Shown here: piece by piece, positions 1-64,000 of the stretch
How positions within the stretch are numbered: the stretch's first letter is position 1
How the letters are laid out: each line of letters starts with the position of its first letter
Assembly: GCF_024397855.1 (NCBI RefSeq)
Contig: NZ_CP073343.1
Span: 434,001-498,000 of the forward strand
Direction: 5' to 3'
DNA: 64,000 nt
From: Marinomonas rhizomae
GTDB lineage: Bacteria; Pseudomonadota; Gammaproteobacteria; Pseudomonadales; Marinomonadaceae
Translations under genes and position numbers: made by a program
Notes under the pieces: generated by a model
The model's input: only the letters and a program-made list of their open reading frames with translations
What the model was told of the DNA's origin: nothing
Database searches by the model: none

Positions 1-2
1 AT

Positions 3-233
3 GAAGTAAGGCAGCTTGCTTCTAGAACCAGTTCGGCGACAGAAGAAATTATTAGTGTGGTAGGGGACAATAAAAAACTCACAGAACAGGCAGTCTCGCT
101 AATTGAAGAAAGTATGGAAAAGGCTCAGAAAGCCCTCGATCTTTCAACCGAAGCAGGTCATGTGATGAATGACATTCAGGAAGGCGCAAAACAAGTTGTT
201 GATGCGGTAAGTCAATTTAACAACAAATTATAA
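3..233 (+). CDS. Methyl-accepting chemotaxis protein, C-terminal end (5' cut by window)
   Basis: The window opens inside this reading frame, which continues for 76 codons to TAA. It encodes the tail of a chemoreceptor signalling domain. 'DEVRQLASRTSSATEEI' is the segment that follows the conserved hairpin tip of MCP MA domains, and the remainder is a charged heptad-rich helix ending in NNKL. No C-terminal CheR/CheB-binding pentapeptide is visible. Family knowledge: this region packs back along the cytoplasmic four-helix bundle that controls CheA. The sensory domain, and so the ligand, lies outside the window. It is transcribed toward a strong terminator just downstream. Confidence 0.85.
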   Translation, partial: EVRQLASRTSSATEEIISVVGDNKKLTEQAVSLIEESMEKAQKALDLSTEAGHVMNDIQEGAKQVVDAVSQFNNKL

Positions 234-261
234 CCCTTCTGGAAGTTCACAACCGCTATGT

Positions 262-300
262 AAATTCCCCTAAGCGTTTTTCGCTTAGGGGAATTTTTCG
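262..300. terminator. Bidirectional rho-independent terminator
   Basis: A perfect 15-bp stem (262-276 with 282-296) closes a five-T loop. A T-run lies on the right side and an A-run on the left, so it can end both the chemoreceptor gene and the converging radical SAM gene. Confidence 0.9.
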
Positions 301-321
301 TTAAGTAGAGAGCCCCAGTTA

Positions 322-1440
322 CTAAAACAACGTCATCTGGTCACCTTCTTTTGGCGGAACCGTAAAATGACGGCAATCGAGATAACTCAGTCGGTTGTCA
401 TCCAATCCATACTTGCGTCGCGCCACGTGAAAGCGTTGGTTAATCAAATCCGCAAAAATGCCTTCCCCTGTCATACGCTTGCTAAACCTACTGTCGTAGA
501 ACTTGCCGCCACGCATGTCCATAATACGCTGCAAAATATGCTCAGCACGTTCTGGGTAGTGCTGGTGGAGCCAATCTGCAAACAAAGGCGCAACCTCGTG
601 AGGCAAACGCAACATGATGTAATTGATGGATTGTGCGCCAACCTCAGCACAGGCAGCAACTATTTCTTCTAGTTCGTTATCATTAATAAAAGGAATCACT
701 GGTGCGACAAGAACCGAAACCGGAATGCTTGCTTCTCGTAAGGTTTTAATCACCTGTAAACGTGTCTTTCCAGACGCCGTTCTGGGTTCCAAAATACGCT
801 TTAAATCGTTATTCAGTGTCGTCACGCTGATTGCCACATGGATGAGCTTTTTCTCTGCCATTTGCGTGAGCAAATCTATGTCTCTGAGTATCAAGGTGCT
901 CTTGGAGATCAGTGAAATTGGCTGATTGTGCGCCAAAGCAATTTCTAATAATTGCCGCGTGATCTTGAGTTGTTTCTCAATCGGCTGATAAGCATCGGTA
1001 TTAATACCTAATGCAATGGGTTCACAACGATAATTTGGGTGTGCCAATTCTTCTGCAAACAAAAACACCGCATTGGTCTTCGCAACCAGCTTGGTTTCAA
1101 AGTCCAATCCAGGCGACAAATCTAAATACGCATGAGTCGGACGAGCAAAACAATACACACAACCATGCTCACAGCCTTTATAAGGGTTTACTGACAGGCG
1201 AAAAGGAATATCAGGAGATGAATTACGACTAATGATGCTTTTTGCGCGTTCATAGCGAACTTCCGTCTTGGGTGATGATGTTTCCAGCAAAGCAATGGCT
1301 TCGTCATTTTCATCGACTTCCACCAAGGTAATTGCAAAGCGTCCCGCCATATTATTGGCAGTACCGCGCCCCTTGATCGGATTATTTAGAGGGGATTTCT
1401 CACCTTTTTGATCGCTGTTGTTGGTAGAAGAAGCAGACAT
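322..1440 (-). CDS. PA0069-family radical SAM protein (SplB-like), SOS-box associated
   Basis: Radical SAM enzyme of the family often labelled 'DNA repair photolyase' or PA0069-like; the reaction is unknown. The cluster motif C-x3-C-x2-C (NPYKGCEHGCVYCFARP) lies near residues 90-97, followed by the THAYLDLSPG and INTDAYQPIE segments typical of the family, then a TIM-barrel-like region and a C-terminal FYDSRF segment. I start at 1440 (MSAS) and not at the far upstream ATG: GGGGG sits just before this codon, and the longer start would lie upstream of the LexA-like operator at 1455-1474. About 372 residues, normal for the family. Single gene, converging on the chemoreceptor terminator. DNA-damage control is inferred from the operator. 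Repair of a spore-photoproduct-like lesion is only the family guess. Confidence 0.85.
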   Translation of the reverse strand: MSASSTNNSDQKGEKSPLNNPIKGRGTANNMAGRFAITLVEVDENDEAIALLETSSPKTEVRYERAKSIISRNSSPDIPFRLSVNPYKGCEHGCVYCFARPTHAYLDLSPGLDFETKLVAKTNAVFLFAEELAHPNYRCEPIALGINTDAYQPIEKQLKITRQLLEIALAHNQPISLISKSTLILRDIDLLTQMAEKKLIHVAISVTTLNNDLKRILEPRTASGKTRLQVIKTLREASIPVSVLVAPVIPFINDNELEEIVAACAEVGAQSINYIMLRLPHEVAPLFADWLHQHYPERAEHILQRIMDMRGGKFYDSRFSKRMTGEGIFADLINQRFHVARRKYGLDDNRLSYLDCRHFTVPPKEGDQMTLF

Positions 1441-1454
1441 AAAATCCCCCATAA

Positions 1455-1474
1455 CGCTGTATATATAACCAGTA
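1455..1474 (-). promoter_or_regulatory. LexA (SOS) box
   Basis: Read on the minus strand the site is TACTGGTTATATATACAGCG. It has the gammaproteobacterial LexA pattern CTG-N10-CAG with an AT-rich alternating centre. It ends 14 bp before the chosen start of the radical SAM gene, where it would cover the promoter. Confidence 0.75.
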
Positions 1475-1522
1475 TATTGGGTGTTGGGTTTCAATAAAGC
1501 AAGTTTTCTTTTGTTTGCTTAT

Positions 1523-2581
1523 CTACAGAGACACATTACGTTTTTGCCGCATCAGGAATACAAAAGCGATGCCACCGACAAGGCCAGTAAGAATACCGAT
1601 TGGCATGTCTTCGGGTGGCATGATAATTCTGGAAGCAATGTCCGCTGCGACGAGGAACAGAGCGCCGGATAACGCCGATAACGGCAGGACTTTGCGATAA
1701 TCGCCACCAACCAACAAGCGTACGATATGCGGCACCATCAAGCCGACAAAGCCGATGACACCAGAAAACGCCACCGCCGCGCCAGTCAGCAGCGCGCAGA
1801 CAACAATCACGATCAGGCGGAAGCGTTCGACCGGAACGCCCAAGGTGCTGGCGCTTTCATCGCCAAGTGTCATGGCGTTTAGATAACGGGCGTTGTAAAT
1901 CAAATAGCCGGAACCTAATAAAAGCGTGACCAGCGGAAACCAAAGTTGCCCCCACTGAGCAAGGCCCAAGCCGCCGAGCATCCAGAATATCACCGTATGA
2001 GATGAACGGTGATCGCCCATAAAAATGAACAGATTTCCCAAGGCAGTTAGCACAAAGGCGACGGCGACACCGGCGAGAATCAAACGTCCCGCGCTGTGTG
2101 CCGAGGAAAAGTTCGCGACGGCCAAGACTAAAAACATTGCACCTAAGGCTCCAATAAAGGCAAACACGGGAACCGTAACCACGCCCAGAATCATGCCAGT
2201 GTGGAGCAAGGCGATAATCGCGCCTAACGCCGCACCAGAAGACACACCCAATAAATGTGGATCAGCCAAAGGGTTGCGAGTCACGGATTGCAGTGCCGCG
2301 CCAACAATTGCCAAGGCGGCCCCGACCATGGCGGCAAGCAGTGTGCGCGGCAAGCGAACGGCCCAGATGATGTTTTCGCGCCCCATCGACCAGTTAGGAA
2401 GCGTGTTGGTGATCGACAGTTTATGGCCGATCACGCTCCACACAGTGGACTGGCTAATGGACACGGAACCCACGCCAATCGCCACGCCCATTAATAACAG
2501 CAGCAGTATGCTTAGCATGATTAACAAAGCGGGCAGGGGAACGCGTCCCATGATGGTGAGCTTTTTCTGGCCTGCTTTCAT
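1523..2581 (-). CDS. FecCD-family ABC transporter permease (metal chelate, probably zinc-related)
   Basis: Integral membrane subunit of a BtuCD/FecCD-type importer, about 352 residues with roughly ten hydrophobic segments. Family marks: 'RLPRTLLAAMVGAALAIVGA' near residue 75, 'NPLADPHLLG', and the C-terminal 'GLMVPHIVRLL...D' block that contacts the ATPase. The start codon overlaps the stop of the substrate-binding protein gene (ATGA), so the two are translationally coupled. It is the last gene of a three-gene operon (ATPase, binding protein, permease) running from 4437. Family members carry iron-siderophores, haem, cobalamin, molybdate or metallophores. The Zur-like operator before the operon argues for a zinc-related substrate, which is inference. 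Confidence 0.85.
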   Translation of the reverse strand: MKAGQKKLTIMGRVPLPALLIMLSILLLLLMGVAIGVGSVSISQSTVWSVIGHKLSITNTLPNWSMGRENIIWAVRLPRTLLAAMVGAALAIVGAALQSVTRNPLADPHLLGVSSGAALGAIIALLHTGMILGVVTVPVFAFIGALGAMFLVLAVANFSSAHSAGRLILAGVAVAFVLTALGNLFIFMGDHRSSHTVIFWMLGGLGLAQWGQLWFPLVTLLLGSGYLIYNARYLNAMTLGDESASTLGVPVERFRLIVIVVCALLTGAAVAFSGVIGFVGLMVPHIVRLLVGGDYRKVLPLSALSGALFLVAADIASRIIMPPEDMPIGILTGLVGGIAFVFLMRQKRNVSL

Positions 2582-3561
2582 GATGCGGTTCTAAAAGCCT
2601 CAGCTAAGCGTTTAATTGCATTAATATTACGAGGCCCCGGCGTTGCCTCGACGTATTCCAATACCACGAAATGATTGTTTTTCACCGCTGGAATATTTTC
2701 GAAGGCAGGATTGCTTCGCAAGAAATTGATTTTTTGTTCTGCGGTCACGTCGCCGTAGTTAACAATGACAATCACCTCTGGAGATCGGTCAATGACGGCT
2801 TCCCAGCCAATTTGTGTCCAGCTTTTTTGTACATCATCGACGATGTTTTTACCGCCTGCAGCTTCGATCAATGCCGTTGGCATGCCGAATCGACCTGAAG
2901 TAAAAGGCTGCTCTTCACCGGAATCGTAAACAAAGACTTTCGGTGCTGTTTTTAATGGCTTGAGATTAGCTTGGAAATTCGCAAGGTCTTGTTGATAACC
3001 TTTTACTAAGGCTTGGGCTTTTTCTTCTTTGTCAAAAATACGACCTAGGTTGAGTAAATCCACATAAAGGTCATCCATGGAAACTTTTGGTTTGTCCATG
3101 ATGTGAATGCAGCTTTCGGTTAGCTCGTAAACCTTGATGCCAAGCGGTGCCAAGGTATCAGGTGTGACGCCACCGCCGACACGCATGCCGTAGTTCCAGC
3201 CAGCAAAATAAAAGTCGGCATCGGCGCCTAATAGGACTTCTTTGCTTGGGTATTTAGGCGAAAGTTCAGGTAATTCACCAATGCCATTTCGTAGCGTTGG
3301 GTCTAGGGTTTTCCAGCCAGAAACACCGGTAAAGCCGACCATGTGATCTTGTAGACCAAGGGCCAACATCATCTCGGTTAGATTCACATCGTTTGATACC
3401 GCGGCTTTGGGCGCTTGCTCAAAAGTGACCTCACGGTCGCAGCTTTGTACCGTAACAGGATAACCAGAAGCATTGGCCAAACCTGTGTGTAAAAGCCCAA
3501 GTAATGCGCCGCCAATAATTAGTGACGTGTGTTTGATGTGCGTATTGACGTTCGTTGTCAT
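2578..3561 (-). CDS. Periplasmic substrate-binding protein of metal-chelate ABC importer
   Basis: FecB/BtuF-type cluster A-III binding protein, 327 residues. An N-terminal signal peptide (hydrophobic residues about 12-30, likely cleavage after ANA) precedes a mature protein starting near 'GYPVTVQSC'. The conserved opening (VTVQSCDREVTFEQAPKA), the 'VNLTEMMLALGLQDHMVG' block and the 'PELSPKYPSKEVLLGADADF' block are typical. 'ESCIHIM' supplies Cys and His side chains that could take part in metal binding (inference). RBS AGGA precedes the ATG. It lies 24 bp after the ATPase gene and overlaps the permease gene. Databases often label such proteins iron- or B12-binding on general similarity alone; the upstream operator suggests zinc starvation instead. 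Confidence 0.8.
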   Translation of the reverse strand: MTTNVNTHIKHTSLIIGGALLGLLHTGLANASGYPVTVQSCDREVTFEQAPKAAVSNDVNLTEMMLALGLQDHMVGFTGVSGWKTLDPTLRNGIGELPELSPKYPSKEVLLGADADFYFAGWNYGMRVGGGVTPDTLAPLGIKVYELTESCIHIMDKPKVSMDDLYVDLLNLGRIFDKEEKAQALVKGYQQDLANFQANLKPLKTAPKVFVYDSGEEQPFTSGRFGMPTALIEAAGGKNIVDDVQKSWTQIGWEAVIDRSPEVIVIVNYGDVTAEQKINFLRSNPAFENIPAVKNNHFVVLEYVEATPGPRNINAIKRLAEAFRTAS

Positions 3562-3585
3562 GAAAGTGTCCTGTTAATCATTCCG

Positions 3586-4437
3586 TTAATCATTGATGTA
3601 AAAAGAAAACCTTGGTCGTTGCGTGATGGGGTGTTCATCAATAATGGTGTCCACATCAAATACTTGTTTTATGCGTTGCTTGGTAAAGACATCATTGGGT
3701 GGTGCGCAGTCCTGCATTTCACCGTTTTGCATCACCAGTACTCGGTCAGCGTAAGCGGAGGCGAGGGCTAAATCGTGTAATGACACAATAAGCGTGCAAG
3801 GCAGTTTTGCTAATAAGGCCAACACATCAAGCTGGTGACGAATGTCGAGGTGATTGGTTGGCTCATCGAGAATAAGTACATCAGGGCGCTGCGCCAACGC
3901 TCTGGCGATCATCACTCGTTGGCGTTCACCGCCGGATAAAGAGTCAAAAGAGCGATCGGCTAAATGTGCCACATCGAGTAAGGCGAGTGCGCTATCGACG
4001 ATTTGGGAATCTTCGTCGGAGCGCCCCCAAACAAGAGACTTTGGTGTCAGGCCGATTTCTACCATTTCAAAAACGCTTAGACCAAATTCACCGCCAGCGT
4101 CTTGTAACACGGTAGCGATGCGTTGGGCGCATTGACGAGGCGACAAGGACCATAAATTTTGGTCATCAAGTAAAACCGTGCCCTTGGTTGGTTTATTAGT
4201 ACGATAAAGACAGCGTAATAAGCTGGTTTTTCCGGAACCGTTCGGCCCAACAATCGCCAGAAACTCGCCAGGATGAATAGTGACGGTTATTGGTTTGAGC
4301 AAGGTTTTGTCACGATAAGGCGACCAAGCGACGTCGTTCAACTGCATGCCAGCGGGCTTGCAAGCAGAAAAAAACGCGTAAGAAGTATCGTCTTGTTGGC
4401 AGTTATTAGTCGGAGTATTAATGGTTTTGTTGGTCAA
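3586..4437 (-). CDS. ABC transporter ATP-binding protein (FecE/BtuD type)
   Basis: ATPase of the metal-chelate importer, 283 residues as drawn. Walker A GPNGSGKT lies at residues about 64-71, the signature LSGGERQR and Walker B DVLILDEP follow, then the switch histidine (SLHD). The drawn start is TTG at 4437, because the reading frame has an extra N-terminal segment of about 30 residues before the usual first strand and no ATG there. An internal ATG at codon 31 (MQLNDVAW) is the conventional protein start but lacks a clear RBS. First gene of the operon. A Zur-like palindrome ends 24 bp upstream of the TTG, consistent with repression of the whole operon. Confidence 0.85.
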   Translation of the reverse strand: MTNKTINTPTNNCQQDDTSYAFFSACKPAGMQLNDVAWSPYRDKTLLKPITVTIHPGEFLAIVGPNGSGKTSLLRCLYRTNKPTKGTVLLDDQNLWSLSPRQCAQRIATVLQDAGGEFGLSVFEMVEIGLTPKSLVWGRSDEDSQIVDSALALLDVAHLADRSFDSLSGGERQRVMIARALAQRPDVLILDEPTNHLDIRHQLDVLALLAKLPCTLIVSLHDLALASAYADRVLVMQNGEMQDCAPPNDVFTKQRIKQVFDVDTIIDEHPITQRPRFSFYIND

Positions 4438-4460
4438 GGCGAATAGAGGTCCGTAATATT

Positions 4461-4485
4461 TATTTTGTTATAATATAACAAAATA
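4461..4485 (-). promoter_or_regulatory. Zur-type palindromic operator
   Basis: A perfect 12-1-12 palindrome with core GTTATA-A-TATAAC. This core is identical to the centre of the gammaproteobacterial Zur consensus (ATGTTATANTATAACAT). It sits immediately upstream of the metal ABC operon, about 250 bp from the opposite gene at 4735, so it most likely controls the ABC operon. Confidence 0.75.
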
Positions 4486-4734
4486 AGACATGGACACAAT
4501 CTGCCCTTTAAAAAACCTGACTATACGGAAGGACGATTGGCTCAACAAGGCCTGTTGGCTGGTGAATTTTCATCTTCACATGTGGGAATTGAATATTGTC
4601 TAGATTCTTGCTCAGAACTTGGTGCTTAGGTGTTTCCTAGCTAAACTTTTAAATACTTTAGGGCGATGTTTTCTTTCTTTATTAAGAAGACTTGTTTGTA
4701 CCTTCCTTAACTTAGGAATCAGGAGGCGATAAAG
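4486..4734. other. Intergenic region with possible gene remnant
   Basis: This lies between the Zur-type site and the di-haem gene. A plus-strand frame without a good start runs from the operator to a TAG at 4627-4629 and reads like ordinary protein (GRLAQQGLLAGEFSSSHVG). It could be the leftover 3' end of a deleted gene; I do not recognise the family. The rest is AT-rich, with a strong AGGAGG ribosome site at 4721 for the next gene. Confidence 0.3.
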
Positions 4735-5811
4735 ATGGCGTATCGTGCTTATCTAGTGTGCTTTTTATTGCATCCGTTTGTTTTGTTTGCTGGAAGTTAT
4801 CAATGGGATTTGCCTAATTGGATGACGCCTCCGCTGGTGCCTGCTGATAATCCAATGAGCGTAGAAAAAGTTGAGCTAGGCCAGCGGCTTTTTTATGACG
4901 CCAATTTGTCTGGCCCAGGTTACATGTCTTGTTCAACTTGTCACATGCCTGAACATTCTTTTTCAGAGCCAAGATCCGTTTCTGTTGGTGTGACTGGGCA
5001 GTTTCATAATCGCAATGCCATGGCGATTGTGAATGTGGCCTATATGAAAACACTGACTTGGGCGAATCCTAAGGAAGTGCGTTTAGAAGACCAAGCTAAG
5101 GTGCCTCTTTTCGGCATTCATCCGATAGAAATGGGCACTAAAGGCCAAGAAGGCAAGGTTATCTTGTTTCTACAACGAGACCCTATTTATCCAGGCTTAT
5201 TTAAAAAAGCCTTTTCCGATCAAGATGACCCAATTAGTTTCGATACAATTACCAAAGCGTTGGCGTCTTTTGAACGTACTTTAATTAGTTATCAATCCCC
5301 TTATGACGATTACAAATACAATCATAATGGCAGCGCCATTAGCGAGGATGCCAAGCGTGGTGAAGCGTTATTTTTGAGCGCTAGACTGGGGTGTTCTGGC
5401 TGTCATTCTGGCGTGCATTTCTCCGATGCTACGAAAGCGTCAGCTTTTCATAATACGGGGCTTTATAACCTAGACGAACAAGGCGCTTATCCAAAAGGTA
5501 ATCAGGGCTTGTATGAACATACTGGACAAAGTTCAGACAGGGGACGATTCAGAACCCCGACCTTGCGCAACATCGGCAAAACAGCTCCCTATATGCACGA
5601 TGGCTCTATCGCGACGTTAGAAGAAGTATTAGATCACTATGGCGCTGGTGGACGTGCCGCATTACAGGGAAGCGCTTCTCCCTTGATATCCGAGAAAATC
5701 CATAAATTTGTCTTAACGGCCAATGAAAGACGTCAAATGATTGCCTTTTTAACGAGTCTTACAGACGGCGAATTCATAGAAAATCCGCGCTTTACGACCC
5801 CATTTAGATAG
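4735..5811 (+). CDS. MbnH-like di-haem cytochrome c peroxidase family protein
   Basis: Exported di-haem protein, 358 residues, with a signal peptide over residues 1-19. Two c-type haem sites are visible, CSTCH at 66-70 and CSGCH at 220-224, in the CCP/MauG arrangement. The opening 'YQWDLPNWMTPPLVPADNPMS', 'LTWANP' and 'FGIHPIEMG' are features I associate with the MXAN_0977/MbnH branch, whose studied member oxidises a tryptophan of the partner MbnP to form a copper site. No MbnP-like gene is adjacent, so this copy is an orphan here. AGGAGG lies 8 bp before the ATG. A periplasmic location is inferred. It could instead be a conventional peroxidase; substrate not determinable from sequence. Confidence 0.8.
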   Translation: MAYRAYLVCFLLHPFVLFAGSYQWDLPNWMTPPLVPADNPMSVEKVELGQRLFYDANLSGPGYMSCSTCHMPEHSFSEPRSVSVGVTGQFHNRNAMAIVNVAYMKTLTWANPKEVRLEDQAKVPLFGIHPIEMGTKGQEGKVILFLQRDPIYPGLFKKAFSDQDDPISFDTITKALASFERTLISYQSPYDDYKYNHNGSAISEDAKRGEALFLSARLGCSGCHSGVHFSDATKASAFHNTGLYNLDEQGAYPKGNQGLYEHTGQSSDRGRFRTPTLRNIGKTAPYMHDGSIATLEEVLDHYGAGGRAALQGSASPLISEKIHKFVLTANERRQMIAFLTSLTDGEFIENPRFTTPFR

Positions 5812-5823
5812 CATGAAAGAGAC

Positions 5824-5859
5824 AAAAACCGTCGTAATCGATGATTAAGACGGTTTTTT
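5824..5859. terminator. Bidirectional terminator between di-haem gene and chemoreceptor
   Basis: Arms AAAACCGTC and GACGGTTTT flank an AT-rich loop, with a T-run on the right and A-run on the left, between two converging genes. Confidence 0.8.
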
Positions 5860-5879
5860 AGGTTTTAAGAAGCGCTTTA

Positions 5880-7496
5880 TTAAACCGTGAAGCGTTTCAC
5901 TTGTCCGGCAAGTTCATCGGAGTTGTTTAAAGTCTGATGGACTGAATGGCTAATACGTTTGGATATTTCCATTACATCTTTCGACATGCTGGCAAGATTT
6001 GATAAGTTCTCGTTGATCTCGTCAGTGACCTTGCTTTGCTCTTCGGTGGCGCTGGCGGTTTGCGCGGTAAAGTCATAGATTCGCCCTGCCGATGTTTTCA
6101 CGACGGCAATGGAATCCATGGTTTTACGCGAAAGAGAGACACTGGTGCCGGCCATATCAACGCTTTGGGTGATCGAGTTGACCGCATTGCTCACGCCAGA
6201 CTGTAAGTCATTAATCATCTTTTGAATGTCTTCGGTGGAGTTTTGCGTTTTGCTGGCGAGATTTCGCACTTCATCGGCGACTACGGCAAAGCCTCGGCCT
6301 TGCTCTCCTGCTCGTGCGGCTTCTATTGCCGCGTTTAACGCGAGCAAGTTGGTTTGCTCGGAAATGCCAATGATGACATCCAATACGGACGCAATCTTAT
6401 CAGATCGTTCAGAAAGTTGATTGATGACGCCTGCAGCGCTTTGGATTTGTGCTGCAAGACCATCTAGTTGAGCAATAGCACTGTCTAATTGTTTTACGCC
6501 ATCATCGGCGGATCGATTTAACGCTTCGACTTCTGCCACTGTGTCGGCGGCATTTTGTGCGACTTCACGAGTGGCACCACCCATTTCTTCCACTGCAGTG
6601 ACGACAAAGTCCAGTGATTGATTTTGACGCTCACTCAGATCCGCGGATTCTGATGCGGACTCACCCAAGTTAAACATTTCTTGGCGGATATGCTCACAGC
6701 CATTACGAACTTGGCCAATCAAGCTGCCAAGTCGTGCAACAAAGCGGTCTAGCTCTCTACTCAATTCGCCTGTTTCGTCTGGTTTCACACTGTCTATACG
6801 GCGAGTTAAATCACCATCGCCAGAGCTAATTTCGCGTACACCTGATGTGACCAATTTGATGGCTTTTGAAATATTCCGCGGGGCAAACCAAGCAAGCGCG
6901 ATGCTCAATAATAAAGCGAAAATAGCAAAGATGGCTACAATCACTTTAAAAGTGTTAGTGAATTCGTTGATGGCTTGGTTTTCAAGTTCGGAATGTTTGC
7001 TGATCAGCTCTTCAGAGTGATCGTAAAGTGATCGTAATTTGATGAAGTTCGCTTGGTTTTCATCAATAAAAAGAATCATAGCCGCATCAGGGTTGTCTTT
7101 CACTAATTGGATAATCTTAAGGCTACCAGCCGACCAATTTTTATAGAGAGTATCGAAGTTTGCTAATAACTGGGAAATTTCATCGATATCGGTAGTGAGT
7201 AGCCGGAATTCTTGCATGCGGTCTAGCGCTTGTTTGGCATTTAATAGCGCTAAAACTTCTAATTCTTTAGCGTCGGTTGAGCTTTTTTCGAATACTAATG
7301 TGGCCAAAGCTAGGCGTGATTGATACAAGTCTCTATCGGCGTTTTGAATCAAAGCTGTCCCAGAAGTGTACTTACCTATACTATTTTGCAAGTAACTGAT
7401 CAATGTCTCGGTAGAGATAATAACCAGTAGAAAAACCAACGCTAACCCGCCAAATATGAACGTATAGCGACCCCTTATCGTCTGTAGCATCTTCAT
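5880..7496 (-). CDS. Methyl-accepting chemotaxis protein
   Basis: Complete transmembrane chemoreceptor of 538 residues. TM1 is at about 12-34. A periplasmic, mostly helical sensor follows at 35-180, with no PAS or Cache signature and resembling four-helix-bundle sensors. TM2 is at about 183-207 and ends in FAPRN. A HAMP domain ([26 protein letters not shown]) leads to the MA domain with the hairpin '[20 protein letters not shown]' and '[15 protein letters not shown]'. No C-terminal pentapeptide is present, as in many environmental receptors. RBS AGGGATAA precedes the ATG. Ligand unknown. Monocistronic, ending at the shared terminator at 5824-5859. Confidence 0.93.
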
Positions 7497-7812
7497 AAAA
7501 TTATCCCTGTGATTGAAGTCTTAAGGAACCAAGGAATGGTTCCTATTTCCTTGCTATACAGCGGTCTTTCTCAAACGATCCTTTTCAAATGGACGACATT
7601 AATTAGACAATAGCACCACATTAAAAATGACACTGGGTTTTGAAATGTGCAAGCAATGTTTAGGTGGTTTTATAAACAAATTGTAACTTTTTGCAAAGAA
7701 CAATGTTGTGCAAAAAACGGCTCTGAGATTCGAGTTAATATGGCCATACGAAAACTTGAGTGACAGTGATTAGATTCTGAGCGAATAAATTAAACAAAAA
7801 GGGGAAGGAAAC
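7497..7812. other. Intergenic region between divergent genes
   Basis: 316 bp without a supported gene. The only structure I see is a short inverted repeat, TTTTTGCA (7688-7695) with TGCAAAAA (7709-7716). A purine-rich ribosome site (GGGGAAGGAA) precedes the OsmC gene. Confidence 0.4.
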
Positions 7813-8280
7813 ATGTCGGAGTATTTTGCAACGGTTGAGTGGAAGCGTGGTTCACAGGTTTTTTCAGACAAAAAATACAGCCGTGCCCATGAATGGCTGT
7901 TCGAAGGCGGTGTCGTTATTCCTGCTTCGTCGTCGCCACACATTGTGCCTTTGCCTATGTCGGTAGCAGAAAACGTTGACCCAGAAGAAGCCTTTGTTGC
8001 TTCTATTTCCAGCTGTCATATGTTGTTCTTTTTGGACTTCGCCTCACGCAAAAAACTCATAGTCGAACAATACACAGACCGCGCTATTGGTACCTTGGCC
8101 GTCGGCCCCAACGGCAAACAAATGATGACCGAGGTCGTGCTTCGTCCAACGGTCACCTTTGTGGGTGAAAAGCCAAGCGCAGATGTATTAAAAGCGCTTC
8201 ATCACCAATCCCACGAAGCCTGTTTTATCGCCAACTCAGTGTTGACCGAAGTTCGAGTCGATGAGGCGTTTTGTGTTTGA
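7813..8280 (+). CDS. OsmC family protein
   Basis: 155-residue OsmC/Ohr-fold protein. The two redox cysteines expected of the family are present: Cys68 in 'SISSCHMLFFL' and Cys137 in 'HEACFIANSV'. The family reduces organic hydroperoxides with thiol cofactors, normally in the cytosol. This belongs to a divergent OsmC-like branch ('EWLFEGGVVIPASSSP' near the N-terminus) and not to classical Ohr, which is encoded separately at 12925. Start chosen at ATG 7813 behind GGGGAAGGAA. Stands alone, converging on a GST gene 9 bp away. Peroxidase activity is a family inference. Confidence 0.88.
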   Translation: MSEYFATVEWKRGSQVFSDKKYSRAHEWLFEGGVVIPASSSPHIVPLPMSVAENVDPEEAFVASISSCHMLFFLDFASRKKLIVEQYTDRAIGTLAVGPNGKQMMTEVVLRPTVTFVGEKPSADVLKALHHQSHEACFIANSVLTEVRVDEAFCV

Positions 8281-8289
8281 TTTGTGACG

Positions 8290-8901
8290 TTAAACCTGAG
8301 TAATGGGAATAAACCAATCCAAGTCCTCAATCCCTTTAATCCAACGCTGAATATTTGGATATTCAGACAATTGATAAGCGCCGCCTTCTTCCGCCACGTG
8401 GGTGTAAGGGAATAGGCAAATATCGGCAAGAGTCATAGTGTTTCCGAGTAAATAAGTGTGTGCGGCTAAGGCCTCTTCCATTTGTTTTAACGCGGCGTGA
8501 CCTTGCTGAATGCGGTCTGGCAGCATGTGTTTCTTTAGTTCCGTCATGGCGTTATGAGTTAACCAAAAACGCGGTGAAGCAATGTTTGGCTCGTGGCTGT
8601 ATTGCTCCCAAAATAACCATTTATAGACCTTGGCTCTAAGGATCGGATCCGGCGGTAATAGCGAGGAATTATACTGTTCCGCAAGATAGAGAAGCACCGC
8701 GTTGCTTTCGCTCAAGCATTGTCCATCATCTAACTCCAATACTGGGATTTTCCCGTTTGGGTTCATCGCCAAGAAAGATTCTGTGTGCGTTTCTCCCTTC
8801 GTAATGTCATATTGTTTTAACGACACTTTCAGGCCTAAGCAAGCGCATAATAAACGGATTTTATAGCCGTTCCCTGAGGGTAAAAAATCGTGCAGAATCA
8901 T
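8290..8901 (-). CDS. Glutathione S-transferase family protein
   Basis: 203-residue GST. The N-terminal thioredoxin-like domain (MILHDFLPSGNGYKIR) carries the glutathione-site pattern 'NPNGKIPVLELDDG' with cis-proline and 'LSESNAVLLYLAEQ'. The C-terminal helical domain has 'LGNTMTLADICLFPYTHVA', the N-capping box motif. Start moved to 8901, where GAAGGAAG precedes the ATG; the upstream extension (MHSSKY...) has no family similarity. It is divergent from the LysR gene at 9034, its likely regulator. Substrate unknown; detoxification of electrophiles is the family role. Confidence 0.9.
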   Translation of the reverse strand: MILHDFLPSGNGYKIRLLCACLGLKVSLKQYDITKGETHTESFLAMNPNGKIPVLELDDGQCLSESNAVLLYLAEQYNSSLLPPDPILRAKVYKWLFWEQYSHEPNIASPRFWLTHNAMTELKKHMLPDRIQQGHAALKQMEEALAAHTYLLGNTMTLADICLFPYTHVAEEGGAYQLSEYPNIQRWIKGIEDLDWFIPITQV

Positions 8902-9033
8902 AGTTTCTTCCTTCTTAGTTAATGGCCTGATCTTGCGATAAACAAGAGACAGAAAAAAGCCAATTAAATTGAAGACAGGCATAACGTATTTTGATGAATG
9001 CATGTAAGTTAAAGTGCGTAGATTAAAGAGAGG

Positions 9034-9879
9034 ATGGCATTGGATACGGAACTATTAAAGACGCTTGTAGCGATTGTTGATCACGGCAGCTTTCAGCGTG
9101 CCGCCATGCAAACTTTTCGAACGCCATCAGCGATAAGTATGCAGATGAAACGACTGGAAGAACAAGTCGGCACCGAGCTGTTTTGCAAGCAAGGTCGAGA
9201 GCAAGTGCTTACTGAAGATGGCCAACAGCTGGTGCATTACGCACGGCGTATCTTGCAGCTGCAAGAAAGCGCATTACAATCCATCAAAGGTCCACAGCAG
9301 GGTGTCTTGCTTAATCTTGGTTGCCCTAATGATTATGTGGCGAATTTACTCGTTGTCGTCATGTCTGTCATGGAAGCCATGTTGCCGAATATTCGCTTTC
9401 GAATTCGCACGGGGACATCGGCTGAACTAAGAGAACTGATGGACAAAGGCGAAGTCGATTTGGCTTTAGTCACGCGAACGCCTGATAGCGACGAAGGCTT
9501 AGCCTTGTTCCAAGACAAAGGTGTTTGGGTAGCGAAAAAAGGCTTTGATTGGACGACACTGAATCCTTTATCACTGGCCTTATATGAATCTAGCTGTAAG
9601 TTTCATTCCAGTGCCGTTGATGGTTTGCAGAAAAAAGGTACGGATTATCAACTCTATTGCGTCACCGCTAATCTCACGCTTATCGAAAGCCTGTTAATGG
9701 CCGAAAAAGCCATTTCCGCCATTGCTAGCATCAGCGTGAATGACTCACTGGAAATCATCGAAAGCGATTTATTGCCTGCCTTGCCCGCGGTACAAATTGC
9801 CTTTTCCCGCTCCGCCTCTGCACCAGATTGGTTAACGGTTGCGTGGATAGAAGAGTTGATTGAACGGGTGAGAAAATAA
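9034..9879 (+). CDS. LysR-family transcriptional regulator
   Basis: 281 residues. The N-terminal winged HTH (LDTELLKTLVAIVDHGSFQRAA...PSAISMQMKRLEEQVGTELF) is followed by a periplasmic-binding-like effector domain from about residue 88 (VLLNLGCPNDYVANLL). It is transcribed divergently from the GST gene with about 130 bp between starts, the standard LysR arrangement, so the GST gene is the probable target. Effector unknown. Confidence 0.9.
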   Translation: MALDTELLKTLVAIVDHGSFQRAAMQTFRTPSAISMQMKRLEEQVGTELFCKQGREQVLTEDGQQLVHYARRILQLQESALQSIKGPQQGVLLNLGCPNDYVANLLVVVMSVMEAMLPNIRFRIRTGTSAELRELMDKGEVDLALVTRTPDSDEGLALFQDKGVWVAKKGFDWTTLNPLSLALYESSCKFHSSAVDGLQKKGTDYQLYCVTANLTLIESLLMAEKAISAIASISVNDSLEIIESDLLPALPAVQIAFSRSASAPDWLTVAWIEELIERVRK

Positions 9880-9919
9880 ACCTAGAGACAGCTTGGGCTA
9901 TGGCTTGAGTCTAGGCTGT

Positions 9920-10198
9920 TTAAGTCTCTTTCACCGTATAAAACCGTTCAACATTTTTCGTTATTTCACCCCAATGAGAGGTTTTTACTCTGGTTTGATG
10001 TTTTTCAAATGCGGTTTTGTCGGTGAATTCTTCATAGACATCAAAGCGTTGCGGATTGTTTAAATCTCGGATCACGGTGAAGGTGATGCAACCCGCTTCT
10101 TGATGAGTCAGCGCGATGTGGTTGGGTAGTTCTGCCAATACCGCATTGAGATCTTATGATGGCACTTCAATGTGGCCGCTTAGGGTGATTTTGGGCAT
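9920..10198 (-). pseudogene. Antibiotic-biosynthesis-monooxygenase (ABM) domain protein, interrupted by a stop codon
   Basis: From an ATG at 10198 the frame reads MPKITLSGHIEVPSS, then TAA (10154-10156), then DLNAVLAELPNHIALTHQEAG and on to the normal end. Apart from this one codon the 93-codon frame is intact and matches small dimeric ABM/YgiN-type monooxygenases (ferredoxin-like fold, GCITFTVIRD, FDVYEEFTDKTAFEKHQ). A fragment of 72 residues could be made from the internal ATG at 10138, but it would lack the first beta strand. Either a recent nonsense mutation or a sequencing error. Family members oxidise quinols or polyketides, or only bind small aromatics. Confidence 0.8.
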
Positions 10199-10210
10199 GG
10201 TTAGCGCTCT

Positions 10211-11647
10211 CTATTTATTTAGGCTTTGATTAAGGTCATACACCATATAAGTGACGGAAAAAGGCAAATGGGCGAAGTGTTTGGTATTGCCTTTTACAAA
10301 GCCAAGTTGTTCGTACCAGTCTTGCAATTTTATGTGTTCGCCGATTACACCAATGCTGATGAGTTCGAGCTGGTCAGCTTTGGCTTGTTCAATAATATGT
10401 GCTACGAGTTGTGATCCGATGCCTTTGCTTTGTCGCTCAGGTAAAACGGATAATCGGTTCAAGTAGGCCTTGCGAACGCCATTGTTTTTTACAGGAACTT
10501 CGTAAGCGACACAGGCTATAGGCTGCTGGTCTTCCGTTAAAACAAAGTAGCGCTCGCCGCGTTCAAAATCTTTTTCTACCCAACTACTTTCGCAAAAAGA
10601 TGGATGTTTCGGGCCGTTGTCTTGGTTGATTCCAAAGCGGTCAGCAACAGGACGGTTGGCCTCACGAATTAGGTGAGCAAGGACGTCCGCTTGATCGGCA
10701 AACACTTCTTTTATCTGTCTCATGGTTTTTCCCCTAGGCTCCTTTTTAGGTAATGCCCAATTAAATTTTACTGCGCTGACGGCGAATAATATCAATATCA
10801 CACCCAGAATTTGCGTTAGGCTGATGTGGGTCGAAAATGCCAAATGGTCGACAAATAACGCGGTAATCGGATAAATAAATGACAATAAAGCGATTAAGCT
10901 GGTGGGTAGCTTTTGAAAGCTGTCGTACATGATGATGTACATAAATCCGGTTAGCACGGCACCGAGTATCAATAGATCCATCCATTGGCTGGTTTGTGTT
11001 GGTAAATTGTCGAAGTCCGCAAAGGGCAAAAGCATAAAGATACCAACGATCACCTGTACCAAGGCCACAAAGGTAGAAGGTACTTGGCTGACTTTTTTCG
11101 TCACCAAGGTAGTCACGGTATAAAGTAACGCCGCGCCTAAAGCGAGTGATAAGCCAAATAATGCATAAGATCCATCGTTGCTTGCTTCACCTGAGAAGAG
11201 GGCATTGAGTTCATTTAAATCCAGTTCTACGATTAAAAACAGTCCGATAAACGCCAAGGCGAGCCAAAACAGTAAGCTGGCCGATAACTTTTCTTTGGTA
11301 ATTAACGCACCAGTTATGACTAAAAATAGTGGCTGCATGTGATAGGCCACTGTGGCGATAGAAAAGGGAATGTAATTGAACGAAGCAAATAGAAATATCC
11401 AGTTTCCTACTAACGTTATGCCGCCCAAAATAATCATCAGCAAGACACTGCGCTGAAAGTATTCTCGATGAATTAGTCCTGCATAGTAGGCGTAACCGCC
11501 TAGAACAACAGCGCCGATGACGCAGCGGAAAAATACTACGTTCCAAAAGGCTTGGCCTGAACTGATAACAAAATAGCCAATGGTGCCAGACAGTATCATG
11601 GCTAAAATGAGCTCGATGCTGCCGATTGTGTTGCTGGAACGATTCAT
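10211..11647 (-). CDS. EamA/DMT-family exporter fused to a GNAT acetyltransferase
   Basis: A single frame of 478 residues joins two proteins. Residues about 1-300 form a ten-helix drug/metabolite transporter with two EamA repeats (the second begins near 'LFGLSLALGAALLYTVTTL'). Residues about 308-475 form a GNAT domain with the acetyl-CoA loop 'LSVLPERQSKGIGSQLV'. GGAG precedes the ATG. The linker contains an in-frame ATG at 10723 (MRQIKEVFADQ) with AGGGG 7 nt upstream, so the acetyltransferase may also be made alone. It is divergent from an Lrp-type regulator. Proposed role: acetylation and export of an amino acid or amine, by inference from Lrp pairing and domain content. Confidence 0.88.
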   Translation of the reverse strand: MNRSSNTIGSIELILAMILSGTIGYFVISSGQAFWNVVFFRCVIGAVVLGGYAYYAGLIHREYFQRSVLLMIILGGITLVGNWIFLFASFNYIPFSIATVAYHMQPLFLVITGALITKEKLSASLLFWLALAFIGLFLIVELDLNELNALFSGEASNDGSYALFGLSLALGAALLYTVTTLVTKKVSQVPSTFVALVQVIVGIFMLLPFADFDNLPTQTSQWMDLLILGAVLTGFMYIIMYDSFQKLPTSLIALLSFIYPITALFVDHLAFSTHISLTQILGVILILFAVSAVKFNWALPKKEPRGKTMRQIKEVFADQADVLAHLIREANRPVADRFGINQDNGPKHPSFCESSWVEKDFERGERYFVLTEDQQPIACVAYEVPVKNNGVRKAYLNRLSVLPERQSKGIGSQLVAHIIEQAKADQLELISIGVIGEHIKLQDWYEQLGFVKGNTKHFAHLPFSVTYMVYDLNQSLNK

Positions 11648-11806
11648 TGCTGACTCCTAATGGTGCCCTCTATTTTTTAAGTGCTCCGGTGAGTACCTTT
11701 TTTAGAGGAAGTAATCTATGGTGAATAGAATAAAGCCGAAAGTCTGACTTTTGCAGATATAAAAAGAGATAAATACAACAATAGACTGTATGTATTGGAG
11801 GTAAAA

Positions 11807-12268
11807 ATGCGAAATAGCCTTAGAAAAGAAGAGTTCGCTTTAGATGGTATTGATACTAAGCTCATTGAGCTACTTTACGCGAACGCAAGGACACCTGTCA
11901 CCGACTTGGCTCGTACCGTGGGAATGAGTGCACCAAGCGTTAATGAACGACTCAAGCGATTGGAAGAAAGTGGCGTGATTGCAGGCTATCGAGTGGAAGT
12001 GAATCCTAAGGTGCTGGGTTACAGCTTGATGGCGATTGTTCGTATGCGTCAGCTACCGGGCAAGTTGAAAGCCCTAGAAGCCTTAATTAGCTCGATCCCC
12101 GAATTTGTTGAATGCGATAAAGTCACGGGGGAAGACTGCTACGTTGCTCGCCTGTATTTAAAAGACATTAGTGAGCTAGACCCGATTCTCGACCGAGTCT
12201 CTGAGCTAGCGGATACCAATACAGCTATTGTGAAATCTACCCCAGTGACTCGACGCTTGCTGGTTTAG
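11807..12268 (+). CDS. Lrp/AsnC-family transcriptional regulator
   Basis: 153 residues. An AsnC-type winged HTH (LDGIDTKLIELLYANARTPVTDLA...SAPSVNERLKRLEESGVI) precedes a RAM ligand-binding domain (VLGYSLMAIVRMR...VTGEDCYVARLYLKDISELD). The start is the ATG at 11807 behind GGAGG; the upstream TTG lies next to the ribosome site itself. It is divergent from the exporter-acetyltransferase fusion, a common arrangement in which an Lrp-like protein senses the exported amino acid. A local role is inferred. Confidence 0.9.
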   Translation: MRNSLRKEEFALDGIDTKLIELLYANARTPVTDLARTVGMSAPSVNERLKRLEESGVIAGYRVEVNPKVLGYSLMAIVRMRQLPGKLKALEALISSIPEFVECDKVTGEDCYVARLYLKDISELDPILDRVSELADTNTAIVKSTPVTRRLLV

Positions 12269-12309
12269 GGTGTGTTGTTAAGGCGGTAAAAAGGGTAGAA
12301 TTCTTAATT

Positions 12310-12323
12310 ATTATCGCTATAAC
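12310..12323. promoter_or_regulatory. Probable OhrR operator upstream of ohrR
   Basis: ATTATCGCTATAAC matches the perfect palindrome GTTATCGCGATAAC found before ohr at 12 of 14 positions and lies 28 bp before the ohrR start, fitting autoregulation. Confidence 0.5.
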
Positions 12324-12350
12324 TGTTCGCGCAACTATCAATGAGAATTT

Positions 12351-12785
12351 ATGACTTCTGACAATCCCTTATTACTCGACAACCAATTGTGTTTTGCCTT
12401 GTATTCGACTTCGCTAGCGATGACGCAGCTTTACAAAGAACCTTTATCCGCTATTGGTTTAACCTATCCACAATACACAGTGATGTTGATTTTATGGGAA
12501 CAAGATGGCGTCAGCTTGAAACATATCGGTAACGCGCTGGGGCAAAAATCTGGAGCCTTGACTCCAGTAATAAAACGCATGGAAGCCGATGGTTTAGTGC
12601 AGCGTTTACGGGGTGTGGATGATGATCGAAGCTTGAGTATTGCCTTGACTGAAAAAGGCAAAAAATTACGTGAACAAGGCTTAGAAGTGAATCGCTGTGT
12701 GGCGGAAGCTTGCGGGATTAACCTAGAAGAAATTATCTCATTGCGTGAGCAGCTAATCGGCCTTAGAAGAAAACTTACAAAATAG
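12351..12785 (+). CDS. ohrR: Organic-hydroperoxide-sensing MarR repressor OhrR
   Basis: 144-residue MarR-family repressor. 'LLLDNQLCFALYSTSLAM' places the peroxide-sensing cysteine at residue 14, in the context typical of OhrR. Cys116 and Cys121 near the C-terminus are candidates for the second cysteine of the two-Cys subfamily. The winged helix spans about residues 55-100 (SLKHIGNALGQKSGALTPVIKRMEADGLVQR...DDRS). Family knowledge: oxidation by organic hydroperoxides releases the repressor from ohr. It lies directly upstream of ohr, separated by a terminator and two perfect operators. Confidence 0.93.
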   Translation: MTSDNPLLLDNQLCFALYSTSLAMTQLYKEPLSAIGLTYPQYTVMLILWEQDGVSLKHIGNALGQKSGALTPVIKRMEADGLVQRLRGVDDDRSLSIALTEKGKKLREQGLEVNRCVAEACGINLEEIISLREQLIGLRRKLTK

Positions 12786-12801
12786 GGGTTGCGCAATAAT
12801 A

Positions 12802-12815
12802 GTTATTGCAATAAC
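12802..12815. promoter_or_regulatory. OhrR operator 1
   Basis: Perfect 14-bp palindrome GTTATTGCAATAAC just after the ohrR stop. It shares the GTTAT-N4-ATAAC pattern with the site at 12861. Confidence 0.6.
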
Positions 12816-12826
12816 ATAAATTCATC

Positions 12827-12850
12827 AGCTCAGGTAACTGAGCTTTTATT
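12827..12850 (+). terminator. Terminator of ohrR
   Basis: AGCTCAG-GTAA-CTGAGCT, a perfect 7-bp stem with a tetraloop, followed by TTTTATTT. It separates ohrR transcription from that of ohr. Confidence 0.75.
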
Positions 12851-12860
12851 TAGATATATT

Positions 12861-12874
12861 GTTATCGCGATAAC
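12861..12874. promoter_or_regulatory. OhrR operator 2 at the ohr promoter
   Basis: Perfect 14-bp palindrome GTTATCGCGATAAC, 50 bp upstream of the ohr start, in an AT-rich promoter region. Confidence 0.65.
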
Positions 12875-12924
12875 TATTTTTCTAAATAGCTTATTTTCAA
12901 TAAACTCATACGAGGAGCAATATT

Positions 12925-13347
12925 ATGGAAGCAGTATACAGTGCAACCGCTACATCGACTGGTGGCCGTGATGGTCGTTCAATCACATCTGACAAAAAAT
13001 TGGATCTTGCTCTAAGTACGCCAAAAGAACTTGGCGGTGCTGGTGGCGAAGGGACTAACCCTGAGCAGCTATTTGCCGCAGGTTACTCAGCTTGTTTTAT
13101 CGGCGCATTTAAATTGGTTGCTTCTAAGCAAAAAGTAAAAATTCCAAATGACGTGAGTGTAACGGCGACCATTGGTATTGGTGAAAACCCTAAAGGCGAA
13201 GGTTTCAATATTTGTGCAGATTTAGAAGTCGATGTGCCTGGCGTAGAAAAAGACGTTGTTGAGCAATTGGTTGAAGCTGCTCACAAAGTTTGCCCATATT
13301 CAAACGCAACACGCGGCAACATTGATGTGAACTTCACTATCAAATAA
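12925..13347 (+). CDS. ohr: Organic hydroperoxide resistance protein Ohr
   Basis: 140-residue thiol peroxidase, full family length. Peroxidatic Cys57 ([13 protein letters not shown]) and resolving Cys123 ([12 protein letters not shown]) are both present, as are '[11 protein letters not shown]' and the C-terminal 'NIDVNFTI'. It reduces fatty-acid and other organic hydroperoxides in the cytoplasm using lipoylated partners (family knowledge). RBS GAGGAGC precedes the ATG. Likely repressed by OhrR through the palindromes upstream, and ends at its own terminator. Confidence 0.96.
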
Positions 13348-13376
13348 CCATTTTTATTTGCCGTGTTAGTCTTAAG

Positions 13377-13412
13377 AATCCCTTTTGCATGAATTTGTAG
13401 AAGGGATTTTTT
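13377..13412 (+). terminator. Terminator of ohr
   Basis: AATCCCTT and AAGGGATT arms around a 16-nt loop, followed by a T-run. Confidence 0.75.
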
Positions 13413-13492
13413 GTACGTTTAAATCGTTGCCTTAACCGACTACACTGGCGTTGATACGACACATTTTCTGATTCAAATAGAGGTGAAACAGC

Positions 13493-13801
13493 ATGACACA
13501 TCGAAAGCTCGAACAGCATGAGATAGAGCAAGCCCTTAACCAGCTAAATGCAGAAGCGTCAGAAGACTGGGCAATAGAAGACGAAAAACTCAGTAAAACC
13601 TTTAAATTCAAAGATTTTCAGCGCGCTTTTGGTTTTATGACCATGTGTGCGATATACGCAGAAAAGAAAGATCATCATCCCGAATGGTTCAATGTTTACA
13701 ATAAAGTCAGTATTCAACTGACGTCTCACGATGTATCTGGCATTTCCAATAAAGACTTTGATTTAGCTAAGAAAATGGAAGCCTTTGCATTGTCTGTTTA
13801 A
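13493..13801 (+). CDS. phhB: Pterin-4a-carbinolamine dehydratase
   Basis: 102 residues, the usual PCD/DCoH length. The active-site segment '[23 protein letters not shown]' carries the conserved histidines and the aromatic pocket. It dehydrates 4a-hydroxytetrahydrobiopterin to recycle the cofactor of phenylalanine hydroxylase in the cytosol. RBS GAGGTG lies before the ATG. No phenylalanine hydroxylase gene (phhA) is adjacent, so the gene stands alone here. Confidence 0.93.
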
Positions 13802-13843
13802 CCAATATTTCACGGCAACGCATAGGCTTTTCATATAACAGAA

Positions 13844-14497
13844 TTAATTGGTCAAAATAGCGGCCAACAATTGGCTGGAAGTCGGAACTAGGCCCACTTT
13901 GATTTCGAAAGGTTTGAACACCTTGTTGATGATTTCTGCCGTGTAATTACCTTTGTCGTTTTCGATTTCTGACAAGGTTTTACGAGAGACGCCACACAGT
14001 TTTGTGTAGGCGTCTTGTCTAATGCCTAGAACGTTAACACGTAATTCACGCAACGCAGCACCTTGCGTCATTTCATCCAACAATAAACGCTTGATGATCT
14101 GATTAATCGCAATTAACTGCTCTTCTTTTGTCATGGGTTCTAAGCTTTTTGATGCACGCTGACGTGGTGCATCACTGGGTGAAGCGTTTGACTCCTCAAC
14201 AACCGCACTCGCCGTCGTCGCTGTCTTTTTTAACGGCACGATGGGTTCATTAACGGCTTCTACGGCTTCTACGGCTTCCGACGCTTCCACGACTTTATTT
14301 ACTGCTTTGGCTGGGACCTTGGCTTTTTCTTTATTTACAGACTCTACTGGTGCCTTGGCTTTCGCTTCTTTTTTAGCTTTCGCCTGCTTTTTTACTTCCA
14401 ATTTGTCTTGTTTTTTCTTCTTCAGCTCATTCTTTTTTGACTTTGTTTTATGCTTCTTCATTGGTTGAGCGCTGTCTAATTGTCCTTTCATCTTCAT
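13844..14497 (-). CDS. HTH protein with long lysine/alanine-rich N-terminal tail
   Basis: 217 residues in two unlike halves. Residues 1 to about 115 are low complexity: lysine-rich blocks (KKHKTKSKKNELKKKKQDK) and then alanine/valine/glutamate repeats (SEAVEAVEAVNEP), probably disordered and DNA- or RNA-attracting. The C-terminal part has an XRE-type helix-turn-helix (GIRQDAYTKLCGVSRKTLSEIENDKGNYTAEIINKVF) ending in 'KPFEIKVGLVP'. GGAG precedes the ATG at 14497. The tail resembles histone-H1-like bacterial proteins, but the HTH suggests a specific regulator. Its DNA contains imperfect GCTTCTACG repeats at about 14255-14290, so length variation is possible. Target unknown. Confidence 0.8.
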   Translation of the reverse strand: MKMKGQLDSAQPMKKHKTKSKKNELKKKKQDKLEVKKQAKAKKEAKAKAPVESVNKEKAKVPAKAVNKVVEASEAVEAVEAVNEPIVPLKKTATTASAVVEESNASPSDAPRQRASKSLEPMTKEEQLIAINQIIKRLLLDEMTQGAALRELRVNVLGIRQDAYTKLCGVSRKTLSEIENDKGNYTAEIINKVFKPFEIKVGLVPTSSQLLAAILTN

Positions 14498-14610
14498 TTT
14501 TCGTCTCCGTAGGCTTTATAAAAAAGCGAGGTTGAGTACCGTGAATGAAATGAGAGTACAGAGCTAATATGACAGATAAGTAACAATATAAAATAACAGA
14601 AAAGATTTAA

Positions 14611-14645
14611 ACGAAAAGAGTACCTAGTTGTGTTCTAGGTACTCT
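14611..14645 (-). terminator. Terminator of the TRAP/uronate operon
   Basis: AGAGTACCTAG and CTAGGTACTCT form a perfect 11-bp stem with a 7-nt loop. On the minus strand it is followed by TTTTCGTTT, just past the dctM-like gene. Confidence 0.8.
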
Positions 14646-14668
14646 GTTGTGGTCCTGGATTAACTATG

Positions 14669-15946
14669 TTAGCGGTACAAAAGGGTAGGTAACCACATTG
14701 AAATAGCGGGAATAAAGGTTAGCAAAAGTAGCACTGAAACGAGTGGGATTAAGAATGGTGCAGTAGCTATTACACATCGTTCAAATGGCGTGTCAGAGAC
14801 TTTTGCAAGAACATATAGCACCATGCCTACTGGAGGGGTAAGTAACCCAAGCATTAAGTTCAGAATCAAAATAATACCGAAATGGACTGGATCAATTCCT
14901 ATTTGTACTGCTACCGGTAAAAGTACTGGTACTAAAATGGTTATAGCGGCAATTGTCTCCATGAAACAGCCAATTATTAATACCATGACGGTGATAATGA
15001 GCAGTATCATGATTTTATTTTCGGTGAAAGTAAGCAGCTGCTCTGCAAAAAAAGTGGCGAATTGGTTCGCGGTCAGAATCCACGCAAAAATCGTTGACGT
15101 TGCGACTATCATTAAGATTGAGGCGGTTGTTTCAATGGTTTCTTGCGACACTCGAATAAGGCTTTTAAAGGAAAGTGTGCGATAAACATACATTCCTAGG
15201 AACATGGAGTAAGCAACAGCCGCGACAGCTGCTTCAGTTGGTGTAAATATCCCGGTTGCTATCCCTCCTACGATAATCACAGGTGTCATTAACGGGAGGC
15301 ATGCACGTTTAAAAGTAGCCCATAATATACGGATGCTAAAATGGTCATCTTTCGGATAGTTACGCACTTTTGCGAACCAAGACACCATAATCATCAGTGC
15401 AAAAGCCATCAGTAAACCAGGCACAAGACCAGCGGCAAAGAGTTGGCCGATGGAGGTGTCTGCCATCACACCATATATCACTAAAGGGAGAGATGGGGGG
15501 ATAATCGGACCAATAGTGGAAGAGGCTGCCGTAATTCCAACGGAAAAATCCGTATCGTACCCTGCGTCTTTCATTGCCTTAATTTCTACGTTCCCAAGGC
15601 CTCCGGCATCCGCTACCGCTGCGCCAGACATGCCGGCAAAGATAACGCTAGCACCTACGTTTACATGACCTAATCCGCCGGGCATCCACCCAACTAAAGA
15701 TCGGGCAAAGGAGAAAATACGATTGGTAATTCCCCCCGTATTCATTAAGTGCCCTGCCAGTATAAAGAATGGAATGGCGATTAAGGTGAAACTATTAACG
15801 CCATTCACCATGTTATGCAATACCACAATACTGGGCATGCCTTCCATTATTATGAAGATTAAAGAAGCGACGCCGAGTGACACAGCAACAGGTACACCAA
15901 TCACTAACAGCACAAATAAAATAAGAAACATGAAAAGAATAGACAT
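14669..15946 (-). CDS. dctM: TRAP transporter large permease (DctM)
   Basis: 425 residues, very hydrophobic, around twelve transmembrane segments. Family landmarks include 'GLGHVNVGASVIFAGMSGAAVAD', 'IIPPSLPLVIYGVMADTSIGQLF' and 'LGLLTPPVGMVLYVLAKV'. It forms the sodium-driven translocation channel of a tripartite carboxylate importer with the DctQ and DctP genes upstream. RBS AGGA precedes the ATG. Last gene of an operon that also encodes lgoD-, uxaB- and uxaA-like enzymes, so the probable cargo is a sugar acid such as L-galactonate or a hexuronate (inference). Confidence 0.94.
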   Translation of the reverse strand: MSILFMFLILFVLLVIGVPVAVSLGVASLIFIIMEGMPSIVVLHNMVNGVNSFTLIAIPFFILAGHLMNTGGITNRIFSFARSLVGWMPGGLGHVNVGASVIFAGMSGAAVADAGGLGNVEIKAMKDAGYDTDFSVGITAASSTIGPIIPPSLPLVIYGVMADTSIGQLFAAGLVPGLLMAFALMIMVSWFAKVRNYPKDDHFSIRILWATFKRACLPLMTPVIIVGGIATGIFTPTEAAVAAVAYSMFLGMYVYRTLSFKSLIRVSQETIETTASILMIVATSTIFAWILTANQFATFFAEQLLTFTENKIMILLIITVMVLIIGCFMETIAAITILVPVLLPVAVQIGIDPVHFGIILILNLMLGLLTPPVGMVLYVLAKVSDTPFERCVIATAPFLIPLVSVLLLLTFIPAISMWLPTLLYR

Positions 15947-15961
15947 AAAAATCCTTAGCCT

Positions 15962-16534
15962 TCAATCAGGTACGATCTGATCATTAATATGACTAACCAA
16001 TTCATCACTGTTTTGTCTGCAGTGTTTTATCAGCCACAGTAAAGAGTGACAGGCCATCAAAATGAAGCAAACTCCAATAGTCCAATAGATATATGACTTT
16101 GGTATTGGTATCGAAACGAGTGTTTGATGTAGACGCATTGCTACTTGAAAAGACAAATGTGCACAATACGCATAAAAAATTACACATGTAGCATCAGCAA
16201 ACATCACTAGGCCTTTTGTTAGTCCTGCTGGTAAGTAGCGATATATGAATTCTAAAAATATATGGCTACCTTTTCTAACAGCTGTAATTGACCCAATAAA
16301 GCCGACCATAATAAGTAAGTAGCGCGCGATTTCTTCCGTCCAGCCGGGCGAATCATTTAACACATAACGAGTGAAAAATTGCCAAAAAACAACGATGATC
16401 AACATCCAGAAAAATAGCATCACCGGTAAATCGGCTAGGTTAAATTTGAATGAATCCTCGACCTGATCTTCATCAATCAGATCGAGGGGAAGCGAGCTCT
16501 CTTTAGCTCGCTCTTGTGTCTGTTGATTATCCAT
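15962..16534 (-). CDS. dctQ: TRAP transporter small permease (DctQ)
   Basis: 190 residues with four hydrophobic helices after a polar N-terminus of about 35 residues. 'DSPGWTEEIARYLLIMVGFIGS' is the DctQ signature. It assists the large permease in the inner membrane. Start set at ATG 16534 behind AGGGG; the preceding in-frame TTG is less likely. It sits between dctP and dctM with gaps under 25 bp, so it is clearly co-transcribed. Confidence 0.92.
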   Translation of the reverse strand: MDNQQTQERAKESSLPLDLIDEDQVEDSFKFNLADLPVMLFFWMLIIVVFWQFFTRYVLNDSPGWTEEIARYLLIMVGFIGSITAVRKGSHIFLEFIYRYLPAGLTKGLVMFADATCVIFYAYCAHLSFQVAMRLHQTLVSIPIPKSYIYWTIGVCFILMACHSLLWLIKHCRQNSDELVSHINDQIVPD

Positions 16535-16554
16535 CAAGCAGCCCCTCTATGTAT

Positions 16555-17586
16555 TTATAGCGCTTCTAATTCAGCTAATTGTTCAGCAGTGAATCCATTA
16601 TCTTGGGAGTTAAGCAAAGGCTGAATCGCATCGACAAATGGTTGCTTATTCACTTCCTGTACTATGACACCCTGATCTTTGAACCAGCTGACAAGGTTTT
16701 GTTCTGACTCATTAATTGCCTCAGAAGCTTTACTCGCAGCTTGATTGGTAATAGAGACAATGGTTTTGTAGTCATCGCTACTGACTTTGTTTTTTGTGTA
16801 ACTCGAGATCATGGTGAAAACAGAGTTAGTCATGTGTCCGGTTAAATTTATATATTTTTGGACTTCATAAAACTTTTTAAATTTGATTGTTGGTAATGGG
16901 TTTTCCTGACCATCAACAACTCCCATTTGAAGAGCTAGGTATACTTCCGAAAATGGGATTGGTGTTGGGTTTGCCCCAACAGCTTGTGGAAACATCAGAT
17001 AGAGGGGAGCATTCGGTACTCGAATTTTCATGCCTTCCATATCTTGAGGTTTAGTTATTGGGAAGTTGGATGTGACATGACGCGAACCATAGTAAGTAAA
17101 ACCTGCTACATCGTGACCTGTTTGTTTTTCATATTCGGATGTAATATTTTTATATAAGCTGCTGTCACGATAATGCTTCCAGTGGTTAAAATCGCGTATT
17201 GCAAATGGGAAAGAAGAGATACGCATAGGTGCATAAGTTTGTCCCGCGAAAATGTCACCAGTATAAATAATATCAACCGCCCCAAAATCTAATGCCTCAC
17301 TAAGCTCGGCTTCCTTACCTAGAGATGAAGCAGGGTAGGCGTTAATTTTTACTCTTCCTTCCGTCTGTTTTTCTATTTCATCGGCAGCCCATAATAGGGC
17401 TTCATGGTAAGCTGATCCGGTTTCATAGACGTGAGCCCATTTTAGCGTCGTTGCTGCATTTGCTGAACCAGCAAAACCAAGGCCAACGGCAATGGTTGAA
17501 GCCGCGACTAAGAAAGTACGGCGAGTTAATTTATTTAAAAAAGTAGCTTGGCTAGTTTCGTTTATTTTACGACTGATTTTCATCAT
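16555..17586 (-). CDS. dctP: TRAP transporter substrate-binding protein (DctP), Tat-exported
   Basis: About 343 residues. The N-terminus has a twin-arginine signal (TRRTFLVAASTIAVGLGFAG) ending near SANA, so this protein is probably exported folded. The mature DctP domain shows 'KWAHVYETGSAYHEALLWAADEIEKQ' style openings, 'MEGMKIRVPNAPLYL' with the conserved arginine that clamps the substrate carboxylate, and 'LALQMGVVDGQENPL'. Start at ATG 17586 behind AGGT. A stem-loop in the 117-bp gap after uxaA may raise its expression over the enzymes. Substrate inferred as a sugar acid of the uxaA/uxaB/lgoD pathway. Confidence 0.92.
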   Translation of the reverse strand: MMKISRKINETSQATFLNKLTRRTFLVAASTIAVGLGFAGSANAATTLKWAHVYETGSAYHEALLWAADEIEKQTEGRVKINAYPASSLGKEAELSEALDFGAVDIIYTGDIFAGQTYAPMRISSFPFAIRDFNHWKHYRDSSLYKNITSEYEKQTGHDVAGFTYYGSRHVTSNFPITKPQDMEGMKIRVPNAPLYLMFPQAVGANPTPIPFSEVYLALQMGVVDGQENPLPTIKFKKFYEVQKYINLTGHMTNSVFTMISSYTKNKVSSDDYKTIVSITNQAASKASEAINESEQNLVSWFKDQGVIVQEVNKQPFVDAIQPLLNSQDNGFTAEQLAELEAL

Positions 17587-17665
17587 GATTTTACCTATTT
17601 TATTTTTATAAAAAATCAAAGGGTTTACTTAGGTGTAGACAAGCAACGTTTCCTAAGTCGTTTCG

Positions 17666-17688
17666 TGGTTTCCGCTAAGCAGAAACCA
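17666..17688 (-). other. Intercistronic stem-loop between uxaA and dctP
   Basis: TGGTTTC and GAAACCA arms with a 9-nt loop and no T-run. It is likely an mRNA-stabilising or processing hairpin before the abundant binding-protein message, not a terminator. Confidence 0.45.
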
Positions 17689-17702
17689 AACATTAAATTT
17701 TT

Positions 17703-19343
17703 TTATAAAGAAACACCTCGTTTCCATGGAATAAAGTCATCTTGACCAAGCCGCTTTGCTTTTGTTGCATAGGCGCCTGACACGGTTTCAAGACACAACT
17801 CAAATAAGTCATTGCTTAATACGTCTAAGGTATTCTCACCCGTCACGATTGGACCGGCATCAAAATCAATAATATCTGGCATACGCTCGGCGATGGTTGA
17901 GTTGCTAGAAATTTTGAGCACTGGAACAATAGGGTTACCTGTTGGTGTGCCAAGTCCTGTTGAAAATAAAATAAGGTTTGCTCCCGATGCGACTAATGCC
18001 GTCGTGGATTCGACATCATTTCCAGGAGTACACAGCAAATTTAATCCCGGTTGAGTCATGAGTTCAGTGTAATCAAGCACATCCGAAACTGGCGCGGCTC
18101 CACCTTTCAATGCCGCCCCAGCGGATTTCATTGCATCGGTTATTAAGCCATCACGAATATTTCCCGGAGAGGGGTTCATATCAAAAGAAGCGCCAGCCGC
18201 AAGAGCATGAGCTTCATATGCTTTCATTAATCCAGAAAAGCGGCTTTTCAATTCGGGGCGGGTACAACGATCTAACATATTCTGTTCTACGCCACATAGC
18301 TCAGGAAACTCGCCTAATATCGATGCGCCACCAAGTGCCACCGCTTTGTCAACGACACGACCAATAAGTGGGTTAGCGGATAAACCAGAAAAACCATCGG
18401 AACCACCGCATTCAACACCAATTTTAAGAGCCGACAGAGGTACCGCTTCTCGTTGATATTGATTCGCTTTGACTAGCCCTTCAAACGTGCCTTTTATAGC
18501 CGCATCCATCATAGTGCGCTCTTTTCCATAAGCCTGTTGCTCAAACCATAAAACAGGTGTATCACCGTTTGGCTCAAGTCTGGATAATTCCTCTTGTAAC
18601 AAAGACATTTGCGCGTTTTGGCAGCCAAGACTAAAGACCGTTGCTCCAGCCACATTAGGATGATGAATATAACCCGCTAAGAGTTTACAAAAAGACAACG
18701 CATCTTCTCGAGTTCCCCCACAACCAGCGGAATGAGTCAAAAACTTCACCCCATCAATGTTTGGAAAAACACGTTCCTGAGGTAATGAAATCAAATCCTC
18801 AGACATTGATGAAGCGTCCGGTTGATTCGTCAAATGCCCTTTTACCAAATTCCGAGCAAGGTCGATATAATGGGTCTCATTACTGTAACCAAGCGCATCT
18901 TGCAAAGCCGTTTTCATTTGCTCAACATTACGGTTTTGGCAAAACACTAAGGGGACTACAAGCCAGTAATTTGCTGTTCCTACTTGACCGTTTTCGCGTC
19001 GGATTCCTTGGAAGCTTGCCCCTTGCCACTTGGATACATCCGGCTTTTTCCATTCATAAGTTTGACCATCTTTGCCATATGTTTGACTACTATGCCGGGT
19101 GTTATCTGTTGTGATGGCTGTCCCTTGCTCAATGGTATTAATGGCTTTACCGACCGTGATGCCATACTGAATGAGCGTGTCTCCTTCAGCAAAATCAAGC
19201 GTGGCAAATTTGTGCTTGGCTTTAATATTTTCTTTTATAGGGTAATGAATGCCATCTAACTCGATGGTTTCACCCATTTGTAAGTTGTCGAGAGCCACAA
19301 TCAAGTTATCATCCGGATGTATTTTTAATACTCGGCGCTTCAT
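17703..19343 (-). CDS. uxaA: D-altronate dehydratase family protein UxaA
   Basis: 546 residues. An N-terminal SAF domain (about 1-90) is followed by the altronase catalytic region with 'NIDGVKFLTHSAGCGG', 'GVECGGSDGFSGLSANPLIG' and 'FDMNPSPGNIRDGLIT', including the cysteines and glycines of the family metal site. It dehydrates D-altronate to 2-keto-3-deoxy-D-gluconate in the cytoplasm. GAGGAG precedes the ATG, and the gene overlaps the uxaB-like gene by 4 bp. Being next to lgoD- and uxaB-like genes supports altronate as the true substrate, unlike the paralogue at 24958. No KDG kinase or KDPG aldolase gene is in the window, so the pathway ends elsewhere. Confidence 0.9.
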   Translation of the reverse strand: MKRRVLKIHPDDNLIVALDNLQMGETIELDGIHYPIKENIKAKHKFATLDFAEGDTLIQYGITVGKAINTIEQGTAITTDNTRHSSQTYGKDGQTYEWKKPDVSKWQGASFQGIRRENGQVGTANYWLVVPLVFCQNRNVEQMKTALQDALGYSNETHYIDLARNLVKGHLTNQPDASSMSEDLISLPQERVFPNIDGVKFLTHSAGCGGTREDALSFCKLLAGYIHHPNVAGATVFSLGCQNAQMSLLQEELSRLEPNGDTPVLWFEQQAYGKERTMMDAAIKGTFEGLVKANQYQREAVPLSALKIGVECGGSDGFSGLSANPLIGRVVDKAVALGGASILGEFPELCGVEQNMLDRCTRPELKSRFSGLMKAYEAHALAAGASFDMNPSPGNIRDGLITDAMKSAGAALKGGAAPVSDVLDYTELMTQPGLNLLCTPGNDVESTTALVASGANLILFSTGLGTPTGNPIVPVLKISSNSTIAERMPDIIDFDAGPIVTGENTLDVLSNDLFELCLETVSGAYATKAKRLGQDDFIPWKRGVSL

Positions 19344-20524
19344 AAAAACGTCTCCTCAACGGATTGATGAAATCCATTGGCTGATAAACATGCTGCTAAT
19401 TTAGGAAAGCTTTTAGCAGGCAAAACGTCTAAGCCTTTCTGATAAATAGGCAAAATACGGCGTTCAACTTTTGCTTGATGATTCTGGGCGATGTCGCTCA
19501 ATTTGTGTTGTAAGAATGGGTTCAAAAAACGCTCTCTAACGCTTTCCACATAAGACTCAACGTCTTCTGACAAGTTCGCTGCCAACAAAATAGGGATGAC
19601 TTCTTCTGCTAAAACGGATTCTAGCGCCGCGCGTAAATCTTTATGTTCCATTGCTTCTCGAACCGTCATTACCTCTTTCAGAGAGAGACCGTTAAGCTCG
19701 CCTTGCTTCCATAAATCAACTAAATATGTATGAGACAAGTTCAGTACACCAAGCTTTAGAAACTCGATGTCTTTTAGGCTATCCACTAACTTGATAGAAG
19801 TGTGTTGGCAAGGCAGTGTCAGGTTTCTCTGTTTTTCAATTGCCCATAATGCGTAGGGTTCTGCCACCGCACCAATGGGTTCAATGGCATCCGAAACAAT
19901 ACGATCCACTAAGGAGTTAGCCCAACAACAGGACTCTTGCAACCAAGATACAAACGGCTCTGATAGTTGCCATGTTTTGGCTAACCCAATAACCAAATCT
20001 TTTAACACATCGCCGTTATCCACAACCAGCTCACAAGGCATGATAACCAGCCCTTGTTGGTTGAAGTCAAAGCGTGCTTTTAGTAAGACCAAAAGCTTTG
20101 CTGGAAAGCTTTTGGGGGCCGTATTCGAGTTGAGCAAATCTGTGTGATCGTCAGCATTTAGCTGAAATCCTTGGTCGGCAGTATTAGACACCACATGCGA
20201 AACGCGTTGGCAAAACAACGTTTTGATGATTTGCCAATCCTCATCCGCTTGTAGTGCCATTTCAATGGCATTAATTTGATAAGTGCTATCAATGACATCA
20301 CCATCTTGAATGCCTTGTACTTTTACCGGATAAGTCGAATGCGAATTAAAAGCCGCCATGCGGTGCTTACCCGCTGGGCTACTAGACGATTGCACAATGG
20401 CAATTTTGCTCGATGACAAGCCTTGTGTAATGGACTCGCCAACAAAAAAATCGACGTGAGCCTGTAAAAAGCGGCTAGTGCCAAACTGCATAATTAAATT
20501 TTGGTTCAGCAAATTCTTCTGCAT
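19340..20524 (-). CDS. uxaB: Mannitol dehydrogenase/uronate reductase family protein (UxaB-like)
   Basis: 394 residues. An N-terminal Rossmann domain opens with 'MQFGTSRFLQAHVDFFV', and a C-terminal Dehydrog_MDH_C domain carries 'CWANSLVDRIVSDAI' and 'KLGVLNLSHTYLVDLW'. Family members reduce tagaturonate or fructuronate, or oxidise mannitol. Between an lgoD-like and a uxaA gene the fitting reaction is NADH-dependent reduction of D-tagaturonate to D-altronate. About 90 residues shorter than E. coli UxaB, but without obvious truncation. RBS GAGGTG overlaps the end of lgoD (3-bp gap), so translation is coupled. A fructuronate reductase role (UxuB) is the main alternative. Confidence 0.82.
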   Translation of the reverse strand: MQKNLLNQNLIMQFGTSRFLQAHVDFFVGESITQGLSSSKIAIVQSSSSPAGKHRMAAFNSHSTYPVKVQGIQDGDVIDSTYQINAIEMALQADEDWQIIKTLFCQRVSHVVSNTADQGFQLNADDHTDLLNSNTAPKSFPAKLLVLLKARFDFNQQGLVIMPCELVVDNGDVLKDLVIGLAKTWQLSEPFVSWLQESCCWANSLVDRIVSDAIEPIGAVAEPYALWAIEKQRNLTLPCQHTSIKLVDSLKDIEFLKLGVLNLSHTYLVDLWKQGELNGLSLKEVMTVREAMEHKDLRAALESVLAEEVIPILLAANLSEDVESYVESVRERFLNPFLQHKLSDIAQNHQAKVERRILPIYQKGLDVLPAKSFPKLAACLSANGFHQSVEETFL

Positions 20525-20527
20525 GGC

Positions 20528-21538
20528 TTACACCTCAACCAAGGCTTTAATAACACCTGTCTCACTCTTGCTCCATAGAGGCAATAAGGTAGGTAAATCC
20601 AGTAAAGAGCCACGGTGAGTAATCATAGAAGAGACCACTGCACGCCCTTCACGCAAACATTTAATAACGTGTTCAAAATCTTCTTTTGTCGCATTCCGGC
20701 TGCCCATTAACGTCATTTCGCGCTTATGAAATTCAGGGTCTGAAAATTGAATGTCGGCTTTAACAACACTGACTAGAACCAAAGTGCCACCATGAGAAAC
20801 CCAGCCGAAACAAGACTGCATAGCCTTAGGATTTCCTGTTGCATCAAATACAGTCATTGGAAATTCATCATTTGTTAACGCTGCCAGCTCTTCTGTTGCC
20901 TTCTCTCCAGCCAATACCGTTGCGTCGACCTTTAGCGAGCTTTTACAATAATCTAAACGGTCTTGATTTATGTCCATCATGATCACACGAGCACCGCGCT
21001 CTTTAGCAAATTGCGCGACACCCATGCCAATAGGACCTGCTCCAACAACCAAGACATCCGTATTCGCTTCTAATCGAGAGCGACGAACAGCATGGGCGCC
21101 AATCGCTAAGCACTCAACAACCGCCATGTGATCTAATGGCATGTCATTAGTTTCAACAACGTAATCGATAGGAACTTGTAAGTATTCGGTCATCCCACCA
21201 TCCACATGCACACCAATGACTTGAATGTCTGTACAGCAGTTTGGTTTGCTATTTCGACAAGCAATGCATTTACCGCATGCCATGTAAGGTACAACATACA
21301 CATTCTGCCCTATAGCAAGATCCACACCTTCACCTACTGAATCAACAGTACCTGACAGTTCATGACCTAATACTCGTGGGTATTCAAAATAAGGTTGCTG
21401 CCCGCCAAAAGCATGAATATCCGTACCGCAGATACCGATGTGTTTGATTTTAATAATAACGTGCCCAGGTTTATCCACAGGACGCGCAACGTCTTGTATT
21501 TCAATAACACCAGGCTGAGTACAGATTGCAGATTTCAT
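20528..21538 (-). CDS. lgoD: Zinc-dependent dehydrogenase, LgoD-like L-galactonate 5-dehydrogenase
   Basis: 336-residue medium-chain dehydrogenase. Catalytic zinc site: 'GICGTDIHAFGGQQP' (Cys), 'LGHE' (His-Glu). Structural zinc: four cysteines in 'ACGKCIACRNSKPNCC'. Nucleotide fold: 'VLVVGAGPIGMGVAQFA'. 'IHAFGGQQPYFEYPRVLGHE' and 'FSDPEFHKREMTLMGSRNAT' closely recall E. coli LgoD (YjjN), which oxidises L-galactonate to D-tagaturonate. First gene of the operon ending at dctM, with a GGAAAG ribosome site. In this context it would feed L-galactonate into the UxaB-UxaA route. Other polyol dehydrogenase activities cannot be excluded from sequence. Confidence 0.82.
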   Translation of the reverse strand: MKSAICTQPGVIEIQDVARPVDKPGHVIIKIKHIGICGTDIHAFGGQQPYFEYPRVLGHELSGTVDSVGEGVDLAIGQNVYVVPYMACGKCIACRNSKPNCCTDIQVIGVHVDGGMTEYLQVPIDYVVETNDMPLDHMAVVECLAIGAHAVRRSRLEANTDVLVVGAGPIGMGVAQFAKERGARVIMMDINQDRLDYCKSSLKVDATVLAGEKATEELAALTNDEFPMTVFDATGNPKAMQSCFGWVSHGGTLVLVSVVKADIQFSDPEFHKREMTLMGSRNATKEDFEHVIKCLREGRAVVSSMITHRGSLLDLPTLLPLWSKSETGVIKALVEV

Positions 21539-21936
21539 AATTATCGACTTTCCAATAAAGAGATTTTAAAAATTGTCAAAAATACAAGCGATGTTTGGAG
21601 CCTAAAAAAAGCGCCTTAACGAGATAGGAGTGACAGTGGCTGAGCCAAGTGAATTGTCATAGAGCGTCAAAAGAAAAGATGTTTTTTTTGCAGGATTCAT
21701 AAGGTTACCTAACATGCTTTATTTTTATATTTCGCCCAGAATAGGAATTTAAAATTCAAAGTTCAACTGTTTTTTATTTATAAAATACAGAAAATAAAAA
21801 ACACTACCTGCTATTTTTGTGACAAAATGTGTTTTTCTGTTTATAAAAGACTTTATATCCAGAGAGTTAGAAAAACTGTAATTATTTTTGATCAAGGCTA
21901 TCATTAGGACAATTTTGAAGAATAAAAAAGGTTGGA
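21539..21936. promoter_or_regulatory. AT-rich divergent control region between lgoD operon and tandem-HTH GntR gene
   Basis: 398 bp without a gene, markedly AT-rich compared with its surroundings. It contains an imperfect inverted repeat (ACAGAAAA-T-AAAAAACAC at 21787-21804 against GTGTTTTTCTGT at 21829-21840), a candidate regulator site. Promoters for both directions must lie here, but none is clear enough to mark. Confidence 0.4.
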
Positions 21937-22839
21937 ATGCTTGTGAGTCGTAAGAATTTTGTATTTCAAAAAATAGTTAATACATTGTTAGAACACATCA
22001 TCAAAAACTACAAAGTAAATGATAGTTTACCGTCTGATGTTGTCTTAGCGAACCAGTTTAGCGTGAGCCGGACAACAGTTCGTAAAGTCGTTGAGTACCT
22101 AGAAGAGCTCAATATTCTCGTTAAGTCTGGTGCATCCAAGATAATAATATGTATACCTAATTCGGAGCATTTTTTTGATGTTAGTAAGCAAAGCAAACCG
22201 AAAGAAAAATTGGTCGAAGAGTATTTTCTATCGTTGATCCAGCATGGCAAGCTTAAGCCTGGAGACAAATTCTCAGAACTTGAATTAGCTCGCCAATCAG
22301 ACACTAGCACCATTGCTGTCAGAGAGTTTTTGATTCGTTTTTCTCGCTTTGGTTTGATTGAAAAGAATCCTCGCTCTCAGTGGAAAATGAAAAAATTTGA
22401 TGAAGCTTTTGTCGATCAGCTTTATGAGATTCGCCATCTTTTTGAAATGCATTCCTTGTCTAATTTCATTCAATTGCCCGAAGATAGTGAATATTGGCAA
22501 CAACTTAATGATCTTTTTATTGAACATAAAGATTTGTCTCTCAAGATGGACACTTGTTATGAAGACTTTCCTAGATTAGACCAAAAACTTCATGGGTTAC
22601 TTCAACAGGCCCATCCAAATCAATTCGTCAATGAATTTTATGACATCATCAGTTTTGTCTTTCATTATCACTATCAATGGGATAGAAGTACTGAACGCGA
22701 ACGGAATACGGTTGCAGTACAAGAGCACCTAGAAATTATCGGTAAGATGTTAATGAAAGACTATCGAGGAGCAGCGTCAGCCCTTGAAAGACACTTAAAT
22801 ACCGCCAAACAATCTTTGAAGAGCACGGCAACATTATGA
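21937..22839 (+). CDS. GntR-family regulator with two winged-HTH domains
   Basis: 300 residues. The first GntR winged helix spans about residues 8-70 (LPSDVVLANQFSVSRTTVRKVVEYLEEL). A second GntR-like one spans about 85-150 (LKPGDKFSELELARQSDTSTIAVREFLIRFSRFGLIE). An all-helical FCD-type effector domain runs from about 155 to the end, with metal-ligand-like histidines ('LDQKLHGLL', 'VQEHLEII'). Ordinary FadR-type regulators have one HTH. It is divergent from the lgoD-uxaB-uxaA-TRAP operon, its most likely target, and overlaps the 3' end of the lactonase gene by 6 bp. Effector probably a sugar acid (inference). Confidence 0.82.
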   Translation: MLVSRKNFVFQKIVNTLLEHIIKNYKVNDSLPSDVVLANQFSVSRTTVRKVVEYLEELNILVKSGASKIIICIPNSEHFFDVSKQSKPKEKLVEEYFLSLIQHGKLKPGDKFSELELARQSDTSTIAVREFLIRFSRFGLIEKNPRSQWKMKKFDEAFVDQLYEIRHLFEMHSLSNFIQLPEDSEYWQQLNDLFIEHKDLSLKMDTCYEDFPRLDQKLHGLLQQAHPNQFVNEFYDIISFVFHYHYQWDRSTERERNTVAVQEHLEIIGKMLMKDYRGAASALERHLNTAKQSLKSTATL

Positions 22840-23661
22840 TGATAAGCTATAAACGCGCTCCGCATTGCCACCGAACACTTTGGCCTTAGATAAGCGATTT
22901 TGTGTCAAATATAGATCAATGGTGTTGAACCATTTGGCGTAAGAGGATGCCAGAAGGCTGACTGGCCAGTCGCTGCCCCAGAGGACTCTTTGTTCCCCGA
23001 AGACGTCAAAAATAGTATCGATATAAGGAAATAAATCCTTCGCTTGCCAATCACTGCTTGCTTCAGTGACGAGACCAGAAAGCTTACAACTTATGTTTGG
23101 TAAATCTCGAAACGCACTGAGATCTGTACGCCACTGATACAATTCACGCTCTTTAATGTTTGGTTTCGCACCATGATTGATAACCATTTTTAGGTCTGGA
23201 TGTTGTTCTATCAGTTGTTTTAAATTTTTTAGATGCTGTGGTTTAACAAGAGCATCGAATACAAGTTGGTGTTGGCTTAGACTGCGTAATGTTTTAGCAA
23301 CAGAGGGACTTAGCATCCAGTCAATGTCTTTAATGTCTTGGATCATTGGACGTATGCCAACTAATTTAGGTTGCTTTGCTAATTCAGCGATGTGTTTTGG
23401 TGCGTCGCTATGATCAAAATTGACCCAGCCAACGACGCCTTTGATGCATTCGTATTGCTCGCTAAGCCGTAACAAAAATTGAGTTTCTGCTTCTGTGGGG
23501 GCGGCCTGAACCAGTATGGTGCCATCAATATTATGTTTTCTTAACAAAGGCATTAAATCATCTGGTTCGAAGTCTTGATAAAGCGTGGTTAACTCAGGCG
23601 TTAACCAGCCATAATCGTTCCGCTCTATGCGCCAGAAGTGCTGATGAGCATCAATCCGCAT
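22834..23661 (-). CDS. Amidohydrolase-family sugar lactonase (L-fuconolactonase type)
   Basis: 275-residue TIM-barrel hydrolase of the COG3618 family. Metal-site motifs are 'MRIDAHQHFW' at the N-terminus, 'MVINHGAKP' in the centre and 'LWGSDWPVSLL' near the C-terminus. Family members open L-fucono-1,5-lactone, L-rhamnono-lactone or related lactones. Lying directly after fucU and in the GntR operon, it is the predicted step from L-fuconolactone (and possibly L-galactonolactone) to the acid, in the cytoplasm. The start overlaps the end of fucU by 11 bp. Substrate specificity is inferred from neighbours. Confidence 0.87.
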   Translation of the reverse strand: MRIDAHQHFWRIERNDYGWLTPELTTLYQDFEPDDLMPLLRKHNIDGTILVQAAPTEAETQFLLRLSEQYECIKGVVGWVNFDHSDAPKHIAELAKQPKLVGIRPMIQDIKDIDWMLSPSVAKTLRSLSQHQLVFDALVKPQHLKNLKQLIEQHPDLKMVINHGAKPNIKERELYQWRTDLSAFRDLPNISCKLSGLVTEASSDWQAKDLFPYIDTIFDVFGEQRVLWGSDWPVSLLASSYAKWFNTIDLYLTQNRLSKAKVFGGNAERVYSLSS

Positions 23662-24088
23662 GATTTATCACTCCCTTTTTGACCATAATATTTGCGTAAG
23701 GGCGAATGTCTGAAGTCTGGATAATCACAAAGGCTTGCTTTGCTCTTTGATAAAATCCAAATCGGTCAAGCCCAATTGGACGAGCGGTGAAGTTGGTTTT
23801 CTTTTGAATTATTTGTGTGAAATCCTCCACTGTTGAAGGAACGATCTCAGGGTGATCGACTGTTTCCATGGTAATAAAAGGGTTTTCAACAAAGGTATCG
23901 ATAGGGAGGAGCGTGAGGATAGCGGATAAGGCTTCAGAGCTGTTTACACCGCTTAGCCTAATGTACTCTCGACCATGGCTGGTGGCTGGGAAATTGGCAT
24001 CGGTGATGAGTAACTCATCACCGTGCCCCATTGCTCTCATTGCATAAAGGAGTTCGGGCGTAATAATGCTTGGTATGTGATAAAGCAT
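23651..24088 (-). CDS. fucU: L-fucose mutarotase (RbsD/FucU family)
   Basis: 145 residues. 'LYAMRAMGHGDELLITDANFPA' is the RbsD/FucU active-site block with its His and Asp, and 'RPYANIMVKKGVI' is the conserved C-terminal tyrosine-containing end. It interconverts alpha and beta anomers of L-fucose so that the dehydrogenase receives the right form. Start at ATG 24088 behind AGAGGAAC; the longer frame starting at 24145 has no family similarity. It sits between a GntR gene and the lactonase gene on one operon. Confidence 0.9.
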   Translation of the reverse strand: MLYHIPSIITPELLYAMRAMGHGDELLITDANFPATSHGREYIRLSGVNSSEALSAILTLLPIDTFVENPFITMETVDHPEIVPSTVEDFTQIIQKKTNFTARPIGLDRFGFYQRAKQAFVIIQTSDIRPYANIMVKKGVINHAD

Positions 24089-24156
24089 GATGTTCCTCTT
24101 GTTTTTATTATGGAAAGAGTTTTTTGAGAAGACAGAACTTCTCATTATTTTGCGAA

Positions 24157-24849
24157 TTACATTTTAAAATACTCAGCGTGAGATTCTTCCAATGGCAAAA
24201 TTCTAGGGATCAGTTGGCCAATGTGATATTTCATTGCTTCCCGAGCGGCATCCACATCTTGTTCTTTGATCGCAGCAAGAATCGCCTGATGTTCTTTTAC
24301 GGCTTCCGCAGGTCTACCTTCTTCCGGCAAAATCAGCATACGCGCTCTCACCAAGTGTAGAGAGACGCTGTCTAACACTTGTGAAACACCGTTGAAGCCA
24401 GTGAAATTCATCAGCAGAGTGTGAAATTCTTCATCTGCTTGGTAAAAACCCACGAAGTCTTTGTCTTCCACTAATAACGCTTGCATTCGTACGTTACGAG
24501 TCAAGGCGGCTAATTGTTCATCGCTGCGTTCTAGCGTTACTTTTTCAACGGCGGCGACTTCTAAAGCTTGCCTCAAAAAGCTTGCTTCACGTATTTCATC
24601 CATTGAAAAGCACGATACTTTTGTCGCAGATTGCGGAATAACATCCACCAAACCTTCTGCAGAAAGTTTTGCTAATGCTTCAGCAACCGGAGAGCGAGAA
24701 ACACCTAATTGCTCGCATATTGCGCCTTTTCGAATCACTGTTCCGGGAGGGTACTGCATAGAAAGAATGGCTTCTCGCAGTGATTGGTATACCCGTTGAG
24801 ACAGTGAACCGCTCAAGTTCTGAATTTTATTAAGCGATGACTCTGCCAT
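24157..24849 (-). CDS. FadR-type GntR regulator of the fucose locus
   Basis: 230 residues: winged HTH (LSQRVYQSLREAILSMQYPPGTVIRKGAICEQLGVSRSPVAEAL) and FCD effector domain with the usual metal-binding Asp/His set ('ADEEFHTLL', 'VKEHQAIL', 'MKYHIGQLI'). First gene of the minus operon (regulator, fucU, lactonase) and divergent from the dehydratase/ABC operon. The perfect palindrome between the two starts is its presumed operator, so it probably controls both directions and releases DNA on binding a pathway acid such as 2-keto-3-deoxy-L-fuconate (inference). Confidence 0.9.
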   Translation of the reverse strand: MAESSLNKIQNLSGSLSQRVYQSLREAILSMQYPPGTVIRKGAICEQLGVSRSPVAEALAKLSAEGLVDVIPQSATKVSCFSMDEIREASFLRQALEVAAVEKVTLERSDEQLAALTRNVRMQALLVEDKDFVGFYQADEEFHTLLMNFTGFNGVSQVLDSVSLHLVRARMLILPEEGRPAEAVKEHQAILAAIKEQDVDAAREAMKYHIGQLIPRILPLEESHAEYFKM

Positions 24850-24866
24850 AAATTTATTTCCTTAAT

Positions 24867-24880
24867 ACTAACATGTTAGT
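24867..24880. promoter_or_regulatory. GntR operator of the fucose locus
   Basis: Perfect 14-bp palindrome ACTAACATGTTAGT in the 108-bp space between the divergent GntR and dehydratase starts. It touches a plus-strand promoter read as TTGACG (24880-24885), 17 nt, TAGTTT (24903-24908). Confidence 0.65.
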
Positions 24881-24957
24881 TGACGATTGAAATTGTTGGT
24901 GCTAGTTTGAATATACAACAACAATAATTAAATGTGAATTTAGAACAGGGGATTCCC

Positions 24958-26478
24958 ATGATCATTGGGTCCAAACAAACCATTCGTTTACATGCTAATG
25001 ATAACGTCGTTATCGCCTTAAGTGACCTTGCTGAAGGCAGTAAATTAAACGAATTTGATATCACGCTACTGAGCTATGTCCCAAGAGGTCATAAAGTCGC
25101 GCTTAAAGAAATAGCGAAAGGCGATAATGTTATTCGCTATGGCCAAATCATTGGTCAAGCTACGCAAGCCATTGCCGTCGGCGAACATGTTCATGTTCAA
25201 AATATGGGTATGGGCGAGCACCTGCAAGACTATGCGTTTTCTCGCAACAGCAACTCGCTGCCTCCCATATCACCAGCGCGCACTTTTAACGGTTACCATC
25301 GCCAGAATGGCAAAGTAGGGACTCGTAATTATTTAGGCATTTTGACGTCGGTAAATTGCGCAGGCTCGGTCGCACGTTTTATCGAAGAGGCGGCTACTAA
25401 AACTGATTTCCTAAAAGATTATCCGAATATTGATGGCATCGTGCCGATTGTTCATAGCACTGGCTGTGGCATGTCGAGTCAAGGCGAAGGCTATCAAACT
25501 CTTCACCGTACGCTGACGGGTTATGCCAATAATCCAAATTTCGGCGGCATTTTGTTGGTCGGTCTTGGCTGTGAAGTACTGCAAGTGTCTAGCCTTGTGG
25601 ACAGCCAAGAACCGAGTGCTGCCTTTCGTTATATGACGATTCAGTCTGAAGGCGGTACGCGAAAAACAATCGAAAAAGGCTTACAGGAACTGCATTTATT
25701 AGCTCAAAAGGCAAATAAAGCAACACGAGAACCTGCTCCTGTCTCCGAAATTATGGTCGGTATGCAATGTGGTGGCTCCGATGGCTATTCCGGCATTACG
25801 GCTAATCCAGCTTTAGGTTATGCCTCTGATTTATTAGTTCGTCACGGTGGCACTACTATCCTCTCAGAAACATCTGAAGTGTATGGCGCGGAACATTTAT
25901 TGACGCGACGTGCTGTGTCTACGGAGGTCGGAAAAAAACTGATTGATCGGATTCATTGGTGGGAAGACTACTGTGCTCGTAATGGCGGCGAAATGGACAA
26001 CAATCCAAGTCCGGGTAATAAAAATGGTGGTTTAACTACCATTCTTGAAAAGTCTTTGGGAGCAGTTGCCAAAAGCGGCAGCGCGCCATTAACCGATGTT
26101 TACCTGTTTGGCGAAGCGATTGATAAAAAAGGCTTTGTATTTATGGATAGCCCAGGCTTTGACCCATGCTCAGTAACCGGGCAAGTCGCGTCGGGCGCCA
26201 ATATGATTATTTTTACCACAGGACGTGGTTCAGTTTCAGGTTATAAGCCTACGCCATGTATTAAGTTGGCAACTAATACAGAAATGTATCGTCGGCTTCA
26301 AGAGGACATGGATTTGAACTGTGGAGATATCGTCACTAGTGGTGTGTCAATTGAAGAAAAAGGTACGGAGCTATTCGAGCTAATTATTCGAATTGCGTCA
26401 GGTGAAGAAACAAAAAGTGAAGCGTTAGGTTTTGGCGGGGCAGAATTTGTGCCTTGGCAAATTGGCGCAGTGATGTAG
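24958..26478 (+). CDS. D-altronate dehydratase family paralogue, predicted L-fuconate dehydratase
   Basis: 506 residues with the same architecture as UxaA: N-terminal SAF domain, then 'NIDGIVPIVHSTGCGMSSQ', 'GMQCGGSDGYSGITANPALG' and 'MDNNPSPGNKNGGLTT'. The start is the ATG at 24958 behind AGGGG, not the GTG at 24934. First gene of the plus operon whose other products fit L-fucose catabolism. No enolase-type fuconate dehydratase is present, so this protein is the best candidate for L-fuconate to 2-keto-3-deoxy-L-fuconate. Family members acting on L-fuconate, L-galactonate or D-arabinonate have been reported. Specificity here is inference from context. Confidence 0.82.
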   Translation: MIIGSKQTIRLHANDNVVIALSDLAEGSKLNEFDITLLSYVPRGHKVALKEIAKGDNVIRYGQIIGQATQAIAVGEHVHVQNMGMGEHLQDYAFSRNSNSLPPISPARTFNGYHRQNGKVGTRNYLGILTSVNCAGSVARFIEEAATKTDFLKDYPNIDGIVPIVHSTGCGMSSQGEGYQTLHRTLTGYANNPNFGGILLVGLGCEVLQVSSLVDSQEPSAAFRYMTIQSEGGTRKTIEKGLQELHLLAQKANKATREPAPVSEIMVGMQCGGSDGYSGITANPALGYASDLLVRHGGTTILSETSEVYGAEHLLTRRAVSTEVGKKLIDRIHWWEDYCARNGGEMDNNPSPGNKNGGLTTILEKSLGAVAKSGSAPLTDVYLFGEAIDKKGFVFMDSPGFDPCSVTGQVASGANMIIFTTGRGSVSGYKPTPCIKLATNTEMYRRLQEDMDLNCGDIVTSGVSIEEKGTELFELIIRIASGEETKSEALGFGGAEFVPWQIGAVM

Positions 26479-26559
26479 GTCTTTTTTCAATTTAATAAAA
26501 ACAAATAAAAGGCGGCTGTTGGCAGTGGTGGTGACAGCTACTAAAACGGGGAAAAACTT

Positions 26560-27309
26560 ATGAGACTCAAGGGAAAAACAATATTAATAACAGCTGCTGG
26601 CCAAGGAATTGGTAGAGCAAGTGCCGAAGCCTGTTTAAAAGAAGGGGCGCATGTCATTGCTACAGATATCAATGATGAGGCGCTTAAATCTTTGCAGCAA
26701 GATTGCCCAACTATACAAACACATATACTCGATGTTACGGACGCCAATTCGATTAAATCATTCGCTGAGCAGATGCCCAATCTAGATGGTTTGTTTAATT
26801 GCGCAGGTTTTGTTCATAACGGCACTGTTTTAGATATTAGTGATGAAAATTGGGAGTTCAGTGTGAACTTGAATGTCACTTCTATGATGCGTATGTGTCG
26901 AGCTTTTCTACCCGGTATGTTGAAGCAAGCCGAAATTACTGGCTCTTCTTCTGTCGTCAATATGGCTTCTATGGCCTCTTCAATCAAAGGCTTCCCAATG
27001 CGGACAGCCTATGGCGCGACCAAAGCAGGTGTCATTGGATTATCAAAAGGCATTGCAGCGGATTTTGTCAAACAAGGTATTCGTTGTAACTCGGTTTGCC
27101 CTGGAACGGTGAATACGCCTTCCCTACAAGGTCGTATCGCTTCAGCCGCTGATCCAGTTCAAGCTCAAAAAGATTTTATCGCTCGCCAACCTATGGGGCG
27201 CCTAGCTGAGGTAAGTGATATTACGCCAATCATTGTGTACTTGCTGTCCGATGAGAGTGCATTTATGACGGGGCAGTCTTTGCTCGTAGATGGTGGTGTG
27301 ACGATTTAA
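26560..27309 (+). CDS. Short-chain dehydrogenase, predicted 2-keto-3-deoxy-L-fuconate dehydrogenase
   Basis: 249-residue classical SDR. Cofactor loop 'TAAGQGIGRA', Asp in 'ATDIND' favouring NAD, NAG-like 'NCAG', catalytic Ser in 'NMASMASS', and 'YGATK' with the Tyr-Lys pair. The C-terminus 'GQSLLVDGGVTI' is intact. It resembles the BDH2/fuconate-pathway branch, and it stands between the dehydratase and the ABC transporter, before a diketo-acid hydrolase gene. The fitting reaction is oxidation of 2-keto-3-deoxy-L-fuconate at C4 to the 2,4-diketo acid. Confidence 0.85.
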   Translation: MRLKGKTILITAAGQGIGRASAEACLKEGAHVIATDINDEALKSLQQDCPTIQTHILDVTDANSIKSFAEQMPNLDGLFNCAGFVHNGTVLDISDENWEFSVNLNVTSMMRMCRAFLPGMLKQAEITGSSSVVNMASMASSIKGFPMRTAYGATKAGVIGLSKGIAADFVKQGIRCNSVCPGTVNTPSLQGRIASAADPVQAQKDFIARQPMGRLAEVSDITPIIVYLLSDESAFMTGQSLLVDGGVTI

Positions 27310-27365
27310 TTACGTCACGTAGATGATATTCGAATCAGCCTACTATTTGTTACGGAGTAAAAACG

Positions 27366-28856
27366 ATGCCGTTATTGGTTGAAATGAGTGGAATTGAAAA
27401 ACGATTTCCCGGTGTATATTCCCTGAGAGGTGTTAATTTCGATCTTGAAAAAGGTGAAGTACATGCTTTGATGGGTGAGAACGGTGCTGGTAAGTCGACG
27501 TTGATGAAAATACTGTCTGGTGTTTATCAAAAAGACGGTGGCACAGTAAAAGTCGATGACCAACTTGCTGTCTTTGATGGCCCAAAAGCTGCGCAAAATG
27601 CGGGTATTGGCATCATTCATCAGGAACTGAGTTTGATGAATGATCTGACCGTTGCTCAAAATGTGTTTATTGGTCGAGAACCTCGTTCTGCTTGGGGGGT
27701 GATTGACGAAAAACGTTTAAATGCTCAGGCAAGTGACATCTTTAAGAAGATGAATTTCGATATTGATCCGATGACTGAAATTGGCAGTTTAACGGTCGCT
27801 AAGCAACAGATGGTCGAAATAGCCAAGGCTTTATCTTTTCAATCACGCGTTCTCATTATGGATGAGCCAACAGCGGCTTTGAATGATGCGGAGATTGCAG
27901 AGTTGTTTGTCATTATCCGTCGCCTGAAAGCGGAAGGTGTTGGCATCATCTATATCAGTCACAAGATGGATGAAATCAAGCAAATCGCAGACCGCGTTAC
28001 TGTGCTACGCGATGGTGAATACATCGGCACAGTTGAGGCTAAAGAGACGCCACTATCTGAAATTATCTCAATGATGGTTGGTCGCGAAGTGAAAGATGAA
28101 ACGGTTGATATCCCCGATTTGTCTGATCAGCCTGAGCTACTTTCTGTGAAAGGCCTGAATCGCGGAAAAGAGATCAAGGATGTCAGTTTTTCTCTCAAGA
28201 AAGGCGAGATTTTAGGTTTTGCGGGTTTAATGGGAGCAGGGCGAACCGAAGTAGCTCGTGCCATTTTCGGTGCAGATCCAATCGATTCTGGTGAGGTTTG
28301 GGTAAATGGTAAGCACTGCCAAATCCAATCTCCCAGTGATGCCGTTGCTGCAGGTATTGGGTATTTGTCGGAAGACCGTAAACACTTTGGCTTAGCTTTA
28401 GGTATGGATGTACGAGCCAACATCGCTATGGCTGCGTTAAATCGTTTTACTGGTTCTGTAGGGGCACTGAATGAATCGGAAATGAGTTCTGTAGCCAATG
28501 GTTATATTAAGCAGTTAGGTATTAGAACCCCGTCTGATACACAGGAAGTCGGCTTTTTGTCTGGTGGTAATCAGCAAAAAGTAGTCATTGCAAAATGGTT
28601 ATTAAGAGACTGTGACATTTTGATTTTTGATGAACCAACGCGAGGAATTGATGTGGGTGCCAAGTCGGAGATTTATAAATTATTAGAATCTCTCGCCAAG
28701 CAAGGTAAAGCGATTATTGTCATTTCTTCGGAGTTACCTGAAGTAATGCGCCTAAGCCATCGAATTGCCGTTATGTGCCAAGGGAAACTTACTGGAATAT
28801 TGCCCGGTGGAAAAGCAACAAATCAAGAACAAATTATGGCATTAGCCACTCAGTAA
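27366..28856 (+). CDS. Sugar ABC transporter, duplicated ATP-binding protein (RbsA/XylG type)
   Basis: 496 residues with two ABC domains. The first has Walker [10 protein letters not shown] (about residues 40-48). The second, degenerate half has 'GLMGAGRTE' near 290, signature '[16 protein letters not shown]' and Walker B '[15 protein letters not shown]'. This is the standard CUT2 family ATPase powering uptake of a monosaccharide. RBS ACGGAG lies before the ATG. Encoded with its permease and binding-protein genes inside the fucose operon, so L-fucose and/or L-galactose is the inferred cargo. Confidence 0.93.
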
Positions 28857-28878
28857 AGGCTAACAGGAGAGAAAAATA

Positions 28879-29886
28879 ATGATAACCGAAAGCCAAAAGG
28901 CATCACCAAGTCTTATCAGTAAGTTGATAAAAATGTCAGCACATCAGCGAGTGCTCGCCTTTGCGAGTTTGATCGTATTATTGATCGTGTTTTCTATCGC
29001 TTCCCCGAATTTTATGCAGACATCGAATATGCTGGCGATTCTGCAAGCGACGTCTGTTAATGGCGTTCTAGCTGTGGCAGCCACGTTAGTAATTATCTCC
29101 GGCGGTATTGATTTGTCTGTCGGAACCTTGATGACATTCACCGCTGTAGTTGCTGGTGTACTGTTAACCAATATGAATTTGCCACTGCCAATTGGTGTGC
29201 TTGGTGCCATTCTAGCAGGTGCATTTTGTGGTTTCTGCTCTGGCTCTTTTGTTGCCAAGATGAAGATTCCACCTTTTATTGCCACATTGGGCATGATGCT
29301 GATTTTAAAAGGTTTGTCATTGGTGGTAAGCGGTGCGCGCCCTATTTACTTCAATAACACGCCAGGTTTTGACGAGATTTCGCGTGGTTCCCTAATTGGT
29401 GAAGTCTTACCTTTTCTACCTATTCCAAACGGTGTGTTGATTCTGTTCATTGTTGCTGGTGTGGCGAGTTACGTATTGAGTAAAACCATTCTAGGTCGTT
29501 ATTGCTTCGGTATTGGTTCTAATGAAGAGGCTGTACGTTTATCTGGTGTGAATACGGACTTTTGGAAAATTGCGATTTATGCGGTAGCGGGTGGTATTTG
29601 TGGTATTGCTGGGATTTTGATTTCGTCACGTTTGAACTCGGCTCAACCCGCCCTTGGTCTTGGTTATGAATTGGAAGCGATTGCCGCTGTAGTCATTGGT
29701 GGTACATCTTTGTCAGGTGGGCGTGGAACGATAATCGGTACACTAATCGGTGCACTCATTATGGCGGTATTAACGAACGGCTTACGCGTACTGTCTGTTG
29801 CACAAGAATGGCAGACTGTTGTCACCGGTATCATCATTATCTTAGCAGTTTACGCCGATATGATGCGCCGTCAAAAGTCTAAATAA
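28879..29886 (+). CDS. Sugar ABC transporter permease (RbsC type)
   Basis: 335 residues, about ten membrane helices. CUT2 permease marks: 'VNGVLAVAATLVIISGGIDLSVG' near residue 60, 'GLGYELEAIAAVVIGGTSLSGG' near 260, and 'GTLIGALIMAVLTNGL'. A single permease gene suggests a homodimer. RBS AGGAGA, 22 bp after the ATPase gene. Inner-membrane channel of the sugar importer. Confidence 0.93.
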   Translation: MITESQKASPSLISKLIKMSAHQRVLAFASLIVLLIVFSIASPNFMQTSNMLAILQATSVNGVLAVAATLVIISGGIDLSVGTLMTFTAVVAGVLLTNMNLPLPIGVLGAILAGAFCGFCSGSFVAKMKIPPFIATLGMMLILKGLSLVVSGARPIYFNNTPGFDEISRGSLIGEVLPFLPIPNGVLILFIVAGVASYVLSKTILGRYCFGIGSNEEAVRLSGVNTDFWKIAIYAVAGGICGIAGILISSRLNSAQPALGLGYELEAIAAVVIGGTSLSGGRGTIIGTLIGALIMAVLTNGLRVLSVAQEWQTVVTGIIIILAVYADMMRRQKSK

Positions 29887-29920
29887 GGCAATGTAAGGTA
29901 ATAAGAGTTAGAAATAATCG

Positions 29921-29935
29921 GTGGCATATCGCCAC
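29921..29935 (+). other. Small hairpin before the binding-protein gene
   Basis: GTGGC-ATATC-GCCAC in the 98-bp gap between permease and binding-protein genes, no T-run. Probably an mRNA-processing or stability element. Confidence 0.35.
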
Positions 29936-29984
29936 AACAATAAAAAGCAAACCTCGAAAATAACAACATAACGGAGGAACGGAC

Positions 29985-30932
29985 ATGTTGTCACGTCGCA
30001 AATTAGTAGGTCTTATCAGTGCTGTTACTATTATGGCAGCGTCATCTTTTGTGCAAGCAGATGACCAGCCATATATTCCACTGATTTCAAAAGGGTTTCA
30101 GCATCAGTTTTGGCAAGCTGTGAAACAAGGTGCCGATCAGGCTGCAAAAGAATTCAACGTACGCGTTACATTTGAAGGGCCTGATACGGAAGCACAAGTG
30201 GATCGCCAGATTGATATGTTAGCCGCGGCATTAGCCAATAAACCCGATGCCATTGGTTTTGCTGCTTTAGATAGCCAAGCGGCTATTCCTCTGTTACGTA
30301 AAGCACAAAAAGCCGGTATTCCAATTGTTGCGTTCGATAGTGGAGTGGAAAGTGATATTCCAGTAACAACAGCAACGACGGATAACTTGGCAGCTTCTGC
30401 ATTAGCGGCAGACAAAATGGCTGAGTTGATTGGTAATAAAGGACAAGTCGCTGTTGTGGCTCACAGTCAAACAGGGACAACAGGCATTGATCGCCGTGAT
30501 GGCTTTCTAAAACGCATGAAAGAAGCTCATCCAAATATTGACGTGGTTACCGTTCAATACGGTGATGGCGATCAACTGAAATCAACGGAAGTTGCTCGTG
30601 CAATTCTGACCTCTTATCCAAAGCTAGCCGGTATGTTTGGTACCAATGAAGGTTCTGCTGTCGGCGTGGTAAATGCGGCCCGTGAGTCTAAAGCTAAAGA
30701 TCTTGTCATTATCGGCTTTGATTCAGGTACAGCTCAGATGAATGCGATTCGTAGTGGTTTGATGGCTGGTGCTATTACACAGAACCCAATCGGTATTGGT
30801 TATGAAACTGTGAAAGCAGCGGTTAAAACCATCAAGGGTGAAAAGGTGCCAAAAATTATCGACACAGGCTTCTATTATTACACGGCTAAAAACATCGACG
30901 ATCCAAAAATCGCTGCAGTTCTATATAAATAA
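29985..30932 (+). CDS. Sugar ABC transporter periplasmic binding protein (RbsB type)
   Basis: 315 residues: signal peptide 1-25 (cleavage after VQA) and a two-lobed periplasmic-binding fold of the ribose/galactose class. Visible marks are 'PLISKGFQHQFWQAVKQGA', 'DRQIDMLAAAL', 'GIPIVAFDSGVE', 'GTTGIDRRDGF', 'MFGTNEGSAVG' and 'VIIGFDSG'. GGAGGA precedes the ATG. A strong terminator follows immediately, so the distal hydrolase and reductase genes depend on read-through or a separate promoter. It selects the sugar for the importer; L-fucose or L-galactose is inferred. Confidence 0.92.
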   Translation: MLSRRKLVGLISAVTIMAASSFVQADDQPYIPLISKGFQHQFWQAVKQGADQAAKEFNVRVTFEGPDTEAQVDRQIDMLAAALANKPDAIGFAALDSQAAIPLLRKAQKAGIPIVAFDSGVESDIPVTTATTDNLAASALAADKMAELIGNKGQVAVVAHSQTGTTGIDRRDGFLKRMKEAHPNIDVVTVQYGDGDQLKSTEVARAILTSYPKLAGMFGTNEGSAVGVVNAARESKAKDLVIIGFDSGTAQMNAIRSGLMAGAITQNPIGIGYETVKAAVKTIKGEKVPKIIDTGFYYYTAKNIDDPKIAAVLYK

Positions 30933-30939
30933 AAACTCT

Positions 30940-30977
30940 ATGCTGTGGTGAATCTCTTATTCACCACAGCATTTTTT
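30940..30977 (+). terminator. Strong rho-independent terminator after the ABC genes
   Basis: Perfect 14-bp stem (30940-30953 with 30959-30972), 5-nt loop, then TTTTT. It divides the fucose operon and should limit expression of the two distal enzymes. Confidence 0.9.
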
Positions 30978-30994
30978 ACCGATAGGAGAAAACA

Positions 30995-31849
30995 ATGAAA
31001 TTAGTTCGCTTTGGGCCACTAGGGAAAGAAAAGCCAGGTTTACTTGATGATAACGGTCGAGTTCGTGATTTGTCGTCAGTCATTCCAGATTTATCTGATG
31101 AGCATCTAAGCTTAGCAAGCATGAAAGAGTTAAACACCTTAGATATTGATAGCTTGCCTTTGGTCGATGGCGTACCGCAAGAAGATCTGCGTCTCGGGGC
31201 TTGTGTGTCCAATGTGGGTAAGTTTATTTGTATTGGCTTGAATTATGCCGATCATGCTGCCGAATCTGGCATGCCTGTTCCTGCAGAGCCTGTTATTTTC
31301 AATAAATGGACGTCGGCGATTGTTGGGCCAAATGATGATGTGAAAATTCCAAAAGGCTCTGAAAAAACCGATTGGGAAGTGGAATTAGGTATCGTTATTG
31401 GCGAAGGCGGCAGTGACATTGCAGAAGCTGATGCAATGAAGCACGTTGCGGGTTTTTGTGTGATCAATGATGTGTCAGAGCGTGCATTCCAGCTTGAGGG
31501 AACAGGCACTTGGGACAAAGGGAAAGGCTGCGACACCTTTGGTCCAACGGGACCTTGGTTAGTAACCCCAGATGAAGTCGGTGACTTCAATGATCTTGGA
31601 ATCTGGTTAGAAATCGATGGTAAACGTTACCAAAATGGCTCGACATCAACCATGGTATTTAAAGTGCCTCATTTGATTGCTTATTGCAGCCGATATATGA
31701 GCTTGCAACCGGGCGATATTATTTCAACTGGTACGCCACCGGGTGTAGGTTTGGGTTTCAATCCGCCAATTTATCTAAAAGGTGGTGAAGAAATGAAGCT
31801 TGGCATTGATAAGCTCGGTGTGCAATGTCAGAAAGTCGTTAAGGCTTAG
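30995..31849 (+). CDS. Fumarylacetoacetate hydrolase family protein, predicted 2,4-diketo-3-deoxy-L-fuconate hydrolase
   Basis: 284 residues. The FAH fold is marked by 'FICIGLNYADHAAESG', the metal-binding acidic motif 'DWEVELGIVIG', 'GFCVINDVSERAFQ' and the C-terminal 'GDIISTGTPPGVGLGF'. In the non-phosphorylative L-fucose route of Xanthomonas-type bacteria such an enzyme splits 2,4-diketo-3-deoxy-L-fuconate into pyruvate and L-lactate. RBS AGGAG. It lies just after the terminator that ends the transporter genes. Other acylpyruvate hydrolase activities are possible, but all neighbours fit fucose. Confidence 0.87.
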   Translation: MKLVRFGPLGKEKPGLLDDNGRVRDLSSVIPDLSDEHLSLASMKELNTLDIDSLPLVDGVPQEDLRLGACVSNVGKFICIGLNYADHAAESGMPVPAEPVIFNKWTSAIVGPNDDVKIPKGSEKTDWEVELGIVIGEGGSDIAEADAMKHVAGFCVINDVSERAFQLEGTGTWDKGKGCDTFGPTGPWLVTPDEVGDFNDLGIWLEIDGKRYQNGSTSTMVFKVPHLIAYCSRYMSLQPGDIISTGTPPGVGLGFNPPIYLKGGEEMKLGIDKLGVQCQKVVKA

Positions 31850-31880
31850 ATTCAACAGCACCAATATTCATATGGCAACT

Positions 31881-31915
31881 CAACTCCTTGTGAACCCTGT
31901 GGGTGCAAGGAGTTG
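31881..31915 (+). other. Stem-loop in the gap before the aldo/keto reductase gene
   Basis: CAACTCCTTG and CAAGGAGTTG, a perfect 10-bp stem, with an inner ACCC-TGT-GGGT. No T-run follows, so more likely an mRNA stability/processing element than a terminator. Confidence 0.5.
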
Positions 31916-31933
31916 TGATTAAGTGAGTAAGCA

Positions 31934-32923
31934 ATGAAAACAAGAATAATAAACAGCAGTGGTTCCTCTATTACAGAAATAGGGTTTGGTTGTGCCGGCG
32001 CAGGTAATTTATTTCGTCCGGTGTCTTACGAGAATATCTGTGGTGCCGTTCTTAAAGCGAGTGAGTTAGGTGTTCAGTACTTTGATACCGCTCCTCATTA
32101 TGGCGCCGGCCTCTCAGAGCGTCGTTTAGGCTTGGCTCTTGGCGAAACGCTACACCAAGATATTTTCCTATCCACAAAAGTGGGAAGATTGCTGCATCCG
32201 GACTGCAAAGTAGATCAAAAAGAAGCAGACGGCTTTGTTGGCGCAAGCCCTTTTGATCGTGAATACAATTATACCTACGATGGCGTTATGCGATCCTTCG
32301 AAGACTCTCTTCAGCGGCTTGGCGTGAGCCATATTGATATGCTGTTAATGCATGATATAGGTGAGCTGACTCATAAAGAACAGCACGTCATGTATTTTCA
32401 ACAAGCCATTGAGGGTGGCTTTAGAGCGATGATGGAATTACGTGATCAAGGTTTAGTGCGCAATATTGGTTTAGGTGTGAACGAATGGCAAATATGCGAT
32501 CAAGCCATGAATCACGCCCAGTTTGATTGCTTTATGGTTGCCAATTGTTTTACCTTATTAAACAACGATATTACGCATACCTTTACTGACAAATGTAGCA
32601 AGAATAATGTTTCTCTTATTGCCGCCGCGCCGTTTAATTCTGGCATTCTAGCCAAAGGCTCTAAAAATTTAGGCCATTATTTCTATGGTGAAGCGCCTAA
32701 AGACATTGTCGATAAAGTCATTGCCATAGAATCTATTTGTGATCAATTTGATGTCTCGCTACAGGCGGCCGCGATTCAATACGCATTACGTTATGATTGT
32801 GTGAAATCTGTGCTAATTGGCATGACTAATGAAGATCGAGTTATACAAAATATAGCTTGGTATGAAGAATCTATTCCTGAAGCATTCTGGCAGGCATTAG
32901 CGCCGATCATTTACTCATCATAA
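31934..32923 (+). CDS. Aldo/keto reductase, predicted L-fucose (L-galactose) 1-dehydrogenase
   Basis: 329-residue TIM-barrel oxidoreductase. Catalytic set: Asp in 'YFDTAPHYG', Tyr in the same motif, Lys in 'FLSTKVGRLL', His in 'MLLMHDIG'. C-terminal cofactor region 'SVLIGMTNEDRVIQNI'. It belongs to the D-threo-aldose/L-fucose 1-dehydrogenase group (also including pyridoxal 4-dehydrogenase), which oxidises L-fucose and often L-galactose to the 1,5-lactone. It would give the substrate of the lactonase at 22834. Last gene of the fucose operon; weak ribosome site. Confidence 0.87.
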   Translation: MKTRIINSSGSSITEIGFGCAGAGNLFRPVSYENICGAVLKASELGVQYFDTAPHYGAGLSERRLGLALGETLHQDIFLSTKVGRLLHPDCKVDQKEADGFVGASPFDREYNYTYDGVMRSFEDSLQRLGVSHIDMLLMHDIGELTHKEQHVMYFQQAIEGGFRAMMELRDQGLVRNIGLGVNEWQICDQAMNHAQFDCFMVANCFTLLNNDITHTFTDKCSKNNVSLIAAAPFNSGILAKGSKNLGHYFYGEAPKDIVDKVIAIESICDQFDVSLQAAAIQYALRYDCVKSVLIGMTNEDRVIQNIAWYEESIPEAFWQALAPIIYSS

Positions 32924-32948
32924 CGTCCTTAATCCTGTTTTAGGACGC
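32923..32948. promoter_or_regulatory. AraC-type box 1 (GTCCT-N-AGGAC)
   Basis: A 26-bp segment with inverted ends GTCCTTAA and TTTAGGAC around CCTG. An almost identical copy lies at 35130-35155. Both stand 65-90 bp upstream of plus-strand genes flanking an AraC-type regulator gene. Confidence 0.65.
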
Positions 32949-33010
32949 TTTACCAATGTTTTCCTTTCATAGTGACTTCTTTTAAATGCACTTTGAAAGG
33001 AAATATCATC

Positions 33011-34027
33011 ATGAAACGGTTTGCGTGTTTTGTTTTATTAGTCAGCTGCTGGGCTGTGAATGCTTCTACCTATTCGGTGGGTTTTGATCAGGTTCAGTTA
33101 TATATAGACAGCGATAGGCCGTTAAAAGCCAGTGTGTGGTATCCATCACAGACGATCTTTCCCACTGAAAAAGTTGCGGCAAATGCTGCGTTTTTGGGAA
33201 CCAATGTAGTACGAGTGGGAACGCCTCAGGCGGGTAAGTTTCCGCTGGTAGTGATTTCTCATGGTTATCGTGGCAATTGGCGTAATCAGAATTGGCTCGC
33301 GACAAAATTGGCGCAAGATGGTTATGTCGTGGCATCGATTGATCATCCTGGTACAACGTCGTTTGATCATTCTGCGCAAGCGGCGGCTCAGTGGTGGCAG
33401 CGTGCAGGTGATTTATCGCGCTTGTTAGATTGGTTGTTGGAGGAGTCTTACCTATTGCCAAATATCGACGCTAATAACGTTACCGCCATTGGCCACTCAT
33501 TGGGCGGCTGGACCGTGATGTTGCTAGCGGGTGCGCAATTTGATCGTGATCAGTTGAAGCAAGAATGCAGCCTGAAAGCGAGTCCTCGCGTGTGCGGTTT
33601 GAGGGCGGAACTTGGCCTAGATAAAGTGCAAGTGGGCGAACCAACGGGCAGTTTGCAAGACTCGCGAATCAAGCGAGTAGTGTCGTTAGACTTGGGCTTG
33701 GCACGTAGTTTGTCACGCCAGAGCTTACAGAGTTTAACCGCTCCAACTTTAATCCTTGCGGCCGATGTCGATATTGGTGATTTACCTCAAGCAGAAGAAT
33801 CCGGCTTTCTCGCCCAATATATCCCCAAAAATAAGCGTCAATACATTGTCTACCTAGACGCCGCGCACTTTAGCTTTATGCAGCTTTGTAAGCCCGGTGC
33901 CATTGATTTGATCGAAGAGGAAAATCCAGGCGATGGCATTGTTTGTCAAGACGGCAATGATAGGTCACGAGATGAACTTCATCAGGTGATGTATCAAGAC
34001 ATCATTCGATTTATCCAGGATTCTTAA
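33011..34027 (+). CDS. Exported alpha/beta-hydrolase (dienelactone-hydrolase/lipase-like)
   Basis: 338 residues. Signal peptide 1-18 (MKRFACFVLLVSCWAVNA). Hydrolase core: 'FPLVVISHGYRGNW' oxyanion region, nucleophile elbow 'GHSLGGWTVML', 'APTLILAADVDIGDLP' for the acid and 'YLDAAHFSFM' for the histidine. The usual catalytic triad is therefore complete. Substrate unknown; COG4188-type proteins include lipases and plastic-active PETase relatives. Start at ATG 33011 behind GAAAGGAA. Box 1 upstream and the adjacent AraC regulator suggest inducible expression. It converges on the AraC gene with a 4-bp overlap. Confidence 0.87.
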   Translation: MKRFACFVLLVSCWAVNASTYSVGFDQVQLYIDSDRPLKASVWYPSQTIFPTEKVAANAAFLGTNVVRVGTPQAGKFPLVVISHGYRGNWRNQNWLATKLAQDGYVVASIDHPGTTSFDHSAQAAAQWWQRAGDLSRLLDWLLEESYLLPNIDANNVTAIGHSLGGWTVMLLAGAQFDRDQLKQECSLKASPRVCGLRAELGLDKVQVGEPTGSLQDSRIKRVVSLDLGLARSLSRQSLQSLTAPTLILAADVDIGDLPQAEESGFLAQYIPKNKRQYIVYLDAAHFSFMQLCKPGAIDLIEEENPGDGIVCQDGNDRSRDELHQVMYQDIIRFIQDS

Positions 34028-35073
34028 CTCTTCATGTTAGCGCGCCGAAAGGCGCTCGGTGTTTGTTGTGTCACGCGCGAAAACTCTCGATGGAAGTTAG
34101 ACTTCGTTTGAAAGCCAGAATCCATATAAATCTGGGTAATGGCTTTGTCGGTGGATAGCAGCAGTGCTTTGGCGCGTTCAATACGGTATTCATTCACTAC
34201 TTGTGAAATGTTGCGACCGTAAACTTGATTGATGGCAGCGGAGATTTGACGCGCTGGAATACAGGCTTTTCTAGCGAGTCTATCAAGCGTTAGGTCTGGA
34301 TCAAGAAACACTTCTTTGGTACTCAGCAACACATCTATTTTGTGAATTATGTCTTTCACCTCATCGTCGGTTAATGGATGCTGAGGCTTGTCTTTTGGTT
34401 CTTCTATAAGGTCTGTTTGTTCATCTTTGCTTGGCGAGTCATGGATATTGGGCGCAATACTTAGGCTCATCATAATAACGGCAACTGACAGCATGGGTAG
34501 TAAGACCGCATGGCCAATAGCTAGAATTATCAGTGCATGCTCGCCAGCAAAAAAAGAAAAATCGACAGCTAAAGCACCATCAATCATAGCAGACATTAAG
34601 AGAATACTACCGGCGATGCGTTCGGCTTTTAAGGCGTTGTCGATGTCGGATAAACGCACTTGTTCAGGTAGGTTTGATGTTTTAAATGAGGCGCGAATCA
34701 ATGCAATGCCATAGCTCACATAAAGCAGCGTTAACATTGGGTCCAAAGGTGGTCGCCAAAATGGATAACTGAAAGACGCCAAGGTAACTAAAATAGGCGG
34801 TAAAAAATGCCAAACTTTAAATTTATGGCGCTGATGAGCACTTGAAAAACAGTACCAAGCAGTAACGGGAATACAAGCAGCCAAGATAGGCTGAATCAGA
34901 CGGAATAAAGAATAATCAAAGGTCCAACGTAGACCAACGACGGTCGTTGTTAGCGCACACAAAGCAATAAAAACGAACGCTGACGGTGTGGTTTCTTCGC
35001 GACGAAAAAACAACACGCCAGCCAAAATAGCTAACAGCAAGGCAACCACAAAAGGTAAGGGAATAGCGATCAT
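34024..35073 (-). CDS. AraC-family regulator with membrane N-terminal domain
   Basis: 349 residues. Residues 1 to about 220 are strongly hydrophobic (about seven membrane helices). A charged linker (SPSKDEQTDLIEEPKDKPQ) leads to the C-terminal AraC HTH pair: 'LTLDRLARKACIPARQISAAINQVYGRNI' and 'ITQIYMDSGFQTKSNFHREFSR'. The regulator is therefore membrane-anchored, and its signal is probably sensed in or near the membrane. The flanking hydrolase and DUF805/lipoprotein genes each carry the same box upstream and are its likely targets. Ligand unknown. Confidence 0.87.
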   Translation of the reverse strand: MIAIPLPFVVALLLAILAGVLFFRREETTPSAFVFIALCALTTTVVGLRWTFDYSLFRLIQPILAACIPVTAWYCFSSAHQRHKFKVWHFLPPILVTLASFSYPFWRPPLDPMLTLLYVSYGIALIRASFKTSNLPEQVRLSDIDNALKAERIAGSILLMSAMIDGALAVDFSFFAGEHALIILAIGHAVLLPMLSVAVIMMSLSIAPNIHDSPSKDEQTDLIEEPKDKPQHPLTDDEVKDIIHKIDVLLSTKEVFLDPDLTLDRLARKACIPARQISAAINQVYGRNISQVVNEYRIERAKALLLSTDKAITQIYMDSGFQTKSNFHREFSRVTQQTPSAFRRANMKS

Positions 35074-35129
35074 TTTGGCTCCATCTTTTACTGCTCAGAT
35101 CTTTATTATGTCCTAGATCCTTATCAAGA

Positions 35130-35155
35130 ACGTCCTTAAACCTGATTTAGGACGC
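35130..35155. promoter_or_regulatory. AraC-type box 2 (GTCCT-N-AGGAC)
   Basis: Second copy of the 26-bp box, differing from box 1 at only two central positions. A partial copy (TCCTAGATCC) lies about 20 bp to the left. It sits between the divergent AraC gene and the DUF805 gene. Confidence 0.65.
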
Positions 35156-35221
35156 GAATCTTTCTTTCGCAACGTACTTTAAGCCTTCAATAACTCTTTG
35201 GGTTAATCAAAGGAGAAAAGT

Positions 35222-35575
35222 ATGAACTGGTATTTTGATGCGTGGAAGCGTTATGCGCAATTTTCTGGACGAGCGTCGCTAAAAGCATTTTGGATGTTCT
35301 TTTTGGTGAACTGTTTGATCTCGGTTGTGTTTGTTGTATTGGAAATAGTCTCTCAATCGACATGGAAGATAGAGGCGCTTTATAGCTTGTTGGTTTTCTT
35401 ACCTATGCTGTCTTTGACTGTGCGTAGATTGCATGACACGAACCGTTCGGCCTGGTGGTTGCTGGTGGTCTTGGTGCCTGCTATAGGCATGCTTGTTTTG
35501 CTGGTGCTATTGGCCTTACCAAGTGAGTCGAACAAGGATTTTGGCAATTATCCACAAAACAACGCCATGCTATAA
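35222..35575 (+). CDS. DUF805 membrane protein
   Basis: 117 residues with three or four hydrophobic helices. It begins 'MNWYFDAWKRYAQFSGRASLKAFWMF' and includes 'LTVRRLHDTNRSAWW', both classic DUF805 features, ending 'NKDFGNYPQN'. Function unknown for the family. AGGAG ribosome site. Probably one operon with the lipoprotein gene 13 bp downstream, under box 2. Confidence 0.88.
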   Translation: MNWYFDAWKRYAQFSGRASLKAFWMFFLVNCLISVVFVVLEIVSQSTWKIEALYSLLVFLPMLSLTVRRLHDTNRSAWWLLVVLVPAIGMLVLLVLLALPSESNKDFGNYPQNNAML

Positions 35576-35588
35576 ATAGGAGCGAAAC

Positions 35589-36164
35589 ATGAAAGATGTT
35601 AATAACTTCCCCCACTTATCCACCATGTTATGCGCAATCTTACTGCTTTTGTCTATTTCAGCCTGCAGCAGTGAGTTGGAGAGTGCGGATAAAGATCATC
35701 TGGCGACTACCGAGAGCCTAAAAGCGGTTGTCTACATTGACTCGCCGAAAGTTGGGACTTTGTTGCAACTTCGAGGTATCGCAGGAAAAGGTGTGCTGAT
35801 CTCCAAGAAAAGTAACCGACAAGAAGACCAAGCAACCTGTGTTTCTGCTCCCATTCGACTCGCCGCGGGGGATTTCAGTGGCGACAGCATTGGGATTCAG
35901 TCGGCAGAGCCCATTCGACTGCTTATCTACTCCGACAAGGTCGCAGAAAAATTGATCGCCGGTGATGAAGTGGTCAGCGAACATTATGTTATTACCGATC
36001 AAAACGATGCCGGACTTGGCGACATCAAAATCGAATCTGGCTTAACGCTCAGTTATGGTTTTGTTCTTAACCCTGGTGAATGGTCTTGGTCATCGGTATT
36101 TGGGTTGGATCACCAAGACGTGAATTGCAGTCTTAAAAGTTATGCGTTAAATCGCCCAACTTGA
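35589..36164 (+). CDS. Putative lipoprotein of unknown function
   Basis: 191 residues. Hydrophobic N-terminal stretch (MLCAILLLLSIS) ending in a lipobox SISAC at about residues 22-26, so a lipoprotein is predicted. The mature part is soluble and mostly beta-like ('YIDSPKVGTLLQLRGIAGKG', 'GDEVVSEHYVITDQNDAG'), with two more cysteines near the middle and end that could form a disulfide. I recognise no family. RBS AGGAG. It follows the DUF805 gene and overlaps the 3' end of the converging LysR gene by 18 bp. Confidence 0.75.
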   Translation: MKDVNNFPHLSTMLCAILLLLSISACSSELESADKDHLATTESLKAVVYIDSPKVGTLLQLRGIAGKGVLISKKSNRQEDQATCVSAPIRLAAGDFSGDSIGIQSAEPIRLLIYSDKVAEKLIAGDEVVSEHYVITDQNDAGLGDIKIESGLTLSYGFVLNPGEWSWSSVFGLDHQDVNCSLKSYALNRPT

Positions 36165-36998
36165 GACATTTTTCATGCTGTCTAACAATATCTTTTTTGC
36201 CTGTTCGAAGCCGTCAGGCAGCGTAGTGTTTTTGTGAGATACAAGGTAAATAGGGTAAGTAAATTCGGCTGCGCCTTTTACCTTGTGTAACCGTCCTTCT
36301 TGCAAATATCGATCAACCACTCGTGTGCGGAAATAGCCGTTTCCGCCTTTTGCTAACATGTATTTGAGCGCCATAGGTCCAAGCGAAAATTGCATCGCTG
36401 CTCGGCGATTAAAAGGGACGCAACGATCAAACTGCAGGGTGAACTCTTCCCCCCATTCAATAAATAAATCCGGTGTTTTTCGCTGCTTTGAGACGACGTG
36501 AATGAGTTTTTCCTCCACGATCTGTTCGACGATTAAACCGGGTAAATAGCGTGGACTGTGGACAATAATGGCATCTACTTCTTGTTTCTGTAGGGATTGA
36601 TACAAACTGTCGGTAGTCGTCACTTGGCTGTTGATGACTAAGTGAGGCATGTCGTCACTCATTGCCAGTAGCCAGTCGATCAGTATCGGGTTCCACAGAC
36701 TTATCTCCCCACCGATCCTCAAGGTTTGCTGAGCCTGATAATCTGAAATGCCACAGAGCTGCTTCGCTTGTTCCCAAGCTTCCATCATATTTTTCGCAGG
36801 AGTCACAAAGGCTTCCCCACTTTTGGTTAGCTTAGCACCGGCTCTATTACGCACAAATAAACGGCAATCTAAGGATGACTCCAGAGCTTGAACTCGGGCT
36901 GTTACTGTTGTTTGAGTCACGTGTAGACGTGCTGCAGCCTTGGCAAAAGTACCCGCGTGAATAATTTCGAGAAATGTTCTGGCTTGCTCAATATCCAT
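36147..36998 (-). CDS. LysR-family transcriptional regulator
   Basis: 283 residues: HTH 'MDIEQARTFLEIIHAGTFAKAAARLHVTQTTVTARVQALE' and a LysR effector domain from about 90. The start is taken at MDIEQ (36998), which matches the family N-terminus; the longer frame to 37037 adds a non-conserved segment. It is divergent from an HPP-family membrane protein gene 160 bp away, a plausible target. Effector unknown. Confidence 0.88.
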   Translation of the reverse strand: MDIEQARTFLEIIHAGTFAKAAARLHVTQTTVTARVQALESSLDCRLFVRNRAGAKLTKSGEAFVTPAKNMMEAWEQAKQLCGISDYQAQQTLRIGGEISLWNPILIDWLLAMSDDMPHLVINSQVTTTDSLYQSLQKQEVDAIIVHSPRYLPGLIVEQIVEEKLIHVVSKQRKTPDLFIEWGEEFTLQFDRCVPFNRRAAMQFSLGPMALKYMLAKGGNGYFRTRVVDRYLQEGRLHKVKGAAEFTYPIYLVSHKNTTLPDGFEQAKKILLDSMKNVSSWAI

Positions 36999-37158
36999 CT
37001 TTATTTTAAATGCAATTATATTGCACTTAATCCTCATTTAAATTCGTTATACATGAGGCTATTTTAATCACTAAAATGGCGCCGTTACTAGGAAAACACT
37101 ACAGATCGCTTTAGTTGTTTGAAATCGTTATTTATTTTTGTAAGGCCTCATTCAAGAA

Positions 37159-37881
37159 ATGTTCCTCTCATGTTGTCGTAATATTGCTCTATTTATTGGT
37201 ATTGAAACCAATAAAACTTCTCACTTTGAACGCTTTTTATCAGGTATGACAGCTTGTCTCGCATTAGTTAGTGTTTACTATTTATCGAGCCTGTTTTTAT
37301 CTCTGCCGGATTCATTATTGGTGGTTGCTTCTATTGGAGCCAGTGCGGTTTTATTGTTCGCCATTCCCCATGGTGCTTTGTCTCAACCGTGGCCCTTTGT
37401 TACTGGGCATCTAATATCAGCGCTGATTGGTATTGGCTTTTATCAGGCGTTCGGAGCGTCTTTTGTGACGGGAGCGGCCGCTGTGGGCGTGTCGATTATC
37501 GGCATGCATTACCTGCGTTGCTTGCACCCGCCAGGCGGGTCGACCGCGTTATCGTGTGTGATTGGTGGCAGCAGTATACATGCAATGGGGTTTGAATTTT
37601 TACTGTATCCATTATTGATTAATTTATTAGCGATGCTTGTGTTCGCTTTCATCATCAATAATGCTTTTCACTGGAGGCGTTATCCTGCTTCTTTAAACAT
37701 ATCACTCCATCAAGAAGCCCATGAACAGCACTTGCTTGAAATGGAAGATCTTTATCATGTGCTAGAGCAGGAGGATATTTTTATCGACGTTAGTGCAGAA
37801 GAGCTTATGCACATCTACAACGCCGCAAGAGAGCACGCGAAAGAGCGCCATAAAAGACGTATAGCGAAATTGTCGAGATAG
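37159..37881 (+). CDS. HPP-family membrane protein
   Basis: 240 residues with four or five membrane helices in the first 170 and a charged cytoplasmic tail. The family signature 'LRCLHPPGGSTALSCVIGG' is present near residue 120. HPP proteins of cyanobacteria and plants have been linked to nitrite transport into cells or plastids; bacterial roles are mostly unknown. The C-terminal 60 residues are polar and helical. No strong ribosome site at the ATG, so the exact start is uncertain. Divergent from a LysR gene. Confidence 0.85.
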   Translation: MFLSCCRNIALFIGIETNKTSHFERFLSGMTACLALVSVYYLSSLFLSLPDSLLVVASIGASAVLLFAIPHGALSQPWPFVTGHLISALIGIGFYQAFGASFVTGAAAVGVSIIGMHYLRCLHPPGGSTALSCVIGGSSIHAMGFEFLLYPLLINLLAMLVFAFIINNAFHWRRYPASLNISLHQEAHEQHLLEMEDLYHVLEQEDIFIDVSAEELMHIYNAAREHAKERHKRRIAKLSR

Positions 37882-37988
37882 GGCTCTATCACTTCCATAA
37901 ATCCATTCCTAGATTGATATCTAATGCAAAAGAGCTAACATGTTTTCGCATATTTATTATTATGTCAGACGTTTAAAAAGGAGTTTTT

Positions 37989-38468
37989 ATGACAGTGTTA
38001 ATACGCGAAGCCAAACGAGAAGATTCAAATACCATTCTTAAATTTGTTAAAGAATTGGCAGCTTATGAAAAAGCGGAACATGAAGTACTGGCTACCGAGC
38101 AGATGATTGAAGACTCTATTTTTTCAGAGCACTCGTCTACCAAAGCGCTCATTTGTGAGAAAGGTGGCAATCCAATTGGCTTTGCCGTGTACTTTTTTAA
38201 CTATTCCACATGGCTAGGAAAGCATGGTCTATATCTTGAAGACTTGTTTGTGTCACCGTCGGAACGAGGCAGTGGCGCTGGCAAAGCATTATTAAAGCAT
38301 TTGGCAGGAATTGCCGTTGTGAATGACTGTGGTAGGTTTGAATGGAATGTTTTGGATTGGAATAAACCCGCCATCGACTTCTATGAATCACTAGGCGCAA
38401 AGCCTAAGAGTGAATGGCTAGGTTATCAGTTAACGGGTGAGCATCTGACGGCTCTGGCGGATTCTTAA
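37989..38468 (+). CDS. GNAT acetyltransferase (diamine acetyltransferase-like)
   Basis: 159 residues. The SAT/PaiA-like opening 'IREAKREDSNTILKFVKELAAYEKAEHEV' and 'GLYLEDLFVSPSERGSGAGKALLKHLA', with the acetyl-CoA pyrophosphate loop RGSGAG, point to the spermidine/spermine acetyltransferase group. 'WNVLDWNKPAIDFYESLGA' closes the fold. AGGAG ribosome site. Followed 9 bp later by another GNAT gene, so probably a bicistron. Substrate (polyamine or other amine) unproven. Confidence 0.88.
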   Translation: MTVLIREAKREDSNTILKFVKELAAYEKAEHEVLATEQMIEDSIFSEHSSTKALICEKGGNPIGFAVYFFNYSTWLGKHGLYLEDLFVSPSERGSGAGKALLKHLAGIAVVNDCGRFEWNVLDWNKPAIDFYESLGAKPKSEWLGYQLTGEHLTALADS

Positions 38469-38477
38469 GAGTAGGGT

Positions 38478-38951
38478 ATGGATATTAGGTTTGAACCGAT
38501 TGATATCGATACACACTTTTCTCAATGTGTGGCATTTAGACGGGATGCTTACTTATGCAGCTTCGGAACGGATGTTGGTTTTGAAGATTCAATCATTGGC
38601 TACGAAGCTCTGTTACGACAAAACACGTTAGAAAAAGGTTGGTATTACTTTCATATCTGGCACGAAAGTCAGCTTATCGGTCAGTTGGAGTTTCGATCTT
38701 TTTCTAGGTCTGTTGATACTGGTTATGTTCAATTAATCTATTTGATTCCCGAATATCGAAGTTTAGGCTTAGGAGACAAACTGCAAGAATTTATCTGTGT
38801 TCAATTGATAGAAGCTGGTTGTACAAAAGCAATGCTTTGCGTGAGTAGGATTAATGAACGTGCATTGCGTCATTATACACGCTCAGGTTGGACGTATTTA
38901 TTCCCTAACCCTAAAGGTAAAAACATGGATTTTTATCAACTTGATTTGTAG
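38478..38951 (+). CDS. GNAT acetyltransferase
   Basis: 157 residues. GNAT motif A is 'VQLIYLIPEYRSLGLGDKLQEFI', with the acetyl-CoA loop RSLGLG, followed by 'RINERALRHYTRSGWTYL'. Divergent from the preceding acetyltransferase, not a duplication visible at protein level. Substrate unknown. Probably co-transcribed with the gene 9 bp upstream. Confidence 0.85.
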   Translation: MDIRFEPIDIDTHFSQCVAFRRDAYLCSFGTDVGFEDSIIGYEALLRQNTLEKGWYYFHIWHESQLIGQLEFRSFSRSVDTGYVQLIYLIPEYRSLGLGDKLQEFICVQLIEAGCTKAMLCVSRINERALRHYTRSGWTYLFPNPKGKNMDFYQLDL

Positions 38952-39030
38952 GGACTGGGATTAGAGACTCTAGTTACCCGATTAAAGCACTTAGCTGGGA
39001 TTGTAAGCGCTCTTTATCGAATGATACATT

Positions 39031-39651
39031 CTATTTGGGCTGACACACTTCGATATTCCATAGTTTCATTAATTCAGTAATGGAAGCGTCGAGGTCCGAG
39101 GCATCCACTCCATCTCTAGCTAGTATCGATACACCAAGCAGGAAACTATTGAAGGAAATTCCCATAGACTTAGCGTTCGCTTTTTTGGACAGCTCTCCCA
39201 TAGCGATTGCGCGTTCTACGCATCGCACAAAGCCTTGAAGCGTTCGTGAACGCGAGGCAGTAAGTGGTTCAACAACGTGAGTAAGCTCTGGCGTGGGTGC
39301 GCTCATTGTCCCCAAAGACACCATACATCCCTTGGGATGTCCTGATTCACATTGCATTTTTGTCGAGCGACGGAGCGCAAGCTCAACAGCGTCTCTGGGT
39401 GGAATCTCGTCGTCCCATAGGGAGTCTGTTACGCATGCATAAGTTTCTAAATAACATTGTACAGCTTCATTGAACAATTCCTCTTTAGAGCCAAATGCAG
39501 CGTAAAAGCTTGGCGTAGAAATCCCTCCACCAATATTAGCCTTTAGTTGGCTTAGAGAAGTCATTTCGTAGCCATGTTCCCAGAAAAGATGCATAGCTTG
39601 CACAACTGCTTTCTGGCGATCAAATGTTCTAGGTCTGCCCATTTTTGCCAT
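39031..39651 (-). CDS. TetR-family repressor, likely of the adjacent MFS gene
   Basis: 206 residues: HTH 'GRPRTFDRQKAVVQAMHLFWEHGYEMTSLSQLKANIGG...STPSFYAAFGSKEELFNEA' and a C-terminal ligand domain with 'GHPKGCMVSLGTMSAP'. Start at MAKMGRP (39651), preceded by GGAG. It is divergent from an MFS exporter gene with inverted repeats in the 160-bp gap, the common arrangement for a drug-responsive efflux pair. Ligand unknown. Confidence 0.9.
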   Translation of the reverse strand: MAKMGRPRTFDRQKAVVQAMHLFWEHGYEMTSLSQLKANIGGGISTPSFYAAFGSKEELFNEAVQCYLETYACVTDSLWDDEIPPRDAVELALRRSTKMQCESGHPKGCMVSLGTMSAPTPELTHVVEPLTASRSRTLQGFVRCVERAIAMGELSKKANAKSMGISFNSFLLGVSILARDGVDASDLDASITELMKLWNIEVCQPK

Positions 39652-39672
39652 TTCTTTCTCCATTTCTTTTAT

Positions 39673-39753
39673 GACTTATATACTACTTGATACATAACTT
39701 ATTGACAATGTTAGGTGCTTTGTCATACATTTGTATCGATCGATCTATAAGTC
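39673..39753. promoter_or_regulatory. Candidate TetR operator region
   Basis: Two nested inverted pairs lie between the tetR and MFS starts: GACTTATA (39673-39680) with TATAAGTC (39746-39753), and GATACA (39689-39694) with TGTATC (39732-39737). Spacing is wide, so these may be two separate sites in opposite orientation. Confidence 0.35.
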
Positions 39754-39814
39754 GTCACGGAGACACATAAGTGCCAACGTGTAACCCACCAAATTTTTAA
39801 AGGACAGTTTTTTT

Positions 39815-41029
39815 GTGAATAATTCTCTCAATAAAGCAAATGCGGGAGATCCAGATCGCTTACCTATGTCGGCACTGCTTGCATTGGCGATGACCGGATT
39901 CATTTGTATCGTCACTGAAACATTGCCTGCGGGGCTGCTGTCTCAGATCAGTGCAGGTCTGGAAATAAGCCAAGCTATGGCAGGTCAAATGGTAACTGCA
40001 TATGCGTTGGGGTCGTTGCTTGCGGCCATTCCATTGACAATTGCGACACGTGGCTGGAAGCGGCGTAACGTTCTGCTGCTGACCATCTTCGGTTTCTTCG
40101 TTTTCAACTCGGTTACCGCTTTATCAAGCAACTATGTTCTAACATTGGTTGCTCGTTTCTTCGCGGGTGTTGCAGCTGGACTTGCTTGGAGTCTATTAGC
40201 TGGTTATGCGCGCCGTATGGTCCAGCCCCATCAGCAAGGCCGTGCAATGGCTGTCGCCATGGTCGGTATCCCTCTTGCTTTGTCTTTGGGTGTACCTCTT
40301 GGCACATTTATGGGCGCTACTATCGGTTGGCAAACTGCATTTGGCGTTATGTCAGGTTTGGCACTTGTCTTGATCGTCTGGGTGATAGCGAAGGTTCCTG
40401 ACTATCCGGGACAGTCTGCTCACGAGCGCTTACCGTTGAAGAAAGTCTTCATGAGTCCCGGAGTACGACCAGTACTCTGCGTGGTTATGACATGGATGTT
40501 AGCCCACAATATTCTCTATACCTATATTGCCCCGTTTGTTGAGCAAGCAGGGCTTGGAGAACGAATAGACTTGGTTCTACTTACCTTTGGTCTTGCGGCC
40601 CTTGTCGGTATTTGGTTTGCAGGCATGCTGGTGGACCGCTATTTACGTACTACCGTTCTAACAAGTCTTTTAGCATTCGCTTTAATTGCTTTGATATTTG
40701 GATTTGGTGCTCAATCTCCAGAAATTATCTATATCGGTGTCGCAGTATGGGGCATCACTTTTGGAGGCGCATCCACCTTATTGCAAACCGCATTGGCCGA
40801 TGCTGCAGGTAATGGTGCTGATGTGGCGCTTTCTATGAATGTTGTTGCATGGAATTCAGCTATTGCCTGCGGAGGTATCCTTGGCGGGATACTGCTTGAT
40901 TCAGTAGGTGTTAGCTCTTTCCCTTGGTCTCTGTTGGCCTTACTTTCAATCGCATTTTTAATAGCTTGGTCATATCATTCGCATGCCTTTAAATCTGGGG
41001 CGCGTATTGGTGGAAGGTCGGCCGTTTAA
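39815..41029 (+). CDS. MFS drug/arabinose-type efflux transporter
   Basis: 404 residues, twelve membrane helices, DHA1 family: 'VTETLPAGLLSQISAGLEISQAMAGQMVTAYALG' in TM1-2 and 'YARRMVQPHQQGRAMAVAMVGIPLA' after TM4. Starts with GTG behind AAAGGACAG. Resembles AraJ/YdhP-type exporters. Divergent from a TetR gene that likely represses it. Substrate unknown. Confidence 0.9.
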   Translation: MNNSLNKANAGDPDRLPMSALLALAMTGFICIVTETLPAGLLSQISAGLEISQAMAGQMVTAYALGSLLAAIPLTIATRGWKRRNVLLLTIFGFFVFNSVTALSSNYVLTLVARFFAGVAAGLAWSLLAGYARRMVQPHQQGRAMAVAMVGIPLALSLGVPLGTFMGATIGWQTAFGVMSGLALVLIVWVIAKVPDYPGQSAHERLPLKKVFMSPGVRPVLCVVMTWMLAHNILYTYIAPFVEQAGLGERIDLVLLTFGLAALVGIWFAGMLVDRYLRTTVLTSLLAFALIALIFGFGAQSPEIIYIGVAVWGITFGGASTLLQTALADAAGNGADVALSMNVVAWNSAIACGGILGGILLDSVGVSSFPWSLLALLSIAFLIAWSYHSHAFKSGARIGGRSAV

Positions 41030-41145
41030 CATTGATTGAAAAATGTCTGATTAAGTAGGCCTAACAATCTAAGGACGTTTGACTAAGTATCATTATTTTC
41101 GCGAGCTCTTTGTAGCATCCGAAGGTTTGTATTACTTCGTTTTGT

Positions 41146-41177
41146 AAAACCACACTCACACTTTGGAGTGTGGTTTT
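41146..41177. terminator. Bidirectional terminator
   Basis: AAAACCACACTC and GAGTGTGGTTTT, a perfect 12-bp stem with an 8-nt loop, between the converging MFS and amino-acid ABC genes. Confidence 0.85.
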
Positions 41178-41196
41178 ACTTAGCTATCAACGATAG

Positions 41197-41925
41197 TTAA
41201 AGCACTGCCCCAATAAACTGCTTCAATTCATCGGTTTGTGGGTTGGACAAGATGGTTTTTGGATCGCCTTGTTCCCAGACTTTGCCTTGGTGCATGAAGA
41301 CGACTCGGCTGCCGACGTCGCGGGCGAAATTCATTTCATGAGTAACTAGAACTAAGGTGATGCCTTCTTTCGCCAGTTGTTCGAGTACTTTTAATACTTC
41401 GCCGACTAATTCTGGGTCGAGGGCCGAGGTGATTTCATCACACAGCAATACCTTGGGTGACATGGCTAATGCACGGGCAATGGCAACACGTTGTTGCTGG
41501 CCGCCAGATAACTTTTCTGGGAAACTGTCGAATTTTTCTGCCAGTCCCACTTTTTCCAACATAGCGCGTGCGGTTTTCTCGGCCTCGGCTTTGCTTTTCT
41601 TCAACACAATTGTCGGCGCAAGCATGACGTTTTCGCCCACTGTCATGTGTGGGAATAGGTTGAAGTTTTGGAAGATCATGCCGACGCTAAGTGCAAGACG
41701 ACGCACCTGAATGTCTTCTGTGGTGACTTCTTTACCGTCAACGGTAATGCCGCCTTCTTGGTAATGTTCCAAGCCATTAATACAGCGCAGTAGTGTACTT
41801 TTACCAGAGCCACTTTTGCCGATGATAGACACCACTTCACCTGCTTTGATATCTAGATCAATGCCTTTCAGCACATGATGATCGCCATAGTATTTATGGA
41901 CTTGATGTAAGTTAACGAGAGACAT
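41197..41925 (-). CDS. Polar amino-acid-type ABC transporter ATP-binding protein
   Basis: 242 residues, HisP/GlnQ class. Walker [10 protein letters not shown], signature '[19 protein letters not shown]', Walker B '[14 protein letters not shown]', switch 'VTHEMNFA'. Start at MSLVNLHQ (41925) behind GGAG, overlapping the permease gene by 14 bp. Last gene of the four-gene operon (binding protein, two permeases, ATPase). The operon is divergent from the RpiR gene and the purine-degradation genes, so its cargo may be an amino acid or nitrogenous acid of that pathway (inference). Confidence 0.92.
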
Positions 41926-42562
41926 TGAATTTTTTCTCCAGATGCTTGCTGTACAGAGACAGTGGATAACAAAGTAAGAAGTAGATAAGCGCAACGAGAG
42001 TAAAGACTTTAAAAGGTTCAAACGTGGCGTTGTTTAACATGGTGCCAACTTTAGTCAGTTCGACAAAGCCAATTACTGATGCCAACGCGGTGCCTTTAAT
42101 AACCTGTACCGAGAAGCCAACTGTTGGAGCCGTCGCCACACGAATTGCTTGTGGCAAGATAATAAAGCGCAAGGTTTGTAAAAAGCTCAATCCTAAACAA
42201 CGGCTAGCTTCCCATTGGCCTTTCGGCAAGGTGTCGATACAGCCACGCCAGATTTCTACTAAAAATGCGCTGGTAAAAAACGTCAGCGACAAAATCGCCG
42301 CGCCCCAAGCGGATATTTCATAGCCCAGCATGGACAAGCCAAAAAAGCACAAGAACATTTGCATCAGCAATGGCGTACCTTGAAATAATTCCACGTAGAT
42401 TTTTACGATGCGCTGCATGACTGGATTACGCGTCAAACGCATGGCGGTTAATGCAAGCGCGACGGTTGTGCCACCGATAAACGCCGCCAGTGATAATAAA
42501 ACCGTCCATTGTGTCGCAAACAAAAGATTGCGCAGAATGTCGTAGTTAGAAAATTCGATCAT
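41912..42562 (-). CDS. Amino-acid-type ABC transporter permease
   Basis: 216 residues, about five helices, HisM/GlnP class. 'YVELFQGTPLLMQMFLCFFGL' near residue 55 and the EAA-loop region 'GQWEASRCLGLSFLQTLRFIILPQAI' are diagnostic. It pairs with the second permease encoded upstream to form a heterodimeric channel. Overlaps the ATPase gene by 14 bp. Confidence 0.92.
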   Translation of the reverse strand: MIEFSNYDILRNLLFATQWTVLLSLAAFIGGTTVALALTAMRLTRNPVMQRIVKIYVELFQGTPLLMQMFLCFFGLSMLGYEISAWGAAILSLTFFTSAFLVEIWRGCIDTLPKGQWEASRCLGLSFLQTLRFIILPQAIRVATAPTVGFSVQVIKGTALASVIGFVELTKVGTMLNNATFEPFKVFTLVALIYFLLCYPLSLYSKHLEKKFNVSR

Positions 42563-42610
42563 TGAGTATTCCTCATTTTGCTTTTCATCCTCTTCTTTTT
42601 AAGAATGCCT

Positions 42611-43273
42611 TTAATCGGCTGTACGATAAGCAAATAGGCGTTTTCCTAAAGCGTTGAAAGCAAATCTCAACAAAATAGACAAACCAAGGTACAAGAGCGC
42701 GGTCACGAAGTAGCTTTCAAAAGCACGGAAGTTACGTGATTGCACAAGGTTGGCTGCGTAAGTTAAATCCTCTACTGAGATTTGAGAAATCACAGCTGAC
42801 CCCAGCATGACGATGATGCATTGGCTGGTAAGTGCCGGATAAATTTTTTCAAATGCTGGAACGAAGATCACGCGAGTAAGTGTTTGGCGAAAGTTCAGCC
42901 CTAGTACCTTTGCTGCTTCTATTTGGCCTTTGGAAATACTACCAAGGCCTGCGCGGATAATTTCAGCACTGTAGGCGCCAAGATTGATAGTCAGAGCAAT
43001 CATGCTGGCTTCCCATGGCGACAACATCATGCCAATAGCAGGGAGACCAAAGAAGATAAAAAACAATTGAACAATAAAGGGCGTATTACGGATCAGTTCC
43101 ACATACACACTGACGACGCGTTGACTGGCTCGGTTGCCATATTGGCGAATCGTCGCGCAGGCTGTTCCTAATGCCACGCCCAAGATCGTTGTCAGTACAG
43201 TGAGTTCGACAGTGGTTTTTAAGCCACTGAGGAACACGTCGCTGTATTGCAATAGATCAGAGAAATACAACAT
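42611..43273 (-). CDS. Amino-acid-type ABC transporter permease
   Basis: 220 residues. 'YVELIRNTPFIVQLFFIFFGLP' and 'GQIEAAKVLGLNFRQTLTRVIFVPAF' mark the HisQ/HisM class. Partner of the downstream permease, 48 bp apart. Ten base pairs follow the binding-protein gene, so one transcript is likely. Confidence 0.92.
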   Translation of the reverse strand: MLYFSDLLQYSDVFLSGLKTTVELTVLTTILGVALGTACATIRQYGNRASQRVVSVYVELIRNTPFIVQLFFIFFGLPAIGMMLSPWEASMIALTINLGAYSAEIIRAGLGSISKGQIEAAKVLGLNFRQTLTRVIFVPAFEKIYPALTSQCIIVMLGSAVISQISVEDLTYAANLVQSRNFRAFESYFVTALLYLGLSILLRFAFNALGKRLFAYRTAD

Positions 43274-43283
43274 AACGAAAGCC

Positions 43284-44075
43284 TTATGCGCCGAAGCCTT
43301 TAGGTAGTGGTGCTTTTAACCATTTCATGGAAATGTCGTTTAATTCACCCGATGCCAAGGCGCCTTTGATCAGCTCATTCACTTTAGCTTGTAGAGCCGT
43401 TTCGCCTTTTGCCATACCTATGTAGCAAGGCGAGTCTTTCAGCATGAATTTACTTTCTGGTGCGCGTTGTGGCTGACGTTTCGCAATTTCAGCGGCAACC
43501 AAATTACCAGTAGCAATCAAATTAACTTGACCTGATAGGTAAGCTGTTAGCGTGGTGTTGTTGTCTTCAAAGCGACGTACGTTGACAGATTTCGGTGCGT
43601 TTTTCTCAAGCTCTAAATCTTCTACTGAACCACGAGTAACGCCTACTGTTTTGTCTGCTAGCTCACCGATTTCTGACACGGCAACCTCTTTAGAACCAAA
43701 AACACCTAAGAAGAAAGGAGCGTAAGGAGTCGAAAAGTCGATGGCTTTTTGTCGTTCTGGATTTTTACCAAGGCTAGAAATGACTAAATCTACTTTTTTC
43801 GTTTGCAGGTACGGAATACGGTTGGCGCTGGTGACAGGAACGATCTCGATCTTCACGCCCATTTCCTTCGCGATGTAATTTGCCATATCCACATCGATAC
43901 CTTGTGGTTTCAAATCCGTACCAATAGAGCCAAACGGTGGGAAATCTTGAGGAACAGCAATACGAATCAAGTTACGGTCTTTTATATCCTGCAATACGTC
44001 TGCGCTTGCGCTTAATGCGCTAAAGCCCGCTGCGATGATCAGTGCTTTGCCTAGTAGTTTGGTCAATTTTTTCAT
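43284..44075 (-). CDS. Amino-acid-type ABC transporter substrate-binding protein
   Basis: 263 residues: signal peptide 1-25 (ending SALSASA) and a type II periplasmic-binding domain with 'IRIAVPQDFPPFGSIGTDLKPQGIDVDMANYIAK', 'VDLVISSLGKNPERQKAIDFSTPY' and 'VGVTRGSVEDLELEK'. The conserved Arg in NPERQK and the Asp in GIDVDM bind the alpha-amino acid group in relatives, so an amino acid or similar zwitterion is expected. Start at 44075 (MKKLTKLL) behind AGGA. First gene of its operon, with an RpiR-type operator about 65 bp upstream. Confidence 0.9.
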   Translation of the reverse strand: MKKLTKLLGKALIIAAGFSALSASADVLQDIKDRNLIRIAVPQDFPPFGSIGTDLKPQGIDVDMANYIAKEMGVKIEIVPVTSANRIPYLQTKKVDLVISSLGKNPERQKAIDFSTPYAPFFLGVFGSKEVAVSEIGELADKTVGVTRGSVEDLELEKNAPKSVNVRRFEDNNTTLTAYLSGQVNLIATGNLVAAEIAKRQPQRAPESKFMLKDSPCYIGMAKGETALQAKVNELIKGALASGELNDISMKWLKAPLPKGFGA

Positions 44076-44418
44076 GAGGGGGATCCTATTTGTGTTTTGT
44101 GAATGCCTGAAACACAATTTGCAACACCCATGCCAATCTGAAACAAAAGTTTCTTAACTGTTGATTTATGTAACAAAACACTGCAAGTCGAGTATGAAAC
44201 CCATTATCGCAAAGTGTAATAACGAGAAGGCATGCAATGAAATGGGGAGGTTGGGCTTTATTTTGCGCGCCATCATGGGGCGATGGTGACTTTTTGGTGC
44301 GTGATCGCTTTTTCTAGAGATCAAATCGTACAACAAGGCCTTAAAGCAATAATCTAAGTTGGCAGCTCAACGATAATCAATTACCGTAGAGCAAAATATC
44401 CCGAATTGAGGTTAACCC
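44076..44418. promoter_or_regulatory. Divergent control region of the RpiR regulon
   Basis: 343 bp without a gene between the ABC operon and rpiR. It holds the palindrome TGAAAC-AAAA-GTTTCT at 44139-44154 and two further TGAAAC half-sites (near 44108 and 44192). The right half has no recognised element apart from the GAGG ribosome site. Confidence 0.5.
44139..44154. promoter_or_regulatory. RpiR operator 1
   Basis: TGAAACAAAAGTTTCT, matching at all but its last base the inverted pattern of the site at 45297. It lies upstream of the ABC binding-protein gene. Confidence 0.6.
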
Positions 44419-45237
44419 GTGGCGACAAAGCAGGATGTGCTATCCCTGATCGAGCAGACTTACCCAACACTGTCTCCGTCAGCGCGATCCATAGCGAACT
44501 ATTTACAACAGAATCCCTTGGCGATTGTGAGTCAAACGTCGGCCGAGATTGCTGAAAACACCAATACGTCAAAAGCGACTGTGAGTCGTTTCTTTCGTCA
44601 GCTTGGCTACGATTCTCAGCAAGGCGCGAAACACGCACAGCTTGCATTACGAGAAAGCGGCGTGCCGATATTCACCCAAGGTTCCTCTTTGGATCAAACC
44701 GCACAAGAGTTAAAAAACTTGTCGTTAACCTTCGAAGGTTTACGACCAGACACTCTGAACGAGATCAGCGAACGCCTAGCCAAAGCAAGCCGAGTCACCT
44801 TGATCGGTTTTCGTAATGCCTATCCATTGGCGTTGCATTTTCGTCAGCAGTTGCAACAAGTGCGTCATTCCGTGCGCTTATTGCCACAGCCAGGTCAAAC
44901 CTTAGGGGAAGACCTACACGATATTCTGGATGATGAAGTTGTTGTGTTGTTGGGTTTTAGACGCCGTACCCGCCAGTTCAAGCAAATCGTAGAAGCCTTG
45001 AAAGGCCGAAATACCATCTTGATTACCGATCCCACAGGGCAGGTTTATAACCAACAGGTATCTCACGTGCTGGTTTGTCACCTTGGTAACGAAAGTCCAT
45101 TCGACAGCTACGCTGCGCCGATGAGCCTGATTTCTATGTTGTGCAATCGCGTGTTTGGAGTTCTGGGTGATGCGGCTAGCCGCCAGACGCAGGCGATTTC
45201 GGCGTTGTATGAAGATTTGGATGAGTTAGAGCCTTAA
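44419..45237 (+). CDS. RpiR-family transcriptional regulator
   Basis: 272 residues: HTH_6 domain (LIEQTYPTLSPSARSIANYLQQ...SAEIAENTNTSKATVSRFFRQLGY) and a SIS domain (VTLIGFRNAYPLALHFRQQLQQ, 'VVVLLGFRRRTRQFKQIVEAL'). Starts with GTG behind GAGG. SIS domains normally bind phosphosugars, but RpiR proteins also regulate purine and amino acid catabolism, which fits this setting. Identical operators on both sides mark the ABC operon and the amidase operon as targets. Confidence 0.9.
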   Translation: MATKQDVLSLIEQTYPTLSPSARSIANYLQQNPLAIVSQTSAEIAENTNTSKATVSRFFRQLGYDSQQGAKHAQLALRESGVPIFTQGSSLDQTAQELKNLSLTFEGLRPDTLNEISERLAKASRVTLIGFRNAYPLALHFRQQLQQVRHSVRLLPQPGQTLGEDLHDILDDEVVVLLGFRRRTRQFKQIVEALKGRNTILITDPTGQVYNQQVSHVLVCHLGNESPFDSYAAPMSLISMLCNRVFGVLGDAASRQTQAISALYEDLDELEP

Positions 45238-45296
45238 CGGCCTTTGATATTTTTCAGAATAAATAGATTTATTTTTCGTTTCAGTTGACAGAATGG

Positions 45297-45312
45297 TGAA
45301 ACGATTGTTTCA
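45297..45312. promoter_or_regulatory. RpiR operator 2 before the amidase operon
   Basis: Perfect palindrome TGAAAC-GATT-GTTTCA, 25 bp before the amidase start. Confidence 0.65.
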
Positions 45313-45337
45313 TATGTTCTACACAGGCGGAGGACAT

Positions 45338-46534
45338 ATGAAACATTTCATCGTACAAAATCCCTTTCTTAACTTAAGTGAAACGACTTGGAACGACAGT
45401 TCATCAGCTGATCCTACTTTGCCATTGGGTGGTTTGCGGTTGGCGGTGAAAGACTTGTTTCATATGGCAGAACTGCCGACTTCCGCAGGCAATCCGACTT
45501 GGTTGGCGACTCATCCCACTCCGACAAAAACGTCTTCCAGCGTTGCTGCTTTACTGAGTGACGGCGCTATTTTTTGTGGAAAAACCATCACGGACGAGTT
45601 GGCTTACAGCCTTAATGGCCAAAATATTCACTACGGAACACCCTCAAATCCGGTGACACCTAATCGTCTCCCAGGCGGGTCGTCATCGGGTTCGGCGGTG
45701 GCTGTGTCATCCGACTTTGCTGATATAGGTTTGGGCACAGACACTGGCGGTTCGATTCGTGTGCCAGCAAGCTATAACGGTTTGTTTGGATTACGTCCAA
45801 CCCATGGGGTGATTCCATCCGATAACATGGTCGCCCTTGCGCCGTCTTTCGATACGGTAGGTTGGCTTACCAGAGACTTAGACGCGTTAGCAAAAACCGC
45901 CGCTACATTGCTGAAAAGAAAACCTTCTAAAGAATTTAATAACGTCTTGATTGCTAAGAATTTAATTGATCAAGTCGCTCACGTGGAAGAGCTACATAGT
46001 CAGCTTCAAATATGGCGTGAGCAAGGTTGTTTTCCAAAAGAGTCTTCTGTCGTAATCGATACCAAAGTGTGGAAAACCAGCGAGACATTTCGAACCTTAC
46101 AAGGCGCAGAAATTTGGCATGAACATGGCAAGTGGATAACAGAAGTCGGTGCTTTGGAAAAGGGGAAAGCGGTATTTTCGCCAGACATTCAGCAGCGTTT
46201 TGACTGGTGCCAAACTATAACTGAAGCCGATGTTGCCGCAGCAAAACAGCAAAGGCAGCGTTTTACCGGTTGGCTAGAAAACGAAATAGAAGGGTCGGTG
46301 CTTATCATCCCGACCACGCCAGGGTTAGCGCCTTTATTTGATGCGGCAGATGACGATCTCGCGGCGTATCGTAATCAGCTAATGGATATTACCGCCATTG
46401 CAGGGTTGGCTGGCTTACCGCAATTGCATTTGCCGGTTTGTACCTTGCATGGTGCGCCATGTGGCTTGTCTTTAGTGAGTTCAAAAGGCACAGATTTAGC
46501 GCTGATTGAGTTCGCAAAAACCTTAATGGAGTAG
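45338..46534 (+). CDS. Amidase-signature family protein (HpxY-like)
   Basis: 398 residues, amidase-signature fold. Catalytic triad visible: Lys38 in 'LAVKDLF', the glycine-serine loop 'GGSSSGSA' near 115 and nucleophile Ser139 in 'GTDTGGSIRVPA'. Start at ATG 45338 behind GGAGGA; the upstream frame runs through the operator. It is followed 4 bp later by the GGT-family gene, as the amidase HpxY accompanies HpxW in Klebsiella purine catabolism. Exact substrate unknown; a ureide or oxamate-type amide is inferred. Confidence 0.85.
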   Translation: MKHFIVQNPFLNLSETTWNDSSSADPTLPLGGLRLAVKDLFHMAELPTSAGNPTWLATHPTPTKTSSSVAALLSDGAIFCGKTITDELAYSLNGQNIHYGTPSNPVTPNRLPGGSSSGSAVAVSSDFADIGLGTDTGGSIRVPASYNGLFGLRPTHGVIPSDNMVALAPSFDTVGWLTRDLDALAKTAATLLKRKPSKEFNNVLIAKNLIDQVAHVEELHSQLQIWREQGCFPKESSVVIDTKVWKTSETFRTLQGAEIWHEHGKWITEVGALEKGKAVFSPDIQQRFDWCQTITEADVAAAKQQRQRFTGWLENEIEGSVLIIPTTPGLAPLFDAADDDLAAYRNQLMDITAIAGLAGLPQLHLPVCTLHGAPCGLSLVSSKGTDLALIEFAKTLME

Positions 46535-46538
46535 CGTC

Positions 46539-48134
46539 ATGAAAAAGAGCGAGATAGCGTTTACGGCGCCGCATTTTAAGGCCACAGAAACCGGTCGAAA
46601 AATCCTCGAGCAAGGCGGAACAGCAATAGAAGCCATGGTGGCGGCAGCAGCGACAATTGCCGTGGTGTATCCACACATGAATGGCTTGGGTGGCGACGGT
46701 TTTTGGTTGATCAGCGAGCCAGGTAAAACGCCCATCGGCATTGATGCTTCCGGTAAGGCGGCGGAACTGGCGACACTGGATTTTTATAAAGGTTACGATA
46801 GCATTCCAGCACGTGGCGGCAAAGCGGCTGTGACCATGGCTGGCGCTGTTGCTGGTTGGCAAGAAGCTCTTGCTGTGAGCCAAACTTGGCAAGCCGCATC
46901 CAACGCACCAAACTTGCCGTTAACGACCTTGCTTGATGATGCGATTCAGTTAGCGAAAAACGGCAGCGCAGTGACAAAAACCTACGTCGATGCCAGCAAA
47001 AAAACCTTTGCCGACTTGGTATACGTTCAGGGTTTTGCATCGTCGTTTTTAAAAAGTGGCAGCCTGTACGAACAGGGTGATAACTTGACCTTGCCAGTAC
47101 TGGCACACACGCTAGAACAACTCGCAGAGAAGGGTTTAAACGATTTTTATCAGGGTGATATTGCCGCGCGATTAGCGAAAGATTTAGCGACGGCGGGTTC
47201 TCCGATTCGCTTGGCGGATTTCCATTCGTATCAAGCAAAGTCTGTAGAACCTTTGCAGGTGAAAACCAGTGTTGGCTCGCTGTATAACTTGTCCGCGCCG
47301 ACACAAGGCATCGCGTCACTATTGATTTTGGCTTTGTATGACAAGCTTTATACACAAGGAAAAACCGCCACAGACATGGCGCATTTGTTAATCGAATGCA
47401 CTAAACAAGCCTTTATCGCGCGTAATGAATTTGTTACCGACGAATCGCGTTTGGCAATGGATTTGTCATCTTTATTGGATGACGAACAGTTAGAAAAAAT
47501 GTGTCACGAGATCGCTTTAGAGCGTGCGCAGCCTTGGCCTCATCAAGCCAAGCATGGCGACACTATTTGGATGGGCGCCTGTGACAGTGAAGGCCGCATG
47601 GTCAGTTATATTCAGAGTCTGTATTGGGAGTTTGGCAGCGGTGTGGTGAGTCCTTCTACTGGCATTGTGTGGAACAACCGCGGTTCGTCGTTTTCGTTGG
47701 AAAAAGGTTCCTTGCAAGAACTTGGACCGAATCTAAAACCTTTTCATACCTTGAATCCCGCGTTTGCTGAACTAAACGATGGCCGTCGTATGAGTTACGG
47801 CACCATGGGCGGAGAAGGCCAGCCGCAGACTCAAGCTGCGTTATTTAGTCGTTATGTTTACCACAATATGCCACTGGATAAAGCCATCAGCGAAGGTCGT
47901 TGGTTGCTCGGTCGAACATGGGGCGATGTCAGTCATAATTTGAAAATCGAGCGAGATTTTGCCGATGTCGTCGCCGAGGAATTGGTGCGACGTGGGCATG
48001 ATTTAGTCATCATTGATTCCTGCAATGAATTAATGGGTCACGCGGGTGCGGTGGTGCTTCATCAAGATGGGCACACCGACGCATCAACAGATCCACGAAG
48101 TGATGGCTTAGCCATCGATAGCATTGTTATTTAA
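46539..48134 (+). CDS. hpxW: Gamma-glutamyltransferase-family protein, predicted oxamate amidohydrolase (HpxW-like)
   Basis: 531 residues, Ntn-hydrolase of the GGT family. The autocleavage/nucleophile threonine is Thr342 in 'KHGDTIWMGACDSEG', preceded by an alpha-subunit part with 'YPHMNGLGGDGFWLI'. The small-subunit region has 'GSGVVSPSTGIVWNN' and 'SYGTMGGEGQPQ'. No signal peptide, so cytoplasmic, unlike true periplasmic GGT. In the Klebsiella uric-acid route the GGT-family protein HpxW hydrolyses oxamate to oxalate and ammonia. Context with amidase, hpxJ- and hpxK-like genes supports that reading. Confidence 0.82.
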   Translation: MKKSEIAFTAPHFKATETGRKILEQGGTAIEAMVAAAATIAVVYPHMNGLGGDGFWLISEPGKTPIGIDASGKAAELATLDFYKGYDSIPARGGKAAVTMAGAVAGWQEALAVSQTWQAASNAPNLPLTTLLDDAIQLAKNGSAVTKTYVDASKKTFADLVYVQGFASSFLKSGSLYEQGDNLTLPVLAHTLEQLAEKGLNDFYQGDIAARLAKDLATAGSPIRLADFHSYQAKSVEPLQVKTSVGSLYNLSAPTQGIASLLILALYDKLYTQGKTATDMAHLLIECTKQAFIARNEFVTDESRLAMDLSSLLDDEQLEKMCHEIALERAQPWPHQAKHGDTIWMGACDSEGRMVSYIQSLYWEFGSGVVSPSTGIVWNNRGSSFSLEKGSLQELGPNLKPFHTLNPAFAELNDGRRMSYGTMGGEGQPQTQAALFSRYVYHNMPLDKAISEGRWLLGRTWGDVSHNLKIERDFADVVAEELVRRGHDLVIIDSCNELMGHAGAVVLHQDGHTDASTDPRSDGLAIDSIVI

Positions 48135-48228
48135 GAAGGTTGTTATTTAAAAACACGGTCATTTAAAAATACGTTTAGTTAGTAATACTTTTATTTAGTA
48201 ATCATCTCACTTAGGAGCGAACAGAAAA

Positions 48229-49047
48229 ATGTCATTCATAATGGAAAACTATTCCATGATTCTCGCCATGATGGCCACCGGTGTGGTTGGCGGTATTTTA
48301 GCCGGTTTGTTAGGTGTTGGCGGCGGTATCGTTATCGTGCCAGTGTTGTTTTTCTTGTATCAAGGTATGGGCGTCAGTGCTGATTCTGCCATGCTTGTGG
48401 CAACGGCGACGTCATTGGCGACCATCATTCCTACTTCTATAAGCTCGATTCGTTCACATAAAGCCAAAGGCAATGTGGACTTCGACTTGCTGAAACGTTG
48501 GGGCTTTTTCATCTTTTTCGGTGTCATGGTTGGTAGTTTTGTCGTAACACGTGTGGATGGTCAATGGTTGTCTTTGTTGTTTGGCGTCATTGCTACTTTA
48601 TCTGCGCTAAATATGTTGCTGGGCAAAAAAGACAGCGTGTTCAAATCCCTACCAGGCAACGCGGGTCAAAGTGTTATGGCGACTTGTATTGGCTTCTTTA
48701 GCTCTATGGTGGGCATCGGTGGTGGCACCTTGACGGTTCCGACACTGACTTTTTGTAACTATCCTGCGCATCGAGCAGTCGGCACCGCCGCTGCGGTGGG
48801 TTTGATCATCTCATTACCTGCGGCATTAACCATGCTGATTTTTGGTCAAAGTCCGTTTGATGCGCCTTATGGCACCATCGGCTTGGTGAACCTAATCGGC
48901 GTTGCTTGCATCATTCCATTGACCGTTTTGTTTGCGCCTGTTGGTGCGGGATTGGCACATCGTTTAGATGCTTCCAAGTTGAAGAAAGTCTTTGCTGTGG
49001 TGTTGATTTTTACTGGCATCAAAATGCTTTATCAGGTTTTAGGTTAG
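48229..49047 (+). CDS. TauE/SafE-family permease
   Basis: 272 residues, eight or so helices. The repeated family motif appears twice: 'GGILAGLLGVGGGIVIVPVLFFL' near residue 15 and 'GFFSSMVGIGGGTLTVPTLTF' near 155. TauE/SafE proteins move sulfite, sulfonates or organic anions. In this operon export or import of oxalate, oxamate or a related acid is conceivable but unproven. AGGAG ribosome site. Between hpxW- and hpxJ-like genes. Confidence 0.87.
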   Translation: MSFIMENYSMILAMMATGVVGGILAGLLGVGGGIVIVPVLFFLYQGMGVSADSAMLVATATSLATIIPTSISSIRSHKAKGNVDFDLLKRWGFFIFFGVMVGSFVVTRVDGQWLSLLFGVIATLSALNMLLGKKDSVFKSLPGNAGQSVMATCIGFFSSMVGIGGGTLTVPTLTFCNYPAHRAVGTAAAVGLIISLPAALTMLIFGQSPFDAPYGTIGLVNLIGVACIIPLTVLFAPVGAGLAHRLDASKLKKVFAVVLIFTGIKMLYQVLG

Positions 49048-49056
49048 GAGATTATT

Positions 49057-50277
49057 ATGCAGCCGCTTTCATTGCCGCCAAGATTATTAATGGGCCCAGG
49101 CCCGATCAATTGTTACCCACGGGTGTTGTCGGCGATGTCGACTCAGCTAGTGGGACAATACGATCCCACCATGACCAGTTACATGAACGAAGTCATGGAG
49201 CTGTATCGTCGTGTTTTTAATACTCAGAATCAGCAAACCTTTTTAATCGATGGTACTTCTCGTGCCGGTATTGAAGCGGCTTTGGTGTCTTGTTTAGAGC
49301 CTGGCGATAAAGTGCTGATTCCTATCTTTGGTCGTTTTGGTCACTTGTTGGCGGAGATTGCTGAGCGCGCTGATGCCGAAGTTCATACTATCGAAGTGCC
49401 TTGGGGAGAAGTGTTTGATCCTCAGCAAATTGAAGACGCGATCAAGAAAGTACAGCCAAAATTATTGGCGATTGTACAAGGCGATACTTCGACAACCATG
49501 TTTCAGCCATTAGAAGAGCTAGGCGATATTTGTCGCGCTCACGATGTGTTGTTTTATACCGATGCTACGGCATCGATTGGTGGTAACCCGTTGGAAGTGG
49601 ACGCGTGGAAAATCGACGCTGTGTCAGTGGGTTTGCAAAAATGTCTTGGCGGCCCATCAGGCAGTGCGCCAATTACATTAAGTGATCGCTTTGTGTCTTG
49701 TGTACGCAAACGCGCCCATGTGGAAGCGGGGATTCGTGATGCTCATCACCAAGGTTCGTCTGGCATGCGTATTCGTTCTAACTACTTTGATTTGCCTATG
49801 ATCATGGATTATTGGGGCGATGAGCGTTTGAACCACCATACGGAAGCGGCAACCATGTTATTTGGTTCTCGTGAGTGTGCGATTCAGTTATTGACCGAAG
49901 GCCAAGATGCGGTGATTCAACGTCATCAGTTGGCTGGCAACGCCATGCTGCAAGGTGTTCTTGCTATGGGATTGCAGCCATTTGGTGATTTGAAACACAA
50001 AATGAGCAACGTCGTTGGTGTATATATTCCGTCTAATGTTGATGGTGAACAAATACGTCATGATTTGCTGAACATTTTTAATATCGAAATCGGTACTAGC
50101 TTTGGGCCATTAAAAGGCAAGGTGTGGCGTATTGGCACCATGGGTTACAACGCTCGCCAAGACGCTGTTTTGCATACTTTACAGTCCCTAGAAACCGTAC
50201 TTCGTCGCGCTGGCTTTGCATTACCTGCTGGCGCTGCAGTAGATGCAGCCATGTCGGTTTACGCAGGAGAAAAATAA
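49057..50277 (+). CDS. hpxJ: Class V aminotransferase, ureidoglycine-glyoxylate type (HpxJ/PucG-like)
   Basis: 406 residues. PLP lysine is Lys195 in 'VSVGLQKCLGGPSG', with 'LLMGPGPINCYPRVL' at the N-terminus and 'FYTDATASIGG' before the lysine. HpxJ/PucG-type enzymes transaminate (S)-ureidoglycine, keeping the nitrogen of allantoate as an amino acid and giving oxalurate. The allantoate amidohydrolase gene that would make its substrate starts on the last base of this stop codon. AGGAG ribosome site. The alternative, serine/alanine-glyoxylate aminotransferase, is less consistent with the neighbours. Confidence 0.87.
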   Translation: MQPLSLPPRLLMGPGPINCYPRVLSAMSTQLVGQYDPTMTSYMNEVMELYRRVFNTQNQQTFLIDGTSRAGIEAALVSCLEPGDKVLIPIFGRFGHLLAEIAERADAEVHTIEVPWGEVFDPQQIEDAIKKVQPKLLAIVQGDTSTTMFQPLEELGDICRAHDVLFYTDATASIGGNPLEVDAWKIDAVSVGLQKCLGGPSGSAPITLSDRFVSCVRKRAHVEAGIRDAHHQGSSGMRIRSNYFDLPMIMDYWGDERLNHHTEAATMLFGSRECAIQLLTEGQDAVIQRHQLAGNAMLQGVLAMGLQPFGDLKHKMSNVVGVYIPSNVDGEQIRHDLLNIFNIEIGTSFGPLKGKVWRIGTMGYNARQDAVLHTLQSLETVLRRAGFALPAGAAVDAAMSVYAGEK

Positions 50278-51503
50278 TGACAGATTACGGCAAACTCGCT
50301 CAGTTGGTCATGGACCGCTGTGACGAACTTGGCAAAATCAGTCAAAGCGACGATTACCTAGATCGTCGTTATCTCACCAAAGAACACAAACAAGCCAATG
50401 GATTGGTGGGCGGCTGGATGCAAGAAGCGGGCATGCAAACCTGGCAAGATGAAGCAGGTAATCTATGGGGACGTTGGCAAGCAGCCGACCCTGATGCACC
50501 GCGATTTATCATGGGCAGCCATTTGGATACGGTTCCAAACGGCGGTCAATACGATGGCATGTTGGGTGTGATTACACCTGTTACCTTGATCGCAGCGATG
50601 CAAGCCGCGGGTGTTCGTTTGCCTTTTCACTTGGATGTAGTGGGCTTTGGCGACGAAGAAGGTACGCGTTTTAGCTCAACCTTGCTTGGTAGTCGTGCTT
50701 TAACAGGTCAATGGCCTGAAAGCTGGGCCGATGTGAAAGACAGCGATGGCATTAGTTTATCGCAAGCATTGAAAGACTTTGGCTCAGACTTTGCGAGCAT
50801 TCCAAATGCGGCCATCGCGACAGATAATTTACTCGGTTACCTTGAACTGCATATTGAGCAAGGACCAGTGCTGGAAGACTTGGATTTACCCGTTGGCGTG
50901 GTGAGTGCCATCGCAGGTGCAAAACGCTTTGAATTTAACATCACCGGCATGGCCGGACACGCGGGAACTGTGCCAATGCCCCTTCGCCAAGATGCGCTTT
51001 GTGCCAGCAGTGAGATGATTCTTGCAGTGGAAAAAATCGCTCAAAATCATGGCATAGTCGCCACCGTTGGGCGTATTCAGAATCGCCCTAATGGCGTGAA
51101 CGTCATTTCAGGCAACACAGGCTTTTCCCTCGATATTCGCAGCGAGTTTGATGACAAACGTGACGTCGCGCTCGATGAAATCTTGCAGGAATTAGACGCC
51201 ATTGCGGCCCGTCGTAATGTAGGTATTGAGCGCAAAGCGACCCATGCTGCTGACGCGGTGCATTGCGACGCGAAACTACAAGGCGTGTTGCGCAAAGCGA
51301 TTGAAGTACAAAATATTCCGGTTCACACCTTGTTCTCTGGCGCAGGACACGACGCCATGGCGATTGCGGATATTTGCCCTGTGGCTATGTTATTCATGCG
51401 TTGCGACAAAGGCATTAGTCATCACCCAGCGGAAGCGATTGATACGCCAGATGTGGCCGTGACCTTGGCGGTGTTGAGCCATGCGATACAGAATTTGGTG
51501 TAA
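50277..51503 (+). CDS. hpxK: M20-family allantoate amidohydrolase (HpxK/AllC-like)
   Basis: 408 residues. Dinuclear metal site residues are in order: His82 (MGSHLDTVPNGG), Asp93 (QYDGMLGV), Glu128-129 (GFGDEEGTRF), His in 'LELHIEQGPVLE', and His in 'ISHHPAEAI'. This is the carbamoylase/allantoate amidohydrolase pattern. It releases ammonia and CO2 from allantoate to give ureidoglycine. The ATG overlaps the hpxJ stop by one base, so coupling is tight and substrate hand-over likely. Beta-ureidopropionase or N-carbamoyl-amino-acid hydrolase are alternatives. Confidence 0.88.
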   Translation: MTDYGKLAQLVMDRCDELGKISQSDDYLDRRYLTKEHKQANGLVGGWMQEAGMQTWQDEAGNLWGRWQAADPDAPRFIMGSHLDTVPNGGQYDGMLGVITPVTLIAAMQAAGVRLPFHLDVVGFGDEEGTRFSSTLLGSRALTGQWPESWADVKDSDGISLSQALKDFGSDFASIPNAAIATDNLLGYLELHIEQGPVLEDLDLPVGVVSAIAGAKRFEFNITGMAGHAGTVPMPLRQDALCASSEMILAVEKIAQNHGIVATVGRIQNRPNGVNVISGNTGFSLDIRSEFDDKRDVALDEILQELDAIAARRNVGIERKATHAADAVHCDAKLQGVLRKAIEVQNIPVHTLFSGAGHDAMAIADICPVAMLFMRCDKGISHHPAEAIDTPDVAVTLAVLSHAIQNLV

Positions 51504-51911
51504 CGCCTCGCTCCTGTTGTACTGAACCCAGTATCACGCTTCGCTCCCCGAGCAAGCTCGAAGAATCGCTCTAGCGTGATTCTGGGTGCAGTTTGTGATG
51601 GGCGGTTGAAGAATCGCTTTCACGTTATGCTGGGAAGCTAGCCTTCTTCGGTTAAAAGCTTCCATGCGTTTAATTGGCGCAGACGTGTCGAGGAATGAGA
51701 CAATACGCAAGCCAATTGAATTGCATGGACGCTTATGATGACGGTAAACGAGCAAGTATGAATACGCGGGTAAAAGTTTCCATGTGCTTAATGGGTGTCG
51801 ACGTGTCGAGGAACGAGACAATACGCAAGCCAATTGAATTGCATGGACGCTTATGATGACGGTAAACGAGCAGACTAGAACTTATAAATTTTGTAAGTAG
51901 AGAGAATTTTG
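51504..51911. repeat. Repeat-rich, hairpin-forming intergenic segment
   Basis: 408 bp without a gene, built from repeats. There is a 15-bp inverted repeat (51526-51540 with 51573-51587, one mismatch) enclosing CGAGC-AA-GCTCG. A 27-bp direct repeat starts GAAGAATCGCT at 51560 and 51608. Two 102-bp units at 51653-51754 and 51771-51872 share a nearly identical 70-bp core. In unit 1 the ends (TCCATGC...AATTGGC, 51661-51678; GCCAATT...GCATGGA, 51711-51729) pair into a hairpin; the left arm of unit 2 has decayed. Confidence 0.8.
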
Positions 51912-52277
51912 ATGATTTTTACGCGTATTTTTAACGATGATCAGGGTAAAAGCCACTTCGGTGATTTGAATGTTGATGTTCGTGATGGTGGCCCCATCGG
52001 TTTCTTGTCGGAGCGTTTTCTAGCGGGTGAGATGATTTTTCGTGAGACTCCAAGCGACTACGATTTTAAATGGCATCCAGCGCCGCAGCGTCAGCTTTTG
52101 TTCATTATAAAAGGCCGTTGTGAGTTTAAAGTGTCGTCTGGTGAAACCCGCCAATTTGGTGCAGGTGATGTGGTTTTGTTAGAAGACACCGAAGGCGAAG
52201 GCCATTGCAGTAAGGCATTATTCAACGAAGTCAGACACTCGATTTTCGTTACCTTGCCGGAAGATGTGGTGTTTTAG
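51912..52277 (+). CDS. Small single-domain cupin protein
   Basis: 121 residues. One cupin barrel: 'GEMIFRETPSDYDFKWHPAPQRQLLFIIKGRCEFKVSSGE' and 'FGAGDVVLLEDTEGEGHCSKA'. Histidines (WHPAP, GHCSK, VRHSIF) could bind a metal. I start at ATG 51912, not at the in-frame TTG just before it. It follows the repeat segment and may be the last gene of the purine operon. Too short for the bicupin ureidoglycine aminohydrolase (AllE), so its role is open; signalling or binding of a ureide is a guess. Confidence 0.82.
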   Translation: MIFTRIFNDDQGKSHFGDLNVDVRDGGPIGFLSERFLAGEMIFRETPSDYDFKWHPAPQRQLLFIIKGRCEFKVSSGETRQFGAGDVVLLEDTEGEGHCSKALFNEVRHSIFVTLPEDVVF

Positions 52278-52315
52278 CACTATACGTTTCAAATAGAACT
52301 GAGCATAAATCTAAG

Positions 52316-52346
52316 AAGCTTGAATCACATGGTTCAGGCTTTTTTA
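52316..52346 (+). terminator. Terminator after the cupin gene
   Basis: AAGCTTGAA and TTCAGGCTT pair (one G-T) across an 8-nt loop, followed by TTTTTA. Confidence 0.75.
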
Positions 52347-52388
52347 TTGTCTTTCATCTGGTCTTTTACACCATGTTTAATGTTTATG

Positions 52389-52408
52389 AGGATGATAATT
52401 GTTATTAT
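52389..52408 (+). promoter_or_regulatory. Fur-like box before the iron ABC operon
   Basis: ATGATAATTGTTATTAT matches the Fur 19-mer well (GATAAT hexamers), 42 bp before the binding-protein gene. Confidence 0.6.
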
Positions 52409-52449
52409 AAGCCTTTGCTAAAAATAACAATCTAAGGAAGCTCCTCAAG

Positions 52450-53394
52450 ATGCAGGTAAACCGAGTAAAACGTTGGGTGTTGTTGCTGGCGATGTGTGTT
52501 TTGGTTGCTGTGCCTGTGACTCCGGTCATGGCGTCAGAAACAAAGACGATCTCTCATGCGATGGGCAGCACTGATGTGCCCAAAAAAGCCTTACGTGTGG
52601 TGACCTTGTTTCAAGGGGCGACGGATTCTGTAGTGGCGTTGGGTGTGACGCCAGTTGGTGTGGTGGATTCTTGGGCACAGCAGCCAACCTATGAATATTT
52701 GCGAGATGATTTGCAAGACGTTGCTCATGTGGGATTGGAAACTCAGCCAAATCTAGAAGCCATTGTAGCGCTGAAACCAGATTTAATAATTGGTACCAAG
52801 TCTCGTCATGAAAAGATCTATCGTCAATTGTCACAGATCGCGCCCACGGTAATGGCAGAAAATGTGTATGACTTTAAAACCACCCTGGATTTAACCGCTG
52901 AAGCATTGAGCAAGCAAGAGAAAGGTAAGCAGGTTTGGAATGTTTTTCAGCAGCGTATTAGGATTTTCCGTAAGGCCATCAAGCAGCGCGAGGCAAACTG
53001 GCCTTTGACCGCCGCGGTTTTAAATATTCGCGCGGATCATTTGCGCTTGTATTTGAAGCAAAGTTTTTCGGGTGTGGTGTTGAAGGAGATAGGCTTTCAA
53101 TTTCCTTTGCCAAATGAAAAAGGTTGGGGTGTTAAGCTGAAAACGAAGGAAGCCTTGCCAAGTGTGAACGCGGACGTGTTCTTTATTATCCAGCAGTCTA
53201 ATGATGCAGCCGTTAAGCAAAATTACGATGCGTGGCGTGCCCACCCATTATGGAAGATGCTCACCGCCCCTAAAAACCAGCAAGTGTATGAAGTAGATAA
53301 TGTGGCTTGGTTGTTGTCAGGCGGGATTTTAGGGGCTGAGAAAATCTTGGATCAGCTATACCAAATCTATAACTTACCTCAGGCAGGCCACTAG
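52450..53394 (+). CDS. Iron-siderophore ABC transporter substrate-binding protein (FecB type)
   Basis: 314 residues: signal peptide 1-28 (ending VMA) and a class III binding fold. Typical pieces: 'ALRVVTLFQGATDSVVALGVTPVGVVDSW', 'PNLEAIVALKPDLIIGTKSRH' and 'VYEVDNVAWLLSGG'. It resembles ferric-citrate/hydroxamate binding proteins. First gene of a Fur-box-controlled operon with two permease genes, an ATPase gene and an FhuF-like gene. Siderophore identity cannot be read from sequence, though the nearby fecI-fecR-receptor set suggests ferric citrate or a hydroxamate. Confidence 0.88.
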   Translation: MQVNRVKRWVLLLAMCVLVAVPVTPVMASETKTISHAMGSTDVPKKALRVVTLFQGATDSVVALGVTPVGVVDSWAQQPTYEYLRDDLQDVAHVGLETQPNLEAIVALKPDLIIGTKSRHEKIYRQLSQIAPTVMAENVYDFKTTLDLTAEALSKQEKGKQVWNVFQQRIRIFRKAIKQREANWPLTAAVLNIRADHLRLYLKQSFSGVVLKEIGFQFPLPNEKGWGVKLKTKEALPSVNADVFFIIQQSNDAAVKQNYDAWRAHPLWKMLTAPKNQQVYEVDNVAWLLSGGILGAEKILDQLYQIYNLPQAGH

Positions 53395-53401
53395 AGCGTT
53401 T

Positions 53402-54412
53402 ATGGTCTTACTCAGTAGTCGTACTTTTAAATGGGGTCTTCTTGCTCTGTCTCTTTTATGCCTGATGGTCTCTTTAATGGGGAGCATTGTCTATGGCCAG
53501 TATGTTGTTTCAATGAAATCCGTTTGGACGGCATTTTGGGCATACGATCCTCAATCGATAGATCACGTTATTATCCGTACCACGCGTTTATCCCGCGCTC
53601 TTGTTGCTTGTTTAGTCGGTTCGGCGCTGGCGGTTTCCGGTGTCTTGATGCAAGCTTTAACGCGTAATCCGTTGGCATCACCGTCTATTTTTGGTGTTAA
53701 CGCGGGCGCCGTGTTTGCGATTGTTTTGTTTTCGACCTTCTTTTCGGTGACTTCCCTGAATACGTTTTTATGGCTGGCTTTTTTAGGGGCGAGCGTGGCT
53801 GGCGCCTTGGTGTATGGCTTGGGCAGTTTAGGAAAAGACGGATTGTCTCCAGTGCGTATTGTCTTGTCTGGGGCAGCAATTTCCGCGCTCTTCATGGCGT
53901 TTACCCAAGGCATTTTGGTGATTGGTCAAGAAGGCTTAGACAGTGTGTTGTTTTGGGTAGCTGGTTCTCTATCTGGTCGTGATTTGTCTATGGTGATGCC
54001 ATTAGTGCCCGCTTTTGTTGTTGGTATTGTGTTGGCGATACTGGCGGCACCGCAGATCAATATTTTATTGTCCGGTGACGATATTGCTAAAGGATTAGGG
54101 CAGAACACAGTTTTAATAAAGGTTGTACTGAGTTTGCTAATTATTGGCTTAGCTGGCGGTTCGGTCGCATTGGGTGGCAGTATTGGTTTTATCGGTTTGA
54201 TGGTGCCACATATGGTGCGTTCCGTGGTGGGTTATGATCATAAATGGTTGATCCCATTAAGTGCTTTATGGGGGGCAATTTTGCTGTTGTGTGCCGATGT
54301 CATCAGTCGTTTTGTGATTATGCCAGAAGAGGTGCCCATTGGTGTGACGACAGCGATTTTGGGCGCGCCTTTCTTTATTTATTTGGCACGTAAAGGAGGC
54401 AAACGTGAGTAA
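53402..54412 (+). CDS. FecCD-family iron-siderophore ABC permease
   Basis: 336 residues, about ten helices. 'RTTRLSRALVACLVGSALAVSGVLMQALTRNPLASPSIFG' and 'GFIGLMVPHMVRSVVGYDHK' are the family blocks. No strong ribosome site; probably coupled to the preceding gene 7 bp away, and overlaps the second permease gene by 8 bp. The two permeases form the heterodimeric FecC/FecD channel. Confidence 0.92.
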   Translation: MVLLSSRTFKWGLLALSLLCLMVSLMGSIVYGQYVVSMKSVWTAFWAYDPQSIDHVIIRTTRLSRALVACLVGSALAVSGVLMQALTRNPLASPSIFGVNAGAVFAIVLFSTFFSVTSLNTFLWLAFLGASVAGALVYGLGSLGKDGLSPVRIVLSGAAISALFMAFTQGILVIGQEGLDSVLFWVAGSLSGRDLSMVMPLVPAFVVGIVLAILAAPQINILLSGDDIAKGLGQNTVLIKVVLSLLIIGLAGGSVALGGSIGFIGLMVPHMVRSVVGYDHKWLIPLSALWGAILLLCADVISRFVIMPEEVPIGVTTAILGAPFFIYLARKGGKRE

Positions 54413-55436
54413 GTCTTTTAGCGTTCGTCATCGATTTTTCTCTTTCTCGACCCCTGTTCGCTCTCTGTGGTCGATGCTCGCGCTCTTTGCTTTCTTTCTC
54501 GCTGTTATGTTGTTTTCTCTGTGCCTTGGTGAGGAGTTCATAGCTCTGCCGCGTGTGCTTCAGGCTCTGCTTGGTCATGGTGATCAGGGAACTCAGTTTG
54601 TGGTAGAAACCTTGCGTTTGCCGAGGGTGCTGATGGCGGCCATGGTGGGCGCTGCGTTGGCGTCGTCTGGGTTAGTACTGCAATCCATGATACGTAATCC
54701 GTTAGCGTCTCCAGATATCATCGGTATTACTGGTGGCGCTTCCGCTGCGGCCGTGTGTTTTCTATCATTTTTCGCAATGGTAATCGGCCTAGTTTGGTTG
54801 CCTGTTTTTGCCATTGCGGGCGCTTTTTTGGCAGCTTTGTTGATTTATACTCTTGCTTGGAATAGTGGCGTGACCCCGATGCGGCTGGTATTGGTCGGTA
54901 TTGGTATTTCTTCGGCAATGGGTGCGGTGACGACCTTTGTTATTGCCGCGAGCCCACTTTCTACCAGCATTACCGCGTATATCTGGCTAACGGGCAGTGT
55001 GTATGGTGCGAGTTGGGTTGAGGTGAAGGCCTTGTTACCTTGGTTGCTGATTTCATGGCCGTTGGCGTTTTATTTAGCGCGTCGTGTGAATACTCAAGAA
55101 TTGGGCGATCAGTTGGCAACTGGATTGGGGATATCCGTGCAGCGTTTGCGTTTGTCGCTGTTGTTTTTGAGTGTGATTATGGCGGCTCCGGCGATTGCTT
55201 ATGCTGGGGCGGTGGGGTTTGTTGGCTTGATCGCGCCACACATTGCTAGACGTCTTGTTGCGCGGAGTTTCGCGCTGTTACTGCCTACCTCGGCCTTGGT
55301 GGGGTCTTGTTTGGTCATGCTGGCAGACTTATGTGGTCGTTTATTGTTTCAGCCTTTGGACATTCCTGCTGGTGTCTTTGTGTCTGCTATTGGCGCGCCA
55401 TTCTTTATTTATTTACTCTATCGACAGCGTTTCTGA
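54405..55436 (+). CDS. FecCD-family iron-siderophore ABC permease
   Basis: 343 residues, about ten helices, starting with GTG behind AGGAGG inside the preceding gene. Marks are 'LRLPRVLMAAMVGAALASSGLVLQSMIRNPLASPDIIG' and 'GFVGLIAPHIARRLVARSF'. Partner permease of the preceding one; both needed for one importer. Confidence 0.92.
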   Translation: MSKSFSVRHRFFSFSTPVRSLWSMLALFAFFLAVMLFSLCLGEEFIALPRVLQALLGHGDQGTQFVVETLRLPRVLMAAMVGAALASSGLVLQSMIRNPLASPDIIGITGGASAAAVCFLSFFAMVIGLVWLPVFAIAGAFLAALLIYTLAWNSGVTPMRLVLVGIGISSAMGAVTTFVIAASPLSTSITAYIWLTGSVYGASWVEVKALLPWLLISWPLAFYLARRVNTQELGDQLATGLGISVQRLRLSLLFLSVIMAAPAIAYAGAVGFVGLIAPHIARRLVARSFALLLPTSALVGSCLVMLADLCGRLLFQPLDIPAGVFVSAIGAPFFIYLLYRQRF

Positions 55437-55466
55437 GTCGGTTAGCCATATTGGGATTTTTTAATC

Positions 55467-56327
55467 ATGAGTTTGTCTGAACATTCTTTAGTAGACGATA
55501 ATTTATTAGCTCAGAGTCCATTAGAAAGTGTGGCGCTGTTTTTAGGTTATGAGAAAAAAACCATTATTAAGTCTTTGGATTTAGTTATTGAATCTAAGCA
55601 AATCACTGTGTTGGTGGGCGGCAATGGGTGTGGTAAATCTACCTTACTGAAGTCGTTTGCGCGGTTATTAAAGCCATCCTCAGGGCAGATTCTCTTGAAT
55701 GGCGCTGATATTCATTCATTGTCTGGAAAAGACGTGGCTCGCAAGCTGGCTATCCTTCCGCAAGGGCCTGTCGTCCCAGAAGGTTTAACGGTTGAGCAGT
55801 TGGTTCGTCAAGGCCGATATCCACATCAAAATTGGTTGCAAAGCTGGACGGAAGAAGATGAGCGTTTAGTACGTAAAGCCTTGCAAGACACCAATATGAC
55901 TGAGTTTGCTGGTCGTTCCATTGATGCTTTATCTGGTGGTCAGAGGCAGCGAGCTTGGATTGCCATGGCGCTGGCGCAGAATACCGATATTTTGTTACTA
56001 GACGAGCCGACAACCTATTTGGATTTAACCCATCAGATAGAGATTCTTGATCTGCTGTTTGAGCTTAATTTGACCCAGAATACGACTATTCTAATGGTGT
56101 TACATGACTTGAATCTGGCTGCTCGTTACGCCCATAAAATGATAGCCATTAAAGACGGTACGGTTTTTTGCCAAGGCGCACCAGAGGCGATTTTAGATCA
56201 TGACATGGTGAAAGCAGTGTTTGATATGGAATGTCATATTAGCGCTGATCCACTGTTTGGTACGCCAATGTGTATTCCTTATGGAAAAGGTCGCAAGGTC
56301 GACACTCAGGCCGTTGAGAATGTTTAA
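55467..56327 (+). CDS. Iron-siderophore ABC ATP-binding protein (FecE type)
   Basis: 286 residues. Walker A GGNGCGKST near residue 52, signature 'LSGGQRQRAWIAMALAQ', Walker B 'ILLLDEPTTYLDL', switch 'VLHDLN'. Energises the importer. Weak ribosome site. The end overlaps the start of the FhuF-like gene by 8 bp. Confidence 0.93.
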   Translation: MSLSEHSLVDDNLLAQSPLESVALFLGYEKKTIIKSLDLVIESKQITVLVGGNGCGKSTLLKSFARLLKPSSGQILLNGADIHSLSGKDVARKLAILPQGPVVPEGLTVEQLVRQGRYPHQNWLQSWTEEDERLVRKALQDTNMTEFAGRSIDALSGGQRQRAWIAMALAQNTDILLLDEPTTYLDLTHQIEILDLLFELNLTQNTTILMVLHDLNLAARYAHKMIAIKDGTVFCQGAPEAILDHDMVKAVFDMECHISADPLFGTPMCIPYGKGRKVDTQAVENV

Positions 56328-57120
56328 ACAAGACAATAAGCATGTACTCCTTTCTGCTGAGTGGGAAGTATTGGCGGGATTTGGGCTTAAGGCTTATCAG
56401 CAAGATGAGCCGCTTGCGATTGATTCAAGCAAGTTATTAGATGACGACTTGTGTCTAGATACATTACGCAAAATCATGCCAGAACTCGGCGCTCCAAATC
56501 TTAAAGTAACGGCGTCTTTAGTAATCAAGCGTGTGGCATTTCTTACTCTTGCGCCTGTTTTATATGCTATGTCGAGTTTTGATAAAGGGCTTGATGCTTC
56601 AATAGAAAACAGTGTCTTTGAATATCCGCTCGAAAACCGCATATGGCAATCTAAAATGCCATTAAAAGACACATCTGTGTCGGTTTGGAAACGTTCGGAT
56701 AAAGAAAGTCGAGAAGTTTGGCGAAATGAGATTCTAGGTAAGGTGTTTGCTGGACATCTAACCTTATTGGTCGAGAAATTTTACCACTTAACAAAAGTCT
56801 CTCGGCGCGTTCTCTGGGAAAACATCGCTGTGCGGGTTTTTAGCATTTACGAGCAGCGTATTCTTACCAATATTGCTGAAGAGAAAAGGGCGATAGCGGA
56901 AGCGGATTATGCGTATTTGCTTGATGAAACTACGACGAAGCTGTTTGGCTTAAAAGAGAATCCGTTGACGGTTTTTTATCGAGATAAGCAGTTAACGGCA
57001 CTATCGGAAAACCCTGTTCGAGTTCGACGTACTTGTTGTTTTTACTACCAAGCGACTGAGCCGCCAGTGTATTGCGGCTCCTGTCCTTTGCCTTTGAGAA
57101 AGAAAACAACCTCGCCTTAA
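56320..57120 (+). CDS. FhuF-like ferric-siderophore reductase
   Basis: 266 residues. The C-terminal cysteine set 'CC-x11-C-x2-C' (Cys239, 240, 252, 255) is the unusual [2Fe-2S] motif of FhuF, and the body matches the IucA/FhuF C-terminal fold ('FEYPLENRIWQSKMPLK', 'LWENIAVRVFSIYE'). Such proteins reduce the imported ferric siderophore in the cytosol to release iron. Start at ATG 56320 (MFKQDNKH), inside the ATPase gene's last codons; the upstream frame overlaps fecE coding sequence too far. Last gene of the operon. Confidence 0.85.
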   Translation: MFKQDNKHVLLSAEWEVLAGFGLKAYQQDEPLAIDSSKLLDDDLCLDTLRKIMPELGAPNLKVTASLVIKRVAFLTLAPVLYAMSSFDKGLDASIENSVFEYPLENRIWQSKMPLKDTSVSVWKRSDKESREVWRNEILGKVFAGHLTLLVEKFYHLTKVSRRVLWENIAVRVFSIYEQRILTNIAEEKRAIAEADYAYLLDETTTKLFGLKENPLTVFYRDKQLTALSENPVRVRRTCCFYYQATEPPVYCGSCPLPLRKKTTSP

Positions 57121-57153
57121 TCCTCCCCTTGAAGGTAAGAGGAGGAGGTTGTT
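57105..57153. terminator. Hairpin between converging iron genes
   Basis: AACAACCTC and GAGGTTGTT arms enclose TCCTC/GAGGA, between the FhuF-like gene and the receptor gene. The T-run is weak, but position and symmetry suggest a bidirectional terminator. Confidence 0.55.
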
Positions 57154-57171
57154 CTCGTCGTTTTTGGGAGG

Positions 57172-59592
57172 TTAAAAGTCTAAGCCATAAGCCAATGTCA
57201 CAGTACGGCCTCTTCCTTTGAAGTAGAAGCTGTCGTTTGCGTAGGCGGCTTGTGAATAGTAAGTGAAATAATCTTCGTTCAAGAGGTTAGCCACTGAGAC
57301 ATTCATCTTGCCTACTGGCAGTTTATAGCCAATAGATGCATCGACTAGAGTATATCCGTCAAAGTCTAAATCCTCATTATCAAAGCTTCGGCTGAAGGCG
57401 TGGCTTACTTGCAGTAAAGAAGACAGCTTTTCATTCCAATTTGCGTTCCATGAAGTAACTAAACGGTTTGGTGATATATCAGCTCCTGTTAGCTTAGTCT
57501 CTACCTTTCCATCACCATCTGTGTCTGATTTACCTTGAATGAAAGAATAGCTGGCTTGCAACTTGTGCTTTTTGTTTAGTTGGAATCCTAAAGAAGCTTC
57601 TGCGCCTTGAATTTCTTTCTTTTCACGTTTGACAATATAAAGCCCATTTTCTTCAACGATACGGCTACCTAGGTCTGAATCAGATTCGTAGTAGCTTAAT
57701 TCGAAATCGTATGGATGGCGGTTTACACGAAATCCCACTTCATAGTTATCGGTCACAATTGGGGATAGATCTATCAGCGAATCAACGTCTTGACCTGTAA
57801 TATCAACCCCGCGAAGTACGCGTCCAACGTCAGGCATGCCAAAGCCTTGTGAGTAGTTGGTGAAAACACTTACGGCCGGTGTTATTTTGAAAACAGCACC
57901 TGCGTTGTAGACAGTTTCGTGGAAACTTGGGCTCCCGCCATTGACTGTCACACCGTTGTTAGCGGCCACTGTCTGATAGGTGCCTACGTCTAATTTAGCG
58001 TGTTCATCACGAACACCTGCCTGCAACACCAAGCGCTCGGTTGGCTTATATTCAAACTGAATGAAAGGTGCATAGTTGGTATATTCTGTTTCTGGCACAT
58101 AAGTGCGGTTGGTTAATATCAATGTCTGACTGGTTTTGTCCTGTAGTAAATCTAACCCTGTCGTGATGCTTAAAGTATTATCTAATAGGTCATTTTTGGT
58201 CAGGCTAAATTTCGCACCGATTTTTTCAGATTGGTTTTGGCTTTGGTCGTAAAGGGTGCCGCTTGGAGCAATGCTGGTGTCCTGAAAACTGTTGGAGTTT
58301 GATGCTCCGTAACGACCTTCAAAATCTTGATGAAAAGCTTGGGCTTTAAACTCCATGCCATCAAGGTCGCTGTCAGTATACAAAAGGCTGGTAGTTTGCA
58401 CATCGTTGTAAGGAGCCACACCCTCTGAAGGAGTTCCTTTGACAGAACTGGTTGCAACACCATTATCTCTGTCACCATCCACTCCAGTAAAATTCATGCG
58501 TCCTTTCATTTGGTATTTATTAACTTCTAGTTCCAATCTTTTTTCGTCACTAAGCCAATAACCAAGCTTGACGAATGTGTCATAGCTTTTTGAGTCCATT
58601 ATGTCACCACGAACCGTTGCTGCTCCAACATAATTACCATCGGCATCTAGGTACATGCCTTGTACTTCGTTGGTTAGACCGACAAGGTAATCGAAATCGC
58701 CTTGTGAACCTTCTGCTTGGTAGCCAATTTTATAAGATAAGGTGTCGCTGCTTAGTTCGTCAGTCGGTGTGGTCATTTGTACATCGACATGTTGTTTTAG
58801 CTTGTTGGAGCGCGTTGATTTGGTGATGAAGTTAATGATGCCGCCAGTTGCTCCTAGGCCGTGAACGGCGGTTGCGCCATGGATAACTTCGATGCGTTCC
58901 ACCATAGAAAGGTCAATAGTGTGGGCAGATCGACTGCCTTCTCGAATGGGGTTGGACTGTGGCACACCATCTATCATGTATAAAACAGAACGGCCGCGGA
59001 ATGTCTGGCTGCTGTTATTCAGTTTTTGTGTATTTGGAGAATAAGCGGGCAGAAGGTTAGACAGGGCTTGAGAGCTATCGGTTGAAATAGAAAGCTGCTC
59101 CTCGATTTGCTCACGATTGATAACGGTAATGACCTGAGGGCTGTCTTCTTTTTTCGTATTAGAGCGGCTGGTTTGGATAACCATAGCATTAAGATTAATT
59201 GCTTGGTTGTCTGTTGTCAGATACTGACCACGTTCTACCAAGCTATAGGTACCATCTTGATTAGGAACCATCTCTAAATCAGTAGTAGATAACAATTGCT
59301 CAATGAGTTCTATCGGACTAGTGTTGCCGGAAATGCCTTTACTTTGAAGATCTCGCGTTAATGTTGAGTTAAATGAGAGTGCTATATTGTGACGAGCAGC
59401 AAACGTAGTGAGGGCGTTTCCAAGATTGCCAGCTTCAATTTTTAGTGGTTGCTGAACGCTCTGGCTTGGTGCTTCTTGTGCCAAAGTAAGTGGGCTAATA
59501 CCAGACGCGATTATTAAACCACTGCAGGTTAATGTTGTGCTGATCGCTTTCTGAAATTGTGTTTTTAAATGTGTTTTTTTACGGGTAGACAT
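57172..59592 (-). CDS. TonB-dependent siderophore receptor with N-terminal signalling domain (FecA/FpvA type)
   Basis: 806 residues. Signal peptide 1-39 (ending TLAQ), then an STN/secretin signalling domain (PLKIEAGNLGNALTTFAARHNIALSF, about 50-105), a plug ('VITVINREQIEEQL', 'GVPQSNPIREGS', 'IEVIHGATAVHGLGATGGIINF') and a beta-barrel ending in '...TVTLAYGLDF' with terminal Phe. The STN domain is what signals to FecR. Start at ATG 59592 behind AGGAGG. It lies downstream of fecI-fecR on the same strand and converges on the ABC operon. Ligand unknown; a hydroxamate or citrate complex is likely. Confidence 0.93.
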   Translation of the reverse strand: MSTRKKTHLKTQFQKAISTTLTCSGLIIASGISPLTLAQEAPSQSVQQPLKIEAGNLGNALTTFAARHNIALSFNSTLTRDLQSKGISGNTSPIELIEQLLSTTDLEMVPNQDGTYSLVERGQYLTTDNQAINLNAMVIQTSRSNTKKEDSPQVITVINREQIEEQLSISTDSSQALSNLLPAYSPNTQKLNNSSQTFRGRSVLYMIDGVPQSNPIREGSRSAHTIDLSMVERIEVIHGATAVHGLGATGGIINFITKSTRSNKLKQHVDVQMTTPTDELSSDTLSYKIGYQAEGSQGDFDYLVGLTNEVQGMYLDADGNYVGAATVRGDIMDSKSYDTFVKLGYWLSDEKRLELEVNKYQMKGRMNFTGVDGDRDNGVATSSVKGTPSEGVAPYNDVQTTSLLYTDSDLDGMEFKAQAFHQDFEGRYGASNSNSFQDTSIAPSGTLYDQSQNQSEKIGAKFSLTKNDLLDNTLSITTGLDLLQDKTSQTLILTNRTYVPETEYTNYAPFIQFEYKPTERLVLQAGVRDEHAKLDVGTYQTVAANNGVTVNGGSPSFHETVYNAGAVFKITPAVSVFTNYSQGFGMPDVGRVLRGVDITGQDVDSLIDLSPIVTDNYEVGFRVNRHPYDFELSYYESDSDLGSRIVEENGLYIVKREKKEIQGAEASLGFQLNKKHKLQASYSFIQGKSDTDGDGKVETKLTGADISPNRLVTSWNANWNEKLSSLLQVSHAFSRSFDNEDLDFDGYTLVDASIGYKLPVGKMNVSVANLLNEDYFTYYSQAAYANDSFYFKGRGRTVTLAYGLDF

Positions 59593-59719
59593 GGCCACCT
59601 CCTTTTTCAAATTAGGATGCTTATTAGTTGTTTAACTACTAAGCCACCTGAAAAGAAAAAAAGTGTCAGCCGAAATAGGAATTAATTCGTTTTTTTTGAT
59701 TAGGTGGTTTTTGACTTCC

Positions 59720-60679
59720 TTAAACGGCTTCTAAAGTGACCCAATAATTCCTCAGATGACTGTTTATTTGAATAGGGTAGGTGTGCGATAGCATGCTGAA
59801 AATGGTATTGATGTTTTTAAGAGGAAAAGCTCCTGATATATCGATGTTTTCAATATCGGGAGAAACTCGTAGTAAGCCTCTATGATAGCGGGAGACTTCT
59901 CTGATGAACTGGTTTAATGGCATATTGTGAACAGCTAGCATGTTGTCTAGCCATGAAGTGGTTTCTGATGCGAGTGCTTTACGAGATAAAACACCATGGC
60001 TGGATAGCTCGATTTGATAACCTGTGCTAATGGTATTGTCTTGAGTGTTTTTTAACAGACTAGGTGACGCTTCAACCTGACCCTCAATCACCCCTAACCT
60101 GGTTAGACCGCTATATTGGCGTACGGTGAAATTCGCATCCAAGGGCGATAAAATTGCATCCTGTGTCTTGATTGTGAAAGAGGGCAGCTGTTGAGAGTGT
60201 GTCGATACAGTATGAACTTGGATTTCACCTTCTCGCAGTGATAATAAGCGTGCCTTGTCATTAAAAGAAATATCAAATGCCGTTGCCGTATTGAGCTTCA
60301 CCATAGTACCGTCTGGTAAGGTGACTTGCTTTTGCTGTCCTTTCGCAGTGCGATAATCGGCGTTCCATTGCTGACTGTCGACTGTTTTATAGCCTCCCCA
60401 AATTAACGGTCCAGAAGCCAATAATAATGCCAGCTTGCCAATATTTAAACGACGTGTTGCATCGTCAAGTCGATTCAATACTGCGTAAGCAATGTCTTTA
60501 GGTAAAGTGTCCACTTGATTGATAAAGTGTTGGGCTCGTTGCCATGCGAGCTGATTGTCTTTGTCTGCTTCTAACCAACCTTGTAGTTGTTTTTGCTCGC
60601 TGTCAGTGAGAGGCTTTTCTTGTTGTCTGATTAGCCAATCAGCGGCTTCGTGCATGCTCTTTTTTGATATTTTATTCAA
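59720..60679 (-). CDS. fecR: FecR-family anti-sigma/signal transducer
   Basis: 319 residues. An N-terminal DUF4880 region (ADWLIRQQEKPLTDSEQKQLQGWL...), one membrane helix at about 95-115 (LALLLASGPLIWGGY), a FecR domain ('LPDGTMVKLNTATAFDISF') and a C-terminal STN-like/DUF4974 end. It relays receptor occupancy to FecI. Starts with TTG behind GGGGGAC, overlapping the fecI stop; an internal ATG eight codons later is the alternative. Sits between fecI and the receptor gene as in fec-type systems. Confidence 0.9.
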   Translation of the reverse strand: MNKISKKSMHEAADWLIRQQEKPLTDSEQKQLQGWLEADKDNQLAWQRAQHFINQVDTLPKDIAYAVLNRLDDATRRLNIGKLALLLASGPLIWGGYKTVDSQQWNADYRTAKGQQKQVTLPDGTMVKLNTATAFDISFNDKARLLSLREGEIQVHTVSTHSQQLPSFTIKTQDAILSPLDANFTVRQYSGLTRLGVIEGQVEASPSLLKNTQDNTISTGYQIELSSHGVLSRKALASETTSWLDNMLAVHNMPLNQFIREVSRYHRGLLRVSPDIENIDISGAFPLKNINTIFSMLSHTYPIQINSHLRNYWVTLEAV

Positions 60680-61199
60680 ACAAGTCGTCCCCCATCAACA
60701 CAAAGCACTTAACATAAGCTTGTTTCATGTATCGCTTCACTGTGGCGAGAGAAAGCTGCATATCATCGGCTATTTGTTGATACTTTTTACCCTCTATTTG
60801 CGCTAGCAAAAATACCTGCTTTACTTGGCTTGGAAGGCCATTCAGCAAAGCGTCTACTTCCTCCAAGGTTTGTAAAATAATGAACTCATTTTCAGGCGAA
60901 ATGACGAAAGATTCTGGCTGCTTTGCTAACAGCTCTAGGTACGCCTGTTCTAACGATTTTCGTCTGTAAAAATGACAAACAAGACCTTTGGCAATAGTTA
61001 CTAAATATGCCTTGGGTTCCTTGATGGTTGCCGCATTTTGCTTCGCGTGAATACGCAAGAAAGTATCTTGAGTTAAATCTGCGGCATCGTATTGGCTGTC
61101 TAAACGTTTACGAATCCATGTGAATAGCCAGTTGTGGTGGTTGACATATAAAGAGTGCATTACGTCATGTTGCACACTGTGGTTCGCATTGTGCGGCAT
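60672..61199 (-). CDS. fecI: ECF sigma factor FecI type
   Basis: 175 residues: region 2 'WLFTWIRKRLDSQYDAADLTQDTFLRIHAK' and region 4 'QVKQVFLLAQIEGKKYQQIADDMQLSLATVKRYMKQAY'. It directs RNA polymerase to the receptor operon when FecR is activated. A Fur-like box lies 22 bp upstream, so iron starvation and siderophore presence are both required. Overlaps fecR. Confidence 0.93.
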   Translation of the reverse strand: MPHNANHSVQHDVMHSLYVNHHNWLFTWIRKRLDSQYDAADLTQDTFLRIHAKQNAATIKEPKAYLVTIAKGLVCHFYRRKSLEQAYLELLAKQPESFVISPENEFIILQTLEEVDALLNGLPSQVKQVFLLAQIEGKKYQQIADDMQLSLATVKRYMKQAYVKCFVLMGDDLFE

Positions 61200-61221
61200 G
61201 AAACCAAGCCTTAAATAGTGA

Positions 61222-61241
61222 AATGATAATTAATATCATTA
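61222..61241 (-). promoter_or_regulatory. Fur-like box before fecI
   Basis: AATGATAATTAATATCATTA: inverted AATGATA/TATCATT around a short centre, at the fecI promoter. Outer arms AAGCCTT and AAGGCTT extend the symmetry. Confidence 0.65.
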
Positions 61242-61389
61242 AAAGGCTTTGTGGCTACCATGTCAAGAAGCGTGTTGGCGTGGATGCTATTTTGCATCGA
61301 ATAGAGAGGAAAAAGCGCCGTTGTAAAGTGAATACAGGCGCTCTCCATTTCTTTGTTGGTCATTGTATTAAAAGGTTTTTAACGCCAAA

Positions 61390-62313
61390 TCATTCTGGAG
61401 GATGATTTTCGATCCAATGATCCGCGATGTCTCCACGGCGGGCGATCCAGACGTCGTCGTGGGATTGCACGTAGTCTAAGAATTTCTTCAGTGCTATAAA
61501 ACGACTTGGTTTACCGAGTGTTCGGCAGTGCATGCCGATGGACATCATTTTGGGTGCGGTCGCGCCTTCTTCATACAAACAATCAAAGTTGTCTTTCAAG
61601 TATTGGAAAAACTCCTCCGCGTGATTAAAGCCATAAGGCGAGGAAAACTTCATGTCGTTGCAGTCTAGTGTATACGGCACGATTAGGTGCGGTTTGCTGC
61701 CACCATTTGGAGTGTCGACCTTTACCCAGTAAGGTAGGTCGTCGCCGTAGTTGTCGGAATCGTATTTGAGTTGCGCTTGCTCGGCCACTAAGGCGCGAGT
61801 ATTTGGCGAGTCGCGCCCTGTGTACCAGCCAGCAGGTTTAACGCCGGTAACTTCTTCGATTAAGGCGAGCGCTTGTTGCATGTGTTCGCGTTCTTGCTCG
61901 ATGGGCATGTCTTGGTAGTGAATCCATTTTAAGCCATGGCAGACGATTTCGTGTTGGCCTTCGACAAAAGCTTTTGCTACTTCCGGATTGCGCTGTAAGG
62001 CGGTGGCGATGGCAAAAACCGTCAGCGGCAGTCCGCGTTTTTCGAATTCGTTAAGGATACGCCAAACGCCAGTGCGGGAGCCGTACTCGTAAAGGGATTC
62101 CATGCTCATGTGACGATCTTTGAAAGGCTGTGCACCGAAAATTTCCGACAAAAAAGTCTCGGCATGTTCATCACCATGTAAGACGCAGTTTTCACCGCCT
62201 TCTTCAAAGTTTAAAACAAACTGTAGGGCAACTCGGGCGTTGTTTGGCCATTTTACGTTTGGCAGCCCTTGGCGGCCATAACCCGCGTAATCGCGTTCTA
62301 AATAATGCTTCAT
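61390..62313 (-). CDS. puuE: Allantoinase PuuE (polysaccharide-deacetylase fold)
   Basis: 307 residues, the usual PuuE length. The opening 'YAGYGRQGLPNVKWPNNARVALQFVLNFEEGGE' and 'TVFAIATALQRNPEVAKAFVEGQHEIVCHG' match cofactor-type PuuE allantoinases, as does 'MMSIGMHCRTLGKPSRF'. It opens allantoin to allantoate, the substrate of the HpxK-like enzyme encoded at 50277. Last gene of the gntR-racemase-puuE operon, equivalent in order to Klebsiella hpxSAB. It converges on the fecI control region. Confidence 0.92.
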   Translation of the reverse strand: MKHYLERDYAGYGRQGLPNVKWPNNARVALQFVLNFEEGGENCVLHGDEHAETFLSEIFGAQPFKDRHMSMESLYEYGSRTGVWRILNEFEKRGLPLTVFAIATALQRNPEVAKAFVEGQHEIVCHGLKWIHYQDMPIEQEREHMQQALALIEEVTGVKPAGWYTGRDSPNTRALVAEQAQLKYDSDNYGDDLPYWVKVDTPNGGSKPHLIVPYTLDCNDMKFSSPYGFNHAEEFFQYLKDNFDCLYEEGATAPKMMSIGMHCRTLGKPSRFIALKKFLDYVQSHDDVWIARRGDIADHWIENHPPE

Positions 62314-62352
62314 GGTCTGTGTTCCATTGTTTGTAAGGTATTTTGGGAGCGG

Positions 62353-63084
62353 TTATAGACTCCAATGAGCATAGCGCCCAGTAAAAGCTTTGCTAACCCG
62401 CTGCCCATATTGACCTTTTTTAGAGGTTTGTAGGCCTAACTGATGCAATGATTCTGCCAGTTTTACCGCGGCGACAACGCCATCAATAATAGGAACCGGC
62501 AGTTCTGATGAAAGTTGTTTGACCAAATTCGACATGCCAGCACAACCTAGCACAATGGCATCGGCGCCATCTTGTTCGATAGCCGCTAAACATTCCGTTT
62601 TCAGAAGTTGATAGGCTTCAGGACCGATATTTTCTAATGCCAAAACAGGGATGTCGGTGGCTCTTACTCCGCTACAATGATGCTTATGACCATACTTTTG
62701 TAGTAAATGCTCACTCGCTGGTAAAGTGCGAGATAGCGTGGTTACAACACCAAAACGATGGGCAATCAGGCTGGCCATGTGAAAGCCCGCTTCAGCAATG
62801 CCGATGACAGGTGCGTCAGCTAATTCGCGCGCCGCATCTAAAGCTGGATCGCCAAAGCAAGCAATAATGTGAGCGTCGACACCTTGTTGTTTGCCTTGTT
62901 CGATAAGATCGAGAAGAGCCGCGCTGGCGATGACTTCATCAAAAGCACATTCGATGCTTTTTGGGCCATGCTCTGGAGTACTAGCGATAATATGGGTGCT
63001 ATCAAGAGCTATAGATTGCGCGCTCAGCGCCATAGCGTGAGTCATGTCGGCGCTGGTGTTTGGGTTGATTAGTTGGATTCGCAT
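62353..63084 (-). CDS. hpxA: Allantoin/hydantoin racemase (HyuE, HpxA-like)
   Basis: 243 residues, Asp/Glu racemase superfamily. The two catalytic cysteines stand in 'IIACFGDPALDAAR' and 'AIVLGCAGMSNL'. Opening 'MRIQLINPNTSADMTHAM' is typical of hydantoin/allantoin racemases. It interconverts allantoin enantiomers for the stereospecific allantoinase encoded 39 bp downstream. Start at ATG 63084 behind AGGAG. Hydantoin racemase is the alternative, but the PuuE neighbour favours allantoin. Confidence 0.9.
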   Translation of the reverse strand: MRIQLINPNTSADMTHAMALSAQSIALDSTHIIASTPEHGPKSIECAFDEVIASAALLDLIEQGKQQGVDAHIIACFGDPALDAARELADAPVIGIAEAGFHMASLIAHRFGVVTTLSRTLPASEHLLQKYGHKHHCSGVRATDIPVLALENIGPEAYQLLKTECLAAIEQDGADAIVLGCAGMSNLVKQLSSELPVPIIDGVVAAVKLAESLHQLGLQTSKKGQYGQRVSKAFTGRYAHWSL

Positions 63085-63091
63085 GGTGCTC

Positions 63092-63757
63092 CTAGCGGCC
63101 AAAAAGTTGTTGGAAATCTATGCTCTCTTCAGGTTTGCTTTCGAGAATGAGTGAGGATTTGATGTGTTTAAGGTGATGACTCATCCAGTTTTGCGCCTTG
63201 TCTGCGTTTCCTTGATCAAGAAGATCCAGTAGCTCCGAGTGTTCGCCGCAGTCGCAACCAACACTGCCGCGTGTGCCGTAAGCAGCCAGTATTAAAGAAG
63301 ATCGATAACAAAGCTGTTCGATAAAGCTGGCGAGCACTTTGTTGCCTGATAATGTGGCCAATTCATAATGAAAGCGAGCGGTTAACTGAATAGAGTCAGC
63401 AAGTTGATTACTTTCTTCTGCGTGTTTTTCTTCTATCGCCATAGTGCGAAAGCGTTGAGACTGCGCCGAATTCCAGTGCGATAGTAAAGCAGGGATGAGT
63501 TGTGGCTCGATTAATATTCGACTGTCTAGTACTTCTAATGCCTCTGCTTTGCTTGGGTGATTTACTTGTGCGCCTTTGTTTTTCTCGATCACCACAAAAT
63601 GTTCTAAGGCGAGCCGCTGTAATACTTTGCGAATGCCGGTTCTGCTTACGCCAAAGGCCTCTGATAGACGGTCTTCTGGTAAGCGCGCACCTGGTGGCAG
63701 TTGGTGTTCGACAATCGCTTTTAACATTTGTCGGTAGATGTTCTCGTCATTGGACAT
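63092..63757 (-). CDS. GntR-family regulator of allantoin genes (HpxS-like)
   Basis: About 221 residues: GntR HTH (EDRLSEAFGVSRTGIRKVLQRLALEHFVV) and FCD-type effector domain with 'FHYELATLSGNK' and 'GEHSELLDLLDQG'. Start at MSNDENIYR (63757) behind GAGAG, because the upstream frame is not conserved. First gene of the operon with racemase and puuE, the position of hpxS. GTATAC sites lie upstream and at the window end, probably its operators. Effector may be a ureide (inference). Confidence 0.87.
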   Translation of the reverse strand: MSNDENIYRQMLKAIVEHQLPPGARLPEDRLSEAFGVSRTGIRKVLQRLALEHFVVIEKNKGAQVNHPSKAEALEVLDSRILIEPQLIPALLSHWNSAQSQRFRTMAIEEKHAEESNQLADSIQLTARFHYELATLSGNKVLASFIEQLCYRSSLILAAYGTRGSVGCDCGEHSELLDLLDQGNADKAQNWMSHHLKHIKSSLILESKPEESIDFQQLFGR

Positions 63758-63774
63758 GTTGCTCTCTATTAACT

Positions 63775-63783
63775 GTATACAAT
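63775..63783. promoter_or_regulatory. GntR half-site GTATACAAT
   Basis: GTATACAAT just upstream of the HpxS-like gene; the reverse complement ATTGTATAC closes the window at 63992-64000. Together they suggest one operator motif shared by this gene and a divergent gene beyond the edge. Confidence 0.45.
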
Positions 63784-63991
63784 CTATTGGTAAATATTGT
63801 TGATGAAATAATATAGCACGACAACTCGTCAGGTACATCTCAAATAAAAGTCCAATCATGTTGCACAGAAATGGTGTGTTTATTTTGTTTTTGACTCGGA
63901 TTAGTGCGTTATAAGATGCTTTTATGTCTGTAAATTGTGTTTTTTCCTAAATTCTTGGGTTTCTGTTTTTGGCACATAAATTGTATTTGTC

Positions 63992-64000
63992 ATTGTATAC
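63992..64000. promoter_or_regulatory. GntR site ATTGTATAC at window end
   Basis: Reverse complement of the site at 63775, preceded by a related AATTGTATTT (63979-63989). The site may continue past the window edge. Confidence 0.4.

What the first reader, a model, noticed from the sequence alone, without database searches (positions are those of the whole stretch)
14669..32923. One locus may combine L-fucose and L-galactose breakdown with two altronate-dehydratase paralogues
Seen: lgoD-, uxaB-, uxaA- and TRAP genes on one side; fucU, lactonase, AKR, dehydratase, SDR, FAH hydrolase and a sugar ABC importer on the other, with two GntR genes between. Known: AKR/lactonase pairs of this group act on both L-fucose and L-galactose, which differ only at C6; LgoD turns L-galactonate into tagaturonate. 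Inference: uptake, mutarotation, oxidation and lactone opening are shared, then L-fuconate goes to pyruvate and lactate, while L-galactonate goes via altronate to KDG. Both sugars occur in algal sulfated polysaccharides. I do not recall this joint arrangement being described.
Basis: partly seen in the sequence, partly recalled or inferred. Interest (0 to 1): 0.72.

Follow-up and report, generated by a model that had tools for sequence, protein, structure and literature searches.

The report
Side-by-side L-fucose and L-galactonate gene cassettes
A marine Marinomonas bacterium carries its L-fucose breakdown genes next to a separately controlled set for a closely related sugar acid, L-galactonate; such a pairing was already published for other bacteria, but here the second set is a clean add-on block, and three related species lack one of its enzymes, as if the fucose enzyme could do its job.

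Summary
The genes are real and correctly placed; the genome is a Marinomonas. Two adjacent modules are present. (1) An oxidative L-fucose module: fucU, lactonase, GntR 'FucR', a UxaA/GarD-family dehydratase (called GD2 here), SDR, RbsABC-type importer, FAH hydrolase, AKR. (2) An L-galactonate cassette: lgoR, lgoD, uxaB, uxaA, TRAP. The cassette is a block of about 8.2 kb that four relatives with the same fucose locus lack at that site. An exact palindrome occurs once per genome, at the fucR/GD2 promoter, in 9 of 9 Marinomonas genomes with GD2. So the modules look juxtaposed and separately regulated rather than fused. The joint arrangement is not new: Halomonas loci were described in 2017 (PMC5507952). 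The two dehydratases are distant paralogues (30% identity). Shared upstream handling of free L-galactose is plausible from family biochemistry and other loci, but unproved here. Most novel open point: three Marinomonas species keep lgoD (two also uxaB) but have no uxaA, so GD2 may dehydrate both L-fuconate and D-altronate.

The parts
14617..14645 (-). Terminator-like hairpin (11 pairs) at the end of the lgo operon; lies inside the cassette
   Evidence: Terminator scan (12 terminator-like sites found in 10.6 kb against 8.5 +/- 3.9 in shuffles; this one has the most pairs); cassette border near 14,597
14669..15946 (-). dctM, TRAP large permease
   Evidence: TIGR00786 7e-135, PF06808 6e-128
15962..16537 (-). 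dctQ, TRAP small permease
   Evidence: PF04290 7e-27
16555..17619 (-). dctP, TRAP solute-binding protein; predicted L-galactonate/L-fuconate uptake
   Evidence: PF03480 6.5e-68; 48% to the DctP of the joint Neorhizobium locus; the highest-scoring solved structures are sialate-binding and other DctP proteins
17703..19343 (-). uxaA-type altronate dehydratase (UxaA1)
   Evidence: PF20629 1e-90; best E. coli match UxaA 32%, GarD 29%; clade with flavobacterial lgo-locus UxaA; 4 family cysteines kept
19340..20524 (-). uxaB-type tagaturonate reductase
   Evidence: NF002969 2e-71, below its cut-off
20528..21538 (-). lgoD, L-galactonate 5-dehydrogenase
   Evidence: 45% to E. coli LgoD, 8.7e-94, against 32% to RspB; GHE and C..C..C.......C zinc motifs
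21767..21790 (.). Inverted repeat in the lgoR-lgoD spacer; candidate LgoR operator
   Evidence: Imperfect palindrome, 91%, one of 5 inverted repeats in this spacer; stretch partly conserved in 6 Marinomonas loci
21937..22839 (+). lgoR, GntR-family regulator of the lgo cassette
   Evidence: 35.5% over 293 aa to E. coli LgoR, 6.5e-73, divergent from lgoD as in E. coli
22834..23661 (-). L-fucono-1,5-lactonase-like amidohydrolase
   Evidence: NF052480 8.8e-72, below its cut-off
23651..24145 (-). fucU, L-fucose mutarotase
   Evidence: NF011949 4.5e-28, below its cut-off; PF05025 3e-34
24157..24849 (-). fucR, GntR/FCD regulator
   Evidence: PF00392 and PF07729; sits beside GD2 in 9 of 9 GD2-bearing Marinomonas loci, the window included
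24867..24880 (.). ACTAACATGTTAGT palindrome, predicted FucR operator
   Evidence: Invariant in 9 of 9 loci; the only exact copy in the window and in each of 9 genomes
24958..26478 (+). GD2: UxaA/GarD-family dehydratase, predicted L-fuconate dehydratase (longest ORF starts 24934)
   Evidence: PF20629 6e-102; no enolase-type FucD orthologue in 48 genomes; present in all 8 Marinomonas loci with the lactonase at 64% or more
26560..27309 (+). SDR, predicted L-2-keto-3-deoxyfuconate 4-dehydrogenase
   Evidence: PF13561 3.5e-57
27366..28856 (+). RbsA-type ABC ATPase
   Evidence: NF008030 1e-173, below its cut-off
28879..29886 (+). RbsC-type permease
   Evidence: NF007067 3e-80, below its cut-off
29985..30932 (+). 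RbsB-type sugar-binding protein
   Evidence: PF13407 7.5e-57
30995..31849 (+). FAH-family 2,4-diketo-3-deoxy acid hydrolase
   Evidence: NF053535 8e-119, below its cut-off
31934..32923 (+). Aldo/keto reductase, predicted L-fucose (L-galactose) 1-dehydrogenase
   Evidence: PF00248 6e-48

Best explanation
The region is two self-contained catabolic modules placed side by side in a Marinomonas. Module 1, under FucR, imports L-fucose by an RbsABC-type importer and mutarotates it (FucU). It oxidises it (AKR), opens the lactone, dehydrates L-fuconate with a UxaA/GarD-family enzyme in place of enolase-type FucD, oxidises C4 (SDR) and hydrolyses the product (FAH) to pyruvate and L-lactate. Module 2, under LgoR, is an L-galactonate cassette: TRAP uptake of L-galactonate (probably L-fuconate too), LgoD to D-tagaturonate, UxaB to D-altronate, UxaA to KDG. 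Overlap of the two is expected at TRAP uptake of L-fuconate, and possibly at the AKR/lactonase if free L-galactose is met. Shown by sequence: gene content, LgoR/LgoD orthology, cassette borders, a unique conserved palindrome, absence of a FucD orthologue. Inferred: all substrates, the regulator-to-operator assignments, the direction of flow, and the KDG kinase and aldolase, which were not looked for genome-wide.
For: Families. LgoR and LgoD match the E. coli pair, same divergent layout. lgo loci without fucose genes exist: Thioclava LgoR|LgoD-UxaB-dehydratase-kinase + TRAP, Diaphorobacter. Fucose loci without LgoD: 4 of 8 Marinomonas loci with the lactonase at 64% or more. Synteny runs to 14,591-14,596 and resumes at 22,861-22,910 in G026, G030 and G002; in G011 the matches end at 14,164 and resume at 22,848; these four lack the block (letters). 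A terminator-like hairpin is inside the block. The exact palindrome occurs once per genome in 9 of 9 GD2 genomes, at fucR/GD2, and not exactly in 3 genomes without GD2. 5 of 6 LgoD genomes have no UxaC. No FucD orthologue in 48 genomes (best hits 24-34% identity over part of the query). M. balearica has fucR-GD2-SDR-FAH alone, no lactonase genome-wide at E <= 1e-20, and the lgo/TRAP cassette on another contig, fitting use of imported L-fuconate. Halomonas precedent with a TRAP proposed for L-fuconate and L-galactonate.
Against: No biochemistry or expression data. Several matches are below curated cut-offs. GD2 relatives at about 46-60% occur in LgoD, fucose-type, UxuB and galactarate (GarL) settings, so context does not fix GD2's substrate. 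LgoD survives in three species without UxaA, and in M. colpomeniae also without a UxaB orthologue and without LgoR at the locus, which the plain pathway does not explain. E. coli LgoD may also act on L-gulonate (title of Kuivanen and Richard 2014 in a reference list), and M. colpomeniae has UxuB-UxuA. The authors of the Halomonas report thought co-regulation likely, which separate operators here do not favour.
Confidence: 0.72

Rival explanations
1. One integrated pathway: free L-fucose and L-galactose are both imported by the ABC system, mutarotated, oxidised by the AKR and opened by the lactonase; L-fuconate and L-galactonate then part ways.
For: An AKR of Paraburkholderia mimosarum accepts D-arabinose, L-fucose and L-galactose (PMC6336799 passages), and the B. 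multivorans L-fucose dehydrogenase (SDR type) accepts L-galactose (PMC6946681 passages). Several loci join AKR and/or lactonase to LgoD: Catenovulum, Paenibacillus, N. galegae, Shinella (AKR with FucU), a locus ABC-AKR-lactonase-LgoD-UxaB-GD2-type, and Marinomonas G017 LgoD-UxaB-UxaA-lactonase-AKR. 11 of 20 fetched plasmid LgoD loci also carry fucose-type genes (with annotations).
Against: In this window the AKR and lactonase are closest to those of Marinomonas fucose loci, LgoD-less ones included; separate regulator genes, and no exact FucR palindrome before lgoD; TRAP points to acid uptake. G017, the relative with a stand-alone lgo locus, has its own different lactonase (37%) and AKR (26%). 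C. jejuni growth rose with L-fucose and D-arabinose but not with L-galactose despite weak dehydrogenase activity.
Confidence: 0.4
2. The minus-strand operon serves D-galacturonate (UxaC-UxaB-UxaA) and LgoD is incidental.
For: This genome has UxaC in a glucuronate locus (UxaC-UxuB-UxuA) at 1.63 Mb, so UxaB and UxaA could also take galacturonate-derived tagaturonate.
Against: UxaC is absent from the 5 other LgoD genomes; LgoR and LgoD head the operon and are the E. coli L-galactonate pair.
Confidence: 0.08
3. The 'fucose' module is mainly for D-arabinose (or handles it equally), since D-arabinonate and L-fuconate share C2-C4.
For: C. jejuni uses one fuc locus for both sugars; a UxaA/GarD-family D-arabinonate dehydratase is characterised in Herbaspirillum.
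Against: A lactonase scoring best to L-fucono-1,5-lactonase and a FucU-type mutarotase are present, both below the curated cut-offs.
Confidence: 0.2
4. GD2 is bifunctional and also dehydrates D-altronate (or L-galactonate) in species that lack UxaA.
For: In M. transparens, M. balearica and M. colpomeniae GD2 is the only GD_AH protein of the genome while LgoD is kept, and UxaB in the first two. GD2-type enzymes (51-56%) stand beside LgoD, often with UxaB, in alpha- and betaproteobacteria. D-arabinonate, D-altronate, L-fuconate and L-galactonate share C2-C4, and the Herbaspirillum D-arabinonate dehydratase showed 12, 5.6 and 2.4% activity on the last three.
Against: That same enzyme had a ~6,700-fold lower kcat/Km on D-altronate than on D-arabinonate, and the paper reports that part of the low activity did not give the product expected for dehydration. 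Residues that separate the 18-row GD2 clade from 8 LgoD-adjacent enzymes (for example S314 for P, F392 for Y) suggest divergence, although they did not track context in other lineages. Non-homologous altronate dehydratases were not excluded.
Confidence: 0.3

Closest known systems
Halomonas HL-48/HL-93 L-fucose/L-fuconate/L-galactonate loci and C. salexigens Csal_1738-1731 (PMC5507952, section 12 read whole)
   Same: L-fucose or L-fuconate genes clustered with lgoD, uxaA, uxaB (or uxaF) and a TRAP operon proposed for both acids
   Different: Text only was read, so gene order and dehydratase type were not compared; here the fuconate dehydratase is UxaA/GarD-type and the lgo genes form a block absent from relatives
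E. coli L-galactonate system lgoT-lgoR|lgoD with uxaB and uxaA
   Same: LgoR and LgoD orthologues in divergent layout; UxaB and UxaA steps
   Different: TRAP instead of the LgoT symporter at the locus; uxaB and uxaA in the same operon as lgoD
Oxidative L-fucose pathway (Xanthomonas; Burkholderia; C. jejuni)
   Same: Mutarotase, dehydrogenase, lactonase, SDR and FAH steps
   Different: AKR as first enzyme, where Burkholderia and C. jejuni have FabG-type SDRs; UxaA/GarD-type dehydratase instead of enolase-type FucD, as predicted from gene context for Paraburkholderia mimosarum
Luteolibacter lgu L-glucose/L-galactose pathway (PMC12632266, passages and Discussion read)
   Same: Dehydrogenase, 5-dehydrogenase, tagaturonate reductase, altronate dehydratase to KDG
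   Different: No L-fucose branch described; the LguA dehydrogenase showed no activity on L-fucose
Neorhizobium sp. NCHU2750 plasmid locus (L101)
   Same: TRAP (DctP 48%), LgoD, a GD2-type 'uxaA', FAH, SDR, lactonase, AKR, RbsABC in one region
   Different: A gene annotated fucD (L-fuconate dehydratase) and RhaM instead of FucU; GD2-type enzyme on the lgo side; a gene annotated uxuB where UxaB would stand

Membership tests
E. coli-type L-galactonate (lgo) system | LgoD orthologue | tested here: met
   45%, 8.7e-94; RspB only 32%
E. coli-type L-galactonate (lgo) system | LgoR divergent from lgoD | tested here: met
   35.5% over 293 aa, divergent
E. coli-type L-galactonate (lgo) system | LgoT-type symporter | tested here: not met
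   At the locus a TRAP transporter stands in the operon; LgoT itself was not sought in the rest of the genome
E. coli-type L-galactonate (lgo) system | Activity on L-galactonate | not testable with these tools
   -
Oxidative L-fucose pathway | Mutarotase, dehydrogenase, lactonase, SDR and FAH genes together | tested here: met
   several matches below curated cut-offs
Oxidative L-fucose pathway | Enolase-type FucD | tested here: not met
   No orthologue in 48 Marinomonas genomes; best hits 24-34% over part of the query
UxaA/GarD superfamily (both dehydratases) | Four conserved cysteines proposed to bind iron | tested here: met
   4 columns are Cys in 44 of 44 rows; UxaA1 135/208/241/312, GD2 142/178/213/279
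UxaA (altronate dehydratase) subfamily, for UxaA1 | Groups with E. coli UxaA rather than GarD | tested here: met
   Same side of the tree as Ec_UxaA, 100/99, but the tool flags long branches that meet
GarD (galactarate dehydratase), for GD2 | Groups with E. coli GarD | tested here: not met
   Separate clade; the genome's third GD_AH gene joins GarD 100/100; pairwise GD2 is nearer GarD (41%) than UxaA (37%)
Halomonas-type joint fuc/lgo locus | Fuc genes, lgoD, uxaA, uxaB and TRAP in one region | tested here: met
   compared with PMC5507952 text
Halomonas-type joint fuc/lgo locus | Shared regulation | tested here: inconclusive
   One exact FucR-type palindrome, at fucR/GD2 only; LgoR separate; no expression data

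The most novel reading that the evidence does not exclude
GD2, the L-fuconate dehydratase of the fucose module, also dehydrates D-altronate (same C2-C4 configuration), so that one enzyme closes two pathways. This would explain why M. transparens, M. balearica and M. colpomeniae lack uxaA while keeping lgoD (and, in the first two, uxaB), and would make the window's two dehydratases a case of partly redundant neighbours on the way to loss.
Probability: 0.3. Interest if true: 0.55.

Novelty: new member of a known kind. Interest (0 to 1): 0.35.

Why it matters
It shows how a sugar-acid cassette sits as a removable block beside an L-fucose locus, names the right regulator (LgoR), and gives FucR a one-site candidate operator. 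Natural absences of uxaA make a simple test of enzyme sharing between two pathways whose acids match at C2-C4. [quoted passage not shown]

Tried and rejected
Residue test for dehydratase function: six positions separate the 18-row GD2 clade from 8 LgoD-adjacent enzymes. Applied to 59 further loci they did not track context: of 11 loci labelled fucose-type (9 fucose only, 1 with LgoD, 1 with UxuB) none has S314 and 2 have F392 (L134, L159); 6 of the 11 carry exactly the six letters of the LgoD-adjacent set or differ from them at one position (one of the 59, L191, was a 104-residue fragment without letters at these positions). Rejected as a functional marker.

Recent duplication of the two dehydratases: rejected, 30% identity and different branches.

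Hexuronate operon: disfavoured. One shared FucR regulon: no exact palindrome before lgoD; the only other match in the window, with 3 mismatches, lies inside uxaB and is at chance level. Mobile-element borders: a search for exact shared words of 7-14 bases between the two junctions found none.

Class-wide sampling for LgoD was unproductive: 1 of 321 genomes at E <= 1e-80, the window's own. A PDB search of DctP matched 103 distinct sequences (best 60 shown) and gave no ligand assignment. An E. coli stretch fetched in the hope of a KDG kinase held other genes. Vetting 2015 is not held; its TRAP result is quoted through PMC5507952. No description of this arrangement in Marinomonas was seen in the listings of five paper searches, which cover open-licence PMC papers only.

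Counting notes: 20 of the 30 listed plasmid hits (58 records in all) were fetched, chosen to spread over genera. The 59 mapped GD2-like loci come from 79 matches in 71 of 398 genomes, one of them the window's own. For the dehydratase tree 9 of the 120 listed proteins were added to 35 sequences from loci and references; one row (L046, 399 aa) was dropped before the tree; the fragmented dehydratase of L102 was not used. Species names for G025, G020, G033 and G024 rest on equal match positions in the named loci L004-L007.
Full report
OBSERVATION. Two refinements matter. The GntR gene at 21937-22839 is the orthologue of E. coli LgoR (35.5% over 293 aa, E 6.5e-73), and LgoD matches E. coli LgoD (45%) better than RspB (32%); in E. 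coli lgoR and lgoD are divergent, as here. The second GntR gene (24157-24849) belongs to the fucose side, with fucU and the lactonase behind it on the same strand.

ORGANISM. The nearest named relatives of LgoD are Marinomonas (M. rhizomae 97%, M. balearica 94%, M. transparens 89%, M. colpomeniae 82%). The window lies in a 4.37 Mb single-contig genome. LgoD orthologues at 76% or more occur in 6 of 48 genus genomes (three further genomes have only a 42-43% relative), the lactonase at 64% or more in 8 of 48 (in G011 it is matched in two pieces; a ninth genome, G017, has a 38% relative), GD2 orthologues at 87% or more in 9 of 48.

TWO MODULES. Four of the eight fucose loci lack LgoD (G026, G030, G011, G002). 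Aligned to them, the window is collinear on the left to 14,596 (G026), 14,591 (G030) and 14,594 (G002), and again from 22,869, 22,861 and 22,910; in G011 the left match ends at 14,164 and the right one begins at 22,848. The spacer left in these genomes is about 50 to 360 bases (border letters). The block in between holds lgoR, lgoD, uxaB, uxaA and dctPQM plus a terminator-like hairpin. Whether it was gained in one lineage or lost in the others was not tested. In M. balearica the cassette stands on another contig without fucose genes nearby, and the fucose side is reduced to fucR, GD2, SDR and FAH with no lactonase in the genome at E <= 1e-20: a layout for L-fuconate taken up as such. In G017 the cassette has an ABC importer, its own lactonase (37%) and an AKR (26%); no TRAP gene like the window's was found in that 20 kb stretch.

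REGULATION. The fucR-GD2 spacer holds a palindrome, ACTAACATGTTAGT, invariant in 9 of 9 loci. Twelve genomes were searched with up to 1 mismatch: in each of the nine GD2 genomes the exact 14-mer occurs once, at this promoter; of three genomes without GD2 two have no match and one has a single 1-mismatch match; M. balearica has one extra 1-mismatch site. Control counts of the reversed pattern were 0 to 3 per genome. The 12-base core also stands in two fetched loci of other genera, L134 and L137, that carry GD2-type, FucR-type and fucose genes. No exact copy lies before lgoD. The lgoR-lgoD spacer has its own imperfect palindrome, one of five inverted repeats there, partly conserved in six loci. 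Separate control is the simplest reading; expression was not measured.

THE DEHYDRATASES. UxaA1 and GD2 share 30% identity. In a 44-row tree UxaA1 groups with flavobacterial lgo-locus enzymes (100/100) on the E. coli UxaA side; GD2 sits in a clade of 18 rows (98/100), among enzymes that stand next to LgoD elsewhere; the genome's third family member (548,434-549,948 of the genome) is GarD-like (100/100). The tool flags long branches that meet, and the root is for drawing only. All 44 rows keep four cysteines, in line with the four-cysteine iron site proposed in PMC6336799 (passages read). The Aquimarina locus L011 has an alpha-L-fucosidase, LgoD, a PfkB kinase, a KDPG aldolase, a UxaA1-type enzyme, UxaB, a lactonase, an SDR and an MFS transporter, which supports altronate to KDG to KDPG. 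No enolase-type FucD orthologue was found in 48 Marinomonas genomes, so GD2 is the best candidate for L-fuconate dehydration; GD2-like relatives in the phylum sample occur in several settings, so this rests on the Marinomonas loci.

A NATURAL EXPERIMENT. M. transparens and M. balearica keep LgoD, UxaB and TRAP but no UxaA1; M. colpomeniae keeps LgoD and TRAP only, without LgoR at the locus or a UxaB orthologue in the genome. In all three the only GD_AH protein of the genome is GD2, and none has UxaC. On the LgoD tree G017, which has UxaA1 and no GD2, branches first, then M. colpomeniae, then M. transparens; M. balearica is unresolved against the window and M. rhizomae, which have both. That asks for up to three losses, or fewer losses and a regain. 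Sharing of GD2 is one explanation. Others are an unrelated altronate dehydratase, or in M. colpomeniae use of LgoD on L-gulonate feeding UxuB-UxuA.

RECURRENCE ELSEWHERE. Of 20 plasmid LgoD loci fetched (of 58 records), 11 carry fucose-type genes within 12-15 kb (L073, L075, L088, L089, L090, L094, L097, L099, L100, L101, L102), 7 carry LgoD with UxaB and no fucose-type genes (L074, L076, L077, L091, L093, L095, L096; a dehydratase was also found in 6 of these 7, in L077 only a fragment), and 2 neither (L092, L098) (for records, for mapping). For L073, L075, L088, L089 and L090 part of the assignment rests on the record's annotation. No random-locus control was computed for this count. In the phylum sample 7 of 59 GD2-like loci have LgoD; two of these also have lactonase and AKR (L159, L176), while a lactonase appears in 2 of the 52 without LgoD.

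KNOWN AND NEW. The claim that free L-galactose enters by the fucose enzymes rests on relatives' enzymes and on other loci, and is left at 0.4.

Noticed in passing
window 10211-11647 (-): 478 aa ORF that joins an EamA-type transporter part (two stretches) to a C-terminal GNAT acetyltransferase domain; an uncommon-looking fusion.
   Followed up: no
G000:C1:548434-549948 (L082): Third GD_AH-family gene of the genome, GarD-like in the tree.
   Followed up: partly
G000:C1:1620001-1640000 (L083): Glucuronate locus: UxuR-like regulator, TRAP genes, an alpha-glucosidase/xylosidase-like gene, UxaC, UxuB, UxuA.
   Followed up: partly
G017:C11:132078-132983, G028:C1:1840205-1841110, G381:C22:11630-12553, G001:C8:649894-650799: Second LgoD-like type (42-43%) in four Marinomonas genomes; in the three whose surroundings were mapped (G017, G028, G001) a distant UxaB-like gene (25-26%) is adjacent. 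May serve another sugar acid.
   Followed up: no
L090 (Rufibacter tibetensis plasmid) 3383-3855: Two short UxaA1-like pieces (62% and 44%) near fucP, FAH and lactonase genes, with LgoD further along; looks like a decayed uxaA. Not mended.
   Followed up: no
G011:C32:16012-16832 (L070, L072, L084): The lactonase of this fucose locus is matched in two pieces that overlap by a few bases, perhaps a frameshift or a sequencing error. Not mended.
   Followed up: no
L101 and L073: A gene annotated L-rhamnose mutarotase is in the locus and no FucU was matched there.
   Followed up: no
L135 (G725): LgoR-like regulator, TRAP with DctM 70% identical to the window's, and a GD2-type dehydratase (64%) without LgoD above the thresholds used.
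   Followed up: no
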